Source of the DNA: Rugalucina vietnamica
Lineage: Eukaryota; Mollusca; Bivalvia; Lucinida; Lucinidae
DNA length: 64,000 nucleotides
NCBI GenBank assembly: GCA_964017185.1
Contig: OZ024870.1
Span: 66,712,312-66,776,311, forward strand
Direction: 5' to 3'
Shown: in pieces, positions 1 to 64,000 of the stretch
How the letters are laid out: the number at the start of each line of letters is the position of its first letter
How positions within the stretch are numbered: position 1 is the first letter of the stretch
Made by a program: the position numbers and the translations under genes
The notes under the pieces: model-generated
What the model was told of the DNA's origin: nothing
The model's input: the letters and a program-made list of their open reading frames with translations, nothing else
Database searches by the model: none

Positions 1-49
1 CCCACCCCCCAAAAAAATACTGACTCCCCCCACACAAACATAAATTCAA

Positions 50-58
<9 letters not shown>

Positions 59-140
<82 letters not shown>
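59..140. repeat. (AT)n microsatellite
   Basis: An uninterrupted AT dinucleotide run of about 80 bases. It abuts the left end of the MITE that follows, which is consistent with insertion of a TA-targeting element into AT-rich DNA. Confidence 0.97.
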
Positions 141-142
<2 letters not shown>

Positions 143-327
143 GGTCAACCTCATTATAACGCTATCTTTGGGGTCCATGGAAACAGACCGTGTTATAAGT
201 GAACCGCGTTATAATGAGGTTATTCACAAAAGATATATAACAAAATAATTAATTTGGGAGCCATGACATGGCCATGTTATATTGAAAACCGCACTATAGT
301 GAGGTGCGTTATAATGAGGTTGAACTG
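141..327. mobile_element. Short TIR element (MITE), pogo/Tigger-like termini
   Basis: Positions 145-162 and 306-323 are perfect 18-bp inverted repeats containing CCTCATTATAACGC. Outward of them the right end reads as CAGTTCAACC on the inverted strand and the left end is a diverged version. TA dinucleotides flank both sides. A further internal copy of GCGTTATAATGAGGTT lies near 208-224. CAGT-beginning ends with CTC-TTATAACG sequence and TA target duplications are typical of non-autonomous pogo/Tigger (Tc1/mariner) elements. At about 187 bp there is no room for a transposase. The family assignment is from memory of such termini; the inverted repeat itself is directly visible. Confidence 0.8.
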
Positions 328-778
328 TATATAAAATTAGAGCACTCTCTCCCCTGGGGAGTGCCCCACTAAAACAACAAAAGGTAAGCATGTTTTATGC
401 CTGAAATGGCCATAAAACTCCAAAAATAGTCCTTTTTCAACAATGAACAACCCTAAAAATTACAACATTTTTGTGGGACCTCCCCAAAAATACTCTCTAA
501 AAACCTGCATATCCCAAAATATACTGATTTAAAAAAAAAAAAATAATTAAAAAAAAAAAAAAAAAACTAAATTCAAAATTTTTAACCCAGAAAAAGTAAG
601 TACACCCTAGAAAAATCAGAGTACCGCCCCCCCCCCCTCCCTCAACCCCGCCCAGGGATTACCCCGATAAATACAACAGTAGGTAACCATTTGTTTTATG
701 TACACTCGCAAATAAAAGGATTTCTATAGATGGTGATGTGTCAAGAGCCGACCTATTTATGTCGATTTGGGTCGAGGA
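328..778. other. Non-coding stretch with homopolymer runs
   Basis: No gene is visible. The stretch holds A-runs around 528-566, a C-run around 627-637, and otherwise AT-rich unique-looking sequence. Confidence 0.7.
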
Positions 779-1003
779 ATTTTCAAGGTCACGAGTCCAT
801 AAAAAAAATGTTGAAATTAGTCTTTCCAACGCAATATCTTGTAAACCAATTAATGGATTTTGACCAAACTTGCACAGAAGCATTGTTGCAAGAAGGCTCA
901 GAGTTGATTAGATTTTGGTGACCTTGACCTAATTTTCAAGGTTGTGAGTCTGTAAAAACTGTTGAAATTAGTATTTCCAACGCAATATCTTGTAAAGCAA
1001 TTG
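779..1003 (+). repeat. Two tandem copies of a roughly 153-bp unit
   Basis: The block beginning TTTTCAAGGTCACGAGTC near 779 and containing CCAACGCAATATCTTG recurs with about 90 percent identity near 933 (period about 153 bp). The intervening text has the phrase style of dispersed molluscan repeats. It runs directly into the LINE endonuclease relic. Confidence 0.7.
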
Positions 1004-1008
1004 AACTA

Positions 1009-1348
1009 TTCAATCCACCTGTCGTATTGATCAATGTCTATAGACCTCCAAGACTAGACTTGAAACATTTTTGTGACAATTTACAAATATTGTACACGAG
1101 TTTAGATTGCGACAAGTTGATTTTACTTGGTGATTTTAATGTTGACTTCCTAAAATCCAAGATATTGTCTCTTCAAGAAAGCTTTTCACAAGTCTATTTC
1201 CAAACCGACAACTCGTAGAAGTACATTGATAGACCATATTTATATCAGAAATGTACCGTATCAAAAAAGCGGAGTTATACCATGCTATTACAGCTATCAT
1301 GAAATGACATATATAATACTGGATGAGAATGAATTAAATGCTCTTTAA
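1009..1348 (+). pseudogene. Relic of a LINE apurinic-type endonuclease domain
   Basis: Conceptual translation from about 1009 gives VVLINVYRPP, then 40 or so residues later LILLGDFNVDFL. These are characteristic central motifs of the endonuclease (exonuclease-endonuclease-phosphatase fold) of non-LTR retrotransposons. After the stop near 1216 the reading continues in another frame as RRSTLIDHIYIRN and then SYHEMTYIIL, matching the usual STLIDHI and SDH segment at the end of the domain. The expected catalytic SDH is SYH here, so the enzyme would be dead even without the frameshift. No reverse transcriptase follows within 1 kb. The piece is a decayed fragment of one insertion; the clade cannot be fixed from so little. 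Confidence 0.75.
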
Positions 1349-2527
1349 AAATTGAAAGCCAAACTAGTTATGGGTGTTGCCCATAGACAGAGTCCAAAAC
1401 AAGTTTATACTACCATACCATACAGAACAAGATGGTCATGCTGGCTTGCATAGTTAAACTTCATATCACAAGGTAACTAAACTTCAATTACTAAACGGTT
1501 GGGGGGACATAGTTTTCCTCAGAAAACACTGTTTTAATTTACCTTGTATTCTTTGAATGCATCAAAGCAAACTTTTGGAGGAACGATTGAATAGCATACA
1601 TCTTCAAATTTGGTTAATAGTACATGTATATGAGAAGCACACAAGTGCTAAAAATAAAGTTTTAATTGAATCATTGTCATTAATTCTTGAATGACCCTCG
1701 TACATTTGGCTTTTGTCCAGAATTAGTCGTTTCCTAAGTTATGAAAATAGACTGTTATATTTCTGTCTACTGACTGAAAAGGTCTCTCACTCATGTACGC
1801 ACAGACACAGCCATAAAAAAGAAAGAAATAATAATAAAACATACATCTCCATACATACACGCGCTATTCTATTCAACTCATTATGTACATCCCACGTTAA
1901 ACATGTATGGTTCAAAAACAGTATATATTGCTAATTGCAGTATTTATGCAAATTCCTCGGCCATAAACACGGAGGTACATCGATACCATACCTTCGTGCC
2001 ATAAATAAGTCCCAATATCTTATCGTTCATTGTACAAAATATCAGGTGGAAAAGTTTACCACTGTTACCATAGCAACCACAAACAGCAGCCTGATACTTG
2101 ATTTTAGGTTGTGTTCTAAAATTGCTTAAAGCAAGCAACCAACACGATGCCCTCCCAGGGGGTTTGGGGACTCAGAGAGAAGGACTATTTATTTTCAGGG
2201 ATTTGGGGAGAAGGGTCGTTTATTTTCAGGGATTTTGGGAGAAAGCATAACTTCTTGGGGTTTTAGGGAGCAGGGAGCAGGGGGCTGAGGTAAAACATTT
2301 TAGGGAGCTGGGGAGAAAGGTCATTTTTCTTTCAGGGAGCAGAGAGTAAGACCACCCCCCTCACCTCCGTTGGTAGCATGAATGATACAAATAACATTGC
2401 TTGGATATGTTGACCCTACATCATGGTATGTAATATGAAACTGTCCAAGTAAAATGAATTATGTTATATTGTTTTGGAGACAAAATTTGACTTAAAAATC
2501 TTGCATTTTCCGCTATGGGACTTTATT
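1349..2527. other. Non-coding; includes a G-rich degenerate repeat at 2150-2350
   Basis: No gene is recognised at 1349-2150; the short ORFs there show no family signature. From about 2150 to 2350 the + strand is a degenerate, G-rich tandem repeat of phrases such as TTTCAGGGATTTGGGGAGAA and GGGAGCAGGGAGC. The plus strand there is rich in short G-runs. Confidence 0.6.
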
Positions 2528-2763
2528 TGAGCCGCCTCATGAGAAAACCAACAATCTGCGTATGCAAAAACAAAGGCGCAGATCAGCTTCGCGGTGACCG
2601 CGAAGCTGATCAGCGCCTTTGATTTCACTAAACGGATAGTACAATCCCTCTTCTACTTATATCCAAAATTTCAAGCATCTAGCACTTTTCTGTGCTTGTG
2701 CATGTCATTTTGTGTCGGATCTGCTCAAAAACCACATTGTAGGTTTTCTCACAAGGCGGCTCA
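2528..2763 (-). mobile_element. Bivalve-type MITE with TGAGCCGC termini, copy 1
   Basis: The left end TGAGCCGCCTCATGAGAAAA and the right end (GGTTTTCTCACAAGGCGGCTCA on the + strand) are inverted repeats. Inside is a strong hairpin at 2572-2620 built on GGCGCAGATCAGCTTCGCGG and its complement. Reverse-complemented, the whole element aligns by eye with the copies at 3836-4069 and 53573-53855, so it is a true family and not a chance hairpin. It has no coding capacity. I recall very similar termini as abundant in bivalve genomes, but have not checked this. Confidence 0.85.
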
Positions 2764-2805
2764 GTTTACTTCATTCCTTGCATTAGCCGACAATTGCCGA
2801 GTCTA

Positions 2806-3807
2806 TTTTGACAGCTTAAATACGATCAGATGATCATAACCGCAGCAAACAACAAGGGTTCCATCGCTCGGTCTGAAACTGACACATTGTGGGCCAGATA
2901 TACCATCGTCACTGGATAATAGTGTCCTGTGTTTCTTCCCAGCCGCTGATATAACTTCAAGTGTGCTATAGTATCCATTGCATACAATCACATTGTCATA
3001 GTCGTCGACAAATAGCTCGCAAGGGTGTCTAAACTCATCATCCCTATAGTCATATACTTGAGCTCCGTCTCTCGTCAGGCATCTGACTGCGCCGCAGTTT
3101 GTTTCCCAATCAGTTATAAATATCTTATCACCCGTCCTACTGAAATAGGAATAACCGCTGCAATGTGGGAATGTAGGCTCGGCTGTACCAACGTCCAGTT
3201 TCGTTTCAATGCGATTTCCCTCGAAGTCATAAACTAGAATTTCGGCAGTGTTGAAATTAGGCCAAACGAAAGCAAAGATTTTACCATCTGCCACGGTAAC
3301 GCTCCGACACAAACCACCTACATAAAAGAAAAACCTTTCTTTAAGGACGGTAGCACCTGTGCGAACTGAACCAAACACTTGTCTTCTGTAGCAACGACAA
3401 CGTTACTGCTGTCTACGACATCGATTTGGAATGGATGTCCGGGCATGTCTAGACTGTCAACCACTGATAGGGAACTGTCTAACATCTTTATCTTATCATT
3501 ACTGTCATCACATAGGATAAGCTCACCGCCTGGCATGAAGCATAAACCTTTTACACTGATATATTCCTCGTCTGAACCCTTGATATGCGCCTCTTTAATC
3601 TTCTGAAATTTCCCATCAAGTGATACATTACAAGGAGTTGGCTTGTCGGCACTTGAATCAGTTGATGGTAAATGGCTCCGATGTTATATTGCCGGCGGTT
3701 GGTTTGTCCGATGATTCCTGTCTTGATCTTGCATTAGATCTTGAAACCATATCACTCGGTTTGTCCGAAGATTCCTGTGTTGATCTTGGACCACCACTGG
3801 AAGCCAT
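2806..3807 (-). pseudogene. TRIM/NHL-like beta-propeller gene fragment, frameshifted
   Basis: Read on the minus strand from an ATG at 3805-3807, the product begins MASSGGPRSTQESSDKP and carries a short internal repeat of QESSDKP. It continues through a propeller resembling the C-terminal NHL-type domain of molluscan TRIM proteins: VKGLCFMPGGELILCDDSN, then VVVATEDKCLVQF, then GLCRSVTVADGKIFAF, and finally PQCVSFRPSDGTLVVCCG. This order of blades (cue-loss, cue-state, visit memory, final closing strand) is typical of TRIM2/3/56-like proteins that act as ubiquitin ligases or RNA-binding regulators. Two single-base-type frameshifts break it, one near 3670 and one near 3330. The RING, B-box and coiled coil expected upstream are absent; only about 50 residues precede the propeller. 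There are no visible introns. It lies between two MITEs of one family, ending 43 bp from one and starting 29 bp from the other. It is probably a pseudogene or captured fragment; sequencing error at the frameshifts cannot be excluded. Confidence 0.72.
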
Positions 3808-3835
3808 TCTTATACTGAAGTAAAATATTGAATAA

Positions 3836-4069
3836 TGAGCCATCACGTGCGAAAATCAACAACCTGGGTTTCTTACCAGGTCTGACACAAACCGGCCTGT
3901 ACAGTAACAGGACCAGGCTGCAAGCTTAAAATTTGGGATTTAAGAAGAAGACACATCCTACTATCTATGGAGCGAAAACAAAGGCGCTGATCAGTGCAGT
4001 TACTGCACAGCTGATCTGTGCCTTTCGTTTGGCATATGCAGGTTTGTGGTTTTCTGATGCAGCGGCTCA
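3836..4069 (+). mobile_element. Bivalve-type MITE with TGAGCC termini, copy 2
   Basis: It starts TGAGCCATCACGTGCGAAAA and ends with GGTTTTCTGATGCAGCGGCTCA on the + strand, imperfect inverted termini matching copies 1 and 3. The internal hairpin (AAAGGCGCTGATCAGTGCAG with a complementary arm ending GCTGATCTGTGCCTTT) is at about 3980-4024. Its orientation is opposite to copy 1 and the same as copy 3. It is more diverged than copy 3 at both ends. Confidence 0.82.
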
Positions 4070-4258
4070 GATATTTATTCATGAATCTGAATGTGTTTAC
4101 ACCATTTGTATTAGAAGCTTGTCAGATATATGGACATTAACCCATATTTGACGAATGGATTCTGCCATGATTATCAATTGGATGGGTCCACTTTCAGTTT
4201 TTGGAGTGTTAGGATTGATTTTTATTTTTTATCTCATTTTTCGATTAAATTCCTTTAA

Positions 4259-4325
4259 GCAAACAGAATAGCCCCAGATGGGATGCCGCGTTCTGTGGCG
4301 TCTCATCTGGGGCTATTCTGTTTGC
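4259..4325. repeat. 29-bp-stem hairpin
   Basis: GCAAACAGAATAGCCCCAGA at 4259 is repeated in inverted form, ending at 4325, with only two mismatches in a 29-bp stem and a 9-base loop. The flanks 4240-4380 look like part of a larger short element, but I could not define its ends. No coding sequence. Confidence 0.85.
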
Positions 4326-4477
4326 CTATGTCCCATAAAAGGGACGCCAGGCTTGAATGAGTTAACTGCACAAAAATGATATACTATTTAAATAGAAGCA
4401 ATATCAATATAGATGATTTTGCTGTGATTCATGATATAGTGAAACTATTTTATCTAAATGCCTCTGTTTTATTTGCC

Positions 4478-5169
<692 letters not shown>

Positions 5170-8100
5170 CGTCAAGTTAGTTGTCGGTTGTCGGTTGACG
5201 GTTGACTATTCAAAAAACTAAGTTATTTTTGGTCAACTTTGCACTTAGCTTTTTTCTGCCACTATTCGATCTTAGTTTTTTTTGTGTCAAAATCAAAGTT
5301 TTTTCTATGTTGGAAAAAAATCGAACTTAGTTTTTCGAATAGTCAACCGACAACTAGTTGTCAGTTGACTATTCGGACTTAGTTTTTTTGGGTCAAAATC
5401 AAAGTTTTTTCTATGTTGGAAAAAAATCGAACTTAGTTTTTCGAATAGTCAACCGGCAACTAGTTGTCAGTTGACTATTCGGACTTAGTTTTTTTGGGTC
5501 AAAATCAAAGTTATTTCTATGTTGGAAAAAAATCGAACTTAGTTTTTCGAATAGTCAACCGACAACTAGTTGTCAGTTGACTATTCGGACTTAGTTTTTT
5601 TTTGGGTCAAAATCAAAGTTTTTTCTATGTTGGAAAAAAATCGAACTTCGTTTTTCGAATAGTCAACCGACAACTAGTTGTCAGTTGACTATTCGGACTT
5701 AGTTTTTTTTGGGTCAAAATCAAAGTTTTTTCTATGTTGGAAAAAAATCGAACTTAGTTTTTCGAATAGTCAACCGACAACTAGTTGTCAGTTGACTATT
5801 CGGACTTAATTTTTTTTGGGTCAAAATCAAAGTTTTTTCTATGTTGGAAAAAAATCGAACTTAGTTTTTCGAATAGTCAACCGACAACTAGTTGTCAGTT
5901 GACTATCCGGACTTAGTTTTTTTTGGGTCAAAATCAAAGTTTTTTCTATGTTGGAAAAAAATCGAACTTCGTTTTTCGAATAGTCAACCGACAACTAGTT
6001 GTCAGTTGACTATTCGGACTTAGTTTTGTTGGGTCAAAATCAAAGTTTTTTCTATGTTGGAAAAAATCGAACTTAGTTTTTCGAATAGTCAACCGACAAC
6101 TAGTTGTCAGTTGACTATTCGGACTTAGTTTTTTTGGGTCAAAATCAAAGTTTTTTCTATGTTGGAAAAAAAATCGAACTTAGTTTTTCGAATAGTTGGA
6201 AAAAAATCGAACTTAGTTTTTCGAATAGTCAACCGACAACTAGTTGTCAGTTGACTATTCGGACTTAGTTTTTTTGGGTCAAAATCAAAGTTTTTCTATG
6301 TTGGAAAAAAATCGAACTTAGTTTTTCGAATAGTCAACCGACAACTAGTTGTCAGTTGACTATTCGGACTTAGTTTTTTTGGGTCAAAATCAAAGTTTTT
6401 CTATGTTGGAAAAAAATCGAACTTAGTTTTCGAATAGTCAACCGACAACTAGTTGTCAGTTGACTATTCGGACTTAGTTTTTTTGGGTCAAAATCAAAGT
6501 CTCTATCGAGTATGTTGGAAAAAAAATCGAACTTAGTTTTTCGAATAGTCAACCCAACTGGGTCAAAATCAAAGTTTTTTCTATGTTGGAAAAAAATCGA
6601 ACTTAGTTTTTCGAATAGTCAACCGACAACTAGTTGTCAGTTGACTATTCGGACTTAGTTTTGTTGGGTCAAAATCAAAGTTTTTTCTATGTTGGAAAAA
6701 AATCGAACTTAGTTTTTCGAATAGTCAACCGACAACTAGTTGTCAGTTGACTATTCGGACTTAGTTTTTTTGGGTCAAAATCAAAGTTTTTTCTATGTTG
6801 GAAAAAAAATCGAACTTAGTTTTTCGAATAGTCAACCGACAACTAGTTGTCAGTTGACTATTCGGACTTAGTTTTTTTGGGTCAAAATCAAAGTTTTTTC
6901 TATGTTGGAAAAAAATCGAACTTAGTTTTTCGAATAGTCAACCGACAACTAGTTGTCAGTTGACTATTCGGACTTAGTTTTGTTGGGTCAAAATCAAAGT
7001 TTTTTCTATGTTGGAAAAAATCGAACTTAGTTTTTCGAATAGTCAACCGACAACTAGTTGTCAGTTGACTATTCGGACTTAGTTTTTTTGGGTCAAAATC
7101 AAAGTTTTTTCTATGTTGGAAAAAAAATCGAACTTAGTTTTTCGAATAGTCAACCGACAACTAGTTGTCAGTTGACTATTCGGACTTAGTTTTTTTGGGT
7201 CAAAATCAAAGTTTTTTCTATGTTGGAAAAAAATCGAACTTAGTTTTTCGAATAGTCAACCGACAACTAGTTGTCAGTTGACTATTCGGACTTAGATTTT
7301 TGGGGTCAAAATCAAAGTTTTTTCTATGTTGGAAAAAAATTGAACTTAGTTTTTCGAATAGTCAACCGACAACTAGTTGTCAGTTGACTATTCGGACTTA
7401 GTTTTGTTGGGTCAAAATCAAAGTTTTTTCTATGTTGGAAAAAAATCGAACTTAGTTTTTCGAATAGTCAACCGACAACTAGTTGTCAGTTGACTATTCG
7501 GACTTAGTTTTTTTGGGTCAAAATCAAAGTTTTTTCTATGTTGGAAAAAAATTGAACTTAGTTTTTCGAATAGTCAACCGACAACTAGTTGTCAGTTGAC
7601 TATTCGGACTTAGTTTTGTTGGGTCAAAATCAAAGTTTTTTCTATGTTGGAAAAAAATCGAACTTAGTTTTTCGAATAGTCAACCGACAACTAGTTGTCA
7701 GTTGACTATTCGGGCATAGTTTTTTTGGGTCAAAATCAAAGTTTTTTCTATGTTGGAAAAAAATTGAACTTAGTTTTTCGAATAGTCAACCGACAACTAG
7801 TTGTCAGTTGACTATTCGGACATAGTTTTTTGGGTCAAAATCAAAGTTTTTTCTATGTTGGAAAAAAATCGAACTTAGTTTTTCGAATAGTCAACCGACA
7901 ACTAGTTGTCAGTTGACTATTCGGACTTAGTTTTTTTGGGTCAAAATCAAAGTTTTTTCTATGTTGGAAAAAAATCAAACTTAGTTTTTCGAATAGTCAA
8001 CCGACAACTAGTTGTCAGTTGACTATTCGGACTTAGTTTTTTTGGGTCAAAATCAAAGTTTTTTCTAGTCAGTTGACTATTCGGACTTAGTGTTTTTTGG

Positions 8101-11100
8101 TCAAAATCAAAGTTTTTTCTATGTTGGAAAAAAATCGAACTTAGTTTTTCGAATAGTCAACCGACAACTAGTTGTCAGTTGACTATTCGGACTTAGTTTT
8201 TTTGGGTCAAAATCAAAGTTTTTTCTATGTTGGAAAAAAATCGAACTTAGTTTTTCGAATAGTCAACCGACAACTAGTTGTCAGTTGACTATTCGGACTT
8301 AGTTTTTTTGGGTCAAAATCAAAGTTTTTTCTATGTTGGAAAAAAATCGAACTTAGTTTTTCGAATAGTCAACCGACAACTAGTTGTCAGTTGACTATTC
8401 GGACTTAGTTTTTTTGGGTCAAAATCAAAGTTTTTTCTAGTCAGTTGACTATTCGGACTTAATGTTTTTTGGTCAAAATCAAAGTTTTTTCTATGTTGGA
8501 AAAAATCGAACTTAGTTTTTCGAATAGTCAACCGACAAGTAGTTGTCGGTTGACTATTCTGATTTAGTTTTTTTGGGTCAAAATCAAAGTTTTTTCTATG
8601 TTGGAAAAAAAATCGAACTTAGTTTTTCGAATAGTCAACCGACAACTAGTTGTCTGTTGACTATTCGGACTTAGTTTTTTTGGGTCAAAATCAAAGTTTT
8701 TTCTATGTTGGAAAAAAATTGAACTTAGTTTTTCGAATAGTCAACCGACAACTAGTTGTCAGTTGACTATTCGGACTTAGTTTTGTTGGGTCAAAATCAA
8801 AGTTTTTTCTATGTTGGAAAAAAATCGAACTTAGTTTTTCGAATAGTCAACCGGCAACTAGTTGTCAGTTGACTATTCGGACTTAGTTTTTTTGGGTCAA
8901 AATCAAAGTTTTTTCTATGTTGGAAAAAAATCGAACTTAGTTTTTCGAATAGTCAACCGACAACTAGTTGTCAGTTGACTATTCGGACTTAGTTTTTTTT
9001 GGGTCAAAATCAAAGTTTTTTCTATGTTGGAAAAAAATCGAACTTCGTTTTTCGAATAGTCAACCGACAACTAGTTGTCAGTTGACTATTCGGACTTAGT
9101 TTTTTTGGGTCAAAATCAAAGTTTTTTCTATGTTGGAAAAAAATCGAACTTAGTTTTTCGAATAGTCAACCGACAACTAGTTGTCAGTTGACTATTCGGA
9201 CTTAGTTTTTTTTTGGGTCAAAATCAAAGTTTTTTCTATGTTGGAAAAAAATCGAACTTAGTTTTTCGAATAGTCAACCGACAACTAGTTGTCAGTTGAC
9301 TATTCGGACTTAGTTTTGTTGGGTCAAAATCAAAGTTTTTTCTATGTTGGAAAAAATCGAACTTAGTTTTTCGAATAGTCAACCGACAACTAGTTGTCAG
9401 TTGACTATTCGGACTTAGTTTTTTTGGGTCAAAATCAAAGTTTTTTCTATGTTGGAAAAAAATCGAACTTAGTTTTTCGAATAGTCAACCGACAACTAGT
9501 TGTCAGTTGACTATTCGGACTTAGTTTTTTGGGGTCAAAATCAAAGTTTTTTCTATGTTGGAAAAAAATTGAACTTAGTTTTTCGAATAGTCAACCGACA
9601 ACTAGTTGTCAGTTGACTATTCGGACTTAGTTTTGTTGGGTCAAAATCAAAGTTTTTTCTATGTTGGAAAAAAATTGAACTTAGTTTTTCGAATAGTCAA
9701 CCGGCAACTAGTTGTCAGTTGACTATTCGGACTTAGTTTTTTTGGGTCAAAATCAAAGTTTTTTCTATGTTGGAAAAAAATCGAACTTAGTTTTTCGAAT
9801 AGTCAACCGACAACTAGTTGTCAGTTGACTATTCGGACTTAGTTATTTTTGGGTCAAAATCAAAGTTTTTTCTATGTTGGAAAAAAATCGAACTTAGTTT
9901 TTCGAATAGTCAACCGACAACTAGTTGTCAGTTGACTATTCGGACTTAGTTTTGTTGGGTCAAAATCAAAGTTTTTTCTATGTTGGAAAAAAATCGAACT
10001 TAGTTTTTCGAATAGTCAACCGACAACTAGTTGTCAGTTGACTATTCGGACTTAGTTTTTTTGGGTCAAAATCAAAGTTTTTTCTATGTTGGAAAAAAAT
10101 TGAACTTAGTTTTTCGAATAGTCAACCGACAACTAGTTGTCAGTTGACTATTCGGACTTAGTTTTGTTGGGTCAAAATCAAAGTTTTTTCTATGTTGGAA
10201 AAAAATTGAACTTAGTTTTTCGAATAGTCAACCGGCAACTAGTTGTCAGTTGACTATTCGGACTTAGTTTTTTTGGGTCAAAATCAAAGTTTTTTCTATG
10301 TTGGAAAAAAATCGAACTTAGTTTTTCGAATAGTCAACCGACAACTAGTTGTCAGTTGACTATTCGGACTTAGTTTTTTTTGGGTCAAAATCAAAGTTTT
10401 TTCTATGTTGGAAAAAAATCGAACTTAGTTTTTCAAATAGTCAACCGACAACTAGTTGTCAGTTGACTATTCGGACTTAGATTTTTTGGGTCAAAATCAA
10501 AGTTTTTTCTATGTTGGAAAAAAATCGAACTTAGTTTTTCGAATAGTCAACCGACAACTAGTTGTCAGTTGACTATTCGGACTTAGTTTTTTTTGGGTCA
10601 AAATCAAAGTTTTTTCTATGTTGGAAAAAAATTGAACTTAGTTTTTCGAATAGTCAACCGACAACTAGTTGTCAGTTGACTATTCGGACTTAGTTTTTTT
10701 TGGGTCAAAATCAAAGTTTTTTCTATGTTGGAAAAAAATCGAACTTCGTTTTTCGAATAGTCAACCGACAACTAGTTGTCAGTTGACTATTCGGACTTAG
10801 TTTTTTTGGGTCAAAATCAAAGTTTTTTCTATGTTGGAAAAAAATCGAACTTAGTTTTTCGAATAGTCAACCGACAACTAGTTGTCAGTTGACTATTCGG
10901 ACTTAGTTTTTTTTGGGTCAAAATCAAAGTTTTTTCTATGTTGGAAAAAAATCGAACTTAGTTTTTCGAATAGTCAACCGACAACTAGTTGTCAGTTGAC
11001 TATTCGGACTTAGTTTTTTTGGGTCAAAATCAAAGTTTTTTCTAGTCAGTTGACTATTCGGACTTAATGTTTTTTGGTCAAAATCAAAGTTTTTTCTATG

Positions 11101-14100
11101 TTGGAAAAAATCGAACTTAGTTTTTCGAATAGTCAACCGACAACTAGTTGTCAGTTGACTATTCGGACTTAGTTTTTTTTGGGTCAAAATCAAAGTTTTT
11201 TCTATGTTGGAAAAAAATCGAACTTAGTTTTTCGAATAGTCAACCGACAACTAGTTGTCGGTTGACTATTCGGATTTAGTTTTTTTGGGTCAAAATCAAA
11301 GTTTTTTCTATGTTGGAAAAAAAATCGAACTTAGTTTTTCGAATAGTCAACCGGCAACTAGTTGTCAGTTGACTATTCGGACTTAGTTTTTTTGGGTCAA
11401 AATCAAAGTTTTTTCTATGTTGGAAAAAAATCGAACTTAGTTTTTCGAATAGTCAACCGACAACTAGTTGTCAGTTGACTATTCGGACTTAGTTTTTTTT
11501 GGGTCAAAATCAAAGTTTTTTCTATGTTGGAAAAAAATTGAACTTAGTTTTTCGAATAGTCAACCGACAACTAGTTGTCGGTTGACTATTCGGACTTAGT
11601 TTTTTTGGGTCAAAATCAAAGTTTTTTCTATGTTGGAAAAAAATCGAACTTAGTTTTTCAAATAGTCAACCGACAACTAGTTGTCAGTTGACTATTCGGA
11701 CTTAGATTTTTTGGGTCAAAATCAAAGTTTTTTCTATGTTGGAAAAAAATCGAACTTAGTTTTTCGAATAGTCAACCGACAACTAGTTGTCAGTTGACTA
11801 TTCGGACTTAGTTTTTTTTGGGTCAAAATCAAAGTTTTTTCTATGTTGGAAAAAAATTGAACTTAGTTTTTCGAATAGTCAACCGACAACTAGTTGTCAG
11901 TTGACTATTCGGACTTAGTTTTTTTTGGGTCAAAATCAAAGTTTTTTCTATGTTGGAAAAAAATCGAACTTCGTTTTTCGAATAGTCAACCGACAACTAG
12001 TTGTCAGTTGACTATTCGGACTTATTTTTTTTTGGGTCAAAATCAAAGTTTTTTCTATGTTGGAAAAAAATCGAACTTAGTTTTTCGAATAGTCAACCGA
12101 CAACTAGTTGTCAGTTGACTATTCGGACTTAGTTTTTTTTGGGTCAAAATCAAAGTTTTTTCTATGTTGGAAAAAAATTGAACTTAGTTTTTCGAATAGT
12201 CAACCGACAACTAGTTGTCAGTTGACTATTCGGACTTAGTTTTTTTGGGTCAAAATCAAAGTTTTTTCTAGTCAGTTGACTATTCGGACTTAATGTTTTT
12301 TGGTCAAAATCAAAGTTTTTTCTATGTTGGAAAAAATCGAACTTAGTTTTTCGAATAGTCAACCGACAACTAGTTGTCAGTTGACTATTCGGACTTAGTT
12401 TTTTTTGGGTCAAAATCAAAGTTTTTTCTATGTTGGAAAAAAATCGAACTTAGTTTTTCGAATAGTCAACCGACAACTAGTTGTCGGTTGACTATTCGGA
12501 TTTAGTTTTTTTGGGTCAAAATCAAAGTTTTTTCTATGTTGGAAAAAAAATCGAACTTAGTTTTTCGAATAGTCAACCGACAACTAGTTGTCAGTTGACT
12601 ATTCGGACTTAGTTTTTTTGGGTCAAAATCAAAGTTTTTTCTATGTTGGAAAAAAATCGAACTTAGTTTTTCGAATAGTCAACCGACAACTAGTTGTCAG
12701 TTGACTATTCGGACTTAGTTTTTTTGGGTCAAAATCAAAGTTTTTTCTATGTTGGAAAAAAATTGAACTTAGTTTTTCGAATAGTCAACCGACAACTAGT
12801 TGTCAGTTGACTATTCGGACTTAGTTTTGTTGGGTCAAAATCAAAGTTTTTTCTATGTTGGAAAAAAATCGAACTTAGTTTTTCGAATAGTCAACCGGCA
12901 ACTAGTTGTCAGTTGACTATTCGGACTTAGTTTTTTTGGGTCAAAATCAAAGTTTTTTCTATGTTGGAAAAAAATCGAACTTAGTTTTTCGAATAGTCAA
13001 CCGACAACTAGTTGTCAGTTGACTATTCGGACTTAGTTTTTTTTGGGTCAAAATCAAAGTTTTTTCTATGTTGGAAAAAAATTGAACTTAGTTTTTCGAA
13101 TAGTCAACCGACAACTAGTTGTCGGTTGACTATTCGGACTTAGTTTTTTTGGGTCAAAATCAAAGTTTTTTCTATGTTGGAAAAAAATTGAACTTAGTTT
13201 TTCGAATAGTCAACCGACAACTAGTTGTCAGTTGACTATTCGGACTTAGTTTTGTTGGGTCAAAATCAAAGTTTTTTCTATGTTGGAAAAAAATCGAACT
13301 TAGTTTTTCGAATAGTCAACCGACAACTAGTTGTCAGTTGACTATTCGGGCATAGTTTTTTTGGGTCAAAATCAAAGTTTTTTCTATGTTGGAAAAAAAT
13401 CGAACTTCGTTTTTCGAATAGTCAACCGACAACTAGTTGTCAGTTGACTATTCGGACTTAGTTTTTTTGGGTCAAAATCAAAGTTTTTTCTATGTTGGAA
13501 AAAAATCGAACTTAGTTTTTCGAATAGTCAACCGACAACTAGTTGTCAGTTGACTATTCGGACTTAGTTTTTTTTGGGTCAAAATCAAAGTTTTTTCTAT
13601 GTTGGAAAAAAATCGAACTTAGTTTTTCGAATAGTCAACCGACAACTAGTTGTCAGTTGACTATTCGGACTTAGTTTTTTTGGGTCAAAATCAAAGTTTT
13701 TTCTAGTCAGTTGACTATTCGGACTTAATGTTTTTTGGTCAAAATCAAAGTTTTTTCTATGTTGGAAAAAATCGAACTTAGTTTTTCGAATAGTCAACCG
13801 ACAACTAGTTGTCAGTTGACTATTCGGACTTAGTTTTTTTTGGGTCAAAATCAAAGTTTTTTCTATGTTGGAAAAAAATCGAACTTAGTTTTTCGAATAG
13901 TCAACCGACAACTAGTTGTCGGTTGACTATTCGGATTTAGTTTTTTTGGGTCAAAATCAAAGTTTTTTCTATGTTGGAAAAAAAATCGAACTTAGTTTTT
14001 CGAATAGTCAACCGACAACTAGTTGTCAGTTGACTATTCGGACTTAGTTTTTTTGGGTCAAAATCAAAGTTTTTTCTATGTTGGAAAAAAATCGAACTTA

Positions 14101-17100
14101 GTTTTTCGAATAGTCAACCGACAACTAGTTGTCAGTTGACTATTCGGACTTAGTTTTTTTGGGTCAAAATCAAAGTTTTTTCTATGTTGGAAAAAAATTG
14201 AACTTAGTTTTTCGAATAGTCAACCGACAACTAGTTGTCAGTTGACTATTCGGACTTAGTTTTGTTGGGTCAAAATCAAAGTTTTTTCTATGTTGGAAAA
14301 AAATCGAACTTAGTTTTTCGAATAGTCAACCGGCAACTAGTTGTCAGTTGACTATTCGGACTTAGTTTTTTTGGGTCAAAATCAAAGTTTTTTCTATGTT
14401 GGAAAAAAATCGAACTTAGTTTTTCGAATAGTCAACCGACAACTAGTTGTCAGTTGACTATTCGGACTTAGTTTTTTTTGGGTCAAAATCAAAGTTTTTT
14501 CTATGTTGGAAAAAAATTGAACTTAGTTTTTCGAATAGTCAACCGACAACTAGTTGTCGGTTGACTATTCGGACTTAGTTTTTTTGGGTCAAAATCAAAG
14601 TTTTTTCTATGTTGGAAAAAAATTGAACTTAGTTTTTCGAATAGTCAACCGACAACTAGTTGTCAGTTGACTATTCGGACTTAGTTTTGTTGGGTCAAAA
14701 TCAAAGTTTTTTCTATGTTGGAAAAAAATCGAACTTAGTTTTTCGAATAGTCAACCGACAACTAGTTGTCAGTTGACTATTCGGGCATAGTTTTTTTGGG
14801 TCAAAATCAAAGTTTTTTCTATGTTGGAAAAAAATTGAACTTAGTTTTTCGAATAGTCAACCGACAACTAGTTGTCAGTTGACTATTCGGACTTAGTTTT
14901 TTTGGGTCAAAATCAAAGTTTTTTCTATGTTGGAAAAAAATCGAACTTAGTTTTTCGAATAGTCAACCGACAACTAGTTGTCAGTTGACTATTCGGACTT
15001 AGTTTTTTTGGGTCAAAATCAAAGTTTTTTCTATGTTGGAAAAAAATCGAACTTAGTTTTTCGAATAGTCAACCGACAACTAGTTGTCGGTTGACTATTC
15101 GGACTTAGTTTTTTTGGGTCAAAATCAAAGTTTTTTCTAGTCAGTTGACTATTCGGACTTAGTGTTTTTTGGTCAAAATCAAAGTTTTTTCTATGTTGGA
15201 AAAAAATCGAACTTAGTTTTTCGAATAGTCAACCGACAACTAGTTGTCAGTTGACTATTCGGACTTAGTTTTTTTGGGTCAAAATCAAAGTTTTTTCTAT
15301 GTTGGAAAAAAATCGAACTTAGTTTTTCGAATAGTCAACCGACAACTAGTTGTCAGTTGACTATTCGGACTTAGTTTTTTTGGGTCAAAATCAAAGTTTT
15401 TTCTATGTTGGAAAAAAATCGAACTTAGTTTTTCGAATAGTCAACCGACAACTAGTTGTCAGTTGACTATTCGGACTTAGTTTTTTTGGGTCAAAATCAA
15501 AGTTTTTTCTAGTCAGTTGACTATTCGGACTTAATGTTTTTTGGTCAAAATCAAAGTTTTTTCTATGTTGGAAAAAATCGAACTTAGTTTTTCGAATAGT
15601 CAACCGACAACTAGTTGTCAGTTGACTATTCGGACTTAGTTTTTTTGGGTCAAAATCAAAGTTTTTTCTATGTTGGAAAAAAATCGAACTTAGTTTTTCG
15701 AATAGTCAACCGACAACTAGTTGTCAGTTGACTATTCGGACTTAGTTTTTTTGGGTCAAAATCAAAGTTTTTTCTATGTTGGAAAAAAATCGAACTTAGT
15801 TTTTCGAATAGTCAACCGACAACTAGTTGTCAGTTGACTATTCGGACTTAGTTTTTTTTGGGTCAAAATCAAAGTTTTTTCTATGTTGGAAAAAAATCGA
15901 ACTTAGTTTTTCGAATAGTCAACCGACAACTAGTTGTCAGTTGACTATTCGGACTTAGTTTTGTTGGGTCAAAATCAAAGTTTTTTCTATGTTGGAAAAA
16001 ATCGAACTTAGTTTTTCGAATATTCAACCGACAACTAGTTGTCAGTTGACTATTCGGTCTTAGTTTTTTTGGGTCAAAATCAAAGTTTTTTCTATGTTGG
16101 AAAAAAATCGAACTTAGTTTTTCAAATAGTCAACCGACAACTAGTTGTCAGTTGACTATTCGGACTTAGATTTTTTGGGTCAAAATCAAAGTTTTTTCTA
16201 TGTTGGAAAAAAATCGAACTTAGTTTTTCGAATAGTCAACCGACAACTAGTTGTCAGTTGACTATTCGGACTTAGTTTTTTTTGGGTCAAAATCAAAGTT
16301 TTTTCTATGTTGGAAAAAAATTGAACTTAGTTTTTCGAATAGTCAACCGACAACTAGTTGTCAGTTGACTATTCGGACTTAGTTTTTTTTGGGTCAAAAT
16401 CAAAGTTTTTTCTATGTTGGAAAAAAATCGAACTTAGTTTTTCGAATAGTCAACCGACAACTAGTTGTCAGTTGACTATTCGGACTTAGTTTTTTTTGGG
16501 TCAAAATCAAAGTTTTTTCTATGTTGGAAAAAAATCGAACTTAGTTTTTCGAATAGTCAACCGACAACTAGTTGTCAGTTGACTATTCGGACTTAGTTTT
16601 TTTGGGTCAAAATCAAAGTTTTTTCTAGTCAGTTGACTATTCGGACTTAATGTTTTTTGGTCAAAATCAAAGTTTTTTCTATGTTGGAAAAAATCGAACT
16701 TAGTTTTTCGAATAGTCAACCGACAACTAGTTGTCAGTTGACTATTCGGACTTAGTTTTTTTTGGGTCAAAATCAAAGTTTTTTCTATGTTGGAAAAAAA
16801 TCGAACTTAGTTTTTCGAATAGTCAACCGACAACTAGTTGTCGGTTGACTATTCGGATTTAGTTTTTTTGGGTCAAAATCAAAGTTTTTTCTATGTTGGA
16901 AAAAAAATCGAACTTAGTTTTTCGAATAGTCAACCGACAACTAGTTGTCAGTTGACTATTCGGACTTAGTTTTTTTGGGTCAAAATCAAAGTTTTTTCTA
17001 TGTTGGAAAAAAATCGAACTTAGTTTTTCGAATAGTCAACCGGCAACTAGTTGTCAGTTGACTATTCGGACTTAGTTTTTTTGGGTCAAAATCAAAGTTT

Positions 17101-20100
17101 TTTCTATGTTGGAAAAAAATCGAACTTAGTTTTTCGAATAGTCAACCGACAACTAGTTGTCGGTTGACTATTCGGACTTAGTTTTTTTTGGGTCAAAATC
17201 AAAGTTTTTTCTATGTTGGAAAAAAATTGAACTTAGTTTTTCGAATAGTCAACCGACAACTAGTTGTCGGTTGACTATTCGGACTTAGTTTTTTTGGGTC
17301 AAAATCAAAGTTTTTTCTATGTTGGAAAAAAATTGAACTTAGTTTTTCGAATAGTCAACCGACAACTAGTTGTCAGTTGACTATTCGGACTTAGTTTTGT
17401 TGGGTCAAAATCAAAGTTTTTTCTATGTTGGAAAAAAATCGAACTTAGTTTTTCGAATAGTCAACCGACAACTAGTTGTCAGTTGACTATTCGGGCATAG
17501 TTTTTTTGGGTCAAAATCAAAGTTTTTTCTATGTTGGAAAAAAATTGAACTTAGTTTTTCGAATAGTCAACCGACAACTAGTTGTCAGTTGACTATTCGG
17601 ACATAGTTTTTTGGGTCAAAATCAAAGTTTTTTCTATGTTGGAAAAAAATCGAACTTAGTTTTTCGAATAGTCAACCGACAACTAGTTGTCAGTTGACTA
17701 TTCGGACTTAGTTTTTTTGGGTCAAAATCAAAGTTTTTTCTATGTTGGAAAAAAATCGAACTTAGTTTTTCGAATAGTCAACCGACAACTAGTTGTCAGT
17801 TGACTATTCGGACTTAGTTTTTTTGGGTCAAAATCAAAGTTTTTTCTATGTTGGAAAAAAATCGAACTTAGTTTTTCGAATAGTCAACCGACAACTAGTT
17901 GTCAGTTGACTATTCGGACTTAGTTTTTTTGGGTCAAAATCAAAGTTTTTTCTAGTCAGTTGACTATTCGGACTTAGTGTTTTTTGGTCAAAATCAAAGT
18001 TTTTTCTATGTTGGAAAAAAATCGAACTTAGTTTTTCGAATAGTCAACCGACAACTAGTTGTCAGTTGACTATTCGGACTTAGTTTTTTTGGGTCAAAAT
18101 CAAAGTTTTTTCTATGTTGGAAAAAAATCGAACTTAGTTTTTCGAATAGTCAACCGACAACTAGTTGTCAGTTGACTATTCGGACTTAGCTTTTTTGGGT
18201 CAAAATCAAAGTTTTTTCTATGTTGGAAAAAAATCGAACTTAGTTTTTCGAATAGTCAACCGACAACTAGTTGTCAGTTGACTATTCGGACTTAGTTTTT
18301 TTTGGTCAAAATCAAAGTTTTTTCTAGTCAGTTGACTATTCGGACTTAATGTTTTTTGGTCAAAATCAAAGTTTTTTCTATGTTGGAAAAAATCGAACTT
18401 AGTTTTTCGAATAGTCAACCGACAACTAGTTGTCAGTTGACTATTCGGACTTAGTTTTTTTGGGTCAAAATCAAAGTTTTTTCTATGTTGGAAAAAAATC
18501 GAACTTAGTTTTTCGAATAGTCAACCGACAACTAGTTGTCAGTTGACTATTCGGACTTAGTTTTTTTGGGTCAAAATCAAAGTTTTTTCTATGTTGGAAA
18601 AAAATCGAACTTAGTTTTTCGAATAGTCAACCGACAACTAGTTGTCGGTTGACTATTCGGATTTAGTTTTTTTGGGTCAAAATCAAAGTTTTTTCTATGT
18701 TGGAAAAAAATCGAACTTAGTTTTTCGAATAGTCAACCGGCAACTAGTTGTCAGTTGACTATTCGGACTTAGTTTTTTTGGGTCAAAATCAAAGTTTTTT
18801 CTATGTTGGAAAAAAATCGAACTTAGTTTTTCGAATAGTCAACCGACAACTAGTTGTCAGTTGACTATTCGGACTTAGTTTTTTTTGGGTCAAAATCAAA
18901 GTTTTTTCTATGTTGGAAAAAAATTGAACTTAGTTTTTCGAATAGTCAACCGACAACTAGTTGTCGGTTGACTATTCGGACTTAGTTTTTTTGGGTCAAA
19001 ATCAAAGTTTTTTCTATGTTGGAAAAAAATTGAACTTAGTTTTTCGAATAGTCAACCGACAACTAGTTGTCAGTTGACTATTCGGACTTAGTTTTGTTGG
19101 GTCAAAATCAAAGTTTTTTCTATGTTGGAAAAAAATCGAACTTAGTTTTTCGAATAGTCAACCGACAACTAGTTGTCAGTTGACTATTCGGGCATAGTTT
19201 TTTATTTGGGTCAAAATCAAAGTTTTTTCTATGTTGGAAAAAAATTGAACTTAGTTTTTCGAATAGTCAACCGACAACTAGTTGTCAGTTGACTATTCGG
19301 ACTTAGTTTTTTTGGGTCAAAATCAAAGTTTTTTCTATGTTGGAAAAAAATCGAACTTAGTTTTTCGAATAGTCAACCGACAACTAGTTGTCAGTTGACT
19401 ATTCGGACTTAGTTTTTTTGGGTCAAAATCAAAGTTTTTTCTATGTTGGAAAAAAATCGAACTTAGTTTTTCGAATAGTCAACCGACAACTAGTTGTCGG
19501 TTGACTATTCGGACTTAGTTTTTTTGGGTCAAAATCAAAGTTTTTTCTAGTCAGTTGACTATTCGGACTTAGTGTTTTTTGGTCAAAATCAAAGTTTTTT
19601 CTATGTTGGAAAAAAATCGAACTTAGTTTTTCGAATAGTCAACCGACAACTAGTTGTCAGTTGACTATTCGGACTTAGTTTTTTTGGGTCAAAATCAAAG
19701 TTTTTTCTATGTTGGAAAAAAATCGAACTTAGTTTTTCGAATAGTCAACCGACAACTAGTTGTCAGTTGACTATTCGGACTTAGTTTTTTTGGGTCAAAA
19801 TCAAAGTTTTTTCTATGTTGGAAAAAAATCGAACTTAGTTTTTCGAATAGTCAACCGACAACTAGTTGTCAGTTGACTATTCGGACTTAGTTTTTTTTGG
19901 TCAAAATCAAAGTTTTTTCTAGTCAGTTGACTATTCGGACTTAATGTTTTTTGGTCAAAATCAAAGTTTTTTCTATGTTGGAAAAAATCGAACTTAGTTT
20001 TTCGAATAGTCAACCGACAACTAGTTGTCAGTTGACTATTCGGACTTAGTTTTTTTGGGTCAAAATCAAAGTTTTTTCTATGTTGGAAAAAAATTGAACT

Positions 20101-23100
20101 TAGTTTTTCGAATAGTCAACCGGCAACTAGTTGTCAGTTGACTATTCGGACTTAGTTTTTTTGGGTCAAAATCAAAGTTTTTTCTATGTTGGAAAAAAAT
20201 CGAACTTAGTTTTTCGAATAGTCAACCGACAACTAGTTGTCAGTTGACTATTCGGACTTAGTTTTTTTTGGGTCAAAATCAAAGTTTTTTCTATGTTGGA
20301 AAAAAATCGAACTTAGTTTTTCGAATAGTCAACCGACAACTAGTTGTCAGTTGACTATTCGGACTTAGTTTTGTTGGGTCAAAATCAAAGTTTTTTCTAT
20401 GTTGGAAAAAATCGAACTTAGTTTTTCGAATATTCAACCGACAACTAGTTGTCAGTTGACTATTCGGTCTTAGTTTTTTTGGGTCAAAATCAAAGTTTTT
20501 TCTATGTTGGAAAAAAATCGAACTTAGTTTTTCAAATAGTCAACCGACAACTAGTTGTCAGTTGACTATTCGGACTTAGATTTTTTGGGTCAAAATCAAA
20601 GTTTTTTCTATGTTGGAAAAAAATCGAACTTAGTTTTTCGAATAGTCAACCGACAACTAGTTGTCAGTTGACTATTCGGACTTAGTTTTTTTTGGGTCAA
20701 AATCAAAGTTTTTTCTATGTTGGAAAAAAATTGAACTTAGTTTTTCGAATAGTCAACCGACAACTAGTTGTCAGTTGACTATTCGGACTTAGTTTTTTTT
20801 GGGTCAAAATCAAAGTTTTTTCTATGTTGGAAAAAAATCGAACTTAGTTTTTCGAATAGTCAACCGACAACTAGTTGTCAGTTGACTATTCGGACTTAGT
20901 TTTTTTTGGGTCAAAATCAAAGTTTTTTCTATGTTGGAAAAAAATCGAACTTAGTTTTTCGAATAGTCAACCGACAACTAGTTGTCAGTTGACTATTCGG
21001 ACTTAGTTTTTTTGGGTCAAAATCAAAGTTTTTTCTAGTCAGTTGACTATTCGGACTTAATGTTTTTTGGTCAAAATCAAAGTTTTTTCTATGTTGGAAA
21101 AAATCGAACTTAGTTTTTCGAATAGTCAACCGACAACTAGTTGTCAGTTGACTATTCGGACTTAGTTTTTTTGGGGTCAAAATCAAAGTTTTTTCTATGT
21201 TGGAAAAAAATCGAACTTAGTTTTTCGAATAGTCAACCGACAACTAGTTGTCGGTTGACTATTCGGATTTAGTTTTTTTGGGTCAAAATCAAAGTTTTTT
21301 CTATGTTGGAAAAAAAATCGAACTTAGTTTTTCGAATAGTCAACCGACAACTAGTTGTCAGTTGACTATTCGGATTTAGTTTTTTTGGGTCAAAATCAAA
21401 GTTTTTTCTATGTTGGAAAAAAATCGAACTTAGTTTTTCGAATAGTCAACCGGCAACTAGTTGTCAGTTGACTATTCGGACTTAGTTTTTTTGGGTCAAA
21501 ATCAAAGTTTTTTCTATGTTGGAAAAAAATCGAACTTAGTTTTTCGAATAGTCAACCGACAACTAGTTGTCGGTTGACTATTCGGACTTAGTTTTTTTTT
21601 GGTCAAAATCAAAGTTTTTTCTATGTTGGAAAAAAATTGAACTTAGTTTTTCGAATAGTCAACCGACAACTAGTTGTCGGTTGACTATTCGGACTTAGTT
21701 TTTTTGGGTCAAAATCAAAGTTTTTTCTATGTTGGAAAAAAATTGAACTTAGTTTTTCGAATAGTCAACCGACAACTAGTTGTCAGTTGACTATTCGGAC
21801 TTAGTTTTGTTGGGTCAAAATCAAAGTTTTTTCTATTATGGAAAAAAATCGAACTTAGTTTTTCGAATAGTCAACCGACAACTAGTTGTCAGTTGACTAT
21901 TCGGGCATAGTTTTTTTGGGTCAAAATCAAAGTTTTTTCTATGTTGGAAAAAAATTGAACTTAGTTTTTCGAATAGTCAACCGACAACTAGTTGTCAGTT
22001 GACTATTCGGACATAGTTTTTTGGGTCAAAATCAAAGTTTTTTCTATGTTGGAAAAAAATCGAACTTAGTTTTTCGAATAGTCAACCGACAACTAGTTGT
22101 CAGTTGACTATTCGGACTTAGTTTTTTTGGGTCAAAATCAAAGTTTTTTCTATGTTGGAAAAAAATCGAACTTAGTTTTTCGAATAGTCAACCGACAACT
22201 AGTTGTCAGTTGACTATTCGGACTTAGTTTTTTTGGGTCAAAATCAAAGTTTTTTCTATGTTGGAAAAAAATCGAACTTAGTTTTTCGAATAGTCAACCG
22301 ACAACTAGTTGTCAGTTGACTATTCGGACTTAGTTTTTTTGGGTCAAAATCAAAGTTTTTTCTAGTCAGTTGACTATTCGGACTTAGTGTTTTTTGGTCA
22401 AAATCAAAGTTTTTTCTATGTTGGAAAAAAATCGAACTTAGTTTTTCGAATAGTCAACCGACAACTAGTTGTCAGTTGACTATTCGGACTTAGTTTTTTT
22501 GGGTCAAAATCAAAGTTTTTTCTATGTTGGAAAAAAATCGAACTTAGTTTTTCGAATAGTCAACCGACAACTAGTTGTCAGTTGACTATTCGGACTTAGT
22601 TTTTTTGGGTCAAAATCAAAGTTTTTTCTATGTTGGAAAAAAATCGAACTTAGTTTTTCGAATAGTCAACCGACAACTAGTTGTCAGTTGACTATTCGGA
22701 CTTAGTTTTTTTTGGTCAAAATCAAAGTTTTTTCTAGTCAGTTGACTATTCGGACTTAATGTTTTTTGGTCAAAATCAAAGTTTTTTCTATGTTGGAAAA
22801 AATCGAACTTAGTTTTTCGAATAGTCAACCGACAACTAGTTGTCAGTTGACTATTCGGACTTAGTTTTTTTGGGTCAAAATCAAAGTTTTTCTATGTTGG
22901 AAAAAAATCGAACTTAGTTTTTCGAATAGTCAACCGACAACTAGTTGTCAGTTGACTATTCGGACTTAGTTTTTTTGGGTCAAAATCAAAGTTTTTTCTA
23001 TGTTGGAAAAAAATCGAACTTAGTTTTTCGAATAGTCAACCGACAACTAGTTGTCGGTTGACTATTCGGATTTAGTTTTTTTGGGTCAAAATCAAAGTTT

Positions 23101-24763
23101 TTTCTATGTTGGAAAAAAAATCGAACTTAGTTTTTCGAATAGTCAACCGACAACTAGTTGTCGGTTGACTATTCGGACTTAGTTTTTTTGGGTCAAAATC
23201 AAAGTTTTTTCTATGTTGGAAAAAAATCGAACTTAGTTTTTCGAATAGTCAACCGACAACTAGTTGTCAGTTGACTATTTGGACTTAGTTTTTTTGGGTC
23301 AAAATCAAAGTTTTTTCTATGTTGGAAAAAAATTGAACTTAGTTTTTCGAATAGTCAACCGACAACTAGTTGTCAGTTGACTATTCGGACTTAGTTTTTT
23401 GTGTCAAAATCAAAGTTTTTAGTCAACCGACAACTAGTTGTCAGTTGACTATTCGGACTTAGTTTTTTGGGGTCAAAATCAAAGTTTTTTCTATGTTGGA
23501 AAAAAATCGAACTTAGTTTTTCGAATAGTCAACCGACAACTAGTTGACAGTTGACTATTCGGACTTAGTTTTTTTGGGTCAAAATCAAAGTTTTTTCTAT
23601 GTTGGAAAAATCGAACTTAGTTTTTCGAATAGTCAACCGACAACTAGTTGACAGTTGACTATTCGGACTTTGTTTTTTTGGGTCAAAATCAAAGTTTTTT
23701 CTATGTTGGAAAAAAATCGAACTTAGTTTTTCGAATAGTCAACCGACAACTAGTTGACAGTTGACTATTCGGACTTAGTTTTTTTGGGTCAAAATCAAAG
23801 TTTTTTCTATGTTGGAAAAATCGAACTTAGTTTTTCGAATAGTCAACCGACAACTAGTTGACAGTTGACTATTCGGACTTTGTTTTTTGGGTCAAAATCA
23901 AAGTTTTTTCTATGTTGAAATCGAACTTAGTTTTTCGAATAGTCAACCGACAACTTGTTGACAGTTGACTATTCGGACTTAGTTTTTTTGTGTTAAAATC
24001 AAAGTTTTTTCTATGTTGGAAAAAAATCGAACTTAGTTTTTCGAATAGACAACCGTCAACCAGTTGACGGTTGACTATTCGGACTTAGTTTATTTGGTTC
24101 AAAATCAAAGTTTTTTCTATGTTGGAAAAATCGAACTTAGTTTTTTGAATAGTCAACTGTCAATCAGTTGACAGTTGAGTTTTCGGACTTAGTTTTTTTG
24201 GTTCAAAATCAAAGTTTTTTCTGTTGGAAAAATCGAGCTTAGTTTTTCGAATAGTCAACCGTCAACTGACTAGTTCGGACTTAGTTTTTTGGGTCAAAAT
24301 CAAAGTTTTTTTCTATGTTGGAAAAATCGAACTTAGTTTTTTGAATAGTCAACCGTCAACTAGCTGACTGTTGACTATTCGAACTTAGATTTTTTTCTAT
24401 GTTGGAAAAATCGAACTTTGTTTTTTTAAATAGTCAACCGTCAACCAGTTGACGGTTCACTATTCGGACTTAGTTTTTTTTTGTCAAAATCAACGTTTTT
24501 TCTATGTTGGAAATAACGTAGTGTTTTGAATAGTCAACCGGCAACCAGTTGACGGTTGACGGTTGACTATTCGAACTTCGATTTTTTTTGGTCAAATTCG
24601 CACTTAGCGTTTCTCTGCTACTATTCGAACTTATTTTTTTGGGGTAAAAATTAAATTTTTTTCTATGTTGGAAAAATCGAACTTTGTTGGTAGAATCGAG
24701 TTGACGGTTGACTATTCGAACTTAGTTTTTTGGTCAAATTCGCACTTAGCTTTTTTCTGCCAC
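5170..24763 (+). repeat. Satellite array 1: roughly 180 monomers of about 106 bp
   Basis: A near-continuous tandem array. The consensus phrase order is GACTTAGTTTTTTTGGGTC, AAAATCAAAGTTTTTTC, TATGTTGGAAAAAAATCG, AACTTAGTTTTTCGAATAGT, then a palindrome around CAACTAGTTG. Successive marker spacings are 105-107 bp and vary with T and A run length. The outer edge is sharp: a unique roughly 100-bp cap at 5170-5270 includes GCACTTAGCTTTTTTCTGCC. The inner edge decays over 23400-24763, where monomers become divergent (for example CGTCAACCAGTTGACGG) and the cap module reappears at 24590-24630 and 24732-24763. Some monomers are internally deleted (for example TTTTTTCTAGTCAGTTGAC near 8434, 11040, 12266 and 13700). 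All ORFs inside are repeat-translation artefacts. Confidence 0.98.
14783..23070 (+). repeat. Higher-order duplication of about 4.41 kb inside array 1
   Basis: Rare monomer variants recur at a fixed offset. The TATTCAACCG variant is at 16021 and 20431. The GGGCATAG variant is at 17493 and 21903. The deleted-monomer blocks at 15403, 16519 and 18218 recur at 19813, 20929 and 22628. Every one of these offsets is 4410 bp. Markers at 14783/19190 and 18661/23070 give 4407 and 4409, explained by local indels. So about 41 monomers were duplicated as one block. Older, less regular copies of the same blocks lie at 8331, 10936, 12162 and 13597. Confidence 0.93.
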
Positions 24764-24769
24764 ATCGCT

Positions 24770-25240
24770 CATCAATTTTATGTCGATTCGAACTATTGAG
24801 AGATCCACAACGAGGACCGAACAACTAACTAAATGTTTTGAGCCACAGCGGAAGATGAGGGTGAGGTTAGGGCTTTGTAAAATCGATTTAAGCCCCCCCC
24901 CCAGTAATTTTGTATTACTGATCGTTCCAAGGCGATACTTCTGCTGTGGTTCTATTTTTTCCTTAATGCTGTCGAGTCAAAATTTTGGCCTTTTTGGCCT
25001 TATGTGCGTTTTCATTTATTTTAGTTCAGCTTTGGTAACTGGGTGGCCGCCTAGTGGGAAATAGCCGCTCACTCGGCTTACGAGGTGTTTGCATATTATA
25101 AGTACACGTTATAAGAACCTAAGTGTCATTTTTTTCCCAGCTCGTTTTTTTTGGGTGGGTTTTTCAATCTGATTGCGCCCTTTCCTGATCATCGCCTATT
25201 TGTACCTTTTTATTAGCCAGTCTCAATTTTAACTTAGTTC
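24770..25240 (-). mobile_element. Dispersed element, copy A
   Basis: It matches, in reverse complement, the sequences at 34795-35170 and 58660-59685. Shared phrases include GAGGACCGAACAACTAACTA, GAGGGTGAGGTTAGG, AGTGGGAAATAGCCGC and CTGATTGCGCC. A C-run at 24893-24902 occupies the same position as the G-run at about 59485-59499 in copy C. It begins about 10 bp after the array cap and lacks the terminal part seen in copies B and C. No ORF of note. The element class is not identified. Confidence 0.78.
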
Positions 25241-25254
25241 ATTTTGAAAAGTCC

Positions 25255-25345
25255 AATAGCCAACCAGTTGACGGTTGACTATTCGAACTAAGGTTGTGTT
25301 TTTATCATTTATGTTGGTCAAATTCGAACTTATACATTTATATAT
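25255..25345 (+). repeat. Detached divergent satellite monomer
   Basis: CAACCAGTTGACGGTTGAC followed by TATTCGAAC and TATGTTGGTCAAATTCGAAC recreates parts of the satellite monomer and cap, about 500 bp beyond the array edge. Confidence 0.6.
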
Positions 25346-26649
25346 TTTTTGGAAAAATCTAAAGTTTTTTGAACAGTCAATATCTAATATTCTGAGTTCC
25401 ACAGCCAACGCATCTCGTCATTAAACTTATGATAAGTTTTTGAGGTTTCAGACGATTCATTCGAAAAGCCGAGCATATGTAGTTAAACCGTTTTGACAGC
25501 CGACCTGTGAAAATCAGGCATCAGACTTATTTCGTTCACCTACAATTGCGTGAAAACTGGCAAAGGGTTCATTTTGAAAAATGAAGGAAATCAGTGATTT
25601 TGACGATTTTTTTGCTAAATTAAATCTAATCTAGTCCGCGTTTTGCCCTGAAAAAGTTCCGCGATTTTTGGAACGAGCATGGTTTCAGAAAAAAATCAGA
25701 GTGCCACCACCGGGCGAAACACATTCAGAAGTGAATTTCCGATAGCTGCAATACACTTTATTCAATAAGGCTAGGTTGCCAATACAAAATAAAGCATATC
25801 GTTGACATGTGCAGTAACGTCTACCACATGACCAAGTGACATTGAACGCCTAAAAACAAGCAATTTTAGGGTATTGAAAATCAGTACCAATTTCTGGCAT
25901 TGAGCTGTAGATATCAACATTGATGTTGCCACCATCTCATTGGACGACCTTCCACGATTTGAACTGAGTGAAATGCTTGAACCCGAACGCACCGGGTACG
26001 GAAAAACATTTTTGTACCCTGGGGCGTAGTTCCGCGCATGCACACTAAAATCTCATATTTGATAACACACAAAGATTTTCGAGACGTCTTTATTATGATA
26101 GGACATAAACGTTTCCACATAACTGACCAATCTAAAAGATGGGAGGAAAAATATAGTTGCGTTTACTGTGGAACTCAGTATAGTCAAAAGTCAATTATTT
26201 ATATTTTCTTATTTTGTTCCACATAAAAATTTACATTGAGAAGGGTTTATTCATAACAACGCAGTTGAGTTTTTAAATACATCTTTGATATAATTAGCAT
26301 CACAATAGAGAACGTCAGGGTCAATGAAAACATTTCTTTCAATGTGTTTAAGTAGTCCGTTTAAACCTTAGTCACAAATTGGCGTGAGAGACAAACTCGT
26401 GGAGAGCGTTTTGTTAGCCCCAGCATGCTAGACATATTGGACGTACATTGTGTTGAACATTTTACGCCTTTTGAAAGTTTTGCAGGCATTTATTTTGCGT
26501 TCTAAAGGTGTATCTGAGAGAATACTAGTGCTCTAGAAACTTATCCCGGCGTACGTGGAAAGTATTCCAAACTTAGTCCGAGCGTACACCTGCTGGTTCA
26601 AGTGTATTATTGGAGACACCTCACCAGCTCCTAACTCCGACATTAACAT
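25346..26649. other. No recognisable gene
   Basis: Short open frames on both strands (for example minus 25771-26043) carry no family motif that I can identify, and no known repeat is evident. Confidence 0.6.
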
Positions 26650-26785
26650 GTTAAGAGCTCAACAGATCGACAGCTTGACATGTAGGTAGGTCGCCAGGTT
26701 GATAGGTCGACAAGTTGACAGGTCGTCAGTTTGACAGGTATACAGGTTGAGAGGTTGACAGGTGGATATGTCTACAGGTCTACAA
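26650..26785 (+). repeat. Degenerate minisatellite, about 10-15 bp unit
   Basis: Repeated phrases of the type CAGGTTGACAGGTCGACAGG (AGGTTGATAGGTCGAC, AAGTTGACAGGTCG, AGGTTGAGAGGTTGACAGG) run for about 135 bp with many substitutions. Confidence 0.8.
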
Positions 26786-27014
26786 ATTTATAGACAGATC
26801 GATGTTCCCCTGCTGCCTTATAACTTTTGCCTCACTTCCATGTTCTCATGTATCTTCCATGTTCTCATGTATCTACTATTCGCCAGTCAGGTCAGATTAA
26901 CTGTCACTGTAACATGTAATCAGTACTACCTGTTGTCATGCGGTGCAGATGGGGCTCGTTAGCATTTGAAGGCAATTGATCTAGGAGTTTTGTTACTTCT
27001 CCACACAAAAATCT

Positions 27015-27340
27015 AGCTGGGCAGGGGGAACTCATTAGTCTTGGTTGACAGTCCTCCTACGAGTTTACAGGTCTCTAAACAAAACATAAGAAAGGGCAGC
27101 AGATGGAGCTTTTCAGTGTGGCCAGCAATTTATCTAGGAATTTGTCAATCCACAATAGAACCTGTGTGTTATGATATGTTAGCTGGGTAGGGGGAACTCA
27201 ATACTCTTGGATGACAGTCCTCCTAGTAGTTTACAGGTCTCTAAACAAAACATAAAGAAGGGCAGATGGAGCTCTTCGGCTGTGGTCAGCAATTCATCTA
27301 GGAAACGGCAATTCCAAAATCAAACCTGTGTGTCTGGATA
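27015..27340 (+). repeat. Tandem duplication of a 166-bp unit
   Basis: AGCTGGGCAGGGGGAACTCA at 27015 recurs as AGCTGGGTAGGGGGAACTCA at 27181. The shared downstream text includes TTTACAGGTCTCTAAACAAA and ATCTAGGAA. A weaker third partial unit lies upstream near 26945. No coding function seen. Confidence 0.8.
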
Positions 27341-27916
27341 TGCCTGGTCAAGATATTCAAACACTGTTTCGGTAGATGCAGCGGAATAAATCACCTGATT
27401 CGATGGTTCAGAAAGCGATACAGCAGCATGCTGTGGAACATGCATAGTGTGAATAGGCACTAACGGTCATCCAGATGAGGTGAAATTACCTAGACGACAT
27501 TATTTCTGCAACACACCGCACAAACAAGCTTATCCTTCATTGCGACTTTAAGCCAGACTTTATACAGACTACCAGACCTGGGAAGGAGTTATCGGTCCAG
27601 ACGGGATTGGAAAGTGCAACGGTGCCCAATGGTCTTTTGCTTCTAATGAAGTGTGCTGGATATGATCTTCTAATCACCAACACAGTCTTCCGCCTACATG
27701 ATAGGAACAAAACATCCTATATGCATCCCCGCTCCAAACACTGACATCTCATAGACTATGTCATGGTGCGGAGAACAGGCAAACAGGGTGTCAAATTGAC
27801 AGAGTTCTGGACAGATCATAGACTGGTTGGCAGCAAACTCAACCTAAGAATCCAGCCTGCGAGGAGACTATAAGGTAAGAAAGCTCCTAAGAGACTGGAT
27901 GTCTCAAAGCTGAATA

Positions 27917-28471
27917 CATAACATAACATAACATATCTTTATTTCGTAATACAAGGCCACCGGCCCAAAATACATATCAATAAGTACATACAGTTAGAGT
28001 GGTATCTATTACAGGTGACATACAATTTATCTTATTCCATATAATTTTCTCTAAGAAGATTTTAATGTACATGTATAATATATAGCTATAACAACCAAAA
28101 ATCAATTATCTTTATGATAGCTATATCAACTTTCAGTCTGAACTGGATATGCATGTGTTTCTATATGAGAGAGCACTGACTAGATATTTAGAAATAGCTA
28201 CAATAGATTCTTTATCTGTTGAAGACATTATTCGTATAAAAAGCATATCTGTTATCAAGTTTGTCTTCCATTCAAGTTTAAAATAAATATTTCTAATATC
28301 ATTGTACGGCGGACATACACAAACGAAACGAAATTCGTCTTCAACGACATAGACGTTTCTTTTTAAGCACAATGGACAAAATCTAATATTTCTATCAATA
28401 TGTTGGTGTCGACCTTTTTCAATCATAAGAGGATGGCTAGAGCAACGGAAGTTAGCTAGAGTTTTCCTATA
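27917..28471 (-). mobile_element. 5'-truncated CR1/L2-like LINE 3' end, inserted in the older LINE
   Basis: Read on the minus strand, it opens with LYRKTLANFRCSSHPLMIE and then GRHQHIDRNIRFCPLC, the conserved C-terminal knuckle region of LINE ORF2, and stops at about 28133. The second half of the knuckle reads DEFRFVCVC, so the usual histidine ligand appears as arginine. A roughly 200-base 3' UTR follows, with AATAAA close to the end, and a terminal run of TTATG repeats at 27917-27935. The older LINE resumes in sense immediately after 28471 with GACAGCATGAGACAAG, which makes both junctions clear. Confidence 0.85.
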
Positions 28472-28644
28472 AAGACAGCATGAGACAAGATTTCTTAGAA
28501 CTTCTTAACAATCATTTGCAACCAACTGAATGCAATTAATGTCACTTCAGATGACCCCGAAGAAAACTGTACAGTCTTCCATAAAACTACTCTAGGGCAT
28601 CCATCTCGCAGATATCAAGACTGGTTTGATGAGAATGATGACAA

Positions 28645-28815
28645 AATTCAGATGCTTCTTGAAGAAGGGCACCAGTCACAAGGCACATCAAGATGATACC
28701 AGCTCAGATGCTTCTTGAAGAAGGGTACCAGTCACAAGGCACATCAAGATGATACTAGCTCAGTTGCTTCTTGAAGAGGGGTACCAGCCACATCAAGATG
28801 ATACTAGCTCAGTTG
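28645..28815 (+). repeat. Three tandem copies of a roughly 65-bp segment within the LINE linker
   Basis: CAGATGCTTCTTGAAGAAGG followed by the text around CACATCAAGATGATAC recurs three times with small changes. It is a local duplication inside the relic and adds to its loss of frame. Confidence 0.85.
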
Positions 28816-30129
28816 CCAAGAAAGCAGCCTACAGCAACATTTGTAAGACAGTCCAGACAAAGCGTAGGAAAATGCAAGATTCAAGGCTGAGGAAGACAAC
28901 AGAAGTAATTCAGTCTTTGGCAGATAGAAAGAACATTTAAAAATTCATGATGCGCTGAAAACCACTTATGACCAAAAGAGTTCTGAAGCCACCACATTGC
29001 TCAGAGCAGATGGAAGTACTCTTCTCACAGATAAAGAGACTATATTGGAAAGTTGAGCAGAACACTTCAACAGTGTGCTTAATCGACCACCAAACACCAA
29101 TGAGGATGCAGTTGACACACGTCCACAGATAGAGTGAAATGTTTTGTTAGATAAATTTCCTACCGTCAGTGAATCAAGACAAGCAGTGCAACAACTATAA
29201 TCTGGCAAAGCTTCAGGTGCAGATGTGATTCCTGTACAAGTATGAAAGAATAAGGGGCTACCCATGCAGAAGTATGAAAGGTTGAGGGCTACCCATGGCA
29301 CAGAAACTGACAGAGTTGTTGCACTGTATGTGGGGAAAGGAGGCTATTCCACAAAATTTAAGGATGTATCCATAATCCACATGTACAAGCGGAAAGGAAA
29401 TCCTCAAGTCTCTGACAACCACAGAGGTATCTCCTTGCTATACATTGATGGGAAAATACTGGCAAAAATTATGTTGAATCGCCTGAGTGTTCATCTTGAT
29501 CGGACGGGACTTAACCGAGAAAGCCAAAGTGGATTCAGAAAAGACAGAGGTACAATAGACGTGATCTTCACAGCAAGACAGCTTCATGAGAAATGCCAAA
29601 AACAGAATGTATATCTATACATGACGTTTGTCGACCTCGTCAAAGCTTTTGACACTGTTAGTCGCGACGAACTCTGGAAAATCATGGCCAAGTTTGACTG
29701 TCCAGATTCATAGCAATGAAGCGGCAATTTCATGATGACATGTAAGCACGTGTGCAAAATGACGGATAATTCACTGAACCCTTTGAGTTAAGAAATGGGG
29801 TCAAACAGGGCTGTGTTATGGCACCAACACTGTTCACCATGATGTTTTCTGTCATAATCATGGATGCTTTTCAGGACAGTGACACTGGTTTTCAAATCAG
29901 GTACTGTTTTGATGGCAACATACTCTACCTTAGAAGGTTGCAAGCCAAAACTAAGGTCCAAACGGATGTGCTAGATGAGCTCCTCTATGCAGACGATATG
30001 GATATGAATGCCACCACAGAGGCAAAAATGCAAAGAGCCATGGATCAAGTCTCACAGTCATGTGATAACTATGATCTCACAATCAGCACAAAAAGACAGA
30101 GGTTGTACACCAACCAGCACATATTTTGA

Positions 30130-30896
30130 TCTTGATCTTTATAAAATGATATCGGTTACACCTCTAACAGAAGTCAAGCAAAAAAACAAAAAAAAATCGA
30201 AGTTGCACAGCAAAAGTGTACGAAAAACATATTCATTTCATTGAAAGACACATAATCTTAAATGGTGGCTACTGTCTGTAGCGTCTCCGCAATGCATAGT
30301 AATTCTGAATGAGGCTATTTAAAGTGTAACAGAGCTTAAGTAATTGCGCATGCGCATTGTTTGATTTTCCCATTTAAGCATATTTTTCTTCTGCATTTAA
30401 TAACTCGGGCAATAAAAGAAAATTTATTTTTGCATCTGAATGTATGATATGTATGAAAAAATGGATAAAAAAGAGCTATTGAACAGAGCAGTAACTGGCC
30501 AGACTATGAGGGGAAGTGACTGTGTCCTTTCTTTTTCGGCTCAGTATATAAATTTGACCCTAAACTTAATTTTTATACTTGACAGGATTTGCGCCTTAGA
30601 GGGGTGAACTAAAGTACCGATAAAATATACTGTATTTTTTTTTTTCATTCTAATACTCATAATCTGCTGAAGTTTTAACGTACCAATCGGGTCCAGAATT
30701 TTCAGAATATGTCTTTCTATCGTCACAGGCGCGTTTTTACCAACGCTAGGCCTGCTGCGCATGATAAACGTAAATTTAGCGTGTAGGTTACACGTCAACC
30801 CACGCCCGAACTTCTAATTTTTATACATGCTTAAAATCGTTTTGTGCCCAAATGTATATCGACGTAAAGCGACGTATACCAAGCGTCTCCAATGAT
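30130..30896. other. No recognisable gene; one NRF1-like site
   Basis: Unique-looking sequence. A perfect palindrome TGCGCATGCGCA lies at 30345-30356. Short ORFs have no signature. Confidence 0.55.
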
Positions 30897-31290
30897 CGTG
30901 TATCGAGTTATTATCGTTTTACCCAGGCACGTATCTCTAACATTTGCTAATTTTGCAAATTTGTTCATGTAAATTGCAACACGCCCGGCACACGATAGTG
31001 TCATACTCCAACATGTGACTGAAACTTCAGTCACAGTTTCAGTCACTTATTGGCGACCTGTCAGATCTCATGGCGGAAGTTGACATTCAGGCGGAAGATG
31101 ACCGCGCATGCGCAGTTCATGGCGGAAGAACATTCAGGCGGAAGTTGACCGCGCATGCGCAGTTCCGGTTCACTTCCACATCTTACAGCCCTTTCGGGTC
31201 TTACCGGACACCGGACGTGTATCGAAAATTGGCAAAGTTCGCAAACGTTAGAAGTACATCAGAAACACGGTTATAACTCGTTACACGCTC
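30897..31290. repeat. Imperfect inverted repeat enclosing a duplicated CpG-containing block
   Basis: The text around 30897-30967 (CGTGTATCGAGTTATTATCG, then CTAACATTTGC and AATTTTGC) is repeated in inverted, diverged form at about 31217-31290. Near 31011-31045 there is a small hairpin around AGTGACTGAAACTTCAGTCA. Between the arms, 31071-31118 and 31119-31165 are tandem copies of a roughly 47-bp block starting TGGCGGAAG. Outside these the sequence is unremarkable. Confidence 0.6.
31103..31161. promoter_or_regulatory. Two NRF1-like palindromic sites
   Basis: CGCGCATGCGCA occurs at 31103-31114 and 31150-31161, once in each tandem block, matching the vertebrate NRF1 consensus core GCGCATGCGC. 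A third such palindrome is at 30345-30356. No gene start can be tied to them, so function is only a possibility. Confidence 0.35.
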
Positions 31291-32660
31291 GTTGAACACG
31301 CTTATAGTACGTCACTGTACGCCGCTTAAATCGGTGCGCGTTTAGGCTCGAAAAATAAGCATGCATAAAAAATTTCAGAAGTTCGGGAGTGTTCCGTATT
31401 ACCCACACACTACGTATACCTTCAATGTTCGTTACAGGCGCGTTGAATACCTTTTGAACACACTCATCGTAAGTTTTAAGCACGTCGTGTACGCGCCGAG
31501 TACGTTCCGATGTTTTGGGCATTTAATAAACGTTTCTGTAACGTGCCTCAAGCCTGCATGAGTCGCTTGTTTAGCGTATACTGCAGTCATGTAGCGCTCG
31601 AAAAACTCGTCCGTGGCGTTATAGACAGGTATATTTGATAATTCTAGTACTTGGTGGGTACCATAATAGTTCAACAGATTATAAGTTCCTGAGGAGAATT
31701 AAATTGAATGATTATCAGCTTGGAATTTTTGTTCATCCCTTTTAAGACGCAAGTCCTATGAATTATAAAGTTAAGGCGCATAATTATATATAGAAAGCAT
31801 TACTATATAATTAACTGCAAGGAGAGGGTAAGGAGTGCAACAGGTGAACCAGATATATCCACAAATTCATCAGCATATCCAAGGCAGGTGGATAAAGTTT
31901 TGAAAGACTAGATGCAGCCCTTGCAATTCCACCACACCCTAATATTATCTCGGTTATATGCGCTGGTATCATATGGCTGGCACCGCACGCGCTTCAAACG
32001 TACAAACACGCTTGTAGGCCCGGAGTTCCTTTGGAACACTTTAAAGACATGTCGGGGATAAACTTCGCACAGCAGTTTGAAATGGTGTACAAAGGTCTAT
32101 ACGTGCAAGCTTTTCAACACGCCCTGCACACATTTGTCTCTCGTGCCAATGTCTGACTGAGGTTTGAGTTTTAAGAATTTTCACCTATACAAGGCACTTA
32201 GTACAAAACAATACAAAGATGATTTTTCTCTTTGAAAGAACAAAAGTAGACAAAAATGCAACGATTGCTCATTTAAGAGCCATAATATGCCCAGATGACA
32301 ATTTCTAAGAATGACAAGGACAGCTCACTTCCAAGTCTTAATCCCATCTGACCTAACTGCTAATCATGCACATTTGTCACCCAAGCTTTTATGCATGACC
32401 TCGTTTCTCCTATTATGAAAAACATGGAATGAAGGATTGTGAAAAAATGCGCTAGCAACATTTTCTTCAAATAAAGTAAACTCCTCACTTAAAGTTGAAT
32501 CCAGCAAATTTTCATAATATATCAGCCCCTGTATTTGATATGGTTTCCTGAAAGTCACCAGAGGACCATTGGTCCTGAGAACGCTCACCTGAGATAACAA
32601 ACAAACAAACTTTGACCAATGTTTACTAACAGATAATCGAGGGAATGCCAAGTAGTCTCA
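31291..32660. other. No recognisable gene
   Basis: Several short overlapping ORFs on both strands between 31271 and 31674 and one at 32364-32651 minus show no recognisable domain. A short palindromic phrase GAGGACCATTGGTCCTGAG is at about 32560-32578, in a context I recall from dispersed molluscan repeats. Confidence 0.5.
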
Positions 32661-32664
32661 TAGG

Positions 32665-34030
32665 AGAAGAGGTTTGAATATTATGGTAATATACATTTAC
32701 AATATGTATATTGCCCAGAGGTGTGGGCAAATGCGCCCCTGCAGAATCATCGATATCCATTCATATTGCCCATTATCTGCAAGATTCCCCCTTTAAATGA
32801 CATTTAAAAGATTTACCATTCAAGTTCATAGGTTGACCTTGCCCTTTAATAGGTCAGTGTTTTCACAGGGTCATGGTTTATAAGTACATTGTATTTACTC
32901 TAGACCCCAATACTACATTCCAAGTTTCGTTGAAATCGGTCGAGCGGGTCAGAAGAAGAAGAGTTTTAAGGGAGTTTTACCATATATGGGCATGGTAGAC
33001 ATCTTGGTCATGTTACCTGGATTATTGATAAACACATTGATTCCCCTTTCCATAGATGGTTTCTATAAAATTTGTCATTAATTGACCATGTGGTTTCAGA
33101 GAAGAAGATCTTCGAATATCATAGTAATATACATGTATATTGCCCGGAATGGGTAAACACAAACCCCTGTGGTTCATGTTTTTCCCCAGAATCATGTATC
33201 TTCAGTCCATTTGCCCATTTCCTGCAAGTTTTTCCTTTCAAATAACATTTTAATAATTTTCCCCATTCAAATGCATGGGCGACCTAAGTTGACCTTGTCC
33301 TCAAATAGTAAAATAAGTCTAGGTTATCCAAATGTCATGATTTATATAAACATTGTAAAACTTAAGTCCTCAATGCTACATACCAAGTTTCATTGAAATC
33401 GGTCCCGCGGTTCTGGAGAAGAAGATCTATTAAGTTTTTTTTTACCATATATAGGCATGGCGGGCATCTTGGTAATGTGCTCTAGATTATTCATAATCAC
33501 ATTGATTCCCCATTCCCATTGATGGTTCCTACAAAATTTGGCTTGGATTGGCCAAGCGGTTTCAGAGTAGAAGAACTTTGTACATTTTAGTTATATACAT
33601 ATATATTGCCCCAGGTTTGTGAAAGACCAACTCCTGGGGGGTCCATTTTCTTTTCAGAATCATATATCTTCAGTCCATTTGCCCGTTTCCTGCAATGTTT
33701 CCTTCCAAACGACACTTTAACAATTTTCCCCATTCAACTGCAAGGGGGAACTATGTTGACCTTACCGTAAAAAGGTCAAGGTCATCCAAATGTCATGATT
33801 TATTAACACATTGTAGTACTTTAGTCCCGAATACTACATGCCACGTTCGTTTGAAATCGGTCCGGTGGTTCCGGAGAAGAAGAGTTTTAAAGTGTTTTTT
33901 TTTTTAAATATATGGCCATGGTGGCAATCTTGGTCATGTAACTTGCATTATTTATTATCACAGACGGTTTCAGATGAGATCTTTGTGGACGACGGACGAC
34001 GACGGACGGCGGACGAACACAACGACATCA
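32665..34030 (+). repeat. About three tandem copies of a roughly 460-bp unit
   Basis: TGAAATCGGT occurs at 32931, 33394 and 33852 (spacings 463 and 458). Each is followed by a GGAGAAGAAG or GAAGAAGAAG phrase, then ATATATGGCATGG-like text, TCACATTGATTCCCC and GGTTTCAGAG. Units are diverged by perhaps 20 percent. The last unit ends in a GACGGACGACGACGG run near 33985-34010. This looks like a dispersed molluscan repeat that was tandemly amplified. No ORF is supported. Confidence 0.85.
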
Positions 34031-34794
34031 ATGAAACTTGTTGTGGGCTCTCTATCGACACAAAAAGATTATGAATTTTGACAGTGAGTTTGAAATGATG
34101 AACAAAATAACGCCTTGTAGACGACATCAACATAATCTGTAGAGTAAGTTGCCTTTGAGTACCTTAAAAATTCCCTTTGAGACTTAAATGAGGAAAATGG
34201 TGTGGCCATTTTAGGATCTTTGTGTTTGCTTACAAGAGTAATTTGCCATTCACTAGCTTACAAATCAAGGTTTGCACTGTAACTCAGTTGCCCCTGATCT
34301 GATCCTTTATAACATTCAATTTGATAGTTGAAAGGCAAGCGATCGTTGCCTTTTCGGCTACTTGTTCGTTTCTATAATGTCTGTGACTGGCTGGTCTTCA
34401 GCATGACGGAATATCAATATTGAGATATCCGTACAGTACCAAACCTCAATATCATTAAGTTATTGTACAATTTTCATTCTGCTCCCTTTCTTATAATTCA
34501 TTTGTAGACCAACATCCTTGATATTCACATGCAGCATATGTAACATTCGAGAGATCAAACTGAAGAGAATAAAAAGTCATACTGAATAGAAAGTGCATTG
34601 CAGTTCACTGGTGACGAGACTTATAGCATACACTTTCACAAATCTCTGACAGAAGTATCATATACAATATTTTACATTCATACAAACATCTGCAAAGAGC
34701 CCAATAAGGTCCGATGTAAATACACTTAATTCGCATGAAAAGCACAAATACACTTACATTTGCATAAATTGTCTCGGTGTGAAAGCACTTGAAC

Positions 34795-35170
34795 CATACC
34801 ATGAAACATATCGTAAGCCGAATGAGCAGCTATTTTCTCAATAGGTGGCCACTCAGTTACCTTAACTTAACTAAAAATATGAAAACATACATAAGGCGCC
34901 AAAAGCACAAAAAAAATTTATACACCAAGACATAAAACAAAAAGAACCACCACAGAAGTATCGATTTGGAAGTTACTGGCGGGCTTAAACCGGTTTTACA
35001 TGGCCATAACCTCACCCTCAGCTTCTGCAGTGGTTCATAACATTTAGTTAGTTATTCGGTCCTTATGGTGAATCTCTAACTAGTCAATGAATCATCAAGA
35101 ACAAACAAATAAATCATGATAAACATCCTGATGAATAAAAAACCAGGACTCACAGACTGAGTAAGCTGCT
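34795..35170 (+). mobile_element. Dispersed element, copy B
   Basis: It reads AACATATCGTAAGCCGAATG through AATCTCTAACTAGTCAATGA. It is the same element as copy A (inverted) and copy C (same strand), here without the long C-run and without the internal insertion seen in C. It ends near GACTCACAGACTGAGTAAG. Confidence 0.8.
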
Positions 35171-36034
35171 CGACGATGGAGATCCCTGGGCGCCGAAACT
35201 AGCTACATATAAGAAGAAAAAGTTAAAATCTTAAAGATCTCGTATTATAAAATTAGTTCACAGTATATAATTGCATCAAATGTAACATATGTAACAGACT
35301 GAAAGGGTACACAGAGACAACTTATGAATTAACGAAGATCAATGATTATTGATTTTAAACCATGCTGTTATACTAATATGATGTTAAACAGAAAAATGTA
35401 ATGAAATATTTAAATTGTTTAAGTCTGTCCAATTGGTAACTTAATATGTAAAAGGGTACAATGTATGTGTATTGGGCTTCATTAAAACTTGTTGTAATGA
35501 TATAAATTGCTTATAATAAGCATACAGGAAACATCCTACATTCATAATTCATTCATTTAAGTACTTTGAAATTATTAGTGAACAAGTTTATATTTTGAAA
35601 AATAAACGTTATGTGTAATAAATGTAACAAACAACCATTATTCAGGCCCACGATTTTTATGAAATTTCATAAATATATTTTTGACAAATATGGGCAGTTT
35701 TTATATTGAAATGGTTTGTTGACAAAGTCAGGAACACAGAAAAAATTTAATTCGAATTCTGCCACTTTTAAAATAAGCATGTGAAGATTGGGGTTACATG
35801 TATATACAAATGACTTCTCCGCCGCTGTCTTGATACTAACAAAGTCATTTATAGTATCTGCAAACTAACCAATGACTACCTAAATTCTAGACAGATTTCA
35901 ACATTTGCTCTATGAAACGTTGGTCATTATAGAAATGTTTAAAGTTATATACCCTCAGCCGTGTTAGTGACATCATTATGCCGTAAGAGTTATCTGGCAA
36001 TAATTGAATAACATGCCGTTGGTCAGTGCTTACT
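35171..36034. other. AT-rich non-coding stretch
   Basis: No gene or repeat family recognised; the ORF at 35887-36177 minus overlaps dispersed-element copy D and is not a gene. Confidence 0.6.
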
Positions 36035-36217
36035 GGAAAAGGTAAAAGTAGGCAACGATTAGGAAAAGGCGCAATCAGAAAGCAAGTCCCACCCCAAAAA
36101 CCCGAGGTGGGAAAAATAAATTGAAACTCTGTTAGTTTAAAAACATATAGTAAGCCGAGTAAGCGGCTATTTCCCACTATGCGGCCACTCAGTTACCTGA
36201 ACTTCATTTCAGTTGGT
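36035..36217 (+). mobile_element. Dispersed element, truncated copy D
   Basis: It contains GGTAAAAGTAGGCAACGATT, CCCGAGGTGGGAAAAA, AGTAAGCCGAGTAAGCGGC and GGCCACTCAGTTACCTGAAC, matching the first half of copy C, and is cut off about 10 bp before array 2. Its half-element orientation relative to array 2 is the same as that of copy A relative to array 1. Confidence 0.78.
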
Positions 36218-36227
36218 TGGAGCTTCC

Positions 36228-36522
36228 TGTCTGATTTTTCCAACATAGAAAAACTTTGATTTTTACCCCAAAAAACTAAGTTCGAATAGTGGCAGAAAAA
36301 AGCTAAGTGCGAATTTGACAAAAAAAAAAACTAAGTTCGAATAGTCAACCGACAACTGGTTGACGGTTGACTATTCAAAAAACTAAGTTCGATTTTTTCA
36401 ACAAAGAAAAATTCAAAGTTCGAATAGTCAACCGTCAACTAAATGACAGTTGACTATTCAAAAAACTAAGTTTGATTTTTCCAACATAGAAAAAACTTTG
36501 ATTCTGACCCCCCCCCCCCCCC

Positions 36523-36563
<41 letters not shown>

Positions 36564-39500
36564 GTTCTAAAATTTAAGTTCATATAGCGCATTTGACCAA
36601 AAAAACTAAATTCGAACAGTCAACGATTCAAAAAACTAAGTTCGAAAAAAACTTTGATTTTGACACAAAAAAACTAAGTTCGAATAGTCAACTGTCAACT
36701 GGTTGACGGTTGACTATTCAAAAAAATAAGTTAGATTTTTCCAACATAGAAAAAACTTTGATTTTGACCCAAAAAAACTAAGTCCGAATAGTCAACTGTC
36801 AACTAGTTGTCGGATGACTATTCGAAAAACTAAGTTCGATTTTTCCAACATAGAAAAAACTTTGATTTTGACCCAAAAAAACTAAGTCCGAATAGTCAAC
36901 TGTCAACTAGTTGTCGGTTGACTATTCGAAAAACTAAGTTCGATTTTTTTCCAACATAGAAAAAACTTTGAATGTGACCCAAAAAAACTAAGTCCGAATA
37001 GTCAACTGTCAACTAGTTGTCGGTTGACTATTCGAAAAACTAAGTTCGATTTTTTTCCAACATAGAAAAAACTTTGATTTTGACCCAAAAACCTAAGTCC
37101 GAATAGTCAACTGTCAACTAGTTGTCGGTTGACTATTCGAAAAACTAAGTTCGATTTTTTTCCAACATAGAAAAAACTTTGATTTTGACCCAAAAAAAAC
37201 TAAGTCCGAATAGTCAACTGACAACTAGTTGTCGATTGACTATTCGAAAAACTAAGTTCGATTTTTTTCCAACATAGAAAAAACTTTGATTTTGACCCAA
37301 AAAAACTAAGTCCGAATAGTCAACTGACAACTAGTTGTCGGTTGACTATTCGAAAAACTAAGTTCGATTTTTTTCCAACATAGAAAAAACTTTGATTTTG
37401 ACCCAAAAAAACTAAGTCCGAATAGTCAACCGACAACTAGTTGTCGGTTGACTATTCGAAAAACTAAGTTCGATTTTTTTCCAACATAGAAAAAACTTTG
37501 ATTTTGACCAAAAAAAAAACTAAGTCCGAATAGTCAACTGACAACTAGTTGTCGGTTGACTATTCGAAAAACTAAGTTCGATTTTTTTCCAACATAGAAA
37601 AAACTTTGATTTTGACCCAAAAAAACTAAGTCCGAATAGTCAACTGACAACTAGTTGTCGGTTGACTATTCGAAAAACTAAGTTCGATTTTTTTCCAACA
37701 TAGAAAAAACTTTGATTTTGACCCAAAAAAACTAAGTCCGAATAGTCAACTGACAACTAGTTGTCGGTTGACTATTCGAAAAACTAAGTTCGACTATTCG
37801 AAAAACTAAGTTCGATTTTTTTCCAACATAGAAAAAACTTTGATTTTGACCCAAAAAAAAACTAAGTCCGAATAGTCAACTGACAACTAGTTGTCGGTTG
37901 ACTATTCGAAAAACTAAGTTCGATTTTTTTCCAACATAGAAAAAACTTTGATTTTGACCCAAAAAAACTAAGTCCGAATAGTCAACGGACAACTAGTTGT
38001 CGGTTGACTATTCGAAAAACTAAGTTCGATTTTTTTCCAACATAGAAAAAACTTTGATTTTGACCCAAAAAAAACTAAGTCCGAATAGTCAACTGACAAC
38101 TAGTTGTCGGTTGACTATTCGAAAAACTAAGTTCGATTTTTTTCCAACATAGAAAAAACTTTGATTTTGACCCAAAAAAACTAAGTCCGAATAGTCAACT
38201 GACAACTAGTTGTCGGTTGACTATTCGAAAAACTAAGTTCGATTTTTTTCCAACATAGAAAAAACTTTGATTTTGACCCAAAAAAACTAAGTCCGAATAG
38301 TCAACAGTTGTCGGTTGACTATTCGAAAAACTAAGTTCGATTTTTTTCCAACATAGAAAAAACTTTGATTTTAACCCAAAAAAACTAAGTCCGAATAGTC
38401 AACTGACAACTAGTTGTCGGTTGACTATTCGAAAAACTAAGTTCGATTTTTTTCCAACATAGAAAAAACTTTGATTTTGACCCAAAAAAAACTAAGTCCG
38501 AATAGTCAACTGACAACTAGTTGTCGGTTGACTATTCGAAAAACTAAGTTCGATTTTTTTCCAACATAGAAAAAACTTTGATTTTGACCCAAAAAAACTA
38601 AGTCCGAATAGTCAACTGACAACTTGTTGTCGGTTGACTATTCGAAAAACTAAGTTCGATTTTTTTCCAACATAGAAAAAACTTTGATTTTGACCAAAAA
38701 AAAAACTAAGTCCGAATAGTCAACTGACAACTAGTTGTCGGTTGACTATTCGAAAAACTAAGTTCGATTTTTTTCCAACATAGAAAAAACTTTGATTTTG
38801 ACCAAAAAAAACTAAGTCCGAATAGTCAACTGACTAGAAAAAACTTTGATTTTGACCCAAAAAAACTAAGTCCGAATAGTCAACTGACAACTAGTTGTCG
38901 GTTGACTATTCGAAAAACTAAGTTCGATTTTTTTCCAACATAGAAAAAAGTTTGATTTTGACCCAAAAAAACTAAGTCCGAATACTCAACTGACAACTAG
39001 TTGTCGGTTGACTATTCGAAAAACTAAGTTCGATTTTTTTCCAACATAGAAAAAACTCTGATTTTGACCCAAAAAAAAACTAAGTCCGAATAGTCAACTG
39101 ACAACTAGTTGTCGGTTGACTATTCGAAAAACTAAGTTCGATTTTTTTCCAACATAGAAAAAACTTTGATTTTGACCCAAAAAAACTAAGTCCGAATAGT
39201 CAACTGACAACTAGTTGTCGGTTGACTATTCGAAAAACTAAGTTCGATTTTTTTCCAACATAGAAATAACTTTGATTTTGACCCAAAAAAACTAAGTCCG
39301 AATAGTCAACTGACAACTAGTTGTCGGTTGACTATTCGAAAAACTAAGTTCGATTTTTTTCCAACATAGAAAAAACTTTGATTTGACCCAAAACAACTAA
39401 GTCCGAATAGTCAACTGACAACTAGTTGTCGGTTGACTATTCGAAAAACTAAGTTCGATTTTTTTTCCAACATAGAAAAACTTTTATTTTGACCCAAAAA

Positions 39501-42500
39501 AAACTAAGTCCGAATAGTCAACTGACAACTAGTTGTTGGTTGACTATTCGAAAAACTAAGTTCGATTTTTTTCCAACATAGAAAAAAACTTTGATTTTGA
39601 CCAAAAAAAACTAAGTCCGAATAGTCAACTGACTAGAAAAAACTTTGATTTTGACCCAAAAAAACTAAGTCCGAATAGTCAACTGACAACTAGTTGTCGG
39701 TTGACTATTCGAAAAACTAAGTTCGATTTTTTTCCAACATAGAAAAAACTTTGATTTTGACCCAAAAAAACTAAGTCCGAATAGTCAACTGACAACTAGT
39801 TGCCGGTTGACTATTCGAAAAACTAAGTTCAATTTTTTTCCAACATAGAAAAAACTTTGATTTTGACCCAACTAAGTCCGAATAGTCAACTGACAACTAG
39901 TTGTCGGTTGACTATTCGAAAAACTAAGTTCGATTTTTTTCCAACATAGAAAAAACTTTGATTTTGACCCAAAAAAAACTAAGTCCGAATAGTCAACTGA
40001 CAACTAGTTGTCGGTTGACTATTCGAAAAACTAAGTTCGATTTTTTCCAACATAGAAAAAACTTTGATTTTGACCCAAAAAAACTAAGTCCGAATAGTCA
40101 ACCGACAACTAGTTGTCGGTTGACTATTCGAAAAACTAAGTTCGATTTTTTCCAACATAGAAAAAACTTTGATTTTGACCCAACAAAACTAAGTCCGAAT
40201 AGTCAACTGACAACTAGTTGTCGGTTGACTATTCGAAAAACTAAGTTCGATTTTTTTCCAACATAGAAAAAACTTTGATTTTGACCCAAAAAAACTAAGT
40301 CCGAATAGTCAAAAAACTAAGTTCGAAAAAAACTTTGATTTTGACACAAAAAAACTAAGTTCGAATAGTCAACTGTCAACTGGTTGACGGTTGACTATTC
40401 AAAAAAATAAGTTAGATTTTTCCAACATAGAAAAAACTTTGATTTTGATCCAAAAAAACTAAGTCCGAATAGTCAACTGTCAACTAGTTGTCGGATGACT
40501 ATTCGAAAAACTAAGTTCGATTTTTCCAACATAGAAAAAACTTTGATTTTGACCCAAAAAAACTAAGTCCGAATAGTCAACTGTCAACTAGTTGTCGGTT
40601 GACTATTCGAAAAACTAAGTTCGATTTTTTTCCAACATAGAAAAAACTTTGAATGTGACCCAAAAAAACTAAGTCCGAATAGTCAACTGTCAACTAGTTG
40701 TCGGTTGACTATTCGAAAAACTAAGTTCGATTTTTTTCCAACATAGAAAAAACTTTGATTTTGACCCAAAAACCTAAGTCCGAATAGTCAACTGTCAACT
40801 AGTTGTCGGTTGACTATTCGAAAAACTAAGTTCGATTTTTTTCCAACATAGAAAAAACTTTGATTTTGACCCAAAAAAAACTAAGTCCGAATAGTCAACT
40901 GACAACTAGTTGTCGATTGACTATTCGAAAAACTAAGTTCGATTTTTTTCCAACATAGAAAAAACTTTGAATGTGACCCAAAAAAACTAAGTCCGAATAG
41001 TCAACTGTCAACTAGTTGTCGGTTGACTATTCGAAAAACTAAGTTCGATTTTTTTCCAACATAGAAAAAACTTTGATTTTGACCCAAAAACCTAAGTCCG
41101 AATAGTCAACTGTCAACTAGTTGTCGGTTGACTATTCGAAAAACTAAGTTCGATTTTTTTCCAACATAGAAAAAACTTTGATTTTGACCCAAAAAAAACT
41201 AAGTCCGAATAGTCAACTGACAACTAGTTGTCGATTGACTATTCGAAAAACTAAGTTCGATTTTTTTCCAACATAGAAAAAACTTTGATTTTGACCCAAA
41301 AAAACTAAGTCCGAATAGTCAACTGACAACTAGTTGTCGGTTGACTATTCGAAAAACTAAGTTCGATTTTTTTCCAACATAGAAAAAACTTTGATTTTGA
41401 CCCAAAAAAACTAAGTCCGAATAGTCAACTGACAACTAGTTGTCGGTTGACTATTCGAAAAACTAAGTTCGATTTTTTTCCAACATAGAAAAAACTTTGA
41501 TTTTGACCAAAAAAAAAACTAAGTCCGAATAGTCAACTGACAACTAGTTGTCGGTTGACTATTCGAAAAACTAAGTTCGATTTTTTTCCAACATAGAAAA
41601 AACTTTGATTTTGACCCAAAAAAACTAAGTCCGAATAGTCAACTGACAACTAGTTGTCGGTTGACTATTCGAAAAACTAAGTTCGACTATTCGAAAAACT
41701 AAGTTCGATTTTTTTCCAACATAGAAAAAACTTTGATTTTGACCCAAAAAAAAACTAAGTCCGAATAGTCAACTGACAACTAGTTGTCGGTTGACTATTC
41801 GAAAAACTAAGTTCGATTTTTTTCCAACATAGAAAAAACTTTGATTTTGACCCAAAAAAACTAAGTCCGAATAGTCAACGGACAACTAGTTGTCGGTTGA
41901 CTATTCGAAAAACTAAGTTCGATTTTTTTCCAACATAGAAAAAACTTTGATTTTGACCCAAAAAAAACTAAGTCCGAATAGTCAACTGACAACTAGTTGT
42001 CGGTTGACTATTCGAAAAACTAAGTTCGATTTTTTTCCAACATAGAAAAAACTTTGATTTTGACCCAAAAAAACTAAGTCCGAATAGTCAACTGACAACT
42101 AGTTGTCGGTTGACTATTCGAAAAACTAAGTTCGATTTTTTTCCAACATAGAAAAAACTTTGATTTTGACCCAAAAAAACTAAGTCCGAATAGTCAACAG
42201 TTGTCGGTTGACTATTCGAAAAACTAAGTTCGATTTTTTTCCAACATAGAAAAAACTTTGATTTTAACCCAAAAAAACTAAGTCCGAATAGTCAACTGAC
42301 AACTAGTTGTCGGTTGACTATTCGAAAAACTAAGTTCGATTTTTTTCCAACATAGAAAAAACTTTGATTTTGACCCCAAAAAAACTAAGTCCGAATAGTC
42401 AACTGACAACTAGTTGTCGGTTGACTATTCGAAAAACTAAGTTCGATTTTTTTCCAACATAGAAAAAACTTTGATTTTGACCCAAAAAAACTAAGTCCGA

Positions 42501-45500
42501 ATAGTCAACTGACAACTAGTTGTCGGTTGACTATTCGAAAAACTAAGTTCGATTTTTTTCCAACATAGAAAAAACTTTGATTTTGACCAAAAAAAAAACT
42601 AAGTCCGAATAGTCAACTGACAACTAGTTGTCGGTTGACTATTCGAAAAACTAAGTTCGATTTTTTTCCAACATAGAAAAAACTTTGATTTTGACCAAAA
42701 AAAACTAAGTCCGAATAGTCAACTGACTAGAAAAAACTTTGATTTTGACCCAAAAAAACTAAGTCCGAATAGTCAACTGACAACTAGTTGTCGGTTGACT
42801 ATTCGAAAAACTAAGTTCGATTTTTTTCCAACATAGAAAAAAGTTTGATTTTGACCCAAAAAAACTAAGTCCGAATACTCAACTGACAACTAGTTGTCGG
42901 TTGACTATTCGAAAAACTAAGTTCGATTTTTTTCCAACATAGAAAAAACTCTGATTTTGACCCAAAAAAAAACTAAGTCCGAATAGTCAACTGACAACTA
43001 GTTGTCGGTTGACTATTCGAAAAACTAAGTTCGATTTTTTTCCAACATAGAAAAAACTTTGATTTTGACCCAAAAAAACTAAGTCCGAATAGTCAACTGA
43101 CAACTAGTTGTCGGTTGACTATTCTAAAAACTAAGTTCGATTTTTTTCCAACATAGAAATAACTTTGATTTTGACCCAAAAAAACTAAGTCCGAATAGTC
43201 AACTGACAACTAGTTGTCGGTTGACTATTCGAAAAACTAAGTTCGATTTTTTTCCAACATAGAAAAAACTTTGATTTGACCCAAAACAACTAAGTCCGAA
43301 TAGTCAACCGACAACTAGTTGTCGGTTGACTATTCGAAAAACTAAGTTCGATTTTTTTTCCAACATAGAAAAAACTTTTATTTTGACCCAAAAAAAACTA
43401 AGTCCGAATAGTCAACTGACAACTAGTTGTTGGTTGACTATTCGAAAAACTAAGTTCGATTTTTTTCCAACATAGAAAAAAACTTTGATTTTGACCAAAA
43501 AAAACTAAGTCCGAATAGTCAACTGACTAGAAAAAACTTTGATTTTGACCCAAAAAAACTAAGTCCGAATAGTCAACTGACAACTAGTTGTCGGTTGACT
43601 ATTCGAAAAACTAAGTTCGATTTTTTTCCAACATAGAAAAAACTTTGATTTTGACCCAAAAAAACTAAGTCCGAATAGTCAACTGACAACTAGTTGCCGG
43701 TTGACTATTCGAAAAACTAAGTTCAATTTTTTTCCAACATAGAAAAAACTTTGATTTTGACCCAACAAAACTAAGTCCGAATAGTCAACTGACAACTAGT
43801 TGTCGGTTGACTATTCGAAAAACTAAGTTCAATTTTTTTCCAACATAGAAAAAACTTTGATTTTGACCCAAAAAAACTAAGTCCGAATAGTCAACTGACA
43901 ACTAGTTGTCGGTTGACTATTCGAAAAACTAAGTTCGATTTTTTTCCAACATAGAAAAAACTTTGATTTTGACCCAAAAAAACTAAGTCCGAATAGTCAA
44001 CTGACAACAAGTTGTCGGTTGACTATTCGAAAAACTAAGTTCGATTTTTTTCCAACATAGAAAAAACTTTGATTTTGACCCAAAAAAAACTAAGTCCGAA
44101 TAGTCAACTGACAACTAGTTGTCGGTTGACTATTCGAAAAACTAAGTTCGATTTTTTTCCAACATAGAAAAAACTTTGATTTTGACCCAAAAAAACTAAG
44201 TCCGAATAGTCAACCGACAACTAGTTGTCGGTTGACTATTCGAAAAACTAAGTTCGATTTTTTCCAACATAGAAAAAACTTTGATTTTGACCCAACAAAA
44301 CTAAGTCCGAATAGTCAACTGACAACTAGTTGTCGGTTGACTATTCGAAAAACTAAGTTCGATTTTTTTCCAACATAGAAAAAACTTTGATTTTGACCCA
44401 AAAATAACTAAGTCCGAATAGTCAACTGACAACTAGTTGTCGGTTGACTATTCGAAAAACTAAGTTCGATTTTTTTCCAACATAGAAAAAACTTTGATTT
44501 TGACCCAAAAAAACTAAGTCCGAATAGTCAACTGACAACTAGTTGCCGGTTGACTATTCGAAAAACTAAGTTCAATTTTTTTCCAACATAGAAAAAACTT
44601 TGATTTTGACCCAACAAAACTAAGTCCGAATAGTCAACTGACAACTAGTTGTCGGTTGACTATTCGAAAAACTAAGTTCAATTTTTTTCCAACATAGAAA
44701 AAACTTTGATTTTGACCCAAAAAAACTAAGTCCGAATAGTCAACTGACAACTAGTTGTCGGTTGACTATTCGAAAAACTAAGTTCGATTTTTTTCCAACA
44801 TAGAAAAAACTTTGATTTTGACCCAAAAAAACTAAGTCCGAATAGTCAACCGACAACTAGTTGTCGGTTGACTATTCGAAAAACTAAGTTCGATTTTTTT
44901 CCAACATAGAAAAAACTTTGATTTTGACCCAAAAAAACTAAGTCCGAATAGTCAACTGACAACTAGTTGTCGGTTGACTATTCGAAAAACTAAGTTCGAT
45001 TTTTTTCCAACATAGAAAAAACTTTGATTTTGACCCAAAAAAACTAAGTCCGAATAGTCAACTGACAACTAGTTGTCGGTTGACTATTCGAAAAACTAAG
45101 TTCGATTTTTTTCCAACATAGAAAAAACTTTGATTTGACCCAAAAAAACTAAGTCCGAATAGTCAACTGACAACTAGTTGTCGGTTGACTATTCGAAAAA
45201 CTAAGTTCGATTTTTTTCCAACATAGAAAAAACTTTGATTTTGACCCAAAAAAAACTAAGTCCGAATAGTCAACTGACAACTAGTTGTCGGTTGACTATT
45301 CGAAAAACTAAGTTCGATTTTTTTCCAACATAGAAAAAACTTTGATTTTGACCCAAAAAAAACTAAGTCCGAATACTCAACTGACAACTAGTTGTCGGTT
45401 GACTATTCGAAAAACTAAGTTCGATTTTTTTCCAACATAGAAAAAACTTTGATTTTGACCCAAAAAAAACTAAGTCCGAATAGTCAACTGACAACTAGTT

Positions 45501-46374
45501 GTCGGTTGACTATTCGAAAAACTAAGTTCGATTTTTTTCCAACATAGAAAAAACTTTGATTTTGACCCAAAAAAACTAAGTCCGAATAGTCAACCGACAA
45601 CTAGTTGTCGGTTGACTATTCGAAAAACTAAGTTCGATTTTTTTCCAACATAGAAAAAACTTTGATTTGACCCAAAACAACTAAGTCCGAATAGTCAACT
45701 GACAACTAGTTGTCGGTTGACTATTCGAAAAACTAAGTTCGATTTTTTTTCCAACATAGAAAAAACTTTTATTTTGACCCAAAAAAAACTAAGTCCGAAT
45801 AGTCAACTGACAACTAGTTGTTGGTTGACTATTCGAAAAACTAAGTTCGATTTTTTTCCAACATAGAAAAAAACTTTGATTTTGACCAAAAAAAACTAAG
45901 TCCGAATAGTCAACTGACTAGAAAAAACTTTGATTTTGACCCAAAAAAACTAAGTCCGAATAGTCAACTGACAACTAGTTGTCGGTTGACTATTCGAAAA
46001 ACTAAGTTCGATTTTTTTCCAACATAGAAAAAACTTTGATTTTGACCCAAAAAAACTAAGTCCGAATAGTCAACTGACAACTAGTTGTCGGTTGACTATT
46101 CGAAAAACTAAGTTCGATTTTTTTCCAACATAGAAAAAACTTTGATTTTGACCCAAAAAAACTAAGTCCGAATAGTCAACTGACAACTAGTTGTCGGTTG
46201 ACTATTCGAAAAACTAAGTTCGATTTTTTTCCAACATAGAAAAAACTTTGATTTTGACACAAAAAAAACTAAGATCGAATAGTGGCAGAAAAAAGCTAAG
46301 TGCAAAGTTGACCAAAAATAACTTAGTTTTTTGAATAGTCAACCGTCAACCGACAACCGACAACTAACTTGACG
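36228..46374 (-). repeat. Satellite array 2: about 95 monomers, inverted relative to array 1
   Basis: The same roughly 106-bp monomer as array 1, reverse-complemented (ACATAGAAAAAACTTTGATT, TTGACCCAAAAAAACTAAG, TCCGAATAGTCAAC, ACAACTAGTTGTC, GGTTGACTATTCGAAAAAC). The left, inner edge is divergent over 36228-36700 and contains the cap module at 36281-36319, a stray C-run/A-run block near 36507-36560, and monomers with CAACTGGTTG. The right, outer edge ends sharply at 46374 with the cap at 46273-46313. No genes; ORFs inside are repeat artefacts. Confidence 0.98.
36661..44300 (-). repeat. Higher-order duplication of about 3.7-3.9 kb inside array 2
   Basis: The TTGACACAAAAAAAC variant at 36661 recurs at 40342, and the AATGTGACCC variant at 36971 recurs at 40652, both offset 3681. 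It then appears again 318 bp on (three monomers) at 40970. Downstream markers (a truncated monomer at 38301/42194, a doubled GACTATTCG at 37791/41684, a deletion at 38828/42721) are offset 3893, that is 3681 plus two monomers. The right-hand limit of the duplicate is approximate. Confidence 0.9.
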
Positions 46375-46436
46375 AATGGTCATTGTAGTTTAGTGTTGAA
46401 TCCGATCAAAAGACCGCCTTTAATATGTCTTTGTTG

Positions 46437-46500
46437 TCAGACAGACAGACAGACAGACAAATACGTTTATTCATAGCTCTGAACATAACAATGTTATAAG
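46437..46500 (-). mobile_element. Probable LINE 3' tail with (GTCT)n
   Basis: On the minus strand the text reads GCTATGAATAAACG, then ATTTGTCTGTCTGTCTGTC. This is a polyadenylation-signal-like AATAAA followed by a terminal short tandem repeat, the same layout as the other LINE 3' ends in this window. No coding remnant was found upstream of it, so the fragment boundaries are open. Confidence 0.5.
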
Positions 46501-48162
46501 AGCAAATTTACAATACACACATATCATGAGACATGTTAAGCAACAATAGATAAACAGTGTGGTAAATGACAAGGGAGGCAAATCTTGAGCCTATACTAAA
46601 GCGTTAACATTCCAAGTTAGCTTACTTTACAGAAGTTTGTTTGTTTATTTGTTTGATTATCCATTAACATCCAGTCAACATTTTTTCAGTCAGAAAGAAA
46701 AAAGGTGAGTCGGCAATTTCACCATAGCTACATGTACATCAAGGCGTGCTACATGTATACGGTCCCAGATCAATCTGTCTTTAATTGGGCATACTGATCA
46801 GGCATGGTAGCTAATTTTGATGCAATACTATACTTGTATACATACGGCTAATGTGTAAAGTGAAATAAATACATAAATAGAAGCTATGAGTCAATGACTG
46901 ATCTCAAATGAACAAAAGCGAAAAAAGCGTGTCTTAAGGTCAACAAAAAGTTCATACATGAATTCACTGGGTCACAGCCGCGTATCAGGTTCATGATATC
47001 CACGTGCGATGAGGCGGTTCACGTGTTTTTATATATTTATGGTGGCTAGCACGTGTTACGGATCCGCAGTTGTGACACAGTAAAGTCTTGAATGGAATAT
47101 GTTCCGCCAGAAGGTTTTCAAGAACAAGTAGGTTTGTTAATGTTTCTATTAAGGTTTAACGTCCTACTAATTATTTCAGTCATGTCGGGCGCTACATGTT
47201 TTTGTATTTACCAATATGATTAGTTAAACACTAGTTAGAGCATGAGTTAATAAACTAATGGTGAACCGTGTCTGCACAGCGTGGTGATCTAGAGGTTACC
47301 CTTATCTCCAGAATATGACCCTTATGTTCCACAAGAGTCATACCTATGGGGAGAGGGAATCATATACAAGTCAAGTTTGATATTTTCAGGTCACAGCCTT
47401 GTGCCCTTAACGAACTCGAAATTTTAAGGGCATCACCAGCTGTTTTATGGAGCAATCAATTATTGTTATAAATTGTTGGGCAAGTCGATGTGCAGATGAG
47501 TTCACATGCTTATTGTACATATAGACATTATGAAGCCTGACTATATAACTAAATTTGATGTAAAAAATAGTGTTGTCATTTTTAATCGTTGCAACCGGTA
47601 GGGGGAGAACCTCTCCGTCTATTTATTCAAAGTCGTAGAGGCCAACAGACCATGTTTATTATTCAGGCCTACAGAGATATTTGACTGCCCAATATAGAGG
47701 GTGCCGGTCAGCATATGCCATGGTGTGACTGGTCCGCACATATAATTATTTAATAAACAGAGAGGTAGTCCCTCGCCCAGTTTTGTTCCATTTTTATTCT
47801 GGTTTACAATATAATAAAAGGAAATGCATCATACTTTCTTTTAACCCAGAACTCGACATGAGAGACGGGTCCTCAATTGTTCCCAGCCTGGGTACGAAGA
47901 GGTGAGGACAACTAGTGTGCTTAGCGGCATTAGCCAAGGCAAATCATTTATGTCATGATGATTTAGTCAGTAAGGTCCGCTCTCTCATGTCAGTTTCCGG
48001 TTCCATGTGGAAACATAAAACAAATAACAAAGAAACATTTACAAAATGGATGGGCAAAAGATAATGTGTATTGGAAAGATTCTTATTGGCTACATTTCAG
48101 TGTTAAATTTAGTATTGTAAGCCGTTAAAAATATTATAGTTTACGCTGAGATCGCAGTTTAT
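46501..48162. other. No recognisable gene
   Basis: Unique-looking sequence. No ORF with a family signature and no clear repeat structure. Confidence 0.6.
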
Positions 48163-50882
48163 TTTTCTTTCTTTCTTTAATATCATTATTTGGTATTTAA
48201 ACGTGAGATAAGTGGGTTCTACAAATCACTTAACGGTCCTTAATAGAATATCTATAAATTGGCATATTTTTTTTAATTGTGAGAAATTCCGAATGTTCAT
48301 AAGTTCTTTAAATTTCAAAATGTTTGTCCTTGTATAATAATATTTTCGAATGTATTTAGATCTATCTTTTTGAAAAAACGGGCACGTTAGAAGAAAGTGC
48401 ATTTCGTCACCAACATCGTTCTTGTCACAGAGATTGCATTTTCTTTCAGAAAAGTCAGTGTCATCATATCTTCCGGTTTCACATGGGAAACGGTGATTAC
48501 CGGTTCTGAATTTTGCAAACTTTATATACAGCAGTTTAGGTAGTTTTAAAAAGTAATCTTCCAAATGAATGTCATCTTTAAACAACCTATAGTTTCTTCC
48601 TTTTGATGACTTGTCAAGGTCGGAGTACCAGTCTTGCTTGTATTGTTCAATTAGGTTACTTTTAATCATGGTTACATTGCTGGGCATCCCATATGTCGGG
48701 TCTGCCGCAACGATCAAGGATATCTTTGACTTTACTAGCCCATTTGGAGTTCAGTCCTGGCGTGTGTATAAGTTTCTGGTACAATGCAAAAGATAATTTA
48801 CTTTGTTTGCCGGAAACAAGTGTAGCCCAGAAATTAACCATTCTTCCTTTTATAGTAAGTTCAATAGGATAACGGCCAAGTTCCGCATAAATCATATAGA
48901 GTGGTGTACTTTTACGAGCGTGTAGTATAGATCGAAGGAATTGGTTATGGATTGGTTCAAGAAGGCTACAGCTTTCAAATCCCCAGATTTCAGACGCATA
49001 TGTGATGATAAGTAAAATTGTATTGTCGAATAATTTAAGTTGTAGGTCGATAGGGAGATCAAGGTTAGCTATTCGCATATTCAGTAGATGCATCGCTTTG
49101 TTTGCTTGTATTTTAATTATTGTATGTTTTTGAGCGGTATGAAAGCTCCCAGAGGGCGCGAAGAAAATCCCTAGATATTTATACGACTTAACAATTTCAA
49201 GCTTAGTATTTCCTAAATAAAAGCTATAGCGAGGAGTTCCACGCGTTCCAAAAATCATAATTTTTGATTTATCTCTATTAATGGTTAGTTTCCATGCATT
49301 ACAGTAGGTATAGAAAGAATTCAAACATGCTTGGAAGTCGGCTGCATTATCTGCAAGGATAATCGTGTCGTCTGCATAAAGTAGAACGAATATTTTAATG
49401 AAAAAAGCAAAGTCGTCGGATGCAATATCGATACTTACGCCATTGTGACGCTCTGTTGACATGAAATCTTCAAGATCATTTAAAAACATAGAGAATAAGA
49501 TAGGCGACAGGTTGTCGCCTTGCCGGACACCGCAATTCGTTGTGAAAAAAGACGACAATGTATTATTAACCGACACGCATGATTTAATATTATTGTACAT
49601 GTTGCGGATTACTCTTAAAAAGTTACCATTAATTTCCTCAATTAAAAGTTTTCTCCACAGACCTACTCGCCATACCGAGTCAAATGTCTTCGAGAAGTCA
49701 ATATATGAGCAAAACAATTTCTTTTTTTCAAATGCCATGATTTCTATAAGTGCGTGTAACGAGAAAATATGGTCGAGCGTAGAATAATTTTTCCTAAAGC
49801 CAGCTTGATTTTCTTGGAGTATTACATTTTCTTCATCATATTCATTAAGTCGTTCGCTAAGAAGGGAGGTAAAGAGTTTTCCGAGGCAGCTTAGCAGGGT
49901 TATAGGTCGGTAATTTGAGGGGTCGGTCGATTCGCCCTTATTTTTGTATATAGGTTTAATAATTCCAATCAGCCATTGCTCCGGGATGTTACCAGTATTA
50001 AGTATAATGTTGAAAAGTGTTGTGTAAAGAGGAAGCATGCGCTCTTTAGTTAATTTGATATATTCGTTGAGTATGTTATCGAGTCCTGGTGACTTTGAGT
50101 TTTTCAATTTTCGGATGCATTTGTCGATCTCATAGGATGAGAATGGTCTATTTAAAAACTCCTCCGCGTTTGAAGGGTCAAATCCAAAATTATCTTGATT
50201 GTCATCATGAGTTTCCGAAGCAAACATATCCCTATAGTATTCAAAAAAACTCGTTCGCATTGGGTGTTTCGTTATCGTTTTTATTCCGTTTTAGGCTGTT
50301 AAGATACTTCCAGTATGATTTCGGGTCTTTACTAGCCATATTTCGTAACCTTCTTTGCTTGGATTTCACATACTTATTTATGTATTTATTCATGGTTCTT
50401 TTATACAGCATACTGGCAGATATCAGTTTTTCCCTATTTTCGTTATATCTATAATAACGGTGAACACGTTTCGCGAGATAATAATTTCTCCGAGCAGTTT
50501 TACAGTGATGACCAAACCAGGGTTTATTGTTCGAGTCAGTTGCAGGGTCGTGTGGCGGAAAATTTGATTTTGTGCGGAGGGCAGCTTCATGAAATGTTTG
50601 TGTGATTTGATATATAAAATCGTTAATTTCGGTCGTACTCGCTTGTTCGTGTTCTTGCATATTTTGCAGAAGCGCATCCATCTTTTCATAGTCAAAATTT
50701 TCTACATAAATTTGGTATTCGGTCTGTTTTAAGCACGGTTTTTTCGACGTATTACAATTTCGCGGTGTCTCCGTCTTGCAATTAGTCATCTTGAGTTCCA
50801 GATGTAAAAGGCGGTGTCCATCGGAGAACACGCGGTCTAAGTCAATTATTTCAAAATCATGTAGCAAATTAAAGCATTTGTC
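48163..50882 (-). pseudogene. CR1/L2-like LINE: endonuclease tail, reverse transcriptase and C-terminal knuckle, two frameshifts
   Basis: Read on the minus strand from 50882. The 5' end is truncated inside the endonuclease, leaving NLLHDFEIIDLDRVFSDGH and then RLLHLEL (the final SDH-type motif). A basic linker follows to about 50245, then, after a frameshift, a 532-residue reverse transcriptase. Motifs by residue in that ORF: NYRPITLLS at 117, GFRK at 154, motif A YIDFSKTFD at 186-194, GVRQGDNLSP at 244, motif C YADDT at 295, and a thumb with YKYLGI. A second frameshift near 48700 leads to the C-terminus with CNLC-X9-H-X4-C, a zinc knuckle ending near the stop at 48226. The 3' end may be the AAAG repeat at about 48163-48180. 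The retained motifs, including YADD, suggest a relatively young copy, but two frameshifts make it non-functional unless they are sequence errors. Its ORF2 is close to those at 59700 and 57795, so one family or sister families are active here. Confidence 0.92.
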
Positions 50883-51078
50883 TACATAGATTAAGAAAAA
50901 AAGCTAAAATTTGTAATTATCAGACTTTATTATCACAAGTTACTTTTTCTTATAACATTAAAACTAAATTTTCAAGCTCTGAAAACAGTGTTCATGGCAC
51001 AATTTATATGCATTTTATGGTTTAGTGGGGGAAAATTGGAGAAAAGTGACTAAATTTAAGATCATGCAGAATTCCTAC

Positions 51079-51084
<6 letters not shown>
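50883..51084. other. Short AT-rich spacer
   Basis: No gene or repeat recognised. Confidence 0.6.
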
Positions 51085-51115
<31 letters not shown>

Positions 51116-51420
51116 TTATTCAATAAAACAATTGTAAAGAAATAGTAAAATCTGCTGTGAAATAATCAGAAGCAAAATCACAGATAACTGCATCTTTAAT
51201 TCAATTGTTTTTCGTCATGATGAGGGCCGTTTACTTCTGAGCGTAATTAAATGTTTAAAATACGTTTCCCTCAATAGCTACGATCATTTGGAGATGGGCA
51301 TAGGTGTAAAGGCTCGTCCGAAAGACTGGATAAGCCCGGTGTCGAAATCACGACCCAAGGTTCACATTTAGCGAGTGGCATAACCGCTAGTCTAGGCAAG
51401 CTTATCAATTACAACGAGAA
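51085..51420 (-). mobile_element. Probable tRNA-derived SINE with poly(A) tail
   Basis: On the minus strand the 5' part (51420 to 51330) reads like a tRNA-derived head: GACTAGCGGTTATGCCACTC resembles a box A region and GGGTCGTGATTTCGACACC resembles a box B/T-loop region. The 3' end is a run of about 33 A (T-run at 51085-51117 on +). A body of about 200 bp lies between. The box matches are imperfect, so the assignment is moderate. No target duplication was resolved. Confidence 0.5.
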
Positions 51421-51440
51421 ATATATTATTAGCTACAAGG

Positions 51441-51673
51441 GGCCAGTTGTTCAAAAATAACGATGATGTTAGTAAACGATTCGTCAAAATTTCAAACATG
51501 AATATTACAAATACACTGTTATTTTTTGTTGATAAAATGTGAGAATCCTTTGCCAGGATTCTCACATTTTATCAACAAAAAATAACAGTGTATTTGCTTA
51601 CATAGTCGGCATTTACTAATCGAGTTGAGATCTTACGATGGCATTAAGCTAACAGAGTTTTGAACAACTGGCC
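51441..51673. mobile_element. MITE with GGCCAGTTGTTCAAAA termini and a perfect internal palindrome
   Basis: The terminal inverted repeats GGCCAGTTGTTCAAAA at 51441 and its complement ending at 51673 are perfect over 16 bp. Inside, 51508-51596 is a palindrome with a 42-bp perfect stem and a 5-base loop (TTGCC). No coding capacity. The class (hAT, PIF or Kolobok-type) is not determined from the visible ends, and the flanking target duplication is ambiguous. Confidence 0.85.
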
Positions 51674-52960
51674 AAAGGTTTATCACAGATACTCGGGGTT
51701 ACTGTTTAGATTTTGCAAAAAGCTAATACTTGTACTTTTTTTTTTTTTAATTATTCTTGTATTTTTTTCTTCTTTATTTAGCTTTTCTGCATCAGTCCTG
51801 ACCTTATACAATTAGAAAAATATGTCTAGAATACATAAAAAGCATTAGAAATACTGATAAGCAATCACTAATGTAAAGAAAAAGCACAAGATAAACAACT
51901 TCGCTTATCCAAATTTTCGACCGTCACTTTGAAAAGACAAACTGATTCACTAATCCGTAACTTACAAGAATCTTATATATATCAGCATGTCCGGGAATCA
52001 TTACGCTTCAAACGGATACAGAAAGCATTTAAATATTCCCTTGCATACCCACAAAATCGGCTATTAAACAACGATTCTCATCGCTACCCCCTTGAGATGG
52101 CCGGAAGTAAACAATGGATGAGACTGGATTCCGGGCGTACGTTGTAAAACGGCGAAAACGGGTAACCAGCGATCAAACCGAAAGTAACCTCTGATTGCGT
52201 CAGACTTGATTGATGAATGAAAACAAGCGGTTCAGTCACATGGTAATTTGAATTTCGTTGCGTCATACCTGATTGACCAATGAAAACAAGCGGCCCAGTC
52301 ACATGACGAACGGGATTTCCTTTACTGTAAGCCACTACATTCTCGCGAGATCAGACGATACCTCATCTTGATCTCTCGCATTTGACGCTTTGAATTGTGG
52401 GATATAGCCGATTTTGGCTACATACGACACACGAAGAAAGCTGGGGCATCCCGCATGAATTTCCCAGATCCCATTGGCCAACTGCGACAGGTCAGTGCGT
52501 GAAGCGCTACCTGTCAGCGACAATGTAAGCCACTGTGGCCACCTCAGTGCGGTAGCGATGAGAACTGCTGTTTAACAGATGATTTTGTGGGTATGCAAGG
52601 GAATAATTAAATACTTTCTGTGTCCGTTTGAAGCGTAATGATTCCCGGACATGCCGATATATATAAGAGTCTTGTAAGTTACGGATTAGTGAATCAGTTT
52701 GTCTGACGGTCGAGAATTTGGAGAAGCGAAGTTGGTTATCTTGTGTTTTTTCTCTACATTCAGGATGGCACATCAGTATTTCGATTGCTTTCTATAGATT
52801 CTAGACATTTTTTTTCTAATTTTGCAAGGTCACGACTATTGCAGAAAAGCTCAAAAAGATAATAAAAAATATAATTGTAAGTTTTGAATAAAAGAGTACA
52901 AGTATGAGCTTTTGAAAAAGTCTAAACAGTAACCCCAAGTATCTGTGAGGTTTATATGGC
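51669..52960. repeat. Foldback structure with roughly 430-bp inverted arms and a 420-bp centre
   Basis: The left arm 51669-52105 and right arm 52530-52960 are inverted copies, about 85 percent identical by eye. For example AACTGATTCACTAATCCGTA on the left matches the complement of TACGGATTAGTGAATCAGTT on the right. Translations of the two arms share RQTDSLIRNLQ and VRESLRFKR with conservative changes, but no domain is recognised and no stop-free gene is supported. The centre carries two tandem roughly 63-bp units (TGAAAACAAGCGG in each) and a TCTCGCGAGA site. Confidence 0.8.
52341..52350. promoter_or_regulatory. TCTCGCGAGA palindrome
   Basis: A perfect copy of the TCTCGCGAGA core-promoter palindrome known from CpG-rich vertebrate promoters. 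It sits in the centre between the foldback arms. CCAAT-like phrases lie nearby (GATTGACCAATG at about 52271, CCCATTGGCC at about 52471). Function here is unproven. Confidence 0.35.
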
Positions 52961-53572
52961 CACATAAGATGGGATGTCGTGAGAATTATGAACCATGCTG
53001 CTGCAATGAATAATGAAATGACAGTGTACTAAGTCACTTTTGAACGAAGATAATCCAATCATATACCTTGATATAAAAAAAAATCACAGCCGTCCTTCAT
53101 TTACGTTAAAAAAGTCAAAAGCTACTTGTGTTTTTCGATGATTTTAGCGTATAGTAGATTCCTTATATAATCAGCCTATACATATAGCTTAAATATGATC
53201 TTATAATAATCTCGCACTAACGATGCTTAAACAGTTTTAAATTGCCATTTAATTTTCAGTCTGTCTGCGATTTAAAATGTTTTAAAATGTTGCATCGTAA
53301 TCATGATTTTTTTTTATTTCTTAAGCACTCTCAAATGTCTTAAGACAGAAAATCTTTTTTTCACACTCATGTTAAGTGATTTGCCAGAGAATTATTTGGA
53401 AATCCGTACTTACAGTGCTATTACTTCTAACCATTTTTCATAAGCATTCATTTTGAGATTGAAACATTGAATAAAATCGCTTTTCTGCAGATTGCATTTT
53501 TTGCCTTTTTGCAACGGGTTAAGGTCTCTATGTTTAAATTGTAATGTGTCACCATTGACCACATATATTATA
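52961..53572. other. No recognisable gene
   Basis: AT-rich, with short ORFs lacking family signatures; the minus ORF at 53410-53730 overlaps the MITE copy 3. Confidence 0.6.
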
Positions 53573-53855
53573 TGAGCCTGTGCATGAGAAAACCAACAAT
53601 TTGGGTTCCGATCAGGTCCGACACACACCGGACTGTACAGTCGCAGAAGATGGTTAGAGGCTGGCAGTTTCGGATTTACAAAGTAGAGGAATTGTACTAT
53701 CTCAAGAGCATATGAGACAGACTGTCTCATAAGCTACTTGACTATCTGTGTAGCGAAAACAAAGGCGCTGAATTCAGCTTTGCAGTTACTGCGAAGCTGA
53801 TCTGCGCCTTTGTTTTCGCCTATGCAGATTGTTGGTTTTCCCGTGCGGCGGCTCA
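53573..53855 (+). mobile_element. Bivalve-type MITE with TGAGCC termini, copy 3
   Basis: It starts TGAGCCTGTGCATGAGAAAA and ends in the complement, TTTTCCCGTGCGGCGGCTCA, so the termini are strongly inverted. The internal hairpin with AAAGGCGCTGAATTCAGC is at about 53760-53812. It is the longest copy (283 bp), with an extra segment around 53620-53755 present in diverged form in copy 2. The strand label fixes relative orientation only. Confidence 0.87.
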
Positions 53856-53867
53856 TATATTGTTTGT

Positions 53868-54795
53868 TGTCCCCCGCCTTTTCGAAGAAAAGCGGAGGGA
53901 CATAGTTTTTGGCTTTCCGTCATTCCGTCCGTCCGTCCGTCTGTCCGTCCGTCCGTCCTTCCGTCCTTCCGTCCCCCTATAGGAGTATGTACCTTGTGCA
54001 AGCAACTCCTCCTACAGTTTTATTCCGATTCTTTTTAAACTTTACAGATGTCTTGACCATGCTTTGAAGATGTGCATGTGATTTGGATATAATCCTCACT
54101 TTTTTCGCAATTTTAACTTATTAGTCATTTTTCGGACATTTTGACAATGAAAGTGAATGGATGGTTGGTACCTTGTGCAAGCAACTCCTACAGTTTTATT
54201 CTGATTCTTTTATAACTTTACAGATGTTTTAATCATGCTTTGAAGATGTGCATGTGATTTGGATATAATCCTCAGATTAATTTTTGACACTTGTTTTGCA
54301 ATTTGAACTTAGTCATTTTTTCGGACATTTTGACAATGAAAGTGAATGGACGGTGGGTACCTTGTGCAAGCAACTCCTACAGTTTTATTCTGATTCTTTT
54401 GTAACTTTACAGATGTTTTAATCATGCTTTGAAGATGTGCATGTGATTTGGATATAATCCTCAGATTAATTTTTGACACTTTTTTGCAATTTGAACTTAG
54501 TCATTTTTTCGGACATTTTGACAATGAAAGTGAATGGACGGTGGGTACCTTGTGCAAGCAACTCCTCCTACAGTTATATTCCGATTCTTTTGAAACTTTA
54601 CAGATGTCTTGACCATGCTTTAAAGATACGCATGTGGTTTGGATATAATCCTAACTTCAATTTTTCTCACTTTTTTCGAAATTTGAACTTAAGTCGTTTT
54701 TCAGGCATTTACACTAAGAAAGTGCATGTGGTTAGGATATATGTTATTCTAAGATTATATTTGTGTAACTAAACTATCAAGGCGGGGGACATAAA
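53868..54795. mobile_element. Element with TGTCCCCCGCCTT termini and an internal roughly 185-bp tandem repeat
   Basis: TGTCCCCCGCCTT at 53868 is matched by its complement AAGGCGGGGGACA at 54779-54791. Inside are a CCGT-rich microsatellite (53925-53976) and four tandem units starting ACCTTGTGCAAGCAACTCCT at 53991, 54170, 54359 and 54547 (spacings 179, 189, 188). Similar termini are known to me from dispersed molluscan repeats. No coding region. Confidence 0.8.
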
Positions 54796-54948
54796 TTCTC
54801 TGAATTTGCTTGTTTGGATTAATGCTTAATGCCCACAGTCAACAGTTTAGGTCATATTGGAACGGTCAATTATCCATGCTACACGTGGCTGTTTCGTGGT
54901 CATCCCGGATGCAGATTCGTAATTGATGCACATTTGTTTCATCATTAA

Positions 54949-55262
54949 TGCACCAGTCATTTGTAACCACTGCTCCCCCACCTACAGGCAAGGGCGGGGA
55001 TCATGACTTTTAGCTTTCAGTGCCATGCTATGAGCCCCATCCCCAGGGGCAAACATGATGTTAAAACTTTGCTCTTTGTCGCGCCCTTCGCAACAGGGAA
55101 TCTCCCTGGGGTTTGGATCTTAATGTCAAAGCCCCGTCGTTTCCCCTGCACTGAGAGGAAACTCGAAAAGCAATTGCCCTGCACTTTAGCCCGGCTATCC
55201 CCCACCCTTCCCCGTAGGTGTGTGTGTGGGGGTGGGGGCAGTGGTTACAAATGACTGGTGCA
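54949..55262. mobile_element. MITE with TGCACCAGTCATTTG termini
   Basis: The left end TGCACCAGTCATTTGTAACC is matched over at least 25 bp by its exact complement ending at 55262 (GGTTACAAATGACTGGTGCA), and C-rich and G-rich segments follow symmetrically. The total is 314 bp with no coding capacity. The interior is GC-richer than the surroundings. Confidence 0.88.
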
Positions 55263-55824
55263 TAACTTACAAATGTACTACCCCAATCAGCCGAAGAAAA
55301 ACAATGACCTTAGAAATATTTTCATAGTAAAAGACATGTGTGTCGGTTGTAACGTTCGTCACGGAAATGCTGCCGGCCGAGCTACCGTGTCCGGCCATTT
55401 TAAAAATGTTTTAACACGTATGTATATTGTCAATTCAATATTTACAGAAAAAGATTGTGGAGACTACCGGATTGTTCCTTGACTGGAATCGCTTGGTATT
55501 CGCCAACCAAACGGTACATACTAAATCCCAGTTCGTATTCGAGTGTTGTACTTCCAAACCAAACATTAGGGACTAGGGTCCAGCTCTAAAATTTAAATTC
55601 ATTTGTAATTTTACAAAAACGCTCCTGCGAGGAAATCAAATCTTTCCTAGATGTTTTCATTGTTTTCATACACGGGGTCTATTTTTTAAGCGGCAGTATT
55701 CAGGCGTCGAGCAGGTATAAGCAGTTTCCGGTTTGGTTTGTGAAAATTGAATGTATATAGACAGGTGAACAAGCAAGTTGCATGATAACTATCTATTGAT
55801 TTTGAATATAATTCTTATGTGCAG

Positions 55825-55863
<39 letters not shown>

Positions 55864-55880
55864 TGCAGTCTTAAGAGAAC
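55263..55880. other. No recognisable gene; poly(T) at 55829-55862
   Basis: Short ORFs only (for example 55258-55482 +) with no motif. A T-run of about 34 bases lies just before the CpG-rich element. Confidence 0.6.
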
Positions 55881-57737
55881 TTAAGCCTAGGTTACATTTG
55901 TCCCGATAATCGTACGATTGTTTGGTCTGCGATTTTCTCTATGATTTTTTAGATATCGTAGGAGATTGTGGGCTACGACGTATGTGTTTACAATTCATAC
56001 GGGCATCGTGCGATTTTTTGATCTGCCATTTGTCGACGTTCTCATACAAAAACGCACTTCTTGGCGATCGTACGTTAATCGTATGTCTCCGCAGATAGTA
56101 CGTAGATATCGAACGGATCCCGTGCGTTGTCCGTACGGAGTCCCTATACGTTTTGATACAAAACGCAAGGAGGCCGCACGATAGTCGTAGGGTCTCTGCA
56201 GACTGTTAGTGGATATAGTACGGAGTCCCTTGGACTTCTGACTGATGCCTCGGTTACATTTGGCCTACGATTAGCTTGCGATGATCGTACGATGCCATTT
56301 ATTGCATTTTCGTGCGGCCTCCACAGGGTGACCTTACGATGTCCCTACGGCTCTACGACTTCCTACGATTTCCGTAGCCTCTACGATCTTGTAATAGTCT
56401 GCACTATTACAAATTTTAAAATTGTAAGACCGTAGCCCGTAGACACGTCGTAGGGCATCATACGGGCACCGTACGGATACCCTGCGATAATCGAGAGGTC
56501 ACCGCACGATTTTTTATGATAATTTGGGAACAAAAATCGTACATCGATCGTAGAGAGGCCGCAAGGGGTCATACCTAGTAGGTTACATTGGCCCCGATCA
56601 TTGTACGATTTTTCGGTCCGAGATTTCCCTAAGATTTTTTAGACATCGAATGTGATCATGGTCTACGACGTAGGTGTTTACAATTCAACGGGCATCGTTC
56701 GATTTCTTGTTCTAGCTTTATTCGATGTTCTGAGTCGGAACCGTTTGGAGATCGTAGGGAAATCAAAGGGTCTCCGCACACTTTAAGTTGAAATCGTATG
56801 GAGCCCGTGTGATGTCCGTGAGGAGTCCTTACGATTTCTTGCGGTCTCCCTACGATAGCCGTATGATGTTAGGTGTCCGTCCGTCTTTTGCGTACCAAAC
56901 GTGTACAACCTCACAGTACACCATGGCAAGGAAACACCACAGCATTATACAGATGAGGAAGACGAACCTGGAGAGAAACAAGCCGCATGCACTGAACGAC
57001 AGAATCGTGCAGTTTTTCGAAGACCGGCCTTACTTCTACGATATATGTTTGTTAAGTCGAAAATGAGAACGGGTCTGATTTTTCTTCATGTGCCCCTTTA
57101 AAGACACACTCGGATCACGAAATATTGTTGCTGATGGTGTTTCCGTTTAGCGGGACATACTTTTGAATTTACATAGGGAACACGCAGATAGTTTAATATT
57201 TAATCTGCTCAGACGATCGTTTTCAATGAGGCTTGTGGCGCCTATTGAAACCTAATGGTGAAATGCAACCATATCCCATAAAAATGCACATCAATCACAG
57301 GGCGGCCGCACGATAAACGTGCGGACGCCGTAGTATGTCCGTATGATGACCGCACGATTTCCGTACGATTTTAATAAACTTGCGATATAACCGTACGGAT
57401 GCCGTACGATCACCCTAAGGTCTACGATTATCCTACTATTGTAGTCCCAAAATTATCATAAAACCGTGCGGTGACCGCACGATCATCGCAGGGTTTCCGT
57501 AAGGCGCCCGTACGATGATGCTACCTACGACGTGTCTACGGGCTACGGTCTTGCGATTTTTAAAATTTGTAAAAGTGCAGACTACTACAAAATCGTAGAG
57601 GCTACGGAGATCGTAGGAAGCCGTAGAATCGTAGGGGCATCGTAGGGTCACCCTGCGGAGACCGCACGAAAATGCAAAAAATGGCATCGTACGATCATCG
57701 CAAGTTAATCGTAGGGCAAATGTAATCTAGGCTTTAA
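55881..57737. mobile_element. CpG-rich inverted-repeat element composed of CGTACGAT-like words
   Basis: It begins AGCCTAGGTTACATTTG near 55884 and ends with the complement, CAAATGTAATCTAGGCT, at about 57720-57737. It is nested. 55884-56240 recurs as a direct repeat at 56580-56890, and 56253-56545 recurs inverted at 57440-57737. The internal vocabulary (CGTACGAT, GTACGG, CGTAGG, GCACGA) is very CpG-rich for this AT-rich window. A second copy begins at 63417 and reaches the window end. The region near 56920-57066 could hold a short coding remnant. No transposase was recognised. Confidence 0.8.
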
Positions 57738-57789
57738 ATCTGCTGGTATAAATCAAAACTAGAGCGACGAAATGCACTAGGAAACTAGA

Positions 57790-58244
57790 TTTTCATGTTC
57801 AAAGATATGTCATCCATAGTTCCTAATTTTGACAATTTTTGTCTTTATGATAAGTTTTTATATATTATGTCAGTTAGTGAACTGGACATGATACCAATTG
57901 TTGTCCTGTATGTAGATAATTGTTTAAAGATTAGGCAATATCAGGACTCCAGTCAACATTCAGGTACATTAGTTTTCAACTAGATTTATTTGACATTTTA
58001 TGGACATAATAAAAATACATTTATACACTGTTACGGCTGCACTGCCAAGTGTAATGGTATGTCACACTTACATAAGTCATATTCATAGTATAGTTTTGTA
58101 CATCGTAGAATGCAAATGTAAATGTAGTGTACATGTAGTTGTCATTTTTCATCTTGTATGTATGTTATATGTTTCTGTCATAATCCTGTATGTTTTGGAT
58201 TGAATGCAGATTAAATTTTGAATCTTTGAATCTTTGAATCTTTG
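57790..58244 (+). mobile_element. 5'-truncated LINE 3' end, copy 1
   Basis: The frame 57795-57983 ends DKFLYIMSVSELDMIP and then YVDNCLKIR, which matches in pattern the very last residues of the other LINE ORF2 products here (motif kf-x2-lm-x6-i-x2-l-x-y-v, ending in R). The 3' UTR runs to 58244 and ends in repeats of TTGAATCT. The last 300 bp is near-identical to 62764-63067. Confidence 0.75.
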
Positions 58245-58659
58245 TTAAAAACTTGGATATTTCACTGTTTTCACGTCACTTTTTCGGCCAGATTCTCACG
58301 TTTACCCTATACTTTGAACATTTGTGTCATAGGAACTTTCTGATGAAAATGTTCACTTAATTTCCATTTTGAAAATCATGTGTTTCGATATGCGCAAATG
58401 ATTATAATTCTAATAGTCGTTCTTGTTTTAAATATTACACAAAATGGTACAAGAAGCGCTAGTAATTTGATTAAGTATAGATTCTTAGTCTGTTTGTCAA
58501 CCCCTATAATCGAGTAGCGAATAAAATTGATAGAGAGGTATGTAAAAGGCATTGATAGAAAGGGGTTACAAATGGAAAAGAAACAGAGGGATACAAATGA
58601 AATTGATAGAGAGGGATGCAAAATGAGTTGATAGAGCAGAATGCAAATGGAATTTATAG
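58245..58659 (+). repeat. Mostly non-coding; degenerate tandem repeat from 58525
   Basis: 58245-58520 shows nothing recognisable. From about 58525 the phrase ATTGATAGAGAGG with variants (ATTGATAGAAAGG, TTGATAGAGCAG) recurs at roughly 30-bp spacing to about 58675. Confidence 0.6.
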
Positions 58660-59685
58660 AGAAGGTACAAGTAGGCAATGATCAGGAAATGGCCCAAGAA
58701 ATTCCCACTCCATAACCGAGGGGTGGGAAAAAAACTAAAATGATACTTAGGTACTTATACCAAGAAAACATATCGTAAGCCGAGTGAGCAACTATTCCCC
58801 AATAGGCGGCCACTTAGTTACTCGAACTGAACTAACAATATAAAAACTTATTTCATACTTAGCAGTGAAATTAATGTATATCAAAAATGGATAAAAGTGA
58901 TATTTTCACTGCAGAATTGATATTGATATTTTCACTAGTGATTGATATCAGCCGATATTTTCACTGTAGAGTTTGGATTACTTCTGACGTTTCCATTCAC
59001 TTGACGTCATTAAATGTGCCTCACTTCAGAAATTCAAATGCCTATAACTCCGTTATTTACGAACGAAAACATAAAGTGTGGGTAATCATTTTCTTAGTTA
59101 GAACATTAGGAACAATGTGGTACCAAAATTATTTGTGTTTTCAAAAATGTTTGGTTTTTGCATTTTCACCGCCTGCTTTGTGAATAGGAAAATGCCCGTG
59201 TATTGTATAAAATAAAAAGAAAATTTACTTTTTATCGGTAAATACCAAATATATTTCATCCCGTGACTTGAAAACATCTAAATTTTCACTCGTGCTAAGC
59301 ACTCGTGAAAATTTTGATGTTTTCAACTCACTCGAAGAAATATATTTGGTATTCACCTCAAAAAAGTAAATATCCTCTATGTACATAAGGCTCAAACAGC
59401 ACAAAAATTCGACTCCAATACACAAAACAACTAGAACCACAACAGAAGTATCGCCTTGGAACGATCAGTAATATAAAATTACTGGGGGGGGGGGGGGCTT
59501 AAACCGGTTTTACAGGCGCATAACCTCACCCTCATCCCCTGCAGTGGTTCACAACATTTCAGATTTAGTTGTTCGGTCCTCGTGGTGAATCTCTAACTAG
59601 TCAATGAATCATCAAGGACAAACGAAAAAAAAATCATGATAATCACTTTGAATCAAAAACGAGGACTCAAAAAACTTATAGTGCT
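58660..59685 (+). mobile_element. Dispersed element, copy C, with an insertion
   Basis: The longest copy of the A/B/D element. AAACATATCGTAAGCCGAGT is near 58767 and AATCTCTAACTAGTCAATGA near 59588. At about 58852-59378 a block of about 525 bp not present in copy B is inserted. It includes an inverted-repeat hairpin at about 59224-59370 around TTTCACTCGTGCTAAGCAC. A G-run of 15 lies where copy A has its C-run. The element is followed by TTATAGTGCTAGTAC, where a LINE has inserted. Confidence 0.8.
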
Positions 59686-59700
59686 AGTACTACTTTTTAT

Positions 59701-62145
59701 TGCATAAAGGCCTATCCGGTATAACCATTGATATAAACGACGATTATTTAATGATTTATATGAGACTTTTTACACTATTATATGCCGACGACACAGTACT
59801 TATGGCAGATAGTCCCGAGGAATTACAAAACTGTCTAAACCATTTTTCGACATATTGTCAAAACTGGAAACTACAAATAAACATTAACAAGACAAAAATT
59901 CTAATTTTTGGATCTCGTAAAAAACCTAATTTCCAATTTAAGATTGACGATACAATTATTGAAATAGTAGATAGGTATAAATATCTTGGCATCGTATTTT
60001 CTCAATCTGGCAGTTTTCTTAATGCTAGAAAGCATATAGTTCAACAAGCCAAAAAAGCCATGACTCTATTTTATATTAAAACAAACAATTTAGATATTCC
60101 GCTTGACCTACAGATAAAACTTTTTGATCATACAATATTACCGATTTTAACATATGGTTGTGAAGTTTGGGGTTATGAAAATATTGCAATAATTGAAAAA
60201 GTACATAACGATTTCCTGCGAAGAATCACTGGGGCTAGAAAGAGCACACCTTTATATATGATTTATGGAGAACTTGGTCGCTACCCCATCGAAATAAGTA
60301 TTAAAACTAGACTAATTGGCTTTTGGAACAGGATGATTCATGGCAAAGAAACAAAATTATCACTTTCATTGTATCAATGTTTATTGCACTCAAATAATAC
60401 TGTATCTAAATGGGTTCGTAAGGTTAAGAATATTCTGTCTGAAATTGGACGACCTGATATATGGAGACAGCAATATACCTTTCATCTTCTATCACTTAGC
60501 AGCCACACAAAGAAAATACTTATTGACCAGTTTAAACAAAGTTGGCGCGGAAAAGCATCCCAATCACAGAAAGCTCTTACTTATTTTAATTTCAAAACAG
60601 AGTTGTATCTAGAGCAGTATTTTATTACTCTTCCACGTAGGTCCTATATACTCCTTTTTAAGTTACGAACAAGTAATCACAAATTACCAATTGAAGTAGG
60701 CCGCTGGGATGGTACATTACTTGATGAAAGAACGTGTAACCTATGCCCTTTGAATGATTTGGGCGACGAGTATCATTTTATTTGTAAATGTCTTTTTTTC
60801 TCAGAACCTAGAGCTAAATATATAACACCATTTTACTCAAATCGACCAAGTATGTTCAAATTTTGTCAGCTCCTTAACAGCAATGACGCTAAGCTTATTA
60901 GAAACCTTTGCCGTTTTATAAAAATTATTTTGCATGAATTCAATTAATATAGTTAATATAATACCTACTATCACTGGATTTATTAAGAAATGTATGTGTA
61001 TGATTGTTGCGATTTAATTAATCTGTTTGTTTATCAATGGAAAATTTCATACGCCATGTTTATTACAATTTCGACATTGTTTGTAAAGGTGTCTGTTCTC
61101 TAACTCATGGGTGGAATGCCCCTTACACACAAACCAAAGAAGCATCAATTAACGCACCAATTACTTTTAATATTATATGGATTATGGCGGCGCTTTATTT
61201 TGATGTTTTTGTAATTTTTTCTGCATAAGATTCCTGTGAAGCGGTTAAAGTTGCTGTACCCTTCTCCCTTGAACTTTCGCTTTCGGTACCAAGACGAGAA
61301 GGTGATATGGCAGCTGTATCCCTAGACATTATGTGTATTGTAAATATATTCAAATATTGTTCATTAGTTATGTCCAACCTGTATACTGTATACCTATACT
61401 GTAATACTATAAATATTATTATTTCATTTCAATGTTCTCTCTCTCTCTCAATCTCTCTCTCTGTCTGTCTTCTTCTTTTTCTTCTTCATACATCCTCGGC
61501 TTCTTTCTTTTCTCCTTCATCGGCTCCTCTCTCTTTTCCTTTCTCTCTCTCTTTCTGTTTCTCCTATTATATAAGTAATTATTACATACCACATTTAACA
61601 AAAATAACACTATTATACTTTTTATATAAAGAAGAACACATAAATATACATGTGCATTTGCTGTCTGTGTTGACATTCAGGGAATTCATAGGCATGTTTT
61701 GTCCATCCCTCTTCTTACTATTTATGACCTATGGACGAATTTTCAACATATATATATTTTTTTAATTGTAAATGTGTTTGTTATTGTATATGTGCCTCAT
61801 CCTTTTTGCAAAAATGTTTAAAATGTTTTTGTAAAGCCGTTCTACGAATGATGGCTCTTTGAAATAAAGTTAATTTTCATGATTTAAACTGAATGTATTT
61901 TGACAAAATTGTATAAAACAGTATAAAACACCCCCAACAAACTAGACATGTTTCAAGTGTGTGTGTGCGTGAGTGTGTGTGTGTGTGTGTGCGTGAATGT
62001 TAAGACTTACTACATTAATTTACAAAAATCCTGCCATCATATCTGTTTGCTTTGTTTTGTAGTGTACATGTATGTTCCTCTTATGTCTTTGCAAGACCTG
62101 AGTGTAAATAAAGTGTATGTTCTGTTCTGTTCTGTTCTGTACTAT
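59701..62145 (+). mobile_element. 5'-truncated CR1/L2-like LINE, intact reading frame for 415 residues
   Basis: The frame 59701-60947 opens directly at the truncation point with HKGLSGITIDINDD, then LLYADDTVLMAD (motif C, catalytic YADD at residues 28-31), the thumb phrase YKYLGIVFSQSGSF, and YGCEVWGYEN. It ends with CNLC-X9-H-X4-C, the C-terminal zinc knuckle, and no internal stop. The start codon proposed at 59700 is TTG, not a real start: the copy is 5'-truncated and lacks motif A and the endonuclease. The 3' UTR contains two AATAAA signals (about 61863 and 62106), a CT-rich tract (61436-61575) and a (TG)n tract (61958-61990). It ends in TTCTG repeats at about 62117-62140. Direct repeats of about 60 bp flank the insertion. 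Confidence 0.9.
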
Positions 62146-62196
62146 AAGGCAAAAACTTGAGAAACGAAAAAATCATGATAATCACCTTATGAATCA

Positions 62197-62538
<342 letters not shown>

Positions 62539-62561
62539 TCAAAAACTTATAGTGCTGCTAT

Positions 62562-62704
62562 ATGCTTTGAATGAAGACATTGATCATAGGTCGGTTAGAA
62601 CTGTTGACATACAGTATGTATATGCAACGCATTTTAAGTGTACGCGGGGGTCACTTTTCTACGAAGATTTTCAAATCATTTAAAGATGCACTGTCTGAAA
62701 TCTG

Positions 62705-62738
<34 letters not shown>

Positions 62739-62763
62739 CATCAGATTCTTTCATAGCATCCAG
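62562..62763. other. Unique-looking spacer with a poly(T) run
   Basis: No gene. A T-run of about 30 bases lies at 62709-62738. Confidence 0.6.
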
Positions 62764-63067
62764 CAGGACTCCAGTCAACATTCAGGTACATTAGTTTTCA
62801 ACTAGTTTTATTTGACATTTTATGGACATAATAAAAATACATTTATACACTGTTACGGCTGCACTGCCAAGTGTAATGGTATGTCACACTTACATAAGTC
62901 ATATTCATAGTATAGTTTTGTACATCGTAGAATGCAAATGTACTGTTAATGTAGTGTACATGTAGTTGTCATTTTTCATCTTGTATGTATGTTATATGTT
63001 TCTGTCATAATCCTGTATGTTTTGGATTGAATGCAGATTAAACTTTGAATCTTTGAATCTTTGAATC
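62764..63067 (+). mobile_element. 5'-truncated LINE 3' end, copy 2
   Basis: From AGGACTCCAGTCAACATTCA to the TTTGAATC repeats this is near-identical to 57947-58244 (about four differences in 300 bp, one a 5-base insertion). Only 3' UTR is retained, so it is a short 5'-truncated insertion. The near-identity implies a recent event. Confidence 0.85.
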
Positions 63068-63416
63068 CATAGATTCTATTGCTTTACCACGCGTTTGCTG
63101 AATAAGAATTAGGAAAAGCTCCTAATCTGCCGAAATCATCATTTTGTACCATTTATCCAAGACCTCATCCTACAATAAATGCTATCCCCGGTATGATTAT
63201 CAATAAGGCATAAAAATGCATATAAATGCAAACGTAATCCTCGATTTTGCTAATCTGGATGGTTCTATTAATTTCAGTTTTCATTTTCAGAACAACTTAA
63301 GTAAGTTTGAATCTTCTCTGACAAAGTTTAAGGCGATAATGAAGAAAAATCTGCTGATTACATGTATATGCTGAAAATAAAAAAAGAAAAGTTTTTGACT
63401 TGGAAAGGAGGCTCAA
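63068..63416. other. No recognisable gene
   Basis: AT-rich; nothing recognised. Confidence 0.6.
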
Positions 63417-64000
63417 GCCTAGGTTACATTTGCCCCGATCATCGTACGATTTTTCGGTCTGTGATTTTCTCTACGATTTTTAGACATCGTAGGAGATCGT
63501 GGGCTACGACGTATGTGTTTACAATTCATACGGACATCGTGCGATTTTTTTATCTGCCATTTGTCGACGTTCTCATACAAAAACGCAAGGCGATCGTACG
63601 GTAGTCGTATGTCTCCGCAGATAGAACGTAGATATCGTACGGATCCCGTGCGTTGTCCGTACGGAGTCCCTATACGTTTTGATACAAAACGCAAGGAGGT
63701 CGCACGGTAGTCATAGGGTCTCTGCAGACTGTTAATGGATATCATACGGAGTCCCTTGGACTTCTGACTGATGCCTCGGTTACATTTGGCCTACGATCAG
63801 CTTCCGATGATCGTACGATGCCATTTTTTGCATTTTCGTGCGGCCTCCGCAGGGTGACCTTACGATGTCCCTACGATTCTACGACTTCCTACGACCTCCG
63901 TAGCCTCTACGATCTTGTAATATTTATTCTGCACTATTACAAATTTTAAAATCGTAAGACCGTAGCCCGTAGACACGTCTTAGGGCATCATACGGGCACC
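63417..64000. mobile_element. CpG-rich CGTACGAT element, second copy, cut by the window end
   Basis: AGCCTAGGTTACATTTGCCC opens the copy and it follows 55884-56490 in the same order and orientation with about 90 percent identity. Its right part lies beyond the window, so whether it carries the inverted arm is unknown. Confidence 0.85.

What the first reader, a model, noticed from the sequence alone, without database searches (positions are those of the whole stretch)
5170..46374. Two satellite arrays arranged as a giant inverted repeat with identical outer ends
Seen directly: the sequence from 5170 inward, reverse-complemented, matches the sequence from 46374 inward without a difference over at least 230 bases, including a roughly 100-bp non-repetitive cap. 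Array 1 is 19.6 kb, array 2 is 10.1 kb, the spacer 11.5 kb. In both arrays the outer edge is sharp and the inner edge is divergent, so the mirror symmetry extends to edge quality. Known family: foldback transposons of Drosophila and sea urchin have terminal inverted repeats made of short tandem units, usually under a few kb. Inference: this may be a foldback-like element, or a transposition of one, at about 41 kb scale. The 11.5-kb interior contains no recognised transposase, so it would be non-autonomous.
Basis: partly seen in the sequence, partly recalled or inferred. Interest (0 to 1): 0.88.

Follow-up and report, generated by a model that had tools for sequence, protein, structure and literature searches.

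The report
Giant satellite-armed foldback transposon family
The window holds one copy of a family of jumping DNA elements, many of them tens of thousands of bases long, whose two mirror-image arms are long arrays of a short repeat; it suggests that long repeat arrays can be carried around a genome between transposon ends.

Summary
Confirmed and extended. Window 5165-46374 is a 41.2-kb inverted-repeat element: two arrays of a 106-bp satellite (about 19.4 and 10 kb) in opposite orientation round an 11.5-kb interior; the first 286 bases of the arms are identical. In the same 1.09-Gb genome the terminus ACGAACGTCAAGTTAGTTGTCGG (up to 2 mismatches) occurs 82 times, reversed control 0. With three degraded ends these form 35 inward-facing pairs of 72 bp to 61 kb, 25 of at least 20 kb. 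Exact 9-bp target duplications flank 28 of 32 pairs tested; 0 of 992 mismatched partners agree. A 26-kb copy has an empty-site paralogue. In a search scoring 40 of 514 candidates, every near-identical copy of one interior piece lies behind these ends. So this is a dispersed foldback-type DNA transposon family, far larger than those I found described. The window copy lacks its last 5 bp and a target duplication, so it is probably immobile. No transposase was found in the interiors examined; a Mutator-like enzyme in trans is inferred. A 72-bp copy shows satellites are not required. One interior is a 99.6% palindrome. Size at insertion is unsettled.

The parts
5165..46374 (.). Whole element E1 (41,210 bp), G000:C2:66717476-66758685
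   Evidence: Termini by comparison with 5 other complete copies and pattern searches
5165..5262 (+). Left cap: ACGAACGTCAAG, then heptads GTTGTCG GTTGTCG GTTGACG GTTGACT, then a variant satellite unit
   Evidence: 100% identical over 106 bp at 34 termini listed, this one included (40 of 264 candidates scored); heptad counts
5261..24560 (+). Left arm: array of a 106-bp satellite; each unit holds a 38-bp near-palindrome GAATAGTCAACCGACAACTAGTTGTCAGTTGACTATTC
   Evidence: TRF, unit identity profile, palindrome 36 of 38, hairpin fold of one unit z -3.8
24555..24763 (+). Inner edge of left arm with cap-like units
   Evidence: Sequence; similar inverted at 36233-36511
24764..36232 (.). Interior; 24722-27916 and 28469-33927 are shared with element E3 at about 99%; the 0.55 kb between them is absent from E3
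   Evidence: the piece 26040-26660 is shared with 7 other paired elements
24792..25090 (+). Inner inverted domain, partner 34804-35084, 74% identity
25034..25210 (+). Inner inverted domain, partner 36037-36197, 75% identity
29246..30129 (+). Broken reverse-transcriptase fragment (PF00078) in two ORFs, not a transposase
36233..46283 (-). Right arm: the same 106-bp satellite inverted, inner edge divergent
46276..46374 (-). Right cap, ending CTTGACG; the terminal TTCGT present in other copies is missing and no target duplication follows

Best explanation
E1 is a damaged copy of a family of non-autonomous foldback DNA transposons. Shown: a conserved terminus, in inverted orientation at both ends, defines units that were inserted with 9-bp target duplications. 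Shown: a unit may be little more than the two termini (72 bp) or may contain two inverted satellite arrays and an interior, up to 61 kb. Inferred: a transposase made elsewhere in the genome, most likely Mutator-like, binds the terminal 35-50 bp and cuts and pastes the unit. Inferred: the satellite arms grow from the terminal repeat by unequal crossing-over or slippage, so that their outer edge stays sharp (the cap is needed for transposition) and their inner edge decays. Inferred: template switching or repair between the arms duplicates one half onto the other, which gives palindromic interiors such as that of E3.
For: 82 termini with up to 2 mismatches, reversed-pattern control 0; 35 inward-facing pairs after adding three degraded ends; 9-bp duplication exact in 28 of 32 pairs against 0 of 992 mismatched partners, including 61.0-, 56.2- and 46.3-kb copies; empty-site paralogue for a 26-kb copy, 177 of 187 bp identical, and related empty sites for the 3.36-kb copy. 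Interior and ends travel together: the copies of window 26040-26660 at 97-100% lie in 8 paired elements (E1 included) or behind one unpaired terminus; the other hits are short, 73-87% identical (40 of 514 candidates scored). E4 and E6 share a 6-kb interior at 98.5% in opposite orientation. 72-bp and 111-bp copies consist of terminal sequence only and still have exact duplications. E3 palindrome: 8.46 kb per arm, 99.65%, 172-bp loop, about 1-bp overlap at the join read by eye against E1.
Against: E1 itself has no target duplication and lacks the last 5 bp on the right. 4 of 32 pairs have no exact duplication: 20.6 kb (7 of 9 differ), 39.8 kb (3 differ), 10.4 kb (2 differ), 688 bp (5 differ). 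14 termini have no partner found. No transposase gene was seen in the interiors examined, and no listed PF10551, PF20700 or PF12762 match lies in a pair, so the enzyme is unidentified. Shared 41-mers give a mixed picture for E1's arms: of the left arm's, 27% are in its own right arm but 30-32% in E3's arms; of the right arm's, 35% are in its own left arm and 21-24% in E3's.
Confidence: 0.8

Rival explanations
1. Growth in place: small elements (caps plus a few units, with or without the interior) inserted with target duplications, and the satellite arms expanded afterwards, so that no 20-61 kb unit ever moved.
For: Target duplications say nothing about size at insertion. Arm lengths differ between E1 and E3, which share an interior (19.4 and 10.0 kb against 7.8 and 10.3 kb), and arms share only part of their 41-mers. 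Small copies with the same caps exist.
Against: A piece of the interior is shared at 97-100% in 8 paired elements at different places, and E1 and E3 share about 8.6 kb, so units of at least several kb with both caps moved. E3's palindromic interior is bounded by a normal target duplication. No sizes were found between 10.4 and 20.0 kb, which gradual growth might be expected to fill.
Confidence: 0.35
2. Composite of two independent small foldback elements that flank and mobilise host DNA, as described for the Ising TE of Drosophila.
For: The principle is in print (PMC6431247, passage). Interiors differ between subfamilies.
Against: A composite would carry four caps. The pattern searches show two caps per pair except a doubled right cap at C17:11.33M, an extra left cap at C12:42.00M and, in the shorter pattern, a doubled left cap at C7:30.80M. 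Inner edges of E1 have cap-like units but no ACGAACGT end.
Confidence: 0.08
3. Assembly artefact, or a plain inversion of a satellite array.
For: Long-read foldback artefacts are known (PMC12870357, search listing only); E4 contains 2500 N.
Against: 35 pairs of different size at different places, matching 9-bp duplications at 28 of 32 tested, and an empty site. An artefact would not duplicate 9 bp of flank.
Confidence: 0.03
4. The same kind of element, but the enzyme is not Mutator-like: it is Merlin-like (IS1595) or of an undescribed superfamily.
For: The genome holds IS1595-type transposase matches (56); Merlin target duplications are 8-9 bp (recalled).
Against: Described foldback elements with tandem-repeat arms and about 9-bp duplications are mostly filed under Mutator (PMC4079207, passages; PMC3169594, passages). 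Mutator-like genes are present too. Not decisive.
Confidence: 0.3

Closest known systems
Rehavkus (Rehavkus-1_TC, Tribolium)
   Same: 9-bp target duplications; a 164-bp satellite in inverted termini (PMC10218199 passages; PMC6446971 passages)
   Different: 9.5 kb with mostly five and eight monomers in the termini; the group has a transposase with a PHD finger and is reported from arthropods and annelids; here up to 61 kb, arms of 2.2-19.4 kb in the six giant copies measured, no transposase found
Tetris foldback element (Drosophila virilis)
   Same: Inverted arms with an outer flanking domain, tandem repeats and inner domain; middle of variable content; no conserved ORF; 8-10 bp duplications (PMC4079207, passages and section 10)
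   Different: Arms up to 1,735 bp; three structurally complete copies; here the left arm of E1 alone is about 19.4 kb
Tm1 Mutator/Foldback (Meloidogyne)
   Same: Composite inverted repeats with variable tandem units, mostly 9-bp duplications, short non-autonomous copies (PMC3169594 passages)
   Different: About 14-bp units, elements of about 1.1-2.6 kb in the passages seen, some encode a putative transposase, asymmetric 7-bp end motifs
Galileo (P superfamily, Drosophila)
   Same: Foldback-like arms with tandem repeats in one subfamily, inverted recruitment of inner sequence into the arms, tandem repeats proposed as secondary transposase-binding sites (PMC3573991 passages)
   Different: 7-bp flanking sequences, arms of 18-1,250 bp in D. 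mojavensis, P-type transposase

Membership tests
Foldback (FB-like) elements | Long terminal inverted repeats built of short tandem units, middle of variable content | tested here: met
   six giant copies read whole and the 3.36-kb copy. The 72- and 111-bp copies have no satellite arms
Foldback (FB-like) elements | Target duplication of about 9 bp | tested here: met
   28 of 32 pairs exact; control 0 of 992; not met at E1 itself
Mutator-like (MULE) superfamily | 8-11 bp target duplication | tested here: met
   range from PMC6446971 passage
Mutator-like (MULE) superfamily | MULE/Mutator transposase encoded by a copy with these ends | tested here: inconclusive
   PF10551: 0 of 121 matches at E<=10 in a pair. 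PF20700: 0 of 104 matches in or within 5 kb of a pair, 114 of 164 candidates scored. Interiors of 6 of 25 giants were read; introns could hide weak exons
Rehavkus | PHD-finger transposase | not tested
   No PHD search of the genome was run; none appeared in the 30 interior ORFs scanned
Rehavkus | 9-bp duplication and satellite near the inverted termini | tested here: met
Merlin (IS1595-like) | IS1595-type transposase between such ends | tested here: inconclusive
   0 of 56 PF12762 matches in or within 5 kb of a pair
Galileo / P superfamily | 7-bp flanking duplications | tested here: not met
   9 bp exact
Helitron/Helentron satellite carriers | No target duplication (recalled) | tested here: not met
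   9-bp duplications

The most novel reading that the evidence does not exclude
A transposon class in which one enzyme moves units over a nearly thousand-fold size range (72 bp to 61 kb) because it needs only about 35-50 bp of each end. Satellite arrays of tens of kb, and even a near-perfect palindrome of about 17 kb (two 8.46-kb arms), are transposed as cargo, so that the element is a dispersal vehicle that seeds long satellite arrays in new places, possibly by a replicative, hairpin-based route that also explains the palindromes.
Probability: 0.3. Interest if true: 0.85.

Novelty: new variant of a known kind. Interest (0 to 1): 0.72.

Why it matters
In the papers I saw, foldback and Rehavkus elements reach about 9.5 kb and arms stay below 2 kb. 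Here the same architecture runs to 61 kb, with E1's left arm about ten times longer than the longest Tetris arm. It offers concrete loci on which to test how long satellite arrays come to be scattered over chromosomes, how large inverted repeats are formed and tolerated, and what the size limit of cut-and-paste transposition in animals is. It also warns that dispersed satellite arrays in inverted pairs may be transposon arms and not inverted array fragments.

Tried and rejected
Transposase in E1: 20 interior ORFs scanned with Pfam; a broken reverse transcriptase in two ORFs, three matches below cut-off and nothing else; other short ORFs were not scanned. Ten interior ORFs of E2 and E4 gave nothing above cut-off. 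Interiors of E3, E6 and E14 were only looked at as ORFs of 100 aa or more. PF20700 genes as the partner: 3-3.5 kb on one side of two such genes (L059, L060) hold neither satellite 12-mers nor the cap; their other sides were not fetched. The 10.4-kb element as an autonomous copy: the 10 kb of it that were fetched hold a retrotransposon with endonuclease and reverse-transcriptase domains, no transposase domain in the four ORFs scanned. Rfam on the window at gathering scores: 0 matches. Literature: the searches listed no title or abstract of a foldback element of this size; only open-licence papers are searchable, so this is weak evidence of absence. The organism was not identified; the gene remnants look animal (my judgement).

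Limits: genome DNA searches score only the best 40 candidates, so copy numbers are lower bounds. More diverged ends than 2 mismatches would be missed by the pattern searches. The right flanks of the C16:33.29M and C13:39.58M pairs were not fetched, so their duplications are untested. For two pairs with an extra cap the duplication was read at the cap that fits (inner left cap at C12:42.00M, outer right cap at C17:11.33M). In the control one of 992 comparisons agreed at 8 of 9 bases and seven at 7 of 9, so the 7-of-9 agreement of the 10.4-kb pair is not evidence by itself.

Full report
OBSERVATION. The two arrays, their opposite orientation, the identical outer ends and the sharp-outer, ragged-inner edges are all in the sequence. 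The arms are identical for 286 bases from 5170 and 46374 inward. The 106-bp unit runs from 5261 to about 24560 and, inverted, from about 36270 to 46283. Most 300-bp pieces match the unit at 97-100%, some inside the arrays at 82-94%; the inner edge falls to 72-88% on the left and 80% on the right.

THE ENDS MARK A FAMILY. The window lies at G000:C2:66712312-66776311 of a 1.09-Gb genome in 47 contigs. A search with the outer 231 bp (40 of 496 candidates scored) gave hits many of which pair up facing inward at 22-56 kb on the same contig. Five such elements were fetched whole with flanks: E2 (C3:17.48M, 30.9 kb), E3 (C12:20.16M, 35.6 kb), E4 (C16:32.97M, 31.4 kb, with 2500 N), E6 (C5:51.39M, 26.0 kb) and E14 (C12:50.61M, 22.0 kb). 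All five end in ACGAACGTCAAG...CTTGACGTTCGT. Thus the left end of the window copy (E1) is 5165, and its right end, CTTGACG followed by AATGG, lacks the last five bases.

COUNTS. The pattern ACGAACGTCAAGTTAGTTGTCGG with up to 2 mismatches occurs 82 times (44 forward, 38 reverse); the reversed control pattern 0 times. 64 of the 82 form 32 inward-facing pairs within 70 kb. A shorter pattern adds the right end of E1 and a partner for C16:33291925; a further search adds a partner, lacking 9 terminal bases, for C13:39577905. That makes 35 pairs: 10 of 72 bp to 10.4 kb, none between 10.4 and 20.0 kb, and 25 of 20.0 to 61.0 kb. One further terminus is the outer cap of a doubled right end (C17:11.33M); for 14 termini no partner was found.

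TARGET DUPLICATIONS AND EMPTY SITES. Of the 32 pairs, 28 are flanked by an exact 9-bp direct repeat; 0 of 992 comparisons between ends of different elements agree. The four failures are 20.6 kb (7 of 9 differ), 39.8 kb (3 differ), 10.4 kb (2 differ) and 688 bp (5 differ). By subtraction, 20 of the 22 tested pairs of at least 20 kb are exact, or 20 of 23 if E1 is counted as a failure; the other two giants were not tested. The 26 exact duplications are 72% A+T without a strict consensus. For E6 a tandem paralogue about 800 bp upstream (L021:165-351) has the uninterrupted target with one copy of GTTTTAAGC, 177 of 187 bp identical, 32 bp on the left and the rest on the right of the junction. The 3.36-kb copy lies in a dispersed repeat of which copies in L053, L008 and L046 are uninterrupted at the same point.

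CARGO MOVES WITH THE ENDS. E1 and E3 share window 24722-27916 and 28469-33927 at about 99%. A 621-bp piece of this was searched in the genome: the copies at 97-100% lie in 8 paired elements (E1, E3 twice, E9 at C15:41.12M, C15:8.30M, C12:42.00M, C16:5.42M, C16:33.29M twice, C3:80.66M; two of them in pieces) or, in pieces, behind the unpaired terminus C8:11.75M; the remaining hits are of about 150 bp or less at 73-87% (40 of 514 candidates scored). E4 and E6 share 6 kb at 98.5%, in opposite orientations. So at least several kb moved together with both ends.

FOUR ODD FEATURES. First, E3's interior is a palindrome: 8.46 kb per arm, 99.65% identical, 172-bp loop. Its centre joins the equivalents of window 33752 and 33927 with about one shared base, as a template switch would (the overlap was read by eye against E1). 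C16:33.29M also holds two inverted copies of the searched piece. Second, some giants carry a second satellite as an inverted pair: a 169-bp unit in E2 (93-96%) and a 52-bp unit in E4 (92%); E6 has shorter inverted pairs (1.1 kb, 89-91%), E14 none. Third, the smallest copies, 72 and 111 bp, are hairpins made only of terminal sequence, yet have exact duplications; so the satellite is not required in cis, at least in those copies. Fourth, the cap is itself a short tandem array of heptads (GTTGTCG/GTTGACG, one to three copies; 39 of 58 distinct ends carry one pattern), and each satellite unit carries similar heptads in a near-palindrome. That would fit reiterated binding sites for the transposase, as proposed for Galileo (PMC3573991, passages). 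This last step is inference.

MECHANISM. The best reading is non-autonomous cut-and-paste transposition by an enzyme supplied in trans, with growth of the arms by unequal crossing-over and duplication of halves by template switching. Shown: ends, 9-bp duplications, empty sites, co-moving interior. Inferred: the enzyme, the cut-and-paste route, the growth, the switching. The enzyme is not identified. The genome has 59 PF10551, 104 PF20700 and 56 PF12762 matches at E<=0.001; none lies in a pair, nor do the 62 weaker PF10551 matches. Six of the 25 giant interiors were read.

LIMITS. Target duplications do not tell how long the arms were at insertion. Arm lengths and unit variants differ between E1 and E3 although their interiors are 99% alike, so later growth is possible and is listed as the main rival. 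Whether the two arms of one copy evolve together is mixed: clear for E3 (61-63% of 41-mers shared) and E6 (40-48%), unclear for E1 (27-35%, against 21-32% with E3's arms). E1 itself has neither an intact right end nor a duplication, so it may be a deleted or recombined copy. Long reads and other individuals could not be examined.

KNOWN KINDS. It works like a foldback element and meets the structural tests. The closest in print are Rehavkus-1_TC (9.5 kb, satellite in inverted termini), Tetris, Tm1 and Galileo (passages, and one whole section of Tetris). The arm lengths given in what I saw are up to 1.7 kb and the element lengths up to 9.5 kb. In the five library searches made on this point no foldback element of this size was listed. 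I therefore call it a new, very large variant of a known kind.

Noticed in passing
window 58659-59669: A second, diverged copy of E1's inner domains (74-83% pieces) lies 12 kb outside the element; no cap was found there by the pattern searches.
   Followed up: no
window 27917-28468: About 0.55 kb of E1's interior is absent from E3, so it was probably inserted in E1.
   Followed up: no
G000:C17:451668-461262: A Mutator (PF20700) gene is present as an inverted duplicate, its exons mirrored about a centre near 456 kb; a matching gene at C10:38.57M is listed once.
   Followed up: partly
G000:C4:68178757-68230326; C12:28967974-28994502; C2:67350015-67382641: Mutator (PF20700) genes in tandem arrays with periods of about 4.98, 4.23 and 4.6 kb.
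   Followed up: no
L059:1869-1935; L060:1702-1768: Much the same short hairpin (around CTGATCAGCGCCTTTG) occurs on the 3' side of two different Mutator genes; it may be a widespread palindromic repeat (by eye).
   Followed up: no
L028:1560-1800 (C17:11337076-11337321): The right end of an 8-kb element carries two complete caps 140 bp apart; the target duplication fits the outer one.
   Followed up: partly
window 48665-50290 (-) and 59688-60947 (+): Two reverse-transcriptase remnants (PF00078) outside the element.
   Followed up: no
window 32648-33962: A diverged direct repeat of about 450 bp inside the interior, also present in E6 at 73-76%.
   Followed up: no
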